Of a stretch of 64,000 nt of DNA, positions 1 to 64,000 are shown piece by piece. The DNA is taken from assembly GCF_037975245.1 (NCBI RefSeq), contig NC_092568.1, positions 24,969,501-25,033,500 of the forward strand, given 5' to 3'. A program made the translations under genes and the position numbers. Source of the stretch: Apostichopus japonicus (Eukaryota; Echinodermata; Holothuroidea; Aspidochirotida; Stichopodidae). Position 1 is the stretch's first letter. Every line of letters starts with the position of its first letter. Under the pieces are notes generated by a model that saw only the letters and a list, made by a program, of their open reading frames with translations, did no database searches and was not told the origin of the DNA.

Positions 1-68
1 GCGAAAACAAACATTTTCTTCAGTTCAAATGAATCTTCACAAAAAGATTGTTACTACAAACAGCAGAT

Positions 69-590
69 TCACAGATATTTAAGTAAAACAATAAATTTTA
101 TTAAAGCTGCATATTTTCGATGATTAATGTTTTGTAATTTATTGTCCTGGCAAATTCTGATTCGAGAAGAGCCGTTGACGTCATCCTGGTTAACCGCGTG
201 ACAGTCTGTCTGTCTTTGAAATGTCCACCGACGACCGTTGAATAAATAAAAGACGACCACAAACGGGACTACATGCATAGAGACTTGTGGAAAGTCTTTG
301 CTGTTGTTTAGAGTAGTAACACGTGCCTTTGCTTGTCTGTAACTAACACGCGCAAACATACTATCTAGGTACATGTAATCTTTACATGAAACTAATTTAA
401 TTATTATGTCGATAGTGTTTGATAATTCACGAGTGTCAAGGGTTAATACTGACCGAATTTGTTCTGCTTCATGAATACGCCGCTGCTCCTCCGGGGTGAA
501 TAACGGGCCTGTACTCGTTGCATGCCTGGCAGACCAATAATGAACTAACTGACTCCAGGCTCTTAAATATAACAATTCACAGAAAATCAC
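69..590 (-). CDS. Unassigned open frame of 173 codons, possible exon
   Basis: This is the longest uninterrupted frame in the window that is not a FABP gene. The middle of the product has a mixed, protein-like composition (for example TPEEQRRIHEAEQIRSVL), but the C-terminal end is translated from AT-rich sequence. A minus-strand AATAAA-type signal at about 96-102 lies inside the frame just before its stop, which argues against the last residues being coding. I do not recognise a domain. It could be a terminal exon of a gene extending past the window edge or a chance frame. Confidence 0.2.
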   Translation of the reverse strand: MIFCELLYLRAWSQLVHYWSARHATSTGPLFTPEEQRRIHEAEQIRSVLTLDTRELSNTIDIIIKLVSCKDYMYLDSMFARVSYRQAKARVTTLNNSKDFPQVSMHVVPFVVVFYLFNGRRWTFQRQTDCHAVNQDDVNGSSRIRICQDNKLQNINHRKYAALIKFIVLLKYL

Positions 591-720
591 ACATAGGCCT
601 GACCATCACCAAATAAAAGAGTAAATAAGCCAGCATCGTTCTGTAAAAGAAGGTAAGGCTGCTGAATAACGAATTCTATATACTAAATAACACTAAATGG
701 TTTATAACTTCAATCCTTCT

Positions 721-1134
721 TCATTTCAACCGTTTGAACACTCTCTTGCAACAAGCGCTTCCCTTGTTCAAAGTCATCACCATTTCATTTCCAACCAATT
801 CCCTGGTAACCACGTGAGGAGGGTCAGACACATCCTTTTCTCTAAAGTGTAACTTGTCATCTCCATCTTGTTCCACGATAGTCATTTGTTTGTCTCCGTT
901 TGGAATCATGTCTTCGAAAGGCTCTCCCAGTGTGAACTTTTGCACGTGTGTCATCACCACCGGTACATTCATCGTTATGATATACTGGTCATCGCTCGGT
1001 TGTTCGATCTCGCACGTCGGATTAGGAAATATTAACGCCGCTTTCCGTATCAGAACCGAAACGCCTATCGCTTTCATGTAGTCCTCAAAATTCTCGCTAC
1101 GATCCAGTTTCCACTTGCCTACGAGTTTAGCCAT
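721..1134 (-). CDS. FABP-1, fatty acid-binding protein family, single coding exon
   Basis: The product is 137 residues and would be a cytosolic lipid carrier that binds one fatty acid or similar ligand in a ten-stranded beta barrel. The N-terminus GKWKLDRSENFEDYMKAIGV fits the FABP signature (G-x-W-x-L ... N-F-x-x-Y-M-K). The beta-strand pattern of the family follows, including FTLGEPFEDM and VVTRELVGNEM. The C-terminus CCKRVFKRLK carries the Arg-x-Phe form of the Arg-x-Tyr motif that holds the ligand carboxylate, and the partner Arg lies in VTREL. I start at the second in-frame ATG (1134), because it gives the family Met-Ala start directly before the barrel; the longer frame adds 21 residues from 1197. 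No intron interrupts the coding region. A possible acceptor (ttttcttaaag) lies about 14 bases before the ATG, so a leader intron is possible. No upstream exon was identified. Confidence 0.85.
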   Translation of the reverse strand: MAKLVGKWKLDRSENFEDYMKAIGVSVLIRKAALIFPNPTCEIEQPSDDQYIITMNVPVVMTHVQKFTLGEPFEDMIPNGDKQMTIVEQDGDDKLHFREKDVSDPPHVVTRELVGNEMVMTLNKGSACCKRVFKRLK

Positions 1135-1197
1135 CCTCTTTCCCAAAACTTTAAGAAAATTTGTGTGTAAAGATGATAAAAAACTGAACAGTTCCAC

Positions 1198-2671
1198 TAA
1201 TCAAATCTCTCTGTGACAGATAGAGATTTTTGTCTCGACACTGTAGGGCAACGGTAGCCGGTATCTACCTATCTTGTCAATATTGCAAACATCAAATATC
1301 TATATTATTTTTCACAAGTGCCAGATAAGTTCCGTGAACTGTCAATTGAACGAACGTCTTCTATTAATTTTTGACTTTCTCACGTCAGAGTTTTCCAAAC
1401 CGAAGTCACTTCACTTCATGAACGAACGAGACAGTAACCAAATTCCTTCACAAATGCGTAATTTGTATTGACTGGAAGGCAATTGTGTCTGCAACCCTTC
1501 CGTTCGACTCTCAAGGCTATTATGAGTATATGAACCATCTCGTCCCGTGAACTTTATCTGTGCCGTGTCGCTTCCATACATACCCCGGTCACCGTTATAG
1601 TCTGAGTAATTGCGCCGTCTGAAATCATGGCGACAGATCAATGGGGGAAAAAGATCATTAAAAACTATATAGAATGGAATAAAAATCACGAAAGAATATA
1701 ACAAAGATAAATAGAAAAGGGTGAATAATTTGCGAGTATTAAGAAGAAGGTTTAAGCGTATTAGTAAATCTATTCTGCAATATATTATATGTGACCTATT
1801 CTGAGTACTATAAGGATCAACTCAGTTGTTGTCACTATTTTTTTTTTGTATTTTATATACTTCTGTTGAAAAGTTCGTCGCTTGAGTGGTATTTTTTTTC
1901 TTTGTCATCTGTGTTTAAAATTGATAAAGACTAAGCTAATATGTAAGTAGTTTGCATACCTTAACGCCACCGTCTATTGTCAGGATTGCTATACCCGATT
2001 AAAGGTCTGTTCTGCTCTGATTGAAAACAAAGACTTCACCTAATTGTATGTATCTCTTGATAGATACAGATAATTTGTTTTGCTTCTTTTATTAACGGGA
2101 GTTTGGCCCGAGTGGTTTTGCTATAGCCTATATATATATAAATATATATAATTATATGTATACAATTTACTCAATATAACAAACAAACATAATTATTGTG
2201 GTTATCATATCTGGGTTTATTTTGTCCTCCCTTCAAGGTCTCTGGAAAAAAGATGAATGTCAATTGCAGCTGCGATCCCTGAATCTATTGATAACGCGAT
2301 AATTAAGTAACAATATAAAAAAATAACAGGTTATAACGTTTCGATACGGGGGGCTGCGATAGAGCGATTATAAAATAAATTAGTTTGACGCCAAGGTCAA
2401 ATCAAGCAGTCAAGTCAGTTGAACCGCATACGTCACTTGTAGTTTAACCAATATAAATAACAACGAAAACAGACATACAAGTGCGCATGCGTCTTATCCT
2501 GTCCCTCTGCCTTTACTCTGACCATATAGTCAAAAAAATATTGAAGCAAAGTAACAATGTAAACCCTTTCCCCGACTGTAAAGTACGCTGTATCAGATAA
2601 CTCGTGGGTGACTTTTCTTTTAAAAAGAGTACTATTAAAAATCTTTAAAAGATCTATGAAGTTTCGTGCTA
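1198..2671. other. Intergenic, no gene seen
   Basis: This is AT-rich sequence upstream of FABP-1. A minus-strand frame at 1411-1704 has no recognisable domain and no clear splice sites. The promoter or first exon of FABP-1 could lie here, but I could not place it. Confidence 0.5.
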
Positions 2672-2679
2672 AGTATCAG

Positions 2680-3091
2680 CAGTGGCGGAGCTAGGGGTAT
2701 TAGTCAGGGGGGGGGGGGATAATGGTCTGTAGGGGCGCTTTCGACACTATCTGAGCTGAGCGCCACCACGAGTTGGCGCGGACCGTACAGAAATTTTTGG
2801 AGTAAAGATACTCCCTATATCGCCGGAAATGACCCTTTCCGGGCCTTGCTAATTTGCAGATAAACGAAGAATAAAAAGCTGTTAGAGCATTTTGTCAGAA
2901 AATTACACCAACAAAATGTGACAAATGTCAATAGGTAGATGAGAGCGCAATAAAAAAGTCAATAAACAGTCAATAATCGCGAATAAGTAAAAAGTGGTAA
3001 AAAGCTGAAAAGGGCGCCAGCAGTCCATTTGAGTCCGCCAGGGGGGGGGGCGGGACATCCGCCCCCTGACTGTATGGACGCTCCGCCACTG
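2680..3091. mobile_element. hAT-like MITE, 412 bp, with 8-bp target duplication
   Basis: The ends are inverted repeats, CAGTGGCGGAGC on the left and its reverse complement on the right. They are flanked by a perfect 8-bp duplication AGTATCAG (2672-2679 and 3092-3099). A CAG-starting TIR with an 8-bp duplication is characteristic of hAT transposons. Subterminal G runs (about 2708 and 3041) and a two-hairpin module at 2745-2846 lie inside. No transposase is present, so it is non-autonomous. A second copy of the family lies at 59023-59401. Confidence 0.9.
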
Positions 3092-3099
3092 AGTATCAG

Positions 3100-4419
3100 G
3101 AAGGTATAGCGACTTATATAATTGCAGGCAGTACATTAAGTAGGTTGGGTGCATGACACTTGTACTCCCAGTTAGAATTGTATCAACATAATATACCTAT
3201 TACAGGAAAAGGGAATACGTAACTAATAAAAGACAATTAAAGCTTGATTATGATATATTACACAAATCATTTCTGTCTGTGCGGGTATATGCAGGAGAGC
3301 TATGACATGTGTACATGTATATAGTACTTCCGTTGTCAGGATAATAAGGAAATATAGATAACCGTACCGTATACTAGCGTTCTGATAAAAGGATGATTCA
3401 CAGCTAAGAGAGATAGAGAGAGTGAGGCGGGGAGAATACAGAAAGGTAAATTAATATGAGCTGAGTTAGATATATGGCCTACATTAATGTAACCCGATCA
3501 TCATGATGATTGAGAAATGTTTATTGCTGTCAACGGCTTTAAATGTTCGAAGTGAACAGACCCAATTTGATGTAGGCATGCTCTGATTATTTCTGTCACT
3601 TTTGTCTACTATATGTTAATATTACCTATATCTTTCACTGATATCCTGTGTATATCGCTGTATTATATGTCTCTATAGGGTATTATAGGTCACAACAACA
3701 GAGGTGAAAGGGATTACTCATCCTTTTGTAAATGAAGTCATATCTATAAGATTACAAAGTGATGTCTAATTAGATCAGGACAATTAGCTTGTTAATTAGT
3801 AATAAAGCTCTGTAGTTTTGGGGCTCTTTTATGATGATAAAAAACTGAGGATATACAATCGACTGTTTGCTACATTGCTCTTCCGATTGCTCAATACCGT
3901 TGCGATCTGCAGCTGAGAGCAGGTCAGTAGCCATACGTTACCGTACCATGGGAAAGGGATGTAGAGGGATAAGGGTAAGGTGGGGAGTGTGTTGATATAA
4001 CACTTTAACCTATTTACAATAGAAGTATAGTCACGATTCAACGCCCCTCCCCCCCCCCCCATTGGTAATATACCCTTCCCCTCCACTACTCAAGGGAGGT
4101 AATTGTAACATGGATACAGTCGAAACTTGCCAAACTTCATACATTCATTCTCAATTGGTCCATTTGGCGTCCGTTACAAGACGATTTCTTAGTGAGGGAA
4201 TTTGTGAGTGTCTTACCACAAGTAATTCCTCCACTTACACACTAAATTCACCACTCCCCAACCAGGGAGTTGTTCCAATATTGCCTCAACATAAGATAAA
4301 CGTTCGGCTGACCTGTACCTACACCATTATATGATGGCTGGGCCTCATGACGTTTGTAAATTATCCCACCAAGACCTTTTAGATTTTTTTTTTTTGGGGG
4401 GGGGGGGGGTAGAAGCTCT
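3100..4419. other. Intergenic, no gene seen
   Basis: This is unique AT-rich sequence with a short (AG)-rich patch near 3408-3425, a C run at about 4049 and a T/G run (4384-4409) abutting the next element. The short open frames overlap each other on both strands and show no domains. Confidence 0.5.
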
Positions 4420-4840
4420 CGTTTATGGCAAGCCATGGGAGACAAACACCGCATAACATATCCGCGTATTAATTTGAATATATACGCGTATTAATTCGAA
4501 TATAAACACGTATTAATTCGAAGACATATGAGGATTAATTCGAATATATACACGTATTAATTGGAATATATACACGTATTAAATCATTCTGTTGTCTAGA
4601 TCAAGTACGCGAGGCCTGGGTGTTGATCAATAAAGACTAACTTTGCAATCTCTCATTTATTGCACTGGCGAGGCTGCCAGGTGATAACTCTCGAAACTCG
4701 TTTGTGAAAGCTGTAAGACATGCCAGATATTGTCTGATTTAATACGCGTATATTTATATGAATTAATACGCGTATATAGAAATTCGTATTAATAAACGAG
4801 GATATATATGCGGTGTTTGTCCCATATGGCTTGCCAACGA
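4420..4840. mobile_element. TIR element with AT-rich subterminal repeats
   Basis: The left end (TGGCAAGCCATGGGAGAC followed by AAACACCGCAT, 4426-4455) matches the reverse complement of the right end (4801-4836) over about 36 bases. Inside the left TIR are five or six imperfect 20-24-bp repeats of the type CGTATTAATTCGAATATA (4460-4580). Inverted versions of these lie near the right end (4738-4795). There is no coding capacity. I could not establish a target duplication. Confidence 0.75.
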
Positions 4841-6176
4841 TTTTCTAAATCGCCTTAACATCCCGATATTTACTCTATCATAGTTTATCTCATATTCTTT
4901 AAAACTCAGCAAAAACACCAGGAGCCAATATTACAAGTATAGGCCTATACGTGTGATATTAAATTTATATATAATATTACAAATTTCTCAAAACCCTGTG
5001 CGGGAACATACCCGACCATTGAAAGAAAGATAGGTTACTAGGCATACTAAAAATGGCACCAGAAACAAACTCAATGGCTTGACAAATTAATACATCAAAT
5101 TTTAAGTTGCTTTCCTTAGATTGAATCAATGTGGTTGGTATGAAAATGTCAACTGATTGTTACCACCTCTATATATTTACGTGAAAAGGTACCCAATTGT
5201 AAATAAATATTCCCATTATACTGCTTGGTGCATGGGAAATGCACAAACATAAACTTACGCAAAACTCAGCTCTACAAATTTTTCAATCACTTAGTTAGGC
5301 GTACAATATTTTGTATAGCCTACACCTATATTTCATCATTACATTATTTCTGAGACATACACACACCATTAGCATGCCATTCGCCCAGCTTCTCTGACAG
5401 GTAGTCTTGTGTGATTTACAAAGTTATTCTCACTTTGTTTTTCTCGAGAGGGATCATAACGACGGGTGCATGGTTCATAATGATACAACTGGGATAATTT
5501 TCTTTAATTTCTGACCAACAGCGAGCTGTCATCGGTTTTCTTTGTGAATATTTATTACTGCTTCTTTTGAAAATGTAAAACAGGGTCTCTTAATGACGCA
5601 AATAGTGTATGATTCACGGCTCCATTAGTCTGCCATTGCAAATGAAATGGGCTCATTCTGTATCGGTCTAGTTCTCCATGATCAGTTTTATCTCACAAGG
5701 TTCACCTTGGGGCCTATTACGCGTTATAATTTTTGCTGAGGGTCAGAACTAGAGAATGTCCCCTGAAAGTTTCCAGATTATGGTTATTACTTCATGGGGA
5801 CGTCAAGGCTAAGGTTAGAGAAATGCATAACGCAAAAAGAAAGAGTACAAAAACAATAAAGTAAAAATAAATGTCTTTTTCTCATCCGCACAGTCATATC
5901 TCTTCCCCTTGCTGAAGTATTTCGCCTTAGTGAAAATTGAATTGTGAAATAATCTGTGCTATCTCCAATGACTAAATGGTATTTGCTTTTTCCATCTTTT
6001 ACTTATTCATTTTCCTCTCGTGTAATTAGGGTTTGTTATTAATTGTATTATTTGTTGTTGTTGTTGCTGTTGTTGTTGTAGACTATACTTATGTTTCAAA
6101 TCTTGGGGAAGTCTTTATGATTCTTTGCACCAGGAGCACAGAGATTTGCATCATATGTATATAAGTCAATGTCAGC
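4841..6176. other. Intergenic; short GTT microsatellite
   Basis: No gene is seen. A (GTT)n tract with one GCT interruption lies at about 6052-6079, just before the large tandem array. Confidence 0.5.
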
Positions 6177-7171
6177 AATATAGTAGCTAACTCCAGCTAC
6201 ATAGTAGCTTACATCAGCTACATTTTAGTTTATATCAGCTATACATACTAGCTTACATCAGCTACATAGTATAGTTTACATCTGCTACATAGTAGCTTAC
6301 ATCAGCTACATTTTATTTTATATCAGCTATACATTCCAGCTACCATTAGCTGCATATTAGCTTACATCAGCTACATAGTAGCTTACATCAGCTACATAGT
6401 AGCTTACATCAGCTACATTTTAGTTTATATCAGCTATACATACTAGCTTACATCAGCTACATAGTAGTTTACATCAGTAACATAGTAGCTTACATCAGCT
6501 ACATATACTACCTAACATCAGCTACATAGTAGCTTACATCAGCTACATAGTAGCTTACATCAGCTAAATTTTAGTTTATATCAGCTATACATACTAGCTT
6601 ACATCAGCTACATAGTAGTTTACATCAGTAACATAGTAGCTTACATCAGCTATATTTTAATTTATATCAGCTATACATACTAGCTACCATTAGCTGCATA
6701 TTAGCTTACATCAGCTACATAGTAGGTTACATCAGCTACATTATGGTTTATATCAGCTATAAATACTAGCTTACATCAGCTACATACTACCTAACATCAG
6801 CTACATAGTAGCTTACATCAGCTAAATAGTAGCTTACATCAGCTACATTTTAGTTTATATCAGCTATACATACTAGCTTACATCAGCTACATAGTAGTTT
6901 ACATCAGTTACATAGTAGCTTACATCAGCTATATTTTAATTTATATCAGCTATACATACTAGCTACCATTAGCTACATATTAGCTTACATCAGCTACATA
7001 GTAGGTTACATCAGCCACTTTATGGTTTACATCATCTATAAATAGCTTACATCAGCTACATCTACCTAACATCAGCGTATACATAGTAGCTTACATCAGC
7101 TACATTTTAGTTTATATCAGCTATACATACTAGCTTACATCAGCTACACAGTAGCTTACATCAGCTACAGT
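6177..7171. repeat. 1-kb tandem array, unit about 21 bp, with higher-order structure
   Basis: The array repeats variants of AGCTACATAGTAGCTTACATC. Each standard unit contains AGCTAC-ATA-GTAGCT, a perfect 6-bp inverted repeat with a 3-nt spacer. A variant block (CATTTTAGTTTATATCAGC then TATACATACTAGC) recurs at about 6221, 6416, 6567, 6846 and 7103. The stretch from about 6567 to 6846 is repeated as a block from 6846, giving a higher-order period near 280 bp. It has no coding potential. Confidence 0.95.
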
Positions 7172-10100
7172 AGACTGTTCGGAACTGAAGGCACGCATTC
7201 GAGCCATTAACTGTTGATTTTAACTGTCGGTTATGAGTGGCAACCGACTATGCTTTGACTACACATGAATATCCTTTCTAATATTTAAAGTAAATTCTAA
7301 CCCATAGAAATTGAACTAGGTCTCTTTTGCGAAGGTCATGGTCATAACCCGCAAAGACACAGTACTTCCCGTATGTAAAACCGCGATTCATATCACTTTG
7401 CTGTAATAGTGTATATGTACGCCAGTTTAACCATAAACGTATTGTTACCTGGCATGGGTAAAACTTGAACGAAAGTAGGCATCTGGCTTGCTTTCAGGAC
7501 CACGTTATTTTAAGGTTCAAATTATCATATAGAAAATTTGTCGTCGTTATAACACAAAAATTCAAACATGAACTTGGATACTATAAACGAAGAAACCAGG
7601 CACTTACGTAATGGAAATAGATGGGAGAGAATGGGGGGGGGGGGGATTTTGCTAAATTTTTGATCCAAATGTTGACAAATTGACAAACCATTGTAAACAA
7701 AGATGTTTTTCTCTTGATATTTCAAGGTGAACGAATGTACAAGATCCTCGGCTGATTTGCAGGGAAATCATGTCTCATAATTCTTCCAACTGCATTTTCG
7801 TATAGTTTACCGTACTAGGCCATATATGTCGCTGCTATTTTCAGCTCTACGTGTCCTACTGTGGTCCCGTGAAGTTCATATTAAGTTAGATACATGTGAA
7901 ATTGTTACCAGTGATGTTACTGAATGAAAACATCCTTTGGCAATCTTTTGCAACCACTTGTATGAAAATCAAAACACAGACCATGTCTTTCAGGAAGCTA
8001 CAGGCGGTGAGAATTTATTGTTGGATCTTTAAACAAACAGACAAACTAAAAGATCATAATAAGAGAATCTCAGCATAAAATGAAAGTAGGAAGAGGAGCT
8101 CGCACGGCACCCTTGTCTATGCATACAACGGTAAGTATAGTATCCATGCCATTAAAGTGTTTCCTCATACAAGATAAAAAGCAAATATTGTTTGGTTGAA
8201 GGGAGCTGATAACCTACCCCCAAATTGATGGAATTATAGCAGAAGCTAGCTTCGGGCAAGTGGATAACCACTTGCTTGTGTTGTGTTCGATTTGCGTGTT
8301 GTTGTTTTGTTGTCTGTGTGTTTGATGTTTTTGTTTTTTGAAAGGGTTTATACGGGTAATTTTGTATTTCCTGTTTGACAGGGCCATATCTTCCAAATTT
8401 GTACAAAGTTGCCAAATAACTTCATTTATTAGTATAATCTGAAATAGATTATATATTTATCGATACAAAGGACCATCTCTAATGTTTTTTACATACTTCG
8501 ATGGTGGGTAACCTTCCTAACCACACCTTCTCTTACCATTTGAATATTCATGACACACTGTCACAGTAATATAACCTACTATATAAAGCATCGTTCTTGC
8601 CAACGTGCAGTAACAATTCATGGATATCTACTCTATAACACCCGTATAAATTAAAGACAATACCATGGCGCGCTGAGTACTTTGCAAAAGGTGCCAAATT
8701 AGAGCCACGGTTTGCACTAATGACTTTGCGATAAAAGAACGACCACCGCATGTATTATATAGAAGCAGTATGGCGATGTGGGTCACGAAGTCAAGATCTG
8801 TAATTCAAATTTCTGGCTGGGAGTTGATAAAACTGCCTGCAAAACCGATCAACCAAAATTCATATTGTTTCCCCGCCAGGTCTATTTATTATTAAAGAAA
8901 CACATGCTTCGCCGGTCGAAGTCATACTTGCCGAATGTGTGATTCCAGATGTGCTCTGTCGCAACTTCACTTGATTGATGAACTTTTATAGATATTAATT
9001 GTTGGCAATTAACAGCAACTAAACCCACATACCTTCCGAGGTCTAATGAGTGTCGGAGAAACTTGCGTGATAAGTATAACGTCACTTCCTGTCCGACGTG
9101 CGCAGGATTCCAAAGATGGGCCCAAATTATTCCCCGAGTGAAGTTAGGTAAGAGGATTACCCGTTGTGGAAGGGTGCCCTGGGCCTAGAGGAGTGGTCTA
9201 ATTCTTACCCTTTTCTATTCTTTAATGTAAGGGGGGACAATACTTTGAATGAACAGATCACCCCGATTGATGATTGAGATTGAGGGAGGGGTAGGAGGGA
9301 GGGGAGGATATGTCACTTCATCCGCGTACTTTCGGAGACACACATCGATATGATATTAGCCTTAAAAGTCATCAATATTGGCCATTAAATATGCTAGAAA
9401 TTCAAATAACCCTCAACTTATTTGCTACTTTACCCATTTTCAATGCCTGAGACGACTTTGGCATTCGATCAGAACATCCTAAGAGATCATTTTCTAAAAA
9501 CTATTACAAGTTTGGGTATATGCTTAAATCTGGGACCAATTCTGATGCCCTGTTAACCTCCTAATGATTGAGAACGGAAAGCATTGCACTGTCCTGCCCC
9601 GCATTGAGTTATCACAGTATTGTACCATAAAGAGCACTACTATATATGGCAATGACACGCTGTCTCTGTTTGTTTGTGGCTAGACCCGCTTGACGGGCAG
9701 TACGCCCACCCTGTCCCACTTCAATCAATATGAATTATTGTACCCGTAATGAAGAATGAATGTGACAGAATCAAAAGGCAAACATACCTACACATTAATG
9801 CAACTACAACCAGACATTGTTGCTAATCTATTTTCAAAGAGCAGGTTATGGCAATGAAGACGCATTTGAAATTACTGTTGAGTTGTTTAAAGTGGAAGAC
9901 TGCCATACAATTTGGTATATCCAATTCCCAATACCCGTGTTATAGACTTTCCCATGTTTTTCTCTCGATTTCGGTTTCCATTAACGGAAAAAAATAGAAG
10001 AAATGTTCTGATTATAATATGTACATGGTGACAAACGTCGACCAGTCAGTCTATGTACAAAGACTGTGTAAAACACACATTGTATGGTATTGGTGAGACA

Positions 10101-11020
10101 TAACCCCAAACAACCTGATTGGTTTCGACAACTAGTGATATAATTCCTGAAAGAGTCTTTAGAGACTGGCGAGAAGGACCAAACACCGTGGAAGAAAATG
10201 ACACGGAATCCTCGAGAGAGTGAACAAAAGAAATAAGTCGGATTAAAGTTAAAACTCAGAAAATATCACCGGGATATTTGACATTATCAGTTGGGGACTC
10301 GTTAAATTATTGTGTCAGTTTCACAAGGGTTCGTTCTAAAAGAAGAAGGGAAAAAATTGGATATATTTTGATTGCGCTACTTCTGAGGGGGTTCTATGAT
10401 CATTCCCTGTGGGTTTAAAGATAGCAGTGCGCTTGCGGCACAAGATATGTTTCGTACAATAACTGCATCTGCCAAGTAGATACGTAAGATTTACGATTTG
10501 TTGGATAACCGGCATTCCAACACGAAAATGGTGACCGGCTTCTTTTTTCCCTTTTCATCAGACTGGATAAAAACTAGGCCTCCCGTGCTGGGATTCGCCA
10601 AGAAGTAGGCATATGTCTATGAATAATGACTGGTTCAAGTATACGGCATGATGGTGCGGCTGGGTACGGGTAGAATCAAAATATCGTAGAATAGCTCGTT
10701 GGCCTTATAGCAATGACGTCAATACGTCTGTACGGTTTGGGTTATACGTTGCTGGTATAAGTTGCTGTATTTGAGTCTCGGCGCATATGTTTATGAGATC
10801 TTCAAAAACAAAAAAGTCTAAATAACTCTAAAATAGTCTTGCAGTACGATTGAGTAATACAACAACAACATGAATAGGAAGGAGTACATGTTGATTCCCC
10901 TTGACATGGATACACTTATGAGTATAATGCCTTAAACGTGGGTATACAAGTATAGGGCCTAGTATTTATTCTTACACTAATATGTGTACCAGATTTCCAA
11001 AATGTTTCGAGTACGAGCCC
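7172..11020. other. Intergenic, no gene seen
   Basis: This is 3.8 kb with only short open frames and no recognisable protein. It has a G run at about 7633-7645 and a purine-rich patch at 9285-9310. I found no TIR pairs or RNA genes. Confidence 0.5.
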
Positions 11021-11259
11021 AATTCAACGAGGGCGAGTACAAATCGACTAGGGCTTGTACAAATCGACTAGGGCTTGTACAAATCGACAAGGGCTAGTAA
11101 AAATCGACTAGGGCGAGTACAAATCGACTAGGGCTTGTACAAATCGACTAGGGCTTGTACAAATCGACAAGGGCTAGTAAAAATCGACTAGGGCTTGTAC
11201 AAATCGACTAGGGCTTGTACAAATCGACAAGGGCTAGTAAAAATCAACGAGGCGAGTAC
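11021..11259. repeat. 20-bp minisatellite with 80-bp higher-order repeat
   Basis: The unit is GGGCTTGTACAAATCGACTA. Four variants (A gggcgagtac, B gggcttgtac, B' ending gacaa, C gggctagtaa) run in the order A-B-B'-C, A-B-B'-C, B-B'-C. This makes an 80-bp higher-order unit that has lost one A unit in the last copy. Degenerate half units flank both ends. Confidence 0.95.
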
Positions 11260-12923
11260 AATAACTACTATAGCTATATAAGCCGGGATAGTTCTACGAG
11301 TACGATTATGGACTCACTACATGCCTGCTCTTACGTAAATCTATAAAACGAAACAAGAACAAAATAGCAAAAACATTGACCCGAAATGCCACATTTTCAA
11401 AACTTGGTATCGACACTCTGCATGTATTAATAGTGCACTGACGGTACTGTGGCTTAGCTGGGTACATTATAATGTTAATGTCATCCGGTCAATTCTAACT
11501 TTAAATTGATTGGAAATTTATTATATCTATATAGATTTATATCTCTATAGATATATATCTAGACTATATATATAAAACCGATTGGCTTTATCCGGAAATT
11601 CTGAAATATGACAAATATATTGAAATTGGAACTTGTGCGGTACTACCAAACAGTACTTTTTAATGTCATTATATGGTGACAACGTATATAGAGTAATATA
11701 GTTATAACTATTGCAACCAGTGAATCTGTACTTGTTAAAGTCGTTTTACGTGTATGTTTGTGTTAGCGGTGGCGCGTGTGCGGTAATATCATGATATTAT
11801 TATCCTATCGAGTACTTCTATAGTCGACAGCGATAGACCAAGTCACTGTTATTCATGTCGTTCAATCGCGTATCATAAAATAAAACGCGTTTAAATCATG
11901 AATAGAATATTGTCCAGATCAACAAAATCTGACATCACGCAGCCAACGATGTGACAAAATGTTATGACAAAGTTATAAACACAATAATTAATAGCTGCCC
12001 TTTGACTCTATAGCCTGCTTTCCAAGCCACATTACAACTCATGGTTGGTTGTTCTCGCGTCATGGAATAGCACAACATGATTTACTCTAGTATACATGTT
12101 GACACGTAGGTGACTCATTGAATAGCTTTAAAGAGCATCATGTTTCGTTTGGTTAACAAGTTTACCAAACCTACTGTAAAGTTAAAAAAATAAGATTGCA
12201 ATAATCGTATAAATTTGGTTGAACTCTCAATATATCGTCAGTCATCTTAAATGCAGTTGGCTGTGGCATAGGCTATTTCTTACAGCGGTAATAGTAGTAG
12301 CCTTACTGGTGTTCTTATACAGTATAGCCTCATATAGTCCGTCAATACTATATACAGATTGGCAATAGTATATTACATGTGTTCTTATCGGTCACTATAA
12401 GGTTGCGAACCATCTTGAGGAACCGAAAGCCAGGGGGCTTCTTACGTTTTCATGAGGGTTACTGCTACAACACCACCTTGGCACTATATAGGATCGCCTT
12501 GTTCGCGGACCCACAGTATGCATTATGGGGTCGTGGAATCGACGCCATGCTTAAATTTTTTAAATTTAGGATTGAGTCGAAAGGGACATGTGAACCTGCA
12601 CAACCCTTTCTGATCATAATGAAAGTTTCATGACTGTCTACTGACAGTGGTGCAGCTCTCTTATACAGTTGTTGCAGTGTAAGATCAGGGAACTTAAACA
12701 TGGCATTCCAATGGTTATATCTGGAAATCCATCAAACCAAAATGGCAGCTCCCTGTGTGACGAAAGTAATATATACTACAGAGTCACTGAATAACCTATG
12801 TAAGACACACGAGGAAATTGAAAGGAATATGTAATACCACAAATCATGAAATTTTCAACCTGTATATTAATAGTACAATATTATATAGTACAATATTATT
12901 TAAAGATCTAAACTTTGTATCAG
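11260..12923. other. Intergenic, no gene seen
   Basis: An AT-rich, partly palindromic stretch lies at about 11520-11575. Overlapping open frames at 12379-12701 on opposite strands show no recognisable domain. Confidence 0.45.
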
Positions 12924-13082
12924 CCAGTTGGGACAATTTTCTATGGCTAATACCTCTCTAAACTGTACTCCAATACCATGCTCTCCAAGCACTGCTGGTA
13001 TTGCCAGTACAAACAGTTCCTAACCTTGATCTGATAGAAACATGATATTCATACTGCTCATACTGACAATACGAGTGCTTAG
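12924..13082. mobile_element. Truncated copy of the CCAGTTGGGACAATTT MITE
   Basis: The left TIR CCAGTTGGGACAATTT and about 150 bp of interior match the complete copy at 29475-29677 at roughly 85 percent by eye. Similarity stops after the segment ending ACGAGTGCT, so the right end is missing. Confidence 0.75.
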
Positions 13083-15664
13083 TATCTCTCCCTTCATGCA
13101 TATTCAGAAGGATAAAAAAGTTTTGGTTTTTGCTGTTCTTCTTATCATTTTGTTATGCATAATTCTGACATGTTTAGTGTATACCACGCAGACGACTTTC
13201 CTTGCACAGTTAGATGGATATTTCTCATCACCTGTCACTCTCCATAATTAAATAGTCTATAATTAAAGCGCCCGCTTCCTAGCTTAATGGGTCCTATATA
13301 GTTTATATGGCCGACTGTGGTGTGTATTTGCGTCTCCGTGATGTAGAGAGAACATTAGCAAATGAAGTATTGTCTCGGCGTCTAATCGGTCGTCTGCTGC
13401 TACACAGCTGAATGATGTAACCTCAGTATTTTAATGATCGGCAACATGCAGGCAGCATCCGCCAGCATTTATCTGTGAGTGTGTCGCGCGCGAATGGGCT
13501 AAATCTTGCGTTACTTTGTCTGTGGCCTTTTCTTTTAAGTTGTTGTTGGTAAAATAGAGCACAGTCTAAATAAATGGAAAGATGTCAAATGATGCATCAT
13601 ACTGCATAAACAAAGAGATATGACATGGCGACACCATCCTTAGATTGCTAATGGAACGCCAATTTCTTGTTTACATCACAAGTAAGACTCGTAATTTGAT
13701 AAAGCCAAGATAATCGTATCTGAGCCGCCTAACTAAAGTAAGTTGGCTACTCGGTTTTTTGTGTTGGCAACCAACCAAAGCCGACATCTAGACGACCTTG
13801 AAAATATACGTACCGTATACAGCGATACATTCAATGTCAATGTCAGATACCCTACAATTCATATTAAAAAATTGATAATTTTTTTTTTCTGCATATTGTT
13901 TGTGAATCTCCATCTGAAAATTACTTAATTCGTCCCCGGGGAAAGCTTACATGACAAACCGCACTGCAGGGTTTAAGTATATACGCAAGAACATATTTAT
14001 CCCTTTTGGTCAATGGCCTCTCTCCAGATTTCACGAACCAAGGGCATTATGCAAGCCCCGAGTTGCTTCATTGATTAATCTTTGCCTTAGAGTTAAACTC
14101 TGGTGTATATACCCTGCTGGGTGTTTTTTTTTTTTCATTTCATATGCAGTTCAAGGTCAACTATTTGTTCTCATATTTTATGTATTTATTTTACATATTA
14201 TGTATTTCACTTTTTCAACAACCTCAAACAAAGTTTTCGACTTCGAGTGATTCAATGACTCATATACAGATCAATTTAGGTACCGTATGGGCCTATGCGT
14301 CAGAGCGACCTAGATACAAACATACTATTCATTTTTTGTCTTAGACTCAATGTCATGTTTTAGGCCTACTTTTAAATTATTACAACACATCTGACATCAT
14401 ACCTGTTAAGTAGCAAATACATGGCAGGCTACAGATCTGTGTTAGTGGAAAAAAAACGCCTAACCTTTGCTAGTTCACACCATAACATAAAATATTTGCA
14501 GTATGCTACCTCTTCTGACTGTGGCTTTATATGTATATCGTTTATAGCATGAATAAATTCTAAATGTCTGTGAACAGTTTTGAGGGATTAAGAACTAATA
14601 AAGAAATGTAAGAAGTCTGGGAACGCTGTCGTGTTTGAATTGTACGTGGCCAGAAACAGAGAAGAGGGTGATAGGTGCTTAGTGATGGCGCTATGTGTAT
14701 TCAATCGTCGTGCGGTAGGTCGTATTCTTATAGCGCCCTCATTTCAACATTCGGACAATTATTTGGTGAAGTTGCGGTTCTATTTGTAAGTTTTAGAGAG
14801 TTTGGTTCGTTCCGGAGATTTCTTCTCCAACTTCACGACTAGAAAGGGAAGGGGAAGGGGTGGGGATGAGAAGGGTTGGGGAGGTGGAAGGAGGGAGAAG
14901 AAGGAACAGGGGAACAGGGAGGGTGTAAGTCACTAATTGGTAATAGGTAATTGCCGCTATACTGATGGTGGGGGTGGGGTGGGGTGGGGGGGGGGATTTA
15001 ATTCACACAATAAAAAAAAAATCCTATCGAACTTTCTCGACGACAAAGTGGGATATTCTTGTGGGTCTTCAAGGATGAACATTCTTCAAAATGTGTAAAT
15101 GTTAACTTGCCTGCTAAGTAATCTTGACTCAAAGTACAGTTAATTGGTTAAATGTATTCCTTTGTACTACAATCGTGTCTGGATTGTTCAATCCTTTGAC
15201 CAAATAAGGTTATCCTAATATACGGTTTTAGTTTATTACACTTTGAAAAAAAAGCAACAATTGTATAATACAGAACATGTGTCCGCAGCGTGTTAATCAC
15301 CTTCTAATAATAAAATTAACGTAAGTGAATTCTATTACTGGCGCTGTTAAGATAGACATTAGATAGATGTACAACTATACTACATTGTTATCGTTATTGT
15401 GCCTTTATTATGATACAATAGTATGGTACGATGCGATTTGAATAGGGTGACTATATATACTGTAGGAAGTAATCCCTACCAACGTCATGATGTGTTAATA
15501 AATAATAATCTTGTATCGGATATACAATGATTGCCGCTACAATGGAGCAGTTTGAAGGGGAAGTGGCGTCACGTTGTGTATATAATCACAATTTGTATAT
15601 AGACACTACAAAAGTTTTCCTTTGATATATTGCTGCACTAAGTACTTCTATTACTTAGTATCAA
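13083..15664. other. Intergenic, no gene seen
   Basis: No gene is recognised. A G-rich, purine-rich tract runs from about 14843 to 14996, ending in G runs, and then comes an A run near 15010. Confidence 0.5.
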
Positions 15665-15750
15665 ACTACAGTACTTTGAAATCAGAAAAATCTGTATTTC
15701 ATTATCCTGTAGACGCTATTGGATTTCCGAAAGTAGGGATCACTATGTAT
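15665..15750. repeat. Dispersed repeat, copy 1
   Basis: The segment from CTTTGAAATCAG to TCCGAAAG is repeated with divergence at 16349-16435. The function is unknown, and it may be a decayed transposon fragment. Confidence 0.6.
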
Positions 15751-15753
15751 ACA

Positions 15754-16183
15754 GCCCTAGGGCCAGGGGGTAGGAAGCTTCCAAAATGTGCGTGGGGGGG
15801 GGGGGCACAACAGCAGAGGGGCACTTTCTTATTCCACAACCACCACTCGCGATCGTTATGCTATAAACCGATACACACCGGCCATATCACTTAAATATAT
15901 ATGTGTTGGTATGCCTATCAATACTATTTATTGAGATTGTTTATTGTTAACCGTGTTACAAAAAGATATGGGATGCCATTTTAGAAATAGAATATACAGA
16001 CTAAAAATAAATTATTAAAATAAAATATTAAACTAAAGAAAGGCTTAAGATATCCAAAAGACAGTTCTTCATTAAAGGGGCACATTTTATTTGCCAGTAG
16101 GGCCGCACATTTTCTATTTTGGGAAAAGTGGGGGCACGTGCCCCCAGTCCACCCTACGGCTCCTATCCCCTGCCTAGGGCTAA
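15754..16183. mobile_element. Possible TIR element, about 430 bp
   Basis: The left end GCCCTAGGGCCAGGGGGTAG resembles the reverse complement of the right end (GCCCTAGGCAGGGGATAGG). A G-rich motif with GGGGGCAC follows inwards on both sides. There is no transposase and no clear target duplication. Confidence 0.5.
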
Positions 16184-16348
16184 ACCAAAACAAAGGTACC
16201 GATAAAATAGAGCTCCGCTAATTTCAAGCCTTATTCCCAAGAGGAAGGTGTGTGGCCATGATATGTATAGAGGGCGAGGCAAGGTGACGCAACAGGTGTT
16301 AATACACTACAGGTACTTACAGGAGTACATGAACTGCAGGATAAACCT

Positions 16349-16435
16349 GCTTTGAAATCAGCGAAATATATATTTCATTATTATACGGTTATCACAGCAG
16401 CTGCTATTGGTATCTCCGAAAGATGGGTTCCATCG
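16349..16435. repeat. Dispersed repeat, copy 2
   Basis: This is the partner of 15665-15750. Just downstream (about 16459-16520), a roughly 30-bp segment containing GCATCGCTACAAAGTCCT is tandemly duplicated. Confidence 0.6.
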
Positions 16436-16529
16436 AAGCCCTAAACAAGAGTAATTCTGTACTGGTAGTATATAAGCATCGCTACAAAGTCCTGGTAGTC
16501 TAGCATCGCTACAAAGTCCTATATTCACA

Positions 16530-19500
16530 ACAGGAAGGGGGAGGCTGGCCATGAGGGGTGGAGGGCGAGACGAGACATTGTTTTCTGATCATGCGGTTTT
16601 GAAAATGAATTATCAAACAAAGACAAACATGAAAACACAAATGTTGATATATTTGCTTCATAAAATGCATATAAGTATATTTGTCTTCATTACACGAGAT
16701 AGTTAGGCCCTAAAGTATTCAATGAGGAGTCTGCAGAGAAAAAATGCATAAACAAAAACAACTCAAATCATTTTCGGATGAGACATGAATAAGTTTCATA
16801 AATAATTGCATAATTACTTCTTTCGAAGATTTTGACATTAGTATAGGCTACATAAGAAGCAACTTAAAATAAAATATGTATGGTATCTCGTGTCACGATA
16901 GGATAAGTGTCATCAAAGGATGTATTAGTACAAAAGAATTAATAGTCGTAATTCCTGTCGTTGTTCTTTTTTCGCTTTCATTTGTTCCCAATATCCTTTT
17001 CCACACAAAAAACCCTTCATAATTTCCTATACCAATTCACCCAAACCTCTATCCCCCTCTCTATATATAGGCAACACTTGATACATATTGGAATATACAA
17101 TATACCATCTCGTGATCAAAATGTGTTTCTGCAGTCGTGTTATGTTTTTGTTTTTTTAATTTTATTGATTGATCGATTTATTAAGACTAATGTGAATCTA
17201 GTTTACTGTACGTTTTGACCTATCAAACTTACAATGGACGTCGACTTGTAACATAATTCCTCTCGCCAAACACAAACACACGCACACGCTTGAAACTTTC
17301 AATAGGCCTAAATTTGATTTAGTTTACTTTTGAAAATGACAGATTGTGTTTATTTTCAAAATAAACATTAACACCGGTATAGCCTTGATTAACCACACTT
17401 TTGATACAAGCATAGATACGTTCATACAGTCTAGCATAAAGCTTGCATATGAACAATTGATGTTTACATTAACTTTCACCGAGTTAAGGTTAGATGATAT
17501 ATACTGTATTAAACCATCGCGTTGTAAGTTCGTAAATACCAATTACCACTATCATGGTAGAGCTTAAAGTGAAAACGTGAAAATAAAAGTGGAGATTTTG
17601 TTATGCACTTCAACCAGTGGTTTAACGTTGGAACAATATATACTAGAAGCTAGAAAGTTTATGCAAAGTGGAGTTACTTTAACATGACTAAGCTATCTAG
17701 CCTACCAGTGTATATAAATGTTGTCGTCATTATCTGAAAATTCCCTAAACCATTCCCTGATGTATTGTTTACGCAAACGCGCATGTCCATCGGCGGTACA
17801 GTATATTAGGCGGAACTGTTATAGCAGGTGTCTATGAAAATGCTATACTGTATCACATAATAAAAGCGGAACTGTCTTTTGTATCATATTACGTCATTTT
17901 TTTTTTAACATTGAAACTTAACGTGCAATTTCATTATCCTTAACTATTAACTCTGTAGAAGGAAGTACTAAATCAGGTTTAGTTCTTAGTTAATATATGG
18001 TTCATGGCCAACACTATTGTAATCAATGTTACATACACATTGTATATTAAAGCAATAAAATGAAGTGTAGGCTACAACACTAAAACGGTTAAACTATAGT
18101 ACCAGCCTGTTGGAATCCTGCCAACAATTACAACTTACGATTTAATATGTAAGTGTATAACCTCATCGTGGTAAATATAGAATTATGTTTTGAATTAATA
18201 TAACGCAAATTATTGCTTCAGCGTTCAGCGATATGATAAGATAAAATGTTACACATCAGCATCATTTATCGTATACAGCAAATAACAGCGCCGTGATAAG
18301 TAAAATAAAAACAGAACCGATATGGAGGGTTTTGTAGTAAGTCTGACTACTTTAGATTATAAATAATGTTACTATAGAAACGGACATTTCTCATAGCATA
18401 CTATATTATCTATACATAAACAAAAAATAAACATATAAAATACTGAGAAAAATATCAGAATATTTCAAGAATTCCCTTCAACCTCGTAATTAGTGAGCCT
18501 CATAAAATATCAAAACATAAATTGAACAAACAGTGTTTTAAAGACTTTGATGAATACTGCCAGCAACTTTAAGCAAAACAAAGAAAATAGTGACGCCACT
18601 ATAACGTAATTCATGTGGTGCAAAGCTTAGCAAAACCAAGCAAATAATGACGTCATGATCACGTGTTTTAGCTACATGGAAGACATTATTTGCGTGTTTT
18701 GTTGCATACCAGTTCACATCCTACACATATACTTCACAACATCAAACAAATAATCATACATGGAAATGAGTTCACTTTTAGGGTGTCATGATACAGAAAC
18801 TGTCGAATCTAAATGAATTCGATGAACACTTGCAAAGTTCCAAAATTTACAGTTTTGGGGGACGAGTTATGTTCTTATTTCCATCGCCGACAAAATAAAA
18901 TGCGAGAAGCCAGACATACAGAAGAAAAAAGAAGGATTAAGTTTACGCACCTAAATTTCGATACATTCGACGGGCGTTTTTTACATAGCCTACTGTAGAC
19001 CTATACTGTACAAAATTCACAAATGTACAAGTATAATACGTGTAGGCTTACATATATCGCTGTATATTCATTATCATCGTGAAATCACAATGTGCTAATT
19101 AATGCGCGGAACGTGATTGAAGAACACAAAAAAATATTCACAAAATTACGCAGCTGTTACAAACGAGAAGCCTTGAATAACAGATCGGATATAGTCACCT
19201 ATAGGCAGAAGGCATATGACGAAACAACACATAAGCAGGTATATAGAACGGTACACAACGCCATATATAGACATGGACACCTGTACGCATATGAACGATC
19301 TTATCAACTTAACCCAACCCAATATAACTGCTGATACGTACAAGAAAAAAGGGTAACAAAGAAAGTTATGTACTCTCGGTAAACGTACAGAAGGAACTTT
19401 TGAAAAGAGCAAAGAATTTTTGGGCTACAGCGATGAAATACAATTTGACAATAAAGTCTATGGCATCGTGGGTACTAAAGTGCCCGTATACTCAGTTCCT

Positions 19501-19980
19501 GCATTGAATTTGATCCCGAAGCAGTTTTTTTTTTTTGAGGTAGGATTGTGTAACTTTGATATACTGCCAATTTCCCTCCACTTCTTAAGCGAAGCCCTGG
19601 GAAAGGGCTATAACCTTTCGATCTAATACAAAACTTGTAGCTTCATGCAGATGTAGCGAGTATAACTTATTATTATTATTATTAAAAGTTAGAAAAGCTT
19701 TGACCTTTTAATGCTTCATCATGACCCCAGAAGATTTTGTGTCAATCCAACCCTAAATACAACGTTAATCTTACACGTACTGTGAATATATTTAACAATG
19801 CCGAATCATCAACTCGATGTGTCACGTGTCACATCGGACACACAAAAAATGTTTCCTCGTCTCTATGTGAGTCACCCTGTACCAAGCCAGACATAAAAAT
19901 ATCACTATGTATACATGACTATATCATAGTAACAGTTCCGATGTAATGGACACGGAGGCTGAGGATTGATTCAGATTGCC
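16530..19980. other. Intergenic, no gene seen
   Basis: This is 3.4 kb of AT-rich sequence. Short frames occur on both strands, but none has a domain or good exon boundaries. Confidence 0.5.
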
Positions 19981-23359
<3,379 letters not shown>

Positions 23360-23779
23360 TCACTTTCTCTTAAAGTACCTCTTGCATAGGACGTTATCCA
23401 TCTTCTGCTCTAGCACCAACTGATCATCTTCTAAATACCTGACAAACACCGGACCACGTTTCTCTTCATCATCTACCAACTGCACGACTAACTTGTTTCC
23501 TTCCCATCTGGCTATCATCAGGCATTCTTCTGCCTCCCAAGGTAGAAAACACTTGAAAGCAATGTCGATACAAAAGTTCTGTGTGATGCTTCTGTGAACG
23601 GTGTCCGTCCTGATGGTAAATTTATCACCATCCTGTGTGATATACACAAGGGGAGAGACCGCTTTGGCCAGATTCCGCCTCATGAAACTAACACCACAGG
23701 CTTTCAGAAATGGTTGCAGATTATAACTGTTGACAAGTTGCCATGTACCATTGAAATTCATATCTTGCTTCAATGCCAT
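23360..23779 (-). CDS. FABP-2, fatty acid-binding protein family, single coding exon
   Basis: The product is 139 residues and is a predicted cytosolic lipid-binding barrel. MNFNGTWQLVNSYNLQPFLK matches the FABP start (G-T-W-x-L), and ACGVSFMRRNLAKAVSPLV matches the helix-turn-helix cap. GDKFTIRTDT is the strand that follows the cap in this family. The end LCKRYFKRK keeps Arg-x-Phe, with the second carboxylate-binding Arg in VFVRYL. The central part (CIDIAFKCFLPWEAEECL) is unusual for the family, with extra cysteines and an acidic stretch where most members have the K-x-G-x-x-F-D-E turn. I start at 23779 (ATGGC, Met-Ala); the frame is open to 23872, but those residues look like leader sequence. 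No intron is present in the coding region. Confidence 0.85.
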   Translation of the reverse strand: MALKQDMNFNGTWQLVNSYNLQPFLKACGVSFMRRNLAKAVSPLVYITQDGDKFTIRTDTVHRSITQNFCIDIAFKCFLPWEAEECLMIARWEGNKLVVQLVDDEEKRGPVFVRYLEDDQLVLEQKMDNVLCKRYFKRK

Positions 23780-23842
23780 TTTCAAAACTCCGATGACTAG
23801 TTCTATGCGAATATTTATTTCAACACAAAAATTGAGTTCGAC

Positions 23843-24391
23843 ACTGGGGAATACCGAATAAAGTTTCCTCACTCCTTGATATGACTGCTATACCAGGCTC
23901 CTGACTGATATGCTCCCCAGTTGACTCATTGAAGTGGTTGCAGTCACAGATCCCTCAATTTTCTGATATTGGTGTCAAAAATAAGTAAATCACCAGTTTA
24001 CAGGCTATGCCAACGACAACATTATAAAATCTATACCAAACTGCTTACACTATGGTGATGCACCGTACTATGCAATTTGTGTATGTGTGTGTGAAACCGT
24101 CAGTTCTCATGAGTCAAGTTCCTACTACTTCAACTTGTGTAGGCGGAAATGTACAACGAAAAGTGCCGGGTATGCAATTTACATCGGCGAAGTCACAATA
24201 GGCTTATCATACACTACAGAAAGTGATCGATAGGCGATACTGCCTAAAGTCAAATGTACAGTAGACCTAGTGCGAATCTGATCTAAAAAAAAGTAATAAC
24301 TACTACGTCCACAATGACCTCACGCAGTCATAAGTCGAAGGGAGGCAACTCTAAAACGAAAGGAATCAATCAGCCCTAATTGTAGCTTACC
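23843..24391 (-). other. Possible leader intron and upstream exon boundary of FABP-2
   Basis: On the minus strand an AG acceptor after a pyrimidine-rich run (ggtattccccag) would start the coding exon at 23843, 64 bases before the ATG. A donor of the form CG|GTAAGC would end a leader exon at 24391. The pairing is inferred only from splice-site quality and from similar leader introns in FABP-4, -5 and -6. Confidence 0.3.
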
Positions 24392-25149
24392 GTCGGTTTC
24401 GTTGTAAAGATTAGTATATATAGCCTTATGTAATGTTAAAGTTACTTCCGCTAAGTTGCAACGTATCAGTGCACCACACAAAGTGAACCTATTCAATGCA
24501 TTGTACTTTCACCACTTAGGTCAAAGGTCATTCCCGTCAAACAATCAACTCGGGGCATGCGAGCAAGGCAGTGTTATCCAGCAGCTATCCGACTTGAAAT
24601 AGTGAAAGGAATTGAGGCTTTGAACGATTTGTTTGTGAACTATTAATCATAACTAGATGGCATAGTGTCACTTTCTCACAGCTCCTCAAGAATGCACTAC
24701 ACGCACGAGCTCCTGCACATTCACATAAACAATATTGTTCTTTCATGTTGTACTCAGATCGACAACTAACTTGCTATCACAAATTGCTTATAGTCGGCCA
24801 AAGCTATAAATGCGCCATGTTCTGCAGAAAACGATGGGAAATTTAAGTTATCATTCCAAAAATCTAATTTTCTCTCAGATTCGGAACTAGTCTCTCTCTG
24901 CGTTTATACGTTAGTATTGTAGGCCTATCCAATAATTATTATTCATGCCTTAGCAGAACACACGCCTACTGAAAGAAAAATAAATTGCAATGAGGTAGCT
25001 AAAGGAATTCATAGTTTTCACCAGCACCTATATAATCGGTAATTCACCAGTGTGTTTTTCAATAGTTAAACTTATATTATAAATGATCTTTTTTATTGTA
25101 ACGACTTCCCAAAAATTATATCCAATATGGAAGCTCGGCAAGTGATTGT
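24392..25149. other. Intergenic, no gene seen
   Basis: This lies upstream of FABP-2 and may hold its promoter. A TATATA-containing stretch is present near 24414-24422, about 25-30 bases upstream of the proposed leader exon end. Confidence 0.4.
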
Positions 25150-25275
25150 ATGTAATTGGCATGCGATGTAATATCCGACGCATGCCTATATGATATGTAC
25201 ATCAAGATGTTGAAAGCGCGAAAAAAAAAATTGGTTATATTTTTCGGGCAAGTCGTTACAGCCCACCCCCCCCCC
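25150..25275. repeat. Dispersed repeat with a second copy at 59563-59690
   Basis: The segment starting GGCATGCGATGTAAT and running through a hydrophobic-coding AT stretch to GGCAAGTCG matches 59563-59690. The later copy carries a GCGCGC palindrome where this one has an A run. A C run (about 25265-25280) abuts it. Confidence 0.7.
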
Positions 25276-25529
25276 CCCCCAAATCAGTGGCTCCTACGAC
25301 TACAGCAAGTACATTCAACTGGTCAACAATGCAAAAATGTAAGAACAAAAGCTTTTTTTTAAAGTCAATTTTGGAACATTTTACGAAAGCATTAATTGTG
25401 AAATAGGCCTACATGAATCACAAAAAAAAAAAACATTACAAAAAGGACCTCTTTTTGCAATTCACATTTCTTCTGTCAATTGATCAAGTCATGTGACCAT
25501 TCCGTTTAACTTGTTTTGACGTTTATACG

Positions 25530-25531
<2 letters not shown>

Positions 25532-25617
<86 letters not shown>
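25532..25617. repeat. (TA)n microsatellite
   Basis: A nearly pure TA tract of about 86 bp with one T insertion. Confidence 0.95.
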
Positions 25618-25817
25618 CATAACATATATAGGCTATAAATTAAGTGTATATTAATGTAAGGTACTTTGTGATTGCCACTGGGCTGCAGCTCATTTACTGA
25701 ACTCTATAAATTCCTCGCGTCAACGCTGATATTTTGACGCCGACTATAGTATACATTTAATCTATATCCGACTCTATGCTCCGACCTTACACTATATTCT
25801 CTATATATGCATATAAT

Positions 25818-25901
25818 CAGGGGCGGGTCCAGAGGGTGTGGGGTTAATTATCATGCACCCTCCCTGTTTTCATTCATCACACAAACCGGGATTCGCCCCT
25901 G
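25818..25901. mobile_element. Possible 84-bp TIR remnant
   Basis: The left end CAGGGGCGGGTCCAG faces a right end CGGGATTCGCCCCTG. The outer 8 bp form a perfect inverted pair. The flanks show no target duplication, so this may be a deletion remnant of a hAT-like element. Confidence 0.4.
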
Positions 25902-26250
25902 AACACATCAGGGTTATACACGTATTCGAGAATACATTTAGAGGGCGGCATACATATTTAATCGTAAGAGACGTATGCAAACATATACATCACCATTTTC
26001 AAGTTCTTCACGCTACATGCATGACATGATGAGGTTAGGCAAATTACTGAACAGTAGCGGCGTAGCCACGGTGGAAGGGGGACGGGGTAACAGTGCCCCA
26101 GATATCTGTCAGCCTCCCCTAAAACAAATTGTCAGAGAAATGTTTTTCTTTAGAAAATAGGTAATGTCCCCCCTCCTCCTAGAATAGCATCCGCCTTCAT
26201 GGGCGGCGATCCGTACTTCCGAGTGGGGGGGATATGACCTTGTTGACTAT

Positions 26251-26272
26251 CAGAGCCGTATATACGGCTCTG
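26251..26272. mobile_element. 22-bp perfect palindrome inside a 9-bp duplication
   Basis: The insert is CAGAGCCGTAT followed directly by its exact reverse complement. It is bracketed by GTTGACTAT at 26242-26250 and again at 26273-26281. The related element at 36086-36931 has a single GTTGACTAT at the same place, so it shows the empty site. The structure equals a transposon reduced to two fused TIRs. Confidence 0.85.
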
Positions 26273-26409
26273 GTTGACTATCTAAGCGTAGCGCCACCAT
26301 GTGTTGGCGCGAAGCGTACAAGAAAATTTTGGGATTTACAAACCCTCTAGATGGCCGGAAACGGCACTTCCCGAGGTTTCCAAGCGGCATATATAATACC
26401 CAACTTTAT

Positions 26410-26505
26410 TTTTTTTTATTTATTTGTTTGCCACAAAAGTACAAAGTGGAGGGAAGTCTTCCATAAAGCTTAAAAGCTTAACAATGTGGAAGACTCCCTG
26501 AAGAA
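26410..26505 (-). mobile_element. Insertion of about 100 bp with a T-rich start, retroposon-like
   Basis: This segment is absent from the co-linear copy near 36265. It begins with a T run and TTTATTTATTTG on the plus strand, which reads as a poly(A)-type tail on the minus strand. That would suit a short LINE or SINE 3' end. It also holds an imperfect inverted pair (GGAAGTCTTCC and GGAAGACTCCC). Confidence 0.5.
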
Positions 26506-27093
26506 AGAAAATAGGGATATCATGTCCGAAATATCTCAAAATCAGGATCCAAAATACTTTTTTTTTAATTTCGGGTGTTATTTTGGGAAAATTGCCCCTG
26601 TCAATCTTGTTTCAGGCGATACGTTAGAATGTTCGAGAGCTCTTTTATATTATTCAATGAAGAAAATGGCCTCATGCAGGCTATTATAGGCCTATACACA
26701 TGCAATACACAACTTTCACATAGTTACATTCCTAGGTACCGATTGCTATGGCATCCAGGTGAAACGTGTATTAAGCATTACCCTGGTAACATGAGATTCT
26801 CAGCTGTTCGAGGGAACATGTTCGTGTGTAGGCCTACTATAGGGCCTATATGAATACTATGAGGGTGCATATATGTACTATATCAATACCGTGGGCGCAA
26901 TAATACATTTTGTTGTTATAGGGCCAATGAAGCCTACAGTCAACTATTCTTGCTTTATAAAGACGGTTTATTTGAAAAGATCGCACTGCGTTTATGGTAG
27001 GCGAGAAATGAAGCTAAAAAGAGCCGTACATTCACGATGATGCATAAATGAAGGCATGAAAATATTCTTATCCCTGGCATTTGGTGGGGGGGG

Positions 27094-27942
27094 GGGTTTG
27101 TTTTCTAGAACTGACTAGATCAAAGGAAACATATGTTTTGACTGATGACGGCAGCAAAAAATGGCAGGCACAACTTCGACCAAACCTTGTACTTCTGACT
27201 GAACTATTGCCTAAAATTGTCAACCTTTGTTTACCCGGCAACGACAAATTCGTGATCATTTTAATTTTTTAATAGTCTTAATTTGTATTTGTTTTTTGCA
27301 ATTTTTATTTTGGGATTGTACCATTCAGTACAATTCAGTGAGTTGGAAGACACCAGTCCCCCAGGCCCCACCCCACCCGCTCCCTCCTGCATCATTGCTT
27401 TGCTATACCAAGGCATCATGATCATATTAAAATATATCTAAATTCCCTTCCGCCATCGAACTTAGGTATATACTGCATGTTGTTGGTACTCCGCATTATA
27501 GGCAAATTACATTAATTAGCGTAATAATCCATCACTGAAAAAAAAGATGTTCCAACAGTTCCATACATGTTTACTGTGATGACCTTTGTTCTATTTGCAA
27601 ACGATTGAACTTTGTGATTATCCCTGGAGTGGTTTTTTCTTCTTCAATTTTTTTTTGTCGAGGTAGCCAATTGCTATACGGTGTTTCTTTATGGGTCGTG
27701 AGTGTATTTGATATTACACGTTTGTGTTGACTTTGAACATTAAGTTTATGACTGGAAACGCGTTAATTGTCTGAAATTCGGCGATTTCTGGTACAGTTCT
27801 GTTTTTTTTTGTGTCAATATAAAGTGTAAGCACTGTTACGTAACTGTAGCACCCGTTATCTTGGATTGAATGGACCCACACCATTATATATACACCGATA
27901 AAATATCACTAAACTGTGTGATGTAATTATATCCAGACGTGT
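27094..27942. other. Intergenic upstream of FABP-3
   Basis: No gene is seen. Overlapping short frames at 27068-27272 on both strands are not supported. The proximal promoter of FABP-3 is expected at the right side of this stretch. Confidence 0.5.
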
Positions 27943-27948
27943 TATAAA
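27943..27948 (+). promoter_or_regulatory. TATA box of FABP-3
   Basis: TATAAA lies 112 bp before the FABP-3 ATG. A start site about 30 bp downstream would give an unspliced leader of roughly 85 nt, and no convincing splice acceptor lies between it and the ATG. Confidence 0.55.
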
Positions 27949-28059
27949 CAGCTGACTCTCATACACTTAAACGACGAAATACAGAGTATACCAATTACTT
28001 GAAAGCTGAAAACGGTAATACCAATCTACAATAATTTCAAACTTCATCATCGCTTAAAA

Positions 28060-29233
28060 ATGGCAGTGAATCAGTACGTCGGATCCTGGACACATGAAAA
28101 GAGCGAGGGCCTTGATGAGTTCTTGAAAGCCATGGGTGTCGGATCGATAAAGAGGAAAATGGCGACAACTGTGAATCCTTCATTTAGAGTAGAATTGGAC
28201 GGTAATAAACTTGTAATTCATCAAAAACTCCTCATGAAGGCTAAAAGGACTGTTTTCGAATTCGATGTCGAAAGGACCGACCAAAACCCATTGGACGGCA
28301 AAGATGTACAGGTTACCGAGACTATGGACGGAGAACATTGGAATACCAAGTAAGTTCATTCTGGGGATTCAATACATTATACGCGGAAGGATTAGGTCTC
28401 TTGGGAAATTCATAACACGGCGTAACACTTGATTTTAGCCGAAATGTTTCTTGAAATCATTGTAATTTTCCAGTTTACAACTCGGCAAGAGTTGGAGGTG
28501 TGCTATACATGCATGGGAGGCGGGGCGGTGAGGAATGCTAAATTATTGGCAATGTGAATTTGTTCAGCCCTCAATGGTTCGAGTGTCATCTCCCCCCTCC
28601 CCCACCCTCCCGATTCTCTCGCTACTACTTTTTGTCATTGTACTTATCACCTTTTAGGACCTACCTGCATGTTATAGCGTAAGGAAAGAAGGGCAGATTG
28701 GCAAATATCGATAAAACGATCGTTTTCAACAACATATTATTAGATTTTTTGGAGAGAGTTATCTCGTTGTATTTCAACCGAAACGTCTCCCGTAAAACGC
28801 TTGAGAGGGTGAATAACACATCGAGAACCACAAACCTCATTAAATAACACTAAAACAAATTTCAACATTTCAGTGTGCGGTATAGGCTACTGCGATATGC
28901 AGTTAGGCTATTATAGTCGGGAAGGAATAGGTATGCATGTAAGCATTGGGGCGGATGATTTTGTTGTGTCCGTGATATATTGTTAAACAAATAATCAGCT
29001 GTAATTGCCCATTGAAGAGAGGAATAAACTCTTCATAGCATTTTGCAGATTATTTCATGAGTAATTAATTAATGACTTGACATTTCCTTATTAATATGCT
29101 GATGTGATTTTCTCTTTCCTTCAGGTGTTCAAATGGTGTTACTATGACAAGATCCATCGTGGACGGAAAGCTCATTGTCAAACAAACCTTTGAAGGAGTC
29201 ACGTTTCAGAGAACATTTGTGAAAGCGAAGTAG
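28060..29233 (+). CDS. FABP-3, fatty acid-binding protein family, exons 28060-28349 and 29125-29233
   Basis: The product is 132 residues, the usual family length, and is a predicted cytosolic carrier of fatty acids or related lipids. Exon 1 (290 nt) begins ATGGCAG and encodes QYVGSWTHEKSEGLDEFLK, the FABP signature. It ends at a GTAAGT donor after phase 2 of codon 97. Exon 2 (109 nt) follows a pyrimidine-rich acceptor (tctctttccttcag) and encodes GVTMTRSIVDGKLIVKQTF and FQRTFVKAK. The carboxylate-binding Arg residues are kept (TMTR and QRTF), with Phe in place of the terminal Tyr. The family strand DGNKLVIHQKLL follows the helical cap. It is the sister of FABP-5 (about 72 of 132 residues identical by hand alignment) with identical exon lengths. 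Confidence 0.93.
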
Positions 29234-29474
29234 AGGGACCAACGGAAAAATCACAGGAATAGAGTTTACTACCGGTGGCAGAAATTTGTTTATGCTATAC
29301 ATTTAAGCTTGATTTGGTTTCTTGCCATGAGAACTTTTTTCTTCTTCTTCTGGTTAATACAGTTTGGCATATCTTATAATGACAACTGACGGTATAGCTT
29401 TAAGAATGATTGTAAGGAACTCCAAACCAGTGACGTCACATCATAACCATTCATTGCGAACATAAGGTAACCAG

Positions 29475-29677
29475 CCAGTTGGGACAATTTCCTAATGCTA
29501 TAAGACCTATCTAAACTGTACTCCAATAGCATGCTCTAAAAGCACTGGTATTGACAGTACAAGCAGTTCCTAACCTTGATCTGATAGAAACATGATATAC
29601 ATACTGCTCGTACTGACAACACGAGTGCTCTGAAGCGGGACATGACACAACTTTATAGAAAAAATTGTCCCAACTGG
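29475..29677. mobile_element. MITE of about 203 bp with CCAGTTGGGACAATTT ends
   Basis: The left end CCAGTTGGGACAATTT matches the reverse complement of the right end (AAATTGTCCCAACTGG) exactly. There is no coding capacity. The flanks share GGTAAC on both sides at unequal distances, so the target duplication is uncertain. It sits about 240 bp after the FABP-3 stop codon, and a truncated copy lies at 12924-13082. Confidence 0.85.
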
Positions 29678-29884
29678 GTGAGGTAACAGTTAATACAAAA
29701 TGTTGCCATATTGTTACATAAGACTTCACCGTGTCGAGGCATTGAGGGTGAACCAAACATTCAAGTATTCTAAATGAAGCGGAGGGATCGGATGGGCTGC
29801 CGTAGGTGGAATGAGGTAGGGTGAAGAGAGGTGGTGTGGGTTGAGCTGATCTTGGGTGGCTAGTGGCATTTAATGAAGAATCTG

Positions 29885-29890
29885 AATAAA
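29885..29890 (+). terminator. Candidate polyadenylation signal of FABP-3
   Basis: AATAAA, about 650 bp after the FABP-3 stop. It would place the MITE at 29475 within the 3' untranslated region. No exact AATAAA occurs nearer the stop. Confidence 0.3.
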
Positions 29891-30852
29891 TTTATAACGG
29901 ATAACATTTTCATAGAATTTTTTTTTATCTATTTGTCATTTTTAAATTGTAAACATCATTCCTAACTTTTCCGCTCCCAGTCTTCATTTTACTCTTTCAT
30001 TTAATTTCATAAGTTATGATCATGTTTTCCTTTGAACATTAAAAGGGAACGGAAAAGGTCACGCCTGTACCCTAGTTATCTGAAAGCCGTTGTCATTTCT
30101 ATTTCATTTCCAGAGTCAATTTGTCGAAATTTGCCTCATGCAATTCATATATTATTACGACTCTTTCTTTTTATTAAAACAAAACAGAGCATCAACTCAG
30201 TGCGGTTTGCGTTGAATTTCTCACATGTGTATGTGGTCACTATATATAATCGACCGTTACATAATATGACCGTTAGACCCATAAGGTAATTGAAGATATA
30301 ATCTGAAGCTCATATATGTAGGCTACCAAACTCGCACCCGGAGCAAAGATCGTAGGCAAACTTTGTAAATGATAAAAGAAAAACACAAATTCTACATTAT
30401 ATAAATGGTTACATATATCGCTGGTTAAAACAGATTTAACGGTCGTGTCTACAGTGATCTCAGATTGCTGGGTATTCAAATATGTGTACAAATACCACAT
30501 GCATGGCTTGGTAGGAGTAAAGGAAGTTATACACCCAACGCAAAATGCAGCTGCTAATGTATGCCCTCACGATGTCTACATGGCATGAAGGACCTTTAAA
30601 CGTATGAAATATTGAAGGGGAAGGGGAGGGGGTAATGAAACCAGAATCCCGGGGTGATGTGCTACAATATTGCACCACAACCCGAACATATGAGATCAAG
30701 TATATAGAAAGGGCTGCCCCCACCCCATCCTCCGCTATCCACCCCTTTACTAACAGGAATTCGCCAATCATATAACGAGAGACAATCTACCTGGCCATCA
30801 GGAGCGGATCCAGGGTTCCTCAGAATAGCGGGTCCGGAAGTCGAGTATGATC
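29891..30852. other. Intergenic, no gene seen
   Basis: No gene is recognised. A hAT-like end CAGGAGCGGATCCAGGG at about 30799 has no clear partner and may be interrupted by the next element. Confidence 0.4.
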
Positions 30853-31843
30853 CAGTGGCGTCGCCAAGGGGGGGGGGCAGGGGCACGTACCCCCCTGGAA
30901 ACCCGAGTGCCCCCCCCCCATCTGAGATTTGGGTTGGTAAAGAAATATATATATATATTTTGTTATATTCAACTCCCATCATCTGAGCTGGTTTTTAATA
31001 AGGACAAAGAAGCACAGTAATTCGTATTTTCTTCAAATGAGCTGCGAAAAAATGAAAAAGTTTATCCTTGACCGTCGGGTATCGAAGTCGTAACCCGCGC
31101 CATCACAACTCGTGAATTGGATGCCAGTGAAATGCCGAAAATCCGGACCTGCTGTGAGAAGGGAGGGTACTGCAGTATGTTGCCTTGGTCTGAGGTTGAC
31201 AGGTTAGGCGCTGACGAAATGTGAGAATGTGAGGGTCCGCAGGCACCATACATGCCTATATTTGTGGACCCATATATTAACCTTGTTGTGTAGGGGGTGC
31301 AGAAGTCATTTGAGGTCAGATGCTTGTAGGAACAAATGGCGAATGTTCACACCTGCATACTGAGCTATACTCGATGTGTGATCAAACTTTGGATTGCATG
31401 GTGAGATCCCTGATAGGAGCCAATAACGATGCTGGAACCTGTTACATCTTAATAGATAATGGAAGAAAACGAGAAGGACAAGAAAGGAGTCGGGGGTCAT
31501 GCACACATTAATTCAACAAATGTAGGTTCTATTGATAGGGTTAGGCATAATCTCGACAGCATGTGGTTCATATCCTCTGCAAAATTCTGCGCGTTGTTAA
31601 AGTCATTATCTCAAAAATAGCAATTTCTGGAGATATCTTCAGATCGAATTTAGCATCAAATGTGGCACCATTTTGCATCTAGCCCATCTTCCGTATGCGA
31701 AAATTTTCCAAAGGGGAGGGGCCACTCCCTCCCCTTAGACCCCTCCCCAGGACGCCGATCCGTATCCACCTAAGTGCCCCCCATCAAATGCTGGTGCCCC
31801 CCTGTGCCCCCCCCCCAGACTGAAAAGTCTGGTGACGCCACTG
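30853..31843. mobile_element. hAT-like non-autonomous element of about 991 bp
   Basis: The left end CAGTGGCGTCGCCA pairs with the right end TGGTGACGCCACTG (one mismatch). G and C runs lie just inside each end (30869-30877 and 31797-31816). The right flank CGAGTATC resembles the left flank CGAGTATGATC, consistent with an 8-bp duplication that has since gained three bases. No transposase frame is present. Confidence 0.75.
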
Positions 31844-33732
31844 CGAGTATCGGTATATACCTAACTCGCAGTGGGATTAAGAAAACTTTGGGAAGGGTAA
31901 CAAGTGCCTACGCACGTATATAATGCATCCATGTTTCTACCTTGATTGGTGCAAAAGTATGTTTGCAGCTTAAGCTTTATTGTCAAACAACTTTCAAAGA
32001 GAGTGGGGGGGGGGGGGTTGTCTGAGTCGCCTGCGCCCTCTCCATGGCTCCACCCCTGTATGTTTATTGAGGAGATACCATAGATGTCGGATCCTCCTCC
32101 CAATGCAAAGTAAATCTCGCAGTTTCGCAGTTAAACTGCACGTTCGCATGTGATGTTTTATTCCATCTTCAGTATATTCCACTCTCAAAGAGTATGAGTC
32201 AGTACATAAATAAGCTATGATAATGGAAAGTTATATAAAATTGAAAGGAATACAAACAACTCATTTCACAAAATCCGTAATAGTTTTATTAAGAACTGAT
32301 TGAAAGAATTGTACAAGTCTTTGAAAATGCATACATCTCTTTTCAGTAATTTAATTATAAAGTATACGTAATACTTCTATAGACCCTGTTCGAGCAACTT
32401 AATATAACTCACCCCAAAAGTTGCATATTTGAAAATATTAACATAACCACTGGTGAGAGGTGGTTGCTGTTAACCCCCCCCCCCCCCGCCCCACCCCACT
32501 CCTTCCCATCATAAAAAACACATCGCTTCACCCTCAAAAGAATTCACAATTCCCTGGAATAAGTATCTGGCAAGTAATGATTGACCACAGCACTGAGATT
32601 TGTGATTACTCTTTTCAGTTTCATGGAGTTTTGAGTATAAATGATAAACTTGAAGTATTTGTATCGTAATATACACATTTTTATATAGAGCCCTTCAAAT
32701 GACTGAGAGGTTTATGGGTACAAGGCTATTCCTGTCCCTTCTCACTCGTCTGACATTTTGGTCGCTATAGCTACATTAATTAACCCTCATCAATTAATAA
32801 ACCCCCATTAATTGAGAATGAAGACAAACGACGAGTGTTCTCTGCTATTCTATAGTTGACGTTGAAGAGTTGAAAATATTACATTGTGAATATTTGTAAA
32901 TCAATTGTGAAAATAGTACAAGAAGTTAGAAGATTTTACGGGGAATAAAGACCCGTTAAATAAGTAAAAAAGGAATACAGAGATATATTTCAGCTATTAC
33001 ATATAAGTAAAATCAGAGTAGAATAGTTCTTCAAATTTGAAAAAAATATATCACCATTTTATAATTAAATATTAGCAAGACATTGATTGACTTAAAACGA
33101 TGTCGGACAACCTAGTCTTTCAATAAGAGGTCAAAGAGTGTAAATAGCCTTCCTGATACTACCTCAAAGGATGACATTAAACAGCATTTTAGTATTTTTT
33201 TTTACAGGGTCATATAAACTATATATAGCTATCTAAAGTATCTTGATATTATCACTGATTTCAAAGTGAAACATAATACCCCAACAAACCTCCCACCTTA
33301 ACTACGTATATATGAAAGACCAACACAGCCCACCCATAGGACTGACAAGAAGGGATGGGGCGGATGCTATACAAGCCCATGTGATCATGCTCCAGTGTGG
33401 AGCCCAGGAAATTATGGCGGCAGGGGGAAAATTTCCATGGGATAAAGAATAGTGAATTGTCAGTTTCATTTTATTGTTATAAGGCATAGGCCTATAAGGA
33501 CGATTTCAAAATGGAGACCCGGGGACGTAACTGTCCCGGGACCCGACCTACCGCAAGACACCTATATTCACCAATGTTAACATTCCTACATCTCAAGTGC
33601 TGCCACCATCCCTCATGCAAATCTCCCATCATTGAGATCAATGTGATGTTATCATGTGTTTACATGGATTAAGTATAATCAAGAGGACTTTACTATAATT
33701 TACTAATATTGGTATATACAGTGATGCCTGAG
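31844..33732. other. Intergenic downstream of FABP-4
   Basis: This likely includes the FABP-4 3' untranslated region (minus strand). G and C runs occur at about 32007-32018 and 32476-32488. A single hAT-like end (CAGGGGTGGAGCCATGG on the minus strand) lies near 32041-32057. No other gene is seen. Confidence 0.45.
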
Positions 33733-35003
33733 TTATTTTTTCTTAAAGTACCGTGTAGTGGATACCCCTTTAACCGTATTCGTCATTAGTAGACAATCGT
33801 CTTTCAGTGACCTGGTTGCGCTGGGTAGATTCTCATTATCGACTGGTTCTACCACCAAGACATCGCCATCCCAGTATCCTGTCTTCTTCTCCATCTTGCC
33901 TGTCATTGGATTCTTCATCTCATACTCATCACCGGGGACGAAACTGTCGACCAGATCGCCTTTAGGCGTACTTAAATGTGGAACGAGAGAGAAAGATGTA
34001 GATGTCTATATAGCAAACAAAGAGCAGGTTGGGATATATGAGGGCGGGGGGGGGGGATATGAGACGGGGTTGTTATTGGCAGTTCTATCGAGAAATTTAA
34101 ACATATTTGACAGGGCAGAAAGATCTACGTCCTCATTCGTATATGTCGTGCTCTGTAAACAAGAAGAAGTTAGACATACGTGTAGATGTAATAATCTCAT
34201 ATTAACCACTTTGAGACATCTATCGTGAACACCATTTCATTAAAATAACAAACTTCCAAGAATACTACTTTAATGTCAGTTATTTTGGCCAACTTGAGTC
34301 CCTACCGAAAAAGTTGTTTTGATATTAAATATGTAGTTATTGATGTCCAAACTTATTTCACTGTAATCTTTTAGAGAGAACATACAATTGGTTACTGATA
34401 GTATCGACTCGCTATTGACAATTCTTAATTTTGGCGCCATTTTAGACATATCAAACGTACATTGGGTCATGGATAGTATCATGCCTGACGAGAAGGGGCA
34501 GGGGGTGGAAGGAATCAGGGGATACAGACCCTAGGCCGATGGTCAATTGAGGGCATGTATAGGCTAATTGTCCCTCGGTACCGTTCTGTCTCTCGACGCC
34601 TATGAATATGATCAATATACCGTTGCTTAATATCAATTACTGTTACCGTTGCTTAATCTCAATTTTAGTAGTAATCTAGAGTGATATATTTAAAATGTAA
34701 GTTTCGATTTTTACTTTTACCTCAACTCAATACTGTCACCATCTTTAGATTATCCTAGATTAATTTCATTTCTCATATTGCTAATACCAGTTAATGATCT
34801 CAATGATAACATGCTACTTACTGTGTTCTGATCTCAATCTTGTCACCTTCTGTCGTGATATCTATCGACACATTTGCCTTAGCAATTATCTTCCTCACAA
34901 ACCAATTCAAGCCCACAGCCTGAAGATATTTATCGAAATTCTCATCATTTCGCTCAAGAACCCAGTGTCCAGTTAAATCAGGTTTCTCTGAACTGTCGGC
35001 CAT
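33733..35003 (-). CDS. FABP-4, fatty acid-binding protein family, exons 35003-34822 and 33970-33733
   Basis: The product is 139 residues and is a predicted cytosolic lipid carrier. Exon 1 (182 nt) encodes LTGHWVLERNDENFDKYLQA, a textbook FABP signature, and ends IEIRT plus two bases at a GTAAGT donor. Exon 2 (238 nt) starts at 33970 after a strong acceptor (ctttctctctcgttccacatttaag trimmed to ttccacatttaag). It continues the strand and the turn DLVDSFVPGDEYEM, where family members have K-x-G-x-x-F-D-E. The end STTRYFKKK keeps Arg-x-Phe, and the partner Arg is in SATRSL. The joined frame is open over 420 nt. A second strong acceptor (gcttacaattgcag) lies seven bases before the ATG, so the leader is spliced. 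The intron position (codon 61, phase 2) differs from FABP-3 and FABP-5. Confidence 0.92.
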
Positions 35004-35165
35004 CTCTTATCTGCAATTGTAAGCAAAGACTATAAACAATATATCATCCTTATCAATAAGATTTTATACTTGGTATACTATAGTATAGATAACATGCCCA
35101 CGAGTGAACCACCTTGCCTTCATATAGCTAGAAATATAGGTGCAGAAAGGTAGAGTAAGGGAAAA

Positions 35166-35490
35166 ATAATAGTAATAATAATAATTTTAACAACAACAAT
35201 AACGATAATAATAACACTAATAAGAATAATTAAAATATTAATAATAATAATAACAACAATAATAATCATAATTATGCATGGTAATGCTCAACTTCATTAT
35301 TATTTAATTTTTGCTATTTTTGAATGGATACGTTATTTGTATATTAATGTATAGTTGAAATAAACGGAGGAAAAAATAATATTAATAAATAAAATATTAA
35401 TAATAATTAAAGTATTAATAAAAATAAAAACAATAACAACAACAATAATCATAAATATAATGATAATAATAATAATAATAATAATAATTA
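35166..35490. repeat. AAT-rich low-complexity region
   Basis: Imperfect AAT and AAC trinucleotide tracts occur at about 35166-35272 and 35371-35490. They lie upstream of FABP-4 and are separated by about 100 bp of unique sequence. Confidence 0.9.
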
Positions 35491-35949
35491 TAATGATTTT
35501 TGTTTCACTTCTTTCTTCTAACTAATGAACCTACTGTTACCTTTGAATTTATACTAACATGCTAAACCGACTTTATAGGTAGAAAGATAACAACATGTTG
35601 ATTCTTATGCCACCTCCTTCTCCCTCCTCTGATTAAATAAGTGTTAACCTCCACAGTCTATAATCAGCACATGTGCACGCAGAATTTTATAACTTTATTT
35701 TAGGGTAATGGGGGACGTGATGCGTTCGCTTGGGGAAATTATATTGCTAGAAATTAAACAAAAGTTTGGCCCCTGAAATAGCTTATTGCAGATTTCTTGA
35801 CTTTTGTAGGTTTTCCATAGCAATAGGGGGGTGGGGGGTGGAGAAGAAGTGGTGATCAGAGGAGGGGAGGGGAGGGTTAACTTATCAGAGAGAAACAAAT
35901 CTCATGCAGTTTAAAAGATTACAAACAGGCAGATGTTTCAAGTTATTTG

Positions 35950-37290
35950 CAGGGGCGTATCCAGGATTTTCCAATAGGGGGGGCGCCAGGCATGAATGAT
36001 CGCCGTCCTGGGGGATGGGTCTAAGGGGAGGGGTGTACAATTTTTGCTTTCAAAGAAGGGCTGAAATGCAAAATGGTGTCATATGCATGGGCGGCGATCC
36101 GTACTTCCGAGTGGGGGGGGGGGATATGACCTTGTTGACTATCTAAGCGTAGCGCCACCATGAGTTGGCGCGAAGCGTACAAGAAAATTTTGGGATTAAC
36201 AAACCCTCTAGATGGCCGGAAACGGCACTTCCCGAGGTTTCCAAGCGGCATATACCCAACTTTAAAATAGGGATGTCATGTCCGAAATATCTCATAATCA
36301 GGATCCAAAATACTTTTTTTTTTAATTTCGGGTGTTATTTTGGGAAAATTGCCCCTGTCAATCTTGTTTCAGGCGCAACGTTAGAATGTTCGAGAGCTCT
36401 GTTATATTATTCGATGAAGAAAATGGCCTCATGCAGGCTATTATAGGCCTATACACATGCAATACACAATTACACATAGTTACATTCCTAGGTACCGATT
36501 GCTAGGGCATCCAGGTGAAACGTGTATTAAGCATTACCCTGGTTACATGAGATTCTCAGCTGTTCGAGGGAACATGTACGTGTGTAGGCCTACTATAGGG
36601 CCTATATGAATACTATGAGGGTGCATATATGTACTATATCAATACCGTGGGCGCAATAATACATTTTGTTGTTATAGGGCCAATGAAGCCTACAGTCAAC
36701 TATTTTTGCTTTATAAAGACGCTTTATTTGAAAAGATCGCACTGCGTTTATGGTAGGCGAGAAATGAAGCTAAAAAAGAGCCGTACATTAACGAAGATGC
36801 ATAAATGTAGGCATGAAAATATTCTTATCCCTGGCATTTGGTGGGGGGGGGGGGGATATGGTGCATTACATCCCCTCCACCCATTTTCATGGGGGGATAT
36901 ATCCCCCCTCCACCCAGGATCGTCGCCCATGGCCATATGTGATCCATTTTTCGACCTTAATAATAAGCAACATTTCCAGTAAATATGGACACAAAATGCA
37001 CAATTTAGTATGGCTGGCATGTCATTTAGTGTTTATAGTGATAATACAAACACAATTACCATCTATGTTTCTAAAACTATTATGCCGCCGAACTTCGCCA
37101 GAACCTTTTTTTGGCAAACAAAAAATAAAGCATACGGGAGGGGGGGGGGGGGGTTGAGCGATCACCGACATCTCACATAAAGGTCGTCATCAATTTTTTT
37201 TTTTTTTTTGCTTAACTTTTTTTTTTTTTGGTGACGGCCAATAGGGGGGGCGCGCGCCTGTTGCGCCCCCCCCCCCTGGATACGCCCCTG
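35950..37290. mobile_element. hAT-like outer element, CAGGGGCGTATCCAGG ends, hosting a nested element
   Basis: The left end CAGGGGCGTATCCAGG is the exact inverse of the right end CCTGGATACGCCCCTG. G runs lie just inside the left end, and G and C runs lie near the right end (37243-37276). The element at 36086-36931 sits inside it with its own duplication, so this one is older. The flanks share only ATTTG (35945-35949 and 37291-37295), not the 8 bp expected for hAT. Confidence 0.75.
36086..36931. mobile_element. Complete CATGGGCGGCGATCC element, 846 bp, nested
   Basis: The TIRs are CATGGGCGGCGATCC and the inverse of CATGGGCGACGATCC (one mismatch). The flanks GTCATATG (36078-36085) and GCCATATG (36932-36939) form an 8-bp duplication with one difference, as expected for hAT. 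A two-hairpin module lies at 36137-36240. No transposase frame is present. A second, truncated copy lies at 26198-27093. Confidence 0.88.
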
Positions 37291-37714
37291 ATTTGCATTT
37301 ATTTCAAACTCCTATTATTTATCAGGATTAAGTAAGAAGAATATCATGCATATAATGGAAACATTTATTAATTTCGATGCATCTACATAGAATGAATTAA
37401 CACGAAGAAGATTAAGACAGATTGCTACAAAAGTATAGTATTTTACATTAAAGAGGTATGGATGAGGTAACTGCTAACGTACACCAGGGAGTTGTCTGAG
37501 AGTAAAGTGTGTTATAAATACTACTGCAGTTGCGTCTTATTCTGAAGGGGAAACCACGATCACAACCGAAGTATTCCCGACAGTGATCGGAATTTACCCA
37601 AACAGAATAAGAGCACAACTGTAACAGATTTGTCCGAGTATTCAAATACACATGATCGATGAGAGCTTTTACGACATGATTGCAAAATTAACCAGTACAA
37701 CGGAACAGATACAA

Positions 37715-37801
37715 TTAGTTCAAATGGGTAATGAGCAGAGTTGGATCCAGGGTTATAAAATTAGTTTAAATGGGTAATGAGCAGAGTTGGATCCAGGGTT
37801 T
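37715..37801. repeat. 46-bp tandem duplication
   Basis: Two nearly identical adjacent copies of a segment running from TTAGTT to GGATCCAGGG. Confidence 0.85.
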
Positions 37802-38246
37802 TTATAGAGAAGGGGGTGAGGCCCTGCATGCGGTTGTTGAAGCCGATTGCATACAGGTCTACAACTATTGTCAGAATTAAATTCAAGGATAAGGTGTAGA
37901 TATCTCAGAAAAATGGATGGCTACCAGTTAATAATTGAATAATCATAAACAACAAGTCACCCATTCTCATCTGAAAATGGTATTGATTTGAGTAAAGTGT
38001 CGAACAACAACAAAAAAACAAATATGCTAATGGGCCAGGAACATTATTTACCTTACATTGACTGTGTGGATTACAGGACAAGTAGTAATTAAAGGAATAA
38101 ATCAATATCTTCTTTATCTTAATGGAATGAACTTAGTATGGAATCTTGGGAAATCTATTGTATAGTATGAATGAACGTGTAAACGAATCAAATATATAAC
38201 AAATATAATGGAATATTCATTAGTACCATGCCACCTCTGGTCACCT

Positions 38247-38850
38247 GAGTACTCAATATGCATAGTTCACTTAATGGTTAATCAACATAATAAATTTCCA
38301 CTAGAGTACTGAATATGCATAGGGTCACTTAATGGTTATACCAACATTATAAATTTCCACCAAGACCTCTCAAGACAAGTTTTATTGTGGCAAGTTGCAT
38401 TGCCTCAAGAAGTACGGTATTGCATGATGCAGTATTTCTCGGGTTAGGGTTAGGGTTTAACCCTAGGGGTTAACCCAAACCATAGGGTTTGCCTGGTCCA
38501 CAAGATACGTCATTCATTGGGCTGTATCATGCATGATGACATTGCTAGACATATTAAACTGTGTACAAAACAGTTCTCCTTGAGAAAAACTGTCACGTGA
38601 GGATTGGCTGAAATTTCCACTAGAGTACTGAATAAGCATTGGTCACTTCCAAACTAATCAGTATTATAGTATTTAATAGACAAATGAATATGCACTGATC
38701 ATTTAATGACTATTCAACATTACAGTGACCTTTCTCTACTCAGGTACTGAATATACATTATCATTGTAAGAGCTTTGTAATTAAAAACATTTATAGTATA
38801 GTGTCTACTAAATATGGGCTGGTCACTCTGTGGCTATTTAATAGCATAGT
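38247..38850. repeat. Decayed 57-bp minisatellite
   Basis: Two clear adjacent units (from GAGTACT, ATATGCATAG and GTCACTTAATGG to AAATTTCCAC) start at 38247 and 38304. Weaker copies lie at about 38615-38850. About 230 bp of other sequence, including a telomere-like stretch, separates the two parts. Confidence 0.7.
38440..38480. repeat. Telomere-like inverted TTAGGG stretch
   Basis: GGGTTAGGGTTAGGGTTTAA is followed by CCCTAGGGGTTAACCC, giving about three TTAGGG units facing an inverted unit. Confidence 0.55.
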
Positions 38851-40534
38851 GGCTTTTATACAATATAAAATGTACAAACACAGAAATCTGACCATGGAAA
38901 ACCAAACAGTAACATCTCTCATCATTCCTTCACTGACCATATAATATGTAACAGTTCGCTGCTAACAACTTTTAATTATTAATTAAATACTTAAGTATAA
39001 AACAATGGACATTGCAATCATAAGTTTCTTTAAGACAACGGCATTCAATTAACACGATGTTGAGTTAATTTTCCATAAAATTCTATTTCATGATATTAAA
39101 CAGATTTATCAAAAAAGATTAAAACAAATTTCTCTTTTTACTTCCATCAATGAGAATCGATTAATACCCAGTAACAGACCTCGGTAATAGTCAAACATTG
39201 AGTAAATAATATGGACCAAGATAAATTGTTAAAAATTGATCATGTTCAATATTTATATCATAAAAACTGATTTCAATTGTTCAATTTCGCTTGAACAGTT
39301 GTCTGACATAGATATTGCATTTGTAAAAATCAAAGGCTTGTTACAGCTTGAATACTTTAGACAAAATAACTGGCCAAATAAATTGGAAATCAGGGATTGG
39401 ATAAACTATTAAGAATCTCTTAGAAACACAGAAAACAATTGGCAGTATCAAACACGAACAAAGTCTGCATGATCAATAAAAACATAAATTTTACAAAATA
39501 CACGGAAAATTTTTGGTCACAGAAAGTACTAAAGGGGATTGACACTCTAGTCTCTAAGTTTGTCATATAGAATTGAATTTGAATTGAATTTGAATTTATT
39601 GTCCACAATTGGAAATTCGGGTTACACAGGTTGTAAACGAAAAAAGAAAAGAAAAGAAAAAAAAGCAATAGTATAAGTATAAGTATCAATAGACTGCGAT
39701 ACACATGCAGTAATACAAACATATATAGCAAGTCCTACAAATAAGAAACTTATCTTCTCACTTGTAAATTACATATATGGATAGAATTAGGCACAAATGA
39801 GTATCTGACATCTATTGACATCTATGAAGGTTGAAGGCAGACATCATGTTTACTTGCTACTGTAACTTTAATACACCTTACAAAAGTAATGCACGAAAGC
39901 TAGTATGTCACCAGAAAGTGAAATCGACTAAGGATTCCCACTTTCACTGTTGTGAGAGAATGAAGCTTTGTAAAATTATTGAGATGTGCAAAATATCAGC
40001 TGCAGGCAAAATATGAAAGAATAAGTTTTGGACAAAATAACTATATTAATGGTACATGTTCAACCAAACTTTCTACACCCCCCCACCCCCCCCCCCCTTC
40101 CTGCCAAGGCTAAATTTAAATGCCATTTATAAGGTTATTGAGAAACTATTCTATAAAATTGAAGGCTCATCAGCCAAAAAGCAAACTGAATAAAAGAGTA
40201 GTGCTCTCTAACATGCTAAATTGTCGAATAATGGTCAAGAATGGTCAAGTGTGGTCAAAGTTCGACATTCATTTTGTTACTTTAACAATATAGGCGATTA
40301 CGCATAATAGTTGGAGTTTATAAAATTGCAAAGTTAAATATCTCAATTCTTTGGTTTGCTGTTTTTTCACACAGAATATATTAGTTAAAAAGGAAATGAG
40401 TTATCAATATTAAAGTGCTACTTTTAAAGCCATGTTTTTTTGTTTTGAATTTGTGCGATGGCTAGTGTCTAAGTCTACAAAACTATAACTTGTCATCTAA
40501 TAAACTCTTCCATCATCTCCAACTCTTTTGGTTT
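38851..40534. other. Intergenic downstream of FABP-5
   Basis: This likely contains the FABP-5 3' untranslated region. At 39571-39665, GAATTGAATTT repeats, a stretch TTTATTGTCCACAATTGG and an A-rich run resemble the 3' end of a retroposon. A C run lies at 40080-40097. No gene is recognised. Confidence 0.4.
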
Positions 40535-42403
40535 TTATTTGGTTTTGACAAACGTACGCGTGCAAGTGACTCCTTTAACCGTCTGCTTGACAACTAACTT
40601 TCCGTCCACGATCGACTTGGTAATCTCGACACCAGTACTCGTTCTGGAAAAAAATGTAAGACATCTGAAGTCAATTTCACACCATTTATAAAATTTGTTG
40701 TAAATTCATATGAATATCCTTATATTTGTTGGATTGGAGTAAAAGATAAAATATCATGAATTCCCTCCCCACCCCCAACCCGGCCCTCCATCACATGAAC
40801 ACATAACTCCCCCACTAATGTTTACATGGAAATATACACAAAGGTAGAACATTAATGTTACAGTATCTTAACTGCTTATACAGCAAAACTATTGGGATTA
40901 TTGATAGTAGCACAGATAAGTGAACATTCAAAGGGGATGATTTAACCTTCAAACAATTAGATTTGACAATACAATTTTACAAGATAACTTCTAGATCTCC
41001 TGTTAAGCAAAAAAAAAAGTCAAATATGTTCCCTTCTCTATTTAATGTTGCACTTCGAAGCACTTTTAGTGACATTAGAAAAACTGCCAAACTTTTATTT
41101 TTATAGAAAACTGGACGTTTTTGCATAATGAATTTATTGTCCTTATATTACAGGGCTTTTAACTGTGACATCAAGGTAGTGTCTTTAATATACCTGTCCC
41201 AACTGAATGTTACTAGGACCTCGTATAATTTGCTTATTTACTAAGGGTGTAGGTCATAAATGTCATGAATCATTTCAGAATTTTCCGCCATATGAATTGC
41301 ATAATATTTAAACGAGGTGAGAATGACTTAGTATTTGTAGAAACAGTGGGGTCTATTGGGTGGTACCTACTAGTAGGCCTAACATAAGTTGCATGGTATC
41401 TGAGGGTGTAGGTTGTAACTCTCATCAATTCATTCAGGAATACTGCCACATGATTGTAGAGTTTTGGAAGGGATGAGATATGACTACAGTAAGTACTGCT
41501 CCTGCAGACAATACAGTTATTACATGAGTTATGTAAACTTTTTGCATCTGATCACAAATTGACAATTTACTAAAACTGACAAATATTGCTCAAAGTGAAC
41601 TTAAACCTTAAACCTTGGCTAAATCTTCACTAATCTACATTAAAATCTTTCTGACAATTTTCCATGCTAGTACTAATCACTTGTTCAAATCAATAACAGA
41701 CATGTTCCAAGTTTACATTTTTACCCCTCAGTATTTAAAACATATCTCACATTTTGAAAACTGTCCGTCCATTGCCATAGATTTCACTCAAAAGTGAGGA
41801 GAGGAGGGGGTGGGGGTTGAGGTACTTGAAAGGTTACTGCAAAGTTGATGTTATTACTTTTGGTAATTGTCAAAGCCCATGATCATCTCATAAATGTTCA
41901 AGTTCCATTTTGTTGATATTCTGACACAACTTATTTGCATTGAAGCAAAACAGAACATCACCTGATGTACCAAACCTCCAAAAACAAAAATTGTTTACAT
42001 CACAACATGTTTAGGAGTTTTTTACTTTTAAGTTTTTGAAACTTTGAAATGGGCCATTGTAGCAAACTTTGTCTCACTATATATCCCTTTCATTTATATA
42101 CTTAGGTACCTACACTGTTTTCCAAACGTCTCCGTCCAGGGTGTCTGTAACACGCACATCTTTACCATCAATGGGATTCTTTTCTATCCTCTCCACACCA
42201 AACTCGACCATCGATATCTGCGTCATTACAACCGATTGCCTGGTAAACTTGACCTTCTCTCCATCTGCTTCAAAGATGAAAGTTGGACTTGTGGACTTGG
42301 CGAGATTCCTCTTCACAAATCCAACATTCATGGCCTTTAGGAAGTCATCCATACCTTCGCTCTTTTCATGTTTCCATTCACCGAGAAACTGTTTAACTGC
42401 CAT
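40535..42403 (-). CDS. FABP-5, fatty acid-binding protein family, exons 42403-42114 and 40643-40535
   Basis: The product is 132 residues. Exon 1 (290 nt) encodes QFLGEWKHEKSEGMDDFLKA, the FABP signature, and stops in phase 2 of codon 97 at a GTAGGT donor. Exon 2 (109 nt) follows the acceptor tttttttccag and encodes GVEITKSIVDGKLVVKQTV and CTRTFVKTK. The second intron-flanked exon was too short to stand out alone, but it matches FABP-3 exon 2 closely. Arg-x-Phe at the end is kept, but the upstream carboxylate-binding Arg of FABP-3 (TMTR) is Lys here (EITK), which may change ligand preference. A pyrimidine-rich acceptor (tcattatcaatag) lies five bases before the ATG, so the leader is spliced. 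The gene is in the opposite orientation to its sister FABP-3. Confidence 0.92.
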
Positions 42404-43624
42404 TGTATCTATTGATAATGATGAAAAAAGGAAGAAAAGAGATTCTATGAAGGCAAAAGTTGATGGTTTAGAATCATTCTAGTTTCAAAATACCAGATTA
42501 AATGAAATTACCACTCAGAACAGATTCCAGAAATGAAGAATCGTCTGTAAATGAGGTCTACAGACTTTTCTTCTGAAGTTAGCGTTGCTGCAAGTGACTT
42601 GGTAGGTACTGTATCTTACATTGGGGTCAAAAGTCAAATGGATTTTGTTGAGAGTTTACTTACTTAGATGGAAAAAAAAATGGTTCAAAATATGACCATC
42701 TTGGTAGACATAGTTCCCTATAAATAGTTTTAGTTGCTTGCCTTTCCAATCATATCATCCCATTTAACAAATCCAATGATGTAAACCACAGCAGCAGTGC
42801 ATTATAGTTCCTTCTTCTCATCAACTATTCCTCCCAATGTGAATTTACAAAATTGCACTTCTCAGCTGAACTCAAGTCAAATTCAACTTAACTTTAACCA
42901 TCACCCAGTTATCCTGATAAACTTGAATTGTTGGCTATGTGACTGTATTTGTAGTATGTACCTAAACTAAATGAAATATTAATAGTTCAGAAGAAGAAAT
43001 TGAATAATCTCAATGTCAATCGTTGTATTACAAATTTCAGTGTCTGCAACATTAAAGGCATTGAAGACTCGCCCCAAACCTTGTGCCGTTGCTTTCTGTT
43101 GCTTGCAAGTGAAGTTTTTTTCTATTCGCTACAAAATGCAGACAGTAATGAAATGTGATACCTTGTTATCTCTAGCTGGACCTGGGATGTCCATCGCTGC
43201 TATGTACACTGTGTTGTGGGTATTGACTGTAGCTGCATGTACTGACTGTACACTGACTGTACAAGTCTTCACTCCCTTTAAGTCAATACAATTTGTACTA
43301 TGCAATGTTGTCACAGGAAAAGACAATTTGATAAAATTGAGTAGTAATTTGGAATTTGTGACATCAGCTAATTTAAGGTTCTCTTTAACAGTTTCTCCTT
43401 CTAGGTAAACAGGCATGATCAGTCGATCAAAGATTTTTTGTGAGACACTATCAATGACACAGACTGTTAATTTTTAATTTATGTTACATATCGCTCTCAA
43501 ATAATTTGCCCCATTTTGATGCACGCTGTTTCATTAAAATGTTCAAGTCTAACAATTGAAGAATAGATATACCAGACCCAGAAACAGGATACATCATGCT
43601 TTAGTGATGACAAAGGGCTGAGCA

Positions 43625-44025
43625 AATGGCACCTTAATGGTCAGATCAGGAGGGTGGAGGTAAAGTGTGTTGGAAACTACCATGTTACTTTCTGCAATGT
43701 AGCTGATCTTTGTGACATACAGTATGTAATATATTTACATGAATGGCACCTTAATGGTCAGATCAGGAGGGTGGGGTGGGGGGAGGGGGTAGTGTGTTGA
43801 AACTTGGAAACTACAATGTTACTTCTGCAATGTAGCTGATCTTTGTGACATACAAAATGTAATATATTTACATGAATGGCACCTTAATGGTCAGATCAGG
43901 AGGGTAAGGTGGGAGGGGTTGCTGGGGAGTGTAAGGGTGTTGAAATTTGGAAACTACAATGTTACTTTCTGCAATGTAGCTGATCTTTGTGAGATACAGT
44001 ATGTAATATATTTACATGAATGACA
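43625..44025. repeat. Three-copy tandem repeat, unit 117-133 bp
   Basis: Units start at 43625, 43742 and 43875 with AATGGCACCTTAATGGTCAG and contain GCAATGTAGCTGATCTTTGT. The length difference comes from a G-rich insert after GATCAGGAGGGT. It lies upstream of FABP-5, possibly within its leader intron. Confidence 0.92.
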
Positions 44026-45001
44026 TGTATGTTACTATTCACAGTAGACACACTGTTTAATTTGTTTAATTTATCACTTCAACAGTACAGTAGTTTGCTT
44101 AGATACTCAATGTGTGGTTCGTAAATACTGACATTAAGGCTGTATAATATGCATTTACTGTATATTATGGTGTACAATTTTTCAATTACAAATATGCAAC
44201 AGTACCAGTCAGTTTGCAACAGTATGTTTATTAATAAAAAATTATAAATAATTAACTGTACTTATTATGAAAGATGTCACAGTCTGTTTATTTTTGTGCA
44301 ACAATTATTTTAATCAAGGTCAAAATGAAATTAATGTTCTTTGTAAATTGTAATTTCCAAGGAGCATGTGCATTTTGTTGAAAAAGCAACTTTTGCAACC
44401 AGTGTGATAATTATCATGGTTGGGTCAGTGTACAGTACATACAAATGCTGGAACAAGAAAATAAAACAAACACATACATCTAACTCACCATACTATACCA
44501 AGGGGTCTAACAGACCACCAACATAATAAGTACTAGACTACTAGTATGTTCTTACTTTTACCTAAATACATTGTACAGTTGCTAAAAATTGTCAAAACCA
44601 AACTATGAAAGAATTTCAAGGAACATCATTTCAGCATGTGGATGGGACTTTGTGCCTTACTTTTATTACCTTTAAAGTATATGGTGTGTTGATAGTAAGA
44701 TTATTCGTGACGACTTTCATTTACAAAGATGGTAGTATTTAACTGCACTAGTTTACAGGATTAGGAGTGGGAATTCCCTTTTCAGGTCCCAACTGTGTCA
44801 CAAATAAATTATCATCCTTTCTGCAACATTACCTTGAGTCAGCAAATGGAAAGCAAATTTCAAAGGCAGATTTAAGTTTTCTTTGCCAATAGGGTAACTA
44901 TCAAGTTTGATAACTGCATCTGAATTCGTTCTCCTACAAAATATTTCTCCAAAAATTACTGGATTGTTTATTTTTTTTTTTCTACCATGATTCGATCTCA
45001 C

Positions 45002-45285
45002 ATGCAATTTTAATTTTCCACAGTAATATCTTCAACTGTACGGTTGTCTTGGCTCTGGTTAATAACCTGTACGGAAAAAACAAAACAATAAAGTGATGTT
45101 TAATGATTTAAGCAACGTACCACGATACAAACATAAAAGAGTTATACATACTTATGTAAAACATATAGCAGAACATTGTAACAGAATACTGCAGTAATTA
45201 ATAAATAAATATCGCAGACTTGATTACCATTTAGTCCAATAATTGAGAATGGACCTTACTATAATAAAGTGGAGTGCAACTTACC
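45002..45285 (-). other. Candidate leader exons of FABP-5
   Basis: On the minus strand a strong donor G|GTAAGT would end an exon at 45285. An acceptor (ttttttccgtacag) would start another at 45066, which could end at 45002 before GTGAGA. They would splice to the acceptor five bases before the FABP-5 ATG. This is inferred only from splice-site quality. Confidence 0.3.
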
Positions 45286-45446
45286 TTTAAATCTGTAGTC
45301 GCTGCATTCGTTAGTCCAATGATATCCAAACAAAGAGCTTCAGCCAGTTGCCCGATCACCTCAAGTCATTAATCATTAGTAGTCTAATCACATCTCTATT
45401 ACAGTGCAGTTTGTCAAACACTGTTCACTGTTAAAGATGTTTGGAC

Positions 45447-45739
45447 CAGGCGCGTAGCCAAGGGGGGGCGAAGGGGGCAGCCGCCCCCCCCCCCCCTTGA
45501 GCAATTTTTTTTTTTTTTTTAAATATTTTTGTGAAATCGCTAGTATTTTTAAAAGAGAAAATGCTAAGATGCAACTTACAAGGCCTGGGAAGTGCCATTT
45601 CCAGCGATCTGGGAGGCACTTTCAGCCAAAATTTTCTTGTACGCTTGCGCCAACTCATGGTGGCGCTACGCTTAGATAGTTTGCAATGCCAAATCAACAG
45701 TTTCGCCCCTCCCTTGGCAAATTCCTGGCTACGCGCCCG
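45447..45739. mobile_element. hAT-like MITE, 293 bp, with 8-bp duplication
   Basis: The left end CAGGCGCGTAGCCA pairs with the right end TGGCTACGCGCCCG (one mismatch at the outer bases). It is flanked by a perfect GTTTGGAC (45439-45446 and 45740-45747). The two-hairpin module is present on the minus strand at 45582-45680. A G run and a C run lie inside the left end. It is related to the element starting at 59757. Confidence 0.9.
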
Positions 45740-45747
45740 GTTTGGAC

Positions 45748-47149
45748 AGTACACTGCACCATTGAATATACTGTACAGTATGATATACAGTACACATGAT
45801 TGCTGACTGAAACTGATATTATTCAGCAATTTTACTCAATGTTCATAGCAACAATCAAATCCTAATTAAAACTGCAGCTGATTCATCTCTCCCCCTCCCA
45901 TATCATTACTAACAGTAATGTCTGTAAATAAATCTGACCCAGTCACCAGCTCTCAAATGTTAATTGATTAATAGATCAATTTGGCAAAATGATCCGTCAA
46001 ATTTACAAAACACACAGCTCTGCTCATGTGCATTGGCTTCATTATTTTGGGGTATAATATTAAGAAAATTAGGAGTAACGTCTGTATAGCAGCACATACA
46101 TTCCTGCAGCTAACCTACTACTATTTGCATTAATCTTATGACCCAAGATATTTATTACTTTGTACAGTATATAGTAAACAAACTAACTCTCTAGGCAATT
46201 ATTAGAATCCTGCTTCAACTTAATAGAAACTATATATACCATGGTATCCTCAGTCCTGAATTTGTGGAACTAGGAGGTATGAACAGGCAATTACATTTCA
46301 AGCGAATTACACTTGTATCAAGGAGCTGCAACAGAGCTCTCTGCTTGTATTTACTGGGCAATATTTTGCCTGATGGAATTAATTCTATACCAACAAAATG
46401 AATAAATAAATGAAAAATATAGCATGGCCATTATTTGTGGCTGAGTTTGACATTATATACTGTTCTTCCTATACCAAGGAACAGTTGAACTGAAATAACA
46501 TTTGTCATCATGCTTTAGGCTTGGTTAGGCCTAACTTTAGGTATTACTGCACTGGGTGAAGGCCTGTACATAGGGTATATAGTAATTATGGAATACCCTG
46601 TCTTTCAGAAGATCTCCCTTTCTGGTGAAGTCATAGAATCACAGTTGTTTTACTTCTCCACTACTCCAACTCAGAAGGAAAAAAATCCCCAATGTGAGTC
46701 TGTGACTCACAAACTTAACCAAACAATATTATAGAATAATGTTCCCCACTGCAACTCCACCAAAAGAACAGATTACTGTTTAAGAAAAAGAATAATAACT
46801 GTTTCTCCACTAAGTTAGACTCTGACTCGGACAGCCAAAAATATCCTGTTAGGATTCTTGAGAAGATGTGTCATTTCTCAGAAAGGCTTATGAAGTAATT
46901 CATCTTGAAACCACACCCACCCCTCCCACGAAAGATAATGAGTTCTCCGATGCAACTCTAAATCCAGCCAGCCAAAAGGAGAATAATAATGATTTTCCCA
47001 CTGAGACTACTCATCTTCTTTCACATTTGCCTTCCATGTGCTTTCACCAAGTGTTATATTTTAATAGAGGTTGTGTGCAGAGCTCTTTCTGTACCTTTAG
47101 GTGATATGCATGATTATCATGCTTACAGTTAAAGCAGTAATGTAGGAGT
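45748..47149. other. Intergenic, no gene seen
   Basis: Nothing is recognised. The frame at 46868-47104 has no domain. Confidence 0.45.
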
Positions 47150-47804
47150 AATTATAGAATACAGGGCCACTCGATGATACTATCTGAGCATCCGGATGCG
47201 CGGATGCTCACTCTCACCCCAGTACGTATGTGAGTAAAAAATGTCAAAGTCCCAGTTCTTTCTTTTTGAGTGGATGCGCGGATGCGTGGATGCGGAGTCA
47301 AAAATTTCCTAAATCTTTTGCTAGTACTTCTGTGGTGGAATTTTAGAGGGCGTCACACATGTACGGATGCCTTTTAAGAACGACACACTATTGATGTGGA
47401 ATATCTTCGTACATTCGGAACTTTCAGTATTGGAAATACGTGATGGTATATGTCGAAACTTTTCCGAAAATTATTTAAGTCAATTCCTAGTACTCCCGGG
47501 GTGGATGCGCGGATGCGTGGATGCGGAGTCAAAATGAAATACGTGATAAAATGAAATACGTGATGGAAATTAGAGGGAGTCAAAATGAAATACGTAATGG
47601 TATATGGGGAAACTTTCGAAAATTATTTAAGTCCATTCCTAGTACTCCCGGGTGGATGCGCGGATGCGCGGATGCGGAGTCAAAATGAAATACGTGATGG
47701 AATTTTAGAGGGCGACATACGTGTACGGACATGTACAGACACACCGCGCATCCGCGCATCCGGATGCTGGGAAGAGTTAATGAATGGCCCTGTATTCTAT
47801 AATT
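47150..47804. mobile_element. TIR element of 655 bp with GGATGCGC tandem repeats
   Basis: The ends are AATTATAGAATACAGGGCCA and its exact reverse complement (20 bp). GC-rich arrays of GGATGCGC-type 8-mers lie inside each end in inverted orientation. Two internal copies of a unit of about 155 bp start at about 47446 and 47601; each runs through CCTAGTACTCCCGG, the GGATGCGC array and GTCAAAATGAAATACGTG. No coding potential or target duplication is seen. Confidence 0.8.
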
Positions 47805-50800
47805 GTACCGTAATGTATGATATATCTGTATCACAGAATATCCATATACTGTACTGGTATGAAAGTTGTTCTTACATGGTATGGTTGGACTGGACTTAGG
47901 CTAGTTTGGAGATAAGTTCATTCATAAAACTTCTAATGTCTCATCACTCTGACTCACTAAGTCTGACTCCAAAGAAATGAAACAGAAAAGTGTGGGGTAT
48001 TATATAATTACTCCTGTATTATGTACAGTATAAGTTACACAAACTAAGGCTAGCACATTTATGAACTAGCTCACCTGATGTTTACTTAGGCTACACCAAT
48101 TGTGCTAACAGTAACACTATAGCCTATGTACAGTAAATTTAAATAGTAAGTTAGTCAAGCATAACGTTTAACCTCCTTATATTACCTAGGCTTTAGCGTT
48201 AGGTGTAGTTTAGGCCTATGCTAGACTTGGCTTACTTTATTAGGCCCCTAGGCTTAAATTTTGGCTACATCGGTTTAGGTTTATAATAAGGTTGTTCTTT
48301 AACTTCTGAATGTGCTACCCACCAGATTAAAAGAAACGTTCAATGGTTTAATTTCTCACCGTCGTTTCTGTACGTTTCTCGGGAAAGGTTGGTGATTAGG
48401 CAAAATTAAACCGCAGTGATCGACTGTTTTGTAATCACTATCTGCCACAGAAATAAATTTCTGCGCTATTTACCAATTTTGCGAAAAATGCAGCTGATTG
48501 ACCTCACAGAAGTATATCAACCACCTACTTCATCGATATACCTGATCGTTACCTTATGATATTTCGAGAACGAAATGGTTCACTTTTCTACGGCGCTCGT
48601 TTGATTTTGAAATAGAAATCATAATTCAACTCAAAGTATGTAAACACCAAGCACGCCATCTCCCCCCAGGATTTTTGTCGTACATCTAACCTAAAGAGAG
48701 GTAAAGGATTAAAATAATAGCCCAATATATTCAATATACTCATATACAAGATACTCAAACTTTCATGAATTTCATAGTGTGAAATATTGAAAACTATTTC
48801 TTGCTTTTGCGTTAAATAGCAAATTTAAACAAATTCGATGTGGTCTAAGGCAAATATTAGAGATGAAAAACGAGAAATGCGGTTTCGGGAAATGTAAATT
48901 CGATCAGGGCTTGATTAGCTTTCAATTTTTTTTTTGGTTGGTTATTCTCCTGTTTAATGCGATTTTCAATCATGATTATGCAACTTTTACAGGTGCCACG
49001 TGTACACTATACACGGACATGTTAGTACTGTGCAACAATTAGAGTAAAATGTGTTTCCGCCTTACAGATTATGTGGTAAAAGAAAACCTTCAGAAGTGAC
49101 CATGCATTTGCATGTTTACATTTATCATCATGATTATTTATGCTTCGATGTTGAAAGTATATGGTGTAAAAATCAGAGGGAATGAGGTAAAAGTTAAGCC
49201 ATTTCTCAAAAAATCGTTGTTGAAATCGAAATTCGTAGGCGAGAACTGACAAAAGGGTTGGGGAATAACCTACTATGTTAAAGTTTCCCATCTTCTATAG
49301 CTCAAACTCTAATTAGTCATGTTGTGTGAAGTGATAGTCCAAGCTATCTGTTGTCATATATGTTGGGTAGGAGATGTCTGGTAAAACGTCTATATATATA
49401 TATACACTTATAGTGAGGTGTTTAGCATGTAAGCCAATTGAGTAATAATTGGTCTTAGCACGACACCTGTGACGTGTGGCATACTAAACAATATATAGCG
49501 CCACCGCTACCACGACTCGTGTGTTGTCTTTCACTATTACTACTGTACAAAGCAGTGTCTATATGCGGCTTTGCCACTTTATACGAGGGAGCGCCCTCTA
49601 AACTCTATATGAAAAACACGCTAAATTTATCTGTGTATTTTGTATAGTCACATTTTATCGGTATCAAATAAGTGCCAAGCAGTCCTATAACGCCGGATGT
49701 CTTCTTTTTTTTTTGGGAGGGGAGGGGGGTCATTTGTTATGTGTTTACACAATTGACCATTGCCCATAATCGAAGTCCCTAAATTTTTAATTTATATGTA
49801 TTTCTATATCTCTAGTCTGAGAAGTAGAAATTTGCGCCGTTTAGACTTTGTTCTTTGAGACTTTGCATAATGCCGTAAAACAATAGCATAACGTTCAAAA
49901 CCTTCTCTGAGTGAAAGAGAAGATTGGGTTGTTATAGGTAGAACGCTGACGCTCAGCGGCGTAGATACGGGAACCTAAGTCCCGGGTCAACGATCTAGGC
50001 TAGAATCTAGAATATTCCACGTCCCACGTAAAAGACAGGATTGTTACCATTAGCTAATGACATAACCTTTACCCCGACCTTCAAAAGACTTGATCCATCT
50101 TCACTTAAGCCGCCAACCAAAACTTGTTTCCCTTCATGTGAATTGATCGGCTTGGCGCCTAATGCGCTTTCGGTTTTTCTCTTCGTTTGAAAGCGATAAC
50201 TACATCACACAAAACATTCAAACCTTGTCCTTTCTTTACCCACGTAAATTTTAAAGTTACATGCAGGCTGCATATTAACATGTCGCTGGTCACTGATAGG
50301 TCGAACTCTTATTTCGCGAAAGTTAAAAAAGGGCTAAAGTACACACAAACAACCATCATACTATAGGAATTCAGAATTATTGTTTTACTTCAACTAATAT
50401 AAATTTCTCTTTGCGAGTATTTTAGGCCTCTCCGTTTCTGGCAACTATATACATGCTGATATTGTAAGCAAAAGTTTGAAATCAGTCGAAGAAATGTACA
50501 TCTATCCAATGTTTTAATTAACCAGGGGGCTTGCCGTAAATTCGGGTACATCCACAGATAACAAATGTACAAGATAAGGATTAAAGTTAATTTATGCAAA
50601 CATTGCGCACATTGACAAACTAACTCCTTAGCAACGGTGGGAGAGATTTGGGGTAAAGTTCATGAAAGGAATCAAATAAGGAGATGCATCCAGACGGCTC
50701 GTTATTGACACAGATCAGACTCGTGTGGGTAAACTGAATGGTAAGTGTTAAATTAAAGCATTTAAACAAATATTTACTTGTTGACAATTAACAATCAAAT

Positions 50801-51329
50801 ATCATGCGACACACAATGACATATATCAACAACAGAAACCTAAAGTTCTTGTAGTAAATTAGAGGTACAAACATTTACCTACGGTAGAGAGTGGCCAGCC
50901 AGTGAACTGGGAAATAGTCCATGCATAACTTGACTGGATGAAGATATTACTTGGCGTTTTCACCAGTTGGTGTAAATGGAAAAGTTTGATGGGGGGGGGG
51001 GCAGGGGCAGGGGGTCAATGATTCACATGCCATTTCTGCAATTTCACCCATTACAATGTTCATATGTTAGCGAGTTACAGGCGTTAATATTTCAAAATAT
51101 ATCAATTTTGTATCCGACAAAGTGAATGTAGTGTTTCATATTTTCATTTGGAAAACCTATAACTTCATCGTTTTTTTACCTAACTTCATTATTATTTGCA
51201 GATATACTATTTGTGGTTTAACGATGGCGTACGGTATCACCAGCAGCTCCGGTTTTACAGTTTCAACTTTGTTTTTGGTGGGGTGGGGAGGAGGGGCACA
51301 ATGTTGGCTGACATTTACTGGCGGCCGAA
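47805..51329. other. Intergenic, no gene seen
   Basis: This is 3.5 kb without recognisable genes. Single hAT-like end motifs and G runs occur (about 49715, 49956 and 50991). A CAG-starting motif CAGCGGCGTAGATACGG at 49955 lacks a visible partner. Confidence 0.45.
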
Positions 51330-51606
51330 TCACAAAGAGAATACAGTAACTATATGTAAATCTTAAAACTTTGTAGCACAGTAAAAACTGGATTGTGCTG
51401 ATAAATATCATATAAATCAGTAGCATGTGCTATTAGGTTTACAGTAAGAACGGAGGATATGTGTAATCCCAACAAATCCCAACAACTGGATTTCTTGGAA
51501 TTACACATATCCTCAGTTCTTACTGTAATCCTAATAGCACATGCTATACCGATTTTATAGCACGATCCGGTTTTACTTTGGTACAGTAACTGTGTTCTCT
51601 GTATGT
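51330..51606. mobile_element. Foldback element, arms of at least 52 bp
   Basis: The inner arms 51421-51472 and 51495-51546 are inverted repeats with 3 mismatches in 52 and a 22-nt loop. Weaker pairing continues outward to about 51335 and 51600, including GTAAAAACTGGATTGTGCT against GTAAAACCGGATCGTGCT, and CAGAGAACACAG at the outer end. Nearly the whole segment can fold into one hairpin, typical of a foldback MITE. Confidence 0.85.
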
Positions 51607-54600
51607 ATATCGGGTGCTCCTGGGGAGGCCCTATTGTAATTATTTTTTCTTTGGGGTGAGGGGGTTAAATACAAAATGATGCTCTTATTTCCATCATAAA
51701 CACATTAAGTTGTATGGAACAGGCTTCTAGTCTTTAGAGTGCGTTATTTAATGTATTAATGTAAGCTATAGCTAATTGGTAATACCAATCCGATTTTGTA
51801 GGGGGGGGGGGCGGTTACTGAAACAACTATCATGCAAATACCGCGGAAATTAATTGAGATCATTTTTATCATTTCTGAGGGTTGGGGCTTGGGGCTCTGG
51901 GGGTCAATGGCTCCGTCCTCATGGAATATCTTGTCTCAAAAAGAAAATGCGGAATACTGGTATCGACCAGTAAACTATACATAAGAATATCACGTGACGT
52001 GATTCAAAGGAAATTATCATGCATCTTTTTAATTAACCAATCATAAGCATTGATAAAGATTAAACACTTGTATATATTAATCTCAGTTATCAATTCGAAT
52101 CCTGGAAAACAAACATCTCTTTTTTTTATATCACAATGAATAACGGTTAATTAAAATCTTGTCTTGTTTCATTTAATAGTAAATTAATTGTATAAATAAG
52201 ATTAAACCAGATTTAATATCTCATTCAAGAGCTATAAGTCGTCTCAGTCCTCTTTTAACTGTGTTAAAGATAAGTGACAATGTATTCTTTACATGTAGCG
52301 AGATAGAGTTTTGAAGTCAAAGTATGAGGTCCAACTGCAGGCGGTGACCTGATGTCTATAATTACTCAAGTAGGCTACGACGGATTTGGAAGCACGTTAC
52401 AGAGTAAATATACAACGAGAGGTTTGAAGAACGCCGATAACACACCGATAATATCTACAATGGAATACACCGTATGTTCTCACGAACTTTAACCTAAAAC
52501 CTTGAAGGTCATAATGACTCGAGGTAAGCCTTACGGTTATCGTACACAGGGCACAGTGGTAGGATCTAGCATTTTCCAATAGGTGGGGGAGGGGCCGGGG
52601 AACAGTATCGATAGATATCGAGTTTATCCGAAGTTTGTACATTGTGTTTTTCCTATCCAGCACCCCCCCCCCCCTCACGATGAATACGATGAATACGATC
52701 CCGAAGCAACTGAATTACTATCATTTGAACACATAATAGGGGCTTATGCCTAAGCGTTGTAATGGACCCACGTTATGCCTGGAATAAGAGGACAAGAGAA
52801 GAAAAGGGTCTGACGTTATCGCGGTCGTTATTACCCCCCCCCCCCACCCCCCCCCCCCTTCGAGACCACCTCACTCACTCACGCACTCACCCAACCCTCC
52901 CAATAGTAAAGTTCCATTGAGGTTTAAAAAATATTTATCTGAAAGGGTAAACACGTTTTTACTGAACCCCGTGGGAACAGAACTTCTGTGGGAAATTCGA
53001 AATGATCCCGTGACAAACACTGGGTACGGTGGTAATGTATGCTCGGAAAACACAACAACCAAAAGCCATTATTTTCATGATTCTATCTATTTCTTCAAAG
53101 AAAATAATATACATATCTGATTATGTCGAGAATTAGGGTTGTTCCCCTTCTGCTATACACAGGCTATACATTTCGAGTGTAAGTGCACGTGCATGCATAC
53201 GATTATTAGGTTTTTACTTTCATGTGAATGTGTGTACGTTGTAGTACTTTTAAGCTGAACTTAACATAGAACTATTTGGAATAGAACAAAATATAAGGTT
53301 TTTTTTTTTTAAATATACAATGTCCAATTTTCGTACACTAATTTCCTGAACTGTAACTTTATTAACCGTCTACAATATCAACGCTACAAATTTTCGCCAG
53401 GTGGAGGGCGCTCTTTAGTTCGAGACCCATGAGTAATTTATTAATGAGGGTATTACTTCCATGGGAGAAGAGTGAATTACGTGTTTTTGTACGTGTCGTG
53501 TCACAACTTATTGCTCCGTTGACTTATATACACAGAATTGTCACTTTCCAAGCTCCTAATGCATATCTTATACCCAGCACATGATACTATAGCATATGAC
53601 GTGGCCTGTCATGATACTTGCAAATTTCCATTCCATGACCGTTTCGACCAGAGGCGGTGCAACCTCTAATTTCGTACACGAGGGTGAGGGGGGAGGGTAG
53701 GGAGGCTTTGGTGTTATGTTATCCAGGGGTGGCCCCTCCACTATGAGAAAGTTTGGTAAAACGGAGGGTGCTTAGATACAAAATGGTGATATATTTTACC
53801 ATTTTTGAAACAAAGTTGAAAATGTTTCGACTGTTTAGAATCGTATCGCACATACACATGTTAAAAATTCATGGATTGTACACTGGGATTTTGTTTGTTC
53901 GTCATGAATAAAAAATATGCCAAAACACATCCACTTTCTTAAGTCCCATTGAGTACTTTTCCGTTTTGACGTATGTATATATACGTACACTACTCTAACT
54001 GTGGTACTAGAATACTTATATAATATCGATGATATTAGACACATTTGTTGTCCTTCTTGTAAATATATCGTACATTTTTGGCAGAAAACCATCGTATGCC
54101 ACTCCTTGCTATCCGCACACACCTCACACCTTACACGCACCCCTCCCCCCACCTCTCTCTCTCCTCACACATCTTACCGAAGGTCATTGTGTATTGTTCT
54201 TCATAAAGCCATGATATGCCGATACCCCAAGCCATCAGGCCATGTGCCATTGATAACCACAAATAGAAACCAGTTCAGTTTTGATCACATGTCAATTTAC
54301 TTAAGATATGATGTCTAATAGGAACACGACCCGCTGGAGTGATATATTAATACTGCAAATAAATTAAAGTTCAAACCCCATGAACGGCATTGTATTATGG
54401 CGGTGTGGTGTCAATTATGAATAAACAATATTAATTCTTCTTCATTGCTGTAGTGTGTATCTATTACAAAGTTACCTATAGTAAATAATATATGAACTCA
54501 ATACACGTTACATGTCCGTTGATATATGCTAGCTGAATACTCACTGCCGTCTCATCACAACTAATTAGCTCTCCATACAAATGCATTTACGGGGTGGGCA

Positions 54601-57600
54601 GTTACCCGTTATATATTTTAAATCCATTTTATTAATGGTGAGGCGGATTGCACATCGAAATAATAATTTTGTTTTTATTGTATATTTCTATAATATTCCT
54701 CACATAAAAATACAGAACATGCGAGTGATAAGCAAACGTACAAAGAAAGAAAGACTTGACTTCGTAGAGCTCAAAAGAACACAGACCTAATATATACAAG
54801 TGCCATTTGAAATGAAATTCAAATATTTTTTGTATAACTAGAGCATTACCGCAGTAAATACCTTCGTCGTAAGACAACTTATACATAGTCAGTATATCCC
54901 CCATTGCAGTCTACAATGATTTCATTTCTGAACATGATGCAAACACTAAAATATGAATATGTGGAATAATCATTTCAGTATTCTATAACACTGTAACATA
55001 ATTCCACTGAAAGATTTGCCCTTTTCTTTATTTCCGACGGTTCGTTCTGAATTTCATCAACCTTTTGAGCAACTCATCAGCAAAGAAACATTTTTTTCCA
55101 AAGGCTTGTATTTAAAATGATTAAACAATGATTCTCTAATAGTATAATTAGCCATAGAAAATGAACACCTGCAGATTACAAATAACATGTGAATATATTG
55201 TTTAATGCCACAGTATTGTTACTCTATTATATTTTTTTATTATTAGACACGCGATGAACAATATTAGTATTTTTAATATTTACTTGAACAAAACAAAAAA
55301 TATATGCGAATATAGTAAACTATGTAGCTACTTTTTTTTAATTGTATTCGATTTCTCTGTAACTCACTTATGTTTATTACGACTTTGCTTTTCAATTTAG
55401 CTGTACAGGTTTAGCTACCGAATGCCGTTGAAGTTTGATTGGGTGTTCAAAGGTTAATATAGGTAAACTTGTAAACCCACGCGAACTTTGACGGCTACCA
55501 ACAAACTGAATCGGTTAATCATAAGAAGTCGTGTGTACACAATTTTAACAATTATGAACCTTTAGTTAGTTTGCGATCTGTGTTTGATTTAGCGTAGAGT
55601 GCTGACAGCTTATCTTTTGTGCGGAAGACTGAGATTTAAAATGAACAAAGATTATTTATGAAGAAACAGCTAAGAAAAAACTTCAAGGGGATCATTAATC
55701 TCAGCTTCTGAAGTTAACTATACAAACTGATAAAGAAATAAAATCAGTCTGGAGCAGGGCTAGAACCGTGGCACACTGCCTTCTCCTACAAAATTGACTT
55801 TGGACCCCGACTGTGATTGGTCCTTTTATAACTATGGCGGATCAAAATGGAAAGACTATACCAAGATGAATCATCACCTCAAAATATGATGACGTCAAGT
55901 TTTCCCAGGGTAGCAAGGCTGACTCTATAGCAATGTAAAGGTCACAGAATAAGTCGAGAGATCATATTCATTTGTTTCGTTTTATATCATGTCCATTTAT
56001 AGGTTAAACATGAAATATAATAGCGAACACTTGCTAAGCTATGGAGGTACTATACTCTCTCCTTTACCATTTGTCTGTTTTTGGACAATTTGCTCCCATC
56101 TGCTCCCATCAATTTGCTCCCATCCCAATTTGCTCCCACCCCCCTATTTCCCGTCCCAACCATGCATGAACCGCTAACACTACCAAATATTTGTTATCCC
56201 AATGAACGAGTGACATGTTACAATACAGTTTATTAGTGTATCTTCTCTCGCCATGAAATGATGCTTGAACACAAATTTTATATTGCTATAGTGTTGTTAT
56301 ATGAACATCACAAAGATTACTTCAAACCTTAAGAAACATGCAGTGTGTGTCCCCTTCTGTTTAAGAAAACTTTTCAGAATATAGAGAGTGCTTCGATACA
56401 GAAACGTTGCCGATTGTTTAAGATTGTAACCCATATACATGTTATATTGGCCATATATGTACTCTACAATATGAATCTTTGTATTATTCTGTTTGCGGGG
56501 GGGGGGGGGGGGGAGGGAAAGGGGTGAGTCACTTAAAGTCCCAGACGTATACGTAGCTGTACCACTGTCTTAGAATGGTAATGTATTGAGAATTGACTAT
56601 AGGCTCGTGTTTATAAATTGGATTGATTCTTGCTGTGGACGATTCATGTTCAAATGGTTGAGTATCTGAGGAGATTGGACAAGAAAATATAAAACATGTC
56701 TATACTATAACAGGTAAACCGACATTTACATTTATAATGAGTATTGAGTTGTAGGATAGTTGCCTTTACTCGCGTACGATGGAGATGGGTGTGTGTATGT
56801 GGGGGAGGGAGGGGGGGTATAGAAGGCTAGGTTGGCGAAGTTAAATGGTGGATTGTATGTGATAATTTCACGAATTGAAATGAAAGATCATACACTTATG
56901 TATCCATTAGAAATGGTGCTATGCAATGGTGTATTATGGTCGATTTTTAACGGCGTCTTCCAGGCTCTTAATAGGAATAATGAATGCAAAGGTTATAGTA
57001 TAGCTAACGATTGGATAAGGTTCTTATATCATATACGATATATGTGACCAGAAAAAATGCAAACAAAGAAAAGAAACCACAAAATAGTAGGTCCTTTTGA
57101 TACAACTCCCCACCCCCCACCTCCCTTGCCCGTTAGGCTCCCCGGATAGTCCCTGAAATGTCCATAAGATACATACATGACTATACCATGCACTTTACAC
57201 GGCAGGCAGCGAGTCAGTGTTACTCGTCACAGAGGTTATATTCCACGTGCAGATGCTATCAGTATCCCAAAGCTTGTTCAAATATTGGAATCTATACAAC
57301 GTGATGATACATCACGTATTAATGCAAATCTCTGCAATCCTCTATACTTTAGTAACGTTCTTCTAGTTAATTTCTGTAGCGACATCAATATACAATCATT
57401 CGTGTATGTATGACTGTTTAACAGTGTCAGCGTGACGCCTAGGTGACGTCATTCATAATACTACCACAATACTGTGCAGGGTGGTCGGGGACCCCGTTTC
57501 AGGCTATACTGTACCCAGTTCAATGAGACAATCGAGATTTACCGCACTAGTTCTGTAAACTAAGGTGTATATAGGTTTCCGTAAATTGCAGCTACTGCCC

Positions 57601-58334
57601 CCCCCCCCAACCCCACCCCTGTCCACTTCCTTCTCTTTCCTTCTGTCGCATAATTCGGATCCCAAAGTTAGGCCAGTGTACGTCACGGCAAGATACAGAG
57701 GAATTATAATAAACTATAAAATCGTTACAGTGAAGGTGACAGTTAAAGAGGTTTCTCCACTGACTGAATGTGTGCTTCACATCAAGGTTCACACCCAAGT
57801 GAACTTGTCCCTCTCATTCAGCAATTCGAGTAGCAGAATGTGATACTATTCACGTAATTTTAACAACCTGCAGGGGTTTTACTCAGGTCCCAAACTTGGA
57901 AGGGTGCTGATATTTTCACCAAAGAAAAATATATGAATGTCCTGAAAAACCGGGCCAACATGAATCTACCTGACAGCCTGGGTGGATAATCGCCCCGACA
58001 AGACTACGTACATTCCCGACAACTGGAAGAATTTCAAACGACAAGAATTTCAAAAGCTCAGCCAGAAATGTGTTATTTGTTAAACTAAACATCAACGCTA
58101 TATTCTTAAGTCGATAGGATATATAATAAATTTGTAGAAGACGATGGATTCTTTGGGAGCACACCCTCCCCCCCCCCCCCACACACACACAAAGCCTACA
58201 TATTTCTGTTATACCTGTAAAGTGCCCTTTTCCTACATTAGAAGTGCTCCCTTTTATTAATGAAAAAGTACCCTCTTCCTATATTTTTGTACTAGAAAAG
58301 TTTTACATTCTTTATTACATTCTTTACCTAATAT
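51607..58334. other. Long intergenic stretch, no gene seen
   Basis: This is 6.7 kb with no recognisable protein. It holds many G or C runs (for example about 51801, 52666, 52835, 56498, 57599 and 58168) and a CAGAGGCGGTGCAAC end-like motif at about 53650. A short GCTCCCAT repeat lies at 56090-56145, and two T runs are present. Frames at 53835-54318 and 57177-57843 show no domain. Confidence 0.45.
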
Positions 58335-59022
58335 CAGGCGCGTATCCAGGATTTTCTAACCCGGGGGGCGCGAATTACTATCTAAGCGGAACCCCACCAT
58401 CGGTTGGCGCGCAGCGTACAAGAAAATTTCTTGTTTTGAAACCCCCCAGATCACCGGAAACGGCACTTCTCGGGCTTGAAATGACCAACCAGATGTACAC
58501 TTTTTGCCTGAGAACCAAGTATTTCCTAATAGTTTTTTTTCCATCCATAACCTTTTTGAAGATTGTCAACCCGGCACACATCATGTTCGACCTGATCGCA
58601 TCTCCTGTGGGTCTTTGCTTTTGTAGGTGATTCTACGTCGCGGCCCACAATACCCGTCAGCCCCACTTTTCAAGGTTTTAAGCCCCATATTTGTTCAGAA
58701 TTTGAAAATTCACATTTCTCGTGAATAAACTCACTTGAAAACATACCCATAATGTTGTACAAAATTTCATCTATGGACAACCAATATAGAAAAAACTTCC
58801 TTCAACCCCTAACAGACCGGTCAAACTTGCACGAGTAGAGGGAAGTGTGATGTAGAATGTTGGTCAGAAATTTTCTAAAATTCAGACATAGTTAATTTAT
58901 TGGTGTAGAAATATTAAAACCTGTTATAACGGCTATTATAAAACTTGGTTGAAAGGAAATGAAAAAATAGCAGATATTTCCGAAACCGAACACTACACAC
59001 ATAGGCGTAGGAGGCGCGGCGG

Positions 59023-59401
59023 CAGTGGCGGAGCTAGGGGTATTGGTCAGGAGTGGCGAGAATGGTCTGTAGGGGCGCTTTCGACACTATCTAAGCGGAG
59101 CGCCACCACTGGTTGGCGCGTAGCGTACAGAAAATTTTTGAGTAAAGATACTCCCTAGATCGCCGGAAATGACCCTTTCCGGGCCTGGCTAATTTGCAGA
59201 TAAACAAAGAATAAGGTGTCATCGCCAAATTACACCAACAAAATGTGACAAATGTCAATAAGTAGATGAGAGCGCAATAAAAAAGTCAATAATCTAGAAT
59301 TTGTAAAAAGTGGTAAAGAGCTGAAAAAAGCGCCAGCAGTCCATTTGAGTCCGTCAGGGGGGCATCCGCCCCCCCCTGACCATATGGACGCTCCGCCAAT
59401 G
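59023..59401. mobile_element. Second copy of the CAGTGGCGGAGC MITE, with 8-bp duplication
   Basis: It matches 2680-3091 along its length, with about 30 bp missing. The left end CAGTGGCGGAGC and the right end GCTCCGCCAATG (one mismatch) are flanked by a perfect CGCGGCGG (59015-59022 and 59402-59409). A two-hairpin module lies at 59085-59186. The insertion splits an older G-rich sequence. Confidence 0.9.
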
Positions 59402-59562
59402 CGCGGCGGGGGTGCAGGCGCTAATTCGCCATTACTAATGTAAAAGAGAGTTTTGACATAATTGGACCTCCATGCTTTTTATACATCTACATGAGACATG
59501 TCGTTGTTTACATTAGCATCCCGCGGTATACTGCGCAATTTGAACGAACCGTACGGTACATG

Positions 59563-59690
59563 ATGGCATGCGATGTAATAACCGATGCTTGCTTATATGA
59601 TATTGACATGAAGACGTTGAACGCGCGCTTCGCGCGCGAAAATTTTTGGTTATTTTTTCAGGCAAGTCGGACAGTTTTGAGGCTTTTCAT
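59563..59690. repeat. Dispersed repeat, partner of 25150-25275
   Basis: It is similar from GGCATGCGATGTAATA to GGCAAGTCGG. It contains the palindrome CGCGCGCTTCGCGCGCG, which is missing from the other copy. Confidence 0.7.
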
Positions 59691-59756
59691 CCTGGAACGA
59701 CATTTTCATGCTCACTGATATGATGTGATATCTGCTGTTTGCGTTACAAATTCGAA

Positions 59757-60090
59757 CAGGCGCGTAGCGAGGAATTTGCCAAGGGAGGGGCGAAGCCTGT
59801 AGGCAAATTATCTAAGCGTAGCGCCACCATAGGTTGGCGCGAAGCGTACGAGAAAATTTTGGCCGAAAATGCCTCCCAGATCGCTGGAATGGCACTACCC
59901 AGGACCATTTGTTAGCGCGAAGCGTACAAGCAAATTTTGGCCGAAAATGCCTCCCAGATCGCTGGAAATGACACTTCCCAGGCCTTGTAAGTTGCCTCTA
60001 AGCACTTTCTATTTTGAAATTACTTAGCGATATCATTTAAAAAAATGCTGAATGGGGGGTGGCGGGCGGTCGCCCCCATCCCAAAATGCG
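59757..60090. mobile_element. hAT-like MITE related to 45447-45739, internally duplicated
   Basis: The left end CAGGCGCGTAGCGAGG and the segment GAATTTGCCAAGGGAGGGGC match the 45447 element in opposite orientation. The two-hairpin module at 59809-59904 is followed by a partial second copy at 59912-59984. The right end is unclear beyond a GGGGGTGGCGGGCGG tract near 60055. Confidence 0.65.
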
Positions 60091-60365
60091 TCATGTTCCC
60101 CGACGACACGGTCGAGTTCGAGACCAGCCACAGTTGGTTTCATAGCACAATTCTACACATGCGTTATGATAGACCATATATAGTATATATATAGATCATT
60201 AGTGAGAGAGGAAAATGGAAACGTCAAAAAATGGAGTTGTCGGTGTAAGGGGTAGGGTGAGTCACACTTTTACGAAATCATTGATCCGTCACTGGCTACC
60301 CTTCAGCGCTGTAATGATGTCACTGTTCCTCTTTCTCTTCCCGGTGTCTTCGCGTTTTGCTTTTA

Positions 60366-60490
60366 CTCCCTCTTTTTCTCCTTTTTCTCTCTTTCTTCTT
60401 TTTCTTTTCCCTTCCTTCCTCTCCTCCTCCTCTTTTTTCCCCTCTTTTTTCCTTTTTTCTTCTCTTTTTTTTTTCTCTTCTCTTTTTCTT
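60366..60490. repeat. 125-nt uninterrupted pyrimidine tract
   Basis: Only C and T occur on the plus strand for 125 bases, in irregular TTTC, CTCC and TTCC order. Lys/Glu-rich or Ser/Phe-rich open frames through it are artefacts of the composition. Confidence 0.97.
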
Positions 60491-60535
60491 ACCCGGGGGG
60501 CGCGCGCCCCCAACGCCCCCCTGGATACGCACCTG

Positions 60536-61295
60536 CCTATAGTTATATGCATTTTTGGGTTGAAAGCACAAATGAAATGAAACGAAATATATTCCCTGTC
60601 TGACCCCTTCCCGGTCACTGTGACGATGGATGGAAGATTGTGTCGGCCATATAGGATGGACAATTCAAAGACAGACGTGATATTTGATATATCATTTCTA
60701 TATATCTGTAAAGATAAACAGCTTTAAAACAAAATACACTAATCAATTAATTATCTCATACGACCTAGCGAGACATATTTTAATAATTTACTTTCTTAAA
60801 TCAATGAAAAATTAAATCAGGCCTTCAAAATGCAAACACATATATTCAGATAAAACTGTCAAATGTTGAACGTGCATGATATGGAAATTTTCAGAGTATA
60901 TTCGGTTTAAGAATTTTTAATTTTGAAACTGGTAAACATTTTTACTTTGAATGATGACAACTGTCCACGTATCGATTAAGTTCAAACTAATAAATTAAGT
61001 AATGTATACGAAACTGTTCCACGATCCCCGATACCGAAGTTTATGTATTATTTATGAATGTTGGTATATTATTATTATCATTATTATTATATTTATTATT
61101 ATTATTATCATTATCAACCAAGAGATATCTAATGCGCTAATATTATAACCAATATCAACAATAAATAATAAATAGAAAATTAAATATTTTGTTCCCAACT
61201 GGACCAATCAGAATCTTCCTAGTCCACACTCATCCAGGGTTCCACCACCGACAAGATTATTATTATTATAAAAAAAAAAATTGGTCTAGAAAACC
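60536..61295. other. Intergenic; TTA microsatellite
   Basis: No gene is seen. An imperfect (TTA)n tract lies at about 61067-61115. The right side is the presumed distal promoter of FABP-6. Confidence 0.45.
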
Positions 61296-61304
61296 TTTAA
61301 ATAA
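61296..61304 (+). promoter_or_regulatory. TATA-like box of FABP-6
   Basis: TTTAAATAA lies about 95 bp before a strong splice donor. A start about 30 bp downstream would give a leader exon of roughly 70 nt. The support is positional. Confidence 0.4.
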
Positions 61305-61325
61305 GGCGAAAATTTCCCATAGTCT

Positions 61326-61398
61326 TCACTTGTCTTGATTTGCTTCGAACAAAGTCAGCCCAGTTTTGGTTCAGTTTTTCTGTTGGAATTCTCGTTAG
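61326..61398 (+). other. Candidate leader exon of FABP-6
   Basis: The exon would end CTCGTTAG|GTAAGTTC, a near-consensus donor at 61399. The acceptor ttctttctctatag ends at 63388, 21 bases before the ATG, giving a leader intron of about 2 kb. Confidence 0.5.
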
Positions 61399-62455
61399 GT
61401 AAGTTCATCTATCCAATCTTCTCTCTTTCTGTTATTTTAAAGACGGTGTATCCTGTTACTTGGACTTACCGATAACCAGTCTTATTAGATTGAAACAATA
61501 ATTGTGTGTCACTTTCTATCCTAACATCACCTCATACCATCACTGCAGTTTAATATACCTTCGTTTTAAGAAAACAAACATATACTTCGCCGTTATTGTA
61601 AGGACGTCAGGGATATCAAAAATGCTAACATATCCAATCGAAAATGGGATTGAATGTTTCAATCTAAAAAAAATTGAGAGGTTTCTTTTCTTTGTTATTG
61701 TATTGAGGAAGTCATTATTTTGTTAAAATCAGTCTAATATTGCATTCGTTTGAAACATTTTTTTTTGCAATTGGGGTGGGATGGGGGGGGGGGGCACTAG
61801 GGTAGAAAGGTAAACATGCTTTTGTGTAGATGTATGTAACTCTTAAGCATAGGTGCATTTTAACAATGTAGTACAGGAATTCAACGCTTTAAACCTAAGA
61901 ATTCGGACTATCCATTACAATAAGAGAGTCGAATTAGCAGTATGCATGTTATATTCAACAACACTAATATATATATTTAAATATCAATAAACTACATTGT
62001 AAGTGTTTGTATATGCTACTAACATGTGCTTTTAGTAATGCGACTTTTAGTACATAGAGACAGACTTGATTTCAAACATTGATCGAAATATTTTAAGACA
62101 TTCTTTATAGCAGAGCATTCCTCATATCCTCAATAGGACAGTGTAACAGTTGCGTAGCCATATATGCCATATATACATGAGTGTTTAGCGTATATTGTTC
62201 GATACGAAAAGTACAAAGATGACAAGTTTGTCTAACTCTGGACATTAAAGGATGGAGTTCGGTACAGAATTTATATTTGTTATGTTGTAATGGTCTATAA
62301 CACACTGCTATCAGTCTAGGTTGTATTTCTATGACATTTTTAATTTTTTGAGAAAATAACCCTTTAAATAAATGAGGTTCATTAATTAAAGTTTTTACTA
62401 AATAAAGTGACTGGACTATTTAGTCTAACACACAAACCATTAATCAGTTCCTCAG

Positions 62456-62737
62456 ATGCAACATAACACTCCATTGGAGAACATAAGAGTTGTATACATA
62501 GCCTTAAATAACACGGTTAATACAATACATTTTAAATTTCTCAAGGAAAATTGGGTTGAATGCATCCAAGGGTGCTATGGTGTTTATTTGAAGTTCAAAG
62601 AATATGCCTGGATTGAATTATTAGATAATATAAAACAATTAATAAACAATAATAGCATAGCCTGCACTGATGGGTCGATGTCATCATCTCTTATAGCCTT
62701 AAAGGAGCATTTCAGAGACAATGCATATTTAAAATAG
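62456..62737 (+). CDS. Unassigned 93-codon frame inside the FABP-6 leader intron
   Basis: The translation has a mixed, protein-like composition (for example FLKENWVECIQGC), but no domain is recognised. It has no visible promoter and no neighbouring coding exon. It may be a fragment of a decayed mobile element or a chance frame. Confidence 0.15.
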   Translation: MQHNTPLENIRVVYIALNNTVNTIHFKFLKENWVECIQGCYGVYLKFKEYAWIELLDNIKQLINNNSIACTDGSMSSSLIALKEHFRDNAYLK

Positions 62738-63409
62738 AATATATTGAAAACCTCAATAGCTATTTTATCATACCAACACTCAATTTTTTTTTAAATCATT
62801 TAACTTTCCAATTACAGAGATGCAGCTGAAACCTATTTATCTGTTTCGTACCACCAAAATGATCTTTCTAATCCCGATTTGGCTGTTTCCATTTCAATGT
62901 TGCCCTCAATTGTTTCTCCTCTACTCCCTAGTCTTTCCCTCCTTTTATATTTATATATTTTACTGAATACGTAAGCCTTTCATAGCCCCTTATCCCACCC
63001 CCACGACCCCAGTAACTTTTGATTTCTCAGTAATTTTCTTTTAAATTCTCTGTCAATGTTCACTTTTTCATGCGTGAGTCTACTGAGCATTAGTATACGT
63101 GGTTGACTTGTATTATGGTAGATCATAGCGTGGGTATAGGTTGTAGAAAGGTAGAGGGATTAGAAGGTAAAAAAACCTCTTAATTTATCACTAAATTCAT
63201 GACATATATATATTAACCAACAGGACTTGGCATTAGCTCGTGCATCACGTGAGCGTTATTCATGAAAGGGTCTTTTCTCTTTATATGACTTCTTCAATGT
63301 TTAAATTTTGGATAGAAAAATGATAGAAAATAGACTCCTGCAGCACCGCATATTATAATACAATTTCTTTTCTTTTCTTTCTCTATAGATTCACTCATAT
63401 ACATCAAAT

Positions 63410-63796
63410 ATGGCATTCACCGGCAATTGGAAAGTTTCTAACTTCGAGGAGGAGAAGTTGAACAAGGCACTTGATGCCTTCGGCATCCCAGCGTCTGAAA
63501 GAGACCGTAACATGGTCTTGAAGGCAGCTGTAGATATCAAGCAAGATGGCGACAGTTTCACCATGAACGCAACTGGGGGACTTGGCAAGCACGGAACCCA
63601 CACTTTCAAAGTTGGTGACTCCATCGAAGGAGCATTATTCGGCAAGAAGTACCAGGGTACGACCTCCTGGAACGGTGACAAGGTGGTTTTCAAGGGCAAG
63701 TCTGGAATGGTTCTCACCCGTTCGATTGAGGGCAGCAACATGATTTACACCATCGAGTACGGCGGCAATGGTGGTAGAATCGTCTTCAGCAAGTAG
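63410..63796 (+). CDS. FABP-6, divergent fatty acid-binding protein family member
   Basis: The product is 128 residues. The start FTGNWKVSNFEEEKLNKALD aligns with the FABP signature and first helix, DIKQDGDSFTMNA with the following strand, and HTFKVGDSIEGALFGKKY with the turn and strand D-E region. SWNGDKVVFKGK and MVLTRSIEGSNM follow as late strands. The inner carboxylate-binding Arg (VLTR) is kept. The C-terminal motif is GRIVFSK, so Arg lies three residues before Phe instead of two and the usual Arg-x-Tyr/Phe is altered. The coding region is one exon that starts 21 bases after a strong acceptor; start and stop are clear. It is Gly-rich with more C- and G-ending codons than the other five genes, as often seen in strongly expressed genes. 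It is the most divergent member here. Confidence 0.88.
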   Translation: MAFTGNWKVSNFEEEKLNKALDAFGIPASERDRNMVLKAAVDIKQDGDSFTMNATGGLGKHGTHTFKVGDSIEGALFGKKYQGTTSWNGDKVVFKGKSGMVLTRSIEGSNMIYTIEYGGNGGRIVFSK

Positions 63797-64000
63797 ACTA
63801 TGTTATACAGATCACCGTGTACTGATGTTTAGTGATATCATATAGGATGTGACGTGAACTACTTGATCAAGTCGATTTTCATCACTACAGGTGTTAAATT
63901 ACTATCTTTTCAGTTGTAAACGATGGGTATATAAAGAATGTTGTTTGGTAAAATCATAAAGATCTATATGTGTACCTGAATGGGTAGTTAATTGAAATAA
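63797..64000. other. 3' flank of FABP-6
   Basis: This is presumed 3' untranslated sequence. No full AATAAA is seen before the window ends. Confidence 0.5.

Follow-up and report, generated by a model that had tools for sequence, protein, structure and literature searches.

A module of about 100 bp, shared by transposon families with different tips, has its source in one end of a complete hAT transposon, family I. We consider it somewhat better than an even bet, with a probability of roughly 0.55, that a set of hAT transposons carries this module at one end as a subterminal cis-element to which a protein binds and which they need for jumping. A preliminary description of the window (the whole 64-kb stretch of DNA that was analysed) had placed the module at eight sites, and inspection of the DNA located it at each of them. 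The elements and their modules are as follows.

2680..3091, + strand: family A MITE (A1), 412 bp, tips CAGTGGCGGAGC / GCTCCGCCACTG, 8-bp target duplication AGTATCAG
2745..2846, + strand: module in A1, 66 bp from the tip
26198..27096, + strand: family B copy B1, right end lost, extent given by similarity to B2
26276..26380, + strand: module in B1, with a 22-bp palindrome and 9-bp direct repeat inserted just before it
36086..36931, + strand: family B element (B2), 846 bp, tips CATGGGCGGCGATCC / GGATCGTCGCCCATG
36137..36240, + strand: module in B2, 52 bp from the tip
45447..45739, - strand: family C MITE (C1), 8-bp target duplication GTCCAAAC on both sides, read from the sequence
45582..45680, - strand: module in C1, 59 bp from the tip
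58335..60535, + strand: composite family D transposon, tips CAGGCGCGTATCCAGG and CCTGGATACGCACCTG, its own target duplication inexact
58377..58478, + strand: D's own module, 42 bp from the tip
59023..59401, + strand: family A copy (A2) nested in D, flanked by CGCGGCGG
59085..59186, + strand: module in A2
59757..60080, + strand: family C copy (C2) nested in D, right end truncated
59809..59904, + strand: first module in C2
59904..59984, + strand: tandem repeat, about 80 bp, of the C2 module

The MITE families A, B, C and F have the 8-bp target duplication of hAT elements, B with one mismatch (GTCATATG/GCCATATG at B2). Besides the duplications listed above, ACAGTAGC was read for family A and ATTGCTAT for family F. 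Four of the eight window copies lie within the single 2.2-kb composite transposon (58335-60535) and are not independent of each other. Module sequence is indeed present at 59912, where a partial copy had been described, but it is a tandem unit of about 80 bp of the C module rather than a separate copy. The C module in D copies consists of one to three such units.

Several other features of the window were observed. B2 is nested inside an element at 35950-37290 that has the 5-bp target duplication ATTTG, tips CAGGGGCGTATCCAGG and no module of its own. At the module start of B1 (26247-26275) lie the 22-bp palindrome CAGAGCCGTATATACGGCTCTG and the 9-bp direct repeat GTTGACTAT, and at L007 (entry names L007/L026) a sequence beginning CAGAGCC occupies the module position matching the palindrome insertion of B1. 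The B1 and L007 insertions possibly represent a transposon that targets the module. On the minus strand, 721-1200 and 23360-23887 contain genes for fatty-acid/retinoid-binding proteins of the lipocalin family (Pfam, 3.6e-11 and 1.8e-10), both of which appear as a single open frame with the usual introns absent.

A profile built from the eight window copies recovered the same eight at E values of 3.2e-22 or better and none in addition, a circular result in that the queries were its own building sequences. Independently of the profile, pairwise blastn between families aligned roughly 80-115 bp at E values of about 1e-24 to 1e-7. Long extensions were confined to pairs of the same family; between families the module aligned, and little else. 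Genome searches, in which 40 of 1080 and 40 of 2369 first-look candidates were scored, were followed up in fetched loci, which yielded the additional carrier families E to I, then J, K, M and L54. The genome pieces were compared through 13 family representatives. E, G, H, K and L54 are without a verified target duplication, J and K come from one shared composite, and all of these are defined as families by tips and flanks only. All 40 scored matches to family E (L014 5581-5797) also included the DNA to the left of the E tip, at 94% or more, implying that E is carried within a larger repeat. The background density of the module was 8 per 64 kb in the window and 3 per 50 kb in random pieces. Exact module patterns had no match in viral contigs and prokaryote genome contigs, collections that hold no animal genomes and are little informative here.

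In all families measured, the module starts 38-88 bp inside one tip and points inward. It opens with block 1, a near-invariant quasi-palindrome of about 43 bp whose arms GCGCCA and TGGCGC enclose a variable centre, and continues with an A/T run, a variable spacer and block 2. In the consensus of the 13 representatives, block 1 reads ACTATCTAAGCGNAGCGCCACCAYNNGTTGGCGCGNAGCGTAC and block 2 reads CAGATNGCNGGAAANGGCACTTCCCGGG. The mean pairwise identity of the representatives was 0.890 in block 1, 0.573 in the spacer and 0.789 in block 2, while the left 45 bp (0.471, shuffled 0.459) and the right 60 bp (0.524, shuffled 0.502) stayed close to shuffled sequence. Over the whole module the mean was 0.792 vs 0.494 shuffled. 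The spacer was above chance in global alignment (0.647 vs 0.449 shuffled), mostly through the A/T run. With block 1 at 89%, block 2 at 79% and flanks at the shuffled level, the proposal that families with different tips and little other similarity have a common core was borne out. The host ends had also been called unrelated; their sequences do differ, but the tips share CA(G/T)NNGCG-like patterns and are diverged rather than unrelated. The module is better conserved than the tips or the transposases of its carriers.

The preliminary description had asked whether a full-length hAT transposon carries the module, and family I does. This is a complete 5.5-kb element found in two copies with exact 8-bp target duplications.

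C17:7007863-7013383: family I copy 1, AGGCTGTA on both sides
near C17:6832476: family I copy 2, TATCCGAT on both sides

The tips of family I are CAGTGGCGGCGGAACCG and CAGGCGCGGCGGAACGG (the 5' tip read as CAGTGGCGGCGGAACCGGGGGGG, the 3' tip, in reverse, as CAGGCGCGGCGGAACGG), and these short inverted repeats starting with CAG are, together with the 8-bp duplication, of hAT type. So is the C-terminal dimerisation domain of the transposase: the 796-aa frame matched DUF4371 at 4.9e-19 and Dimer_Tnp_hAT (PF05699) at 3.7e-8, above the Pfam cut-off. A DNA-binding domain was not detected in this frame at E 0.01 with Pfam, and there was no BED match. A scan of the whole of copy 1 gave a single module match, about 750 bp past the stop codon and 47 bp in from the tip on the 3' side of the transposase gene; the module is one-sided in this autonomous element. 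The fetched piece (L066) contains two more matches, both beyond the limits of the element. The downstream flank L059 terminates in the family I tip; its second copy matches it exactly over the last 125 bp before diverging, and also over 2001 bp upstream.

Family M represents a second transposase family with the module at the same end. In two M loci (L050 and L063) the 1222 bp ending at the tip are 99.3% identical and the flanks beyond differ; the module lies 58 bp inside that tip, and the 5' end of M was not found. A comparison of I with M gave an identity of 90.3% for the module (93 bp) and 79.6% for the last coding bases (54 bp), with no significant match in the approximately 750 bp that separate the coding end from the module. 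Protein identity is 31.2% over 503 aa; the M frame in this comparison belongs to a third copy, and the module-bearing 3' ends were read in other M copies. A transposase whose fetched 1.4-kb 3' flank has no module is 35.7% identical to that of I over 715 aa. It is nearer to I than M is, indicating that the module and the transposase do not simply co-evolve.

The occurrence of the module next to transposase genes was surveyed more widely. PF05699 had at least 150 scored matches in the genome, of which 15 were chosen by hand for inspection of the 1.4 kb downstream. Six of these 15 flanks contained the module, inverted relative to the gene in five, where the background would lead one to expect about 1-3 in 21 kb of flanks. 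L050, L063 and L059 are the element ends described above; L051 is a nested E copy, L061 has a partial module only, and the module flank of L054 may be a nested MITE, with flanks ACAGTGAG/CCCGTGAG agreeing at 6/8 positions. Four of the 15 flanks had a tip-like motif, recognised by pattern only, and no module. Upstream, the 2-kb pieces of 12 transposase frames included one with the module, in two copies of MITE type. An 8-bp-duplication MITE (L015) and the 5-bp-duplication element around B2 are hAT-type elements with no module of their own. Some hAT elements here therefore do without it.

After insertion, the module decays neutrally. Within-family substitution divergence, measured over short stretches and with small numbers, was 9.0% in the module vs 7.9 and 7.0% outside in family A, 2.0% vs 0 and 2.6% in family B, and 8.3 and 8.7% vs 4.2 and 13.8% in family C. 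These similar loads imply that the constraint operates between transposition events and not on resting copies. The preliminary description had held that such equal decay, together with restriction of the module to one family with diverged ends, would speak against a specially maintained core; within families the two rates are indeed similar, but more than one family has the module.

Equal decay would also be expected if the module were a relic of common descent, i.e. if an old hAT lineage had a left end that by chance diverged more slowly and that has no present function. The hAT-like tips found throughout and a weak similarity that A, C, F and G show by eye for approximately 25 bp beyond the right edge of the module point the same way. 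However, the flanks have fallen to the shuffled level while the module has not, and a 43-bp stretch so alike in two carriers whose proteins are 31% identical is beyond chance. We regard descent alone as improbable.

Exchange among elements could explain 90% DNA identity beside 31% protein identity. The module would then be a stretch for homologous recombination without a function of its own, homogenised while nested and neighbouring elements exchange their tips and interiors. D and J have the same module (93/99) and the same 400 bp to its right (346 matches in 382 aligned) with different tips (31 matches in 55 alignment columns). Nesting is also common. Twenty D loci were fetched out of 40 listed matches, and 19 of them contained nested A and C copies with further modules; another composite occurs at L036. 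An exact 5-bp target duplication was present in 15 of the 20 D loci, two of which are one duplicated locus, and in a single copy from a random piece. None of the loci examined proved to be an autonomous partner of D. Against exchange, the spacer is far less alike than the blocks (0.573 vs 0.890 and 0.789), where a swap of the whole module would have kept all three alike, and the end and the orientation are constant. The recombination cassette put forward earlier is a less probable alternative; tips do change around the module, as between D and J, but a binding site fits the data better, and exchange without function seems unlikely on balance.

Two arrangements were seen among the composites and duplicated loci. 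The 1213-bp composite at L036 819-2031 has ATGGCAAT on both sides and, in its interior, two tips facing apart with TCTAACCG beside each, an inside-out arrangement. L020 and L021, both on C7, match at 97% for about 9 kb and form a segmental duplication with D and F elements inside it.

The inverted arms of block 1 and its location about 750 bp past the family I stop codon might suggest that the module is transcribed into a structured RNA, acts within a 3' UTR or serves as the transposase promoter. In 5 of 8 copies, at most 10 of 200 shuffles folded as well. However, gene-less MITEs retain the module, and the stem scores were barely above those of shuffles. Covariation in 18 sequences, a set inflated by related copies, had a score reached by 1 of 500 shuffles and a paired percentage reached by 9 of 500; with the 13 representatives these numbers rose to 33 and 162 of 500. 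Compensatory changes, sought as the preliminary description had advised, were scarce. Stem 1 is silent on pairing, for or against, because five of its six pairs never vary. In stem 2 a single pair was compensated (C-G to T-A), and another fails to pair in 12 of the 13 representatives; the self-complementarity attributed to the second block is perfect in family A only. The middle stem reached p < 0.05 in 2 of 17 correctly cut spacers. Scans of the module with Rfam and for tRNAs gave no match, and neither a known family nor compensatory pairs indicated membership in a structured RNA family. An RNA element was rejected as the main reading on these folds, pair counts and scans, and a role as RNA, UTR or promoter is highly improbable. 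A dyad protein site explains the invariant inverted arms and the variable centre at least as well as an RNA stem does.

Two other candidates were rejected. A coding module was dismissed since the Kozak-like ATG of some copies is unconserved and the variable columns of block 1 have no period of three, which points to noncoding sequence. Assembly of the module from TIR-like sites was compared with shuffled modules in 10 families, giving one p value of 0.02 and nine from 0.08 to 0.98.

A binding site for transposase or a host factor, one of the roles suggested beforehand, is the best-fitting reading, given the subterminal position and the presence in a full-length hAT. We infer that the module is bound, that transposition needs it, and that the binder would be either the transposase or a host factor. 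A protein would bind the block 1 dyad and so mark that end of the transposon, and the bound end would aid assembly of the transposition complex. Nonautonomous derivatives could drop the gene and keep the module end, while copies without the module would not jump. Conservation of the site far exceeds that of the transposases, which favours a recognition surface under very tight constraint or, alternatively, a host protein. The module may, as a doubtful yet credible version, be a docking site for a host factor and a common transposition enhancer of several hAT lineages, gained or kept by recombination around it. A constant host protein would account for a module at about 90% identity while the transposases (31%), the tips and the duplication length (8 and 5 bp) change. 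The arm TTGGCGCG resembles what we take to be an E2F-type site; if true, jumping would be tied to S phase. If a host factor binds, unrelated transposases would depend on one host protein, which would be a shared weak point and a route for families to be mobilised together. The conserved inner region now has a source in a complete hAT with two near-identical copies, which makes the binding-site reading directly testable by deletion, and the module provides a compact way to test how the ends of hAT elements are distinguished.

In the limited literature consulted, no publication was found that describes the module or an autonomous hAT carrying one of this kind. The closest precedent, as far as the available portion of that report shows, is the internal region of the CMITE families of Acropora (PMC2872659). 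These families have different tips and a common internal region with tandem units that is more conserved than the tips; it is described there as of unknown origin, with a suggested role in transposition, and as not found in an autonomous element. The present MITE families likewise differ in their tips and have a conserved internal region and tandem units. However, CMITEs are about 100 bp long and of TTAA/piggyBac type, whereas the elements here have 8- and 5-bp duplications and CAG-type tips in place of TTAA sites and piggyBac-type CCC tips, the module lies subterminally at one end only, and it has an autonomous carrier. Among hAT elements, groups named hAT5 and hAT6, with 5-bp and 6-bp target duplications, appear in the part of another report available to us (PMC12730594); family D has the 5-bp duplication of hAT5 and is likened to it by duplication length alone. 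In Hermes, according to the sections available (PMC10368747), BED fingers bind left-end sites that include a quasi-palindromic pair, and the right end binds none; the sites are short AAGT repeats, and adjacent A/T-rich sequence is required for binding. The module is likewise one-sided and quasi-palindromic with an adjoining A/T run, but its near-invariant block of about 43 bp is common to several families and no BED match accompanies it. By analogy with what those sections describe, our best reading is that the module would work like the asymmetric left end of Hermes.
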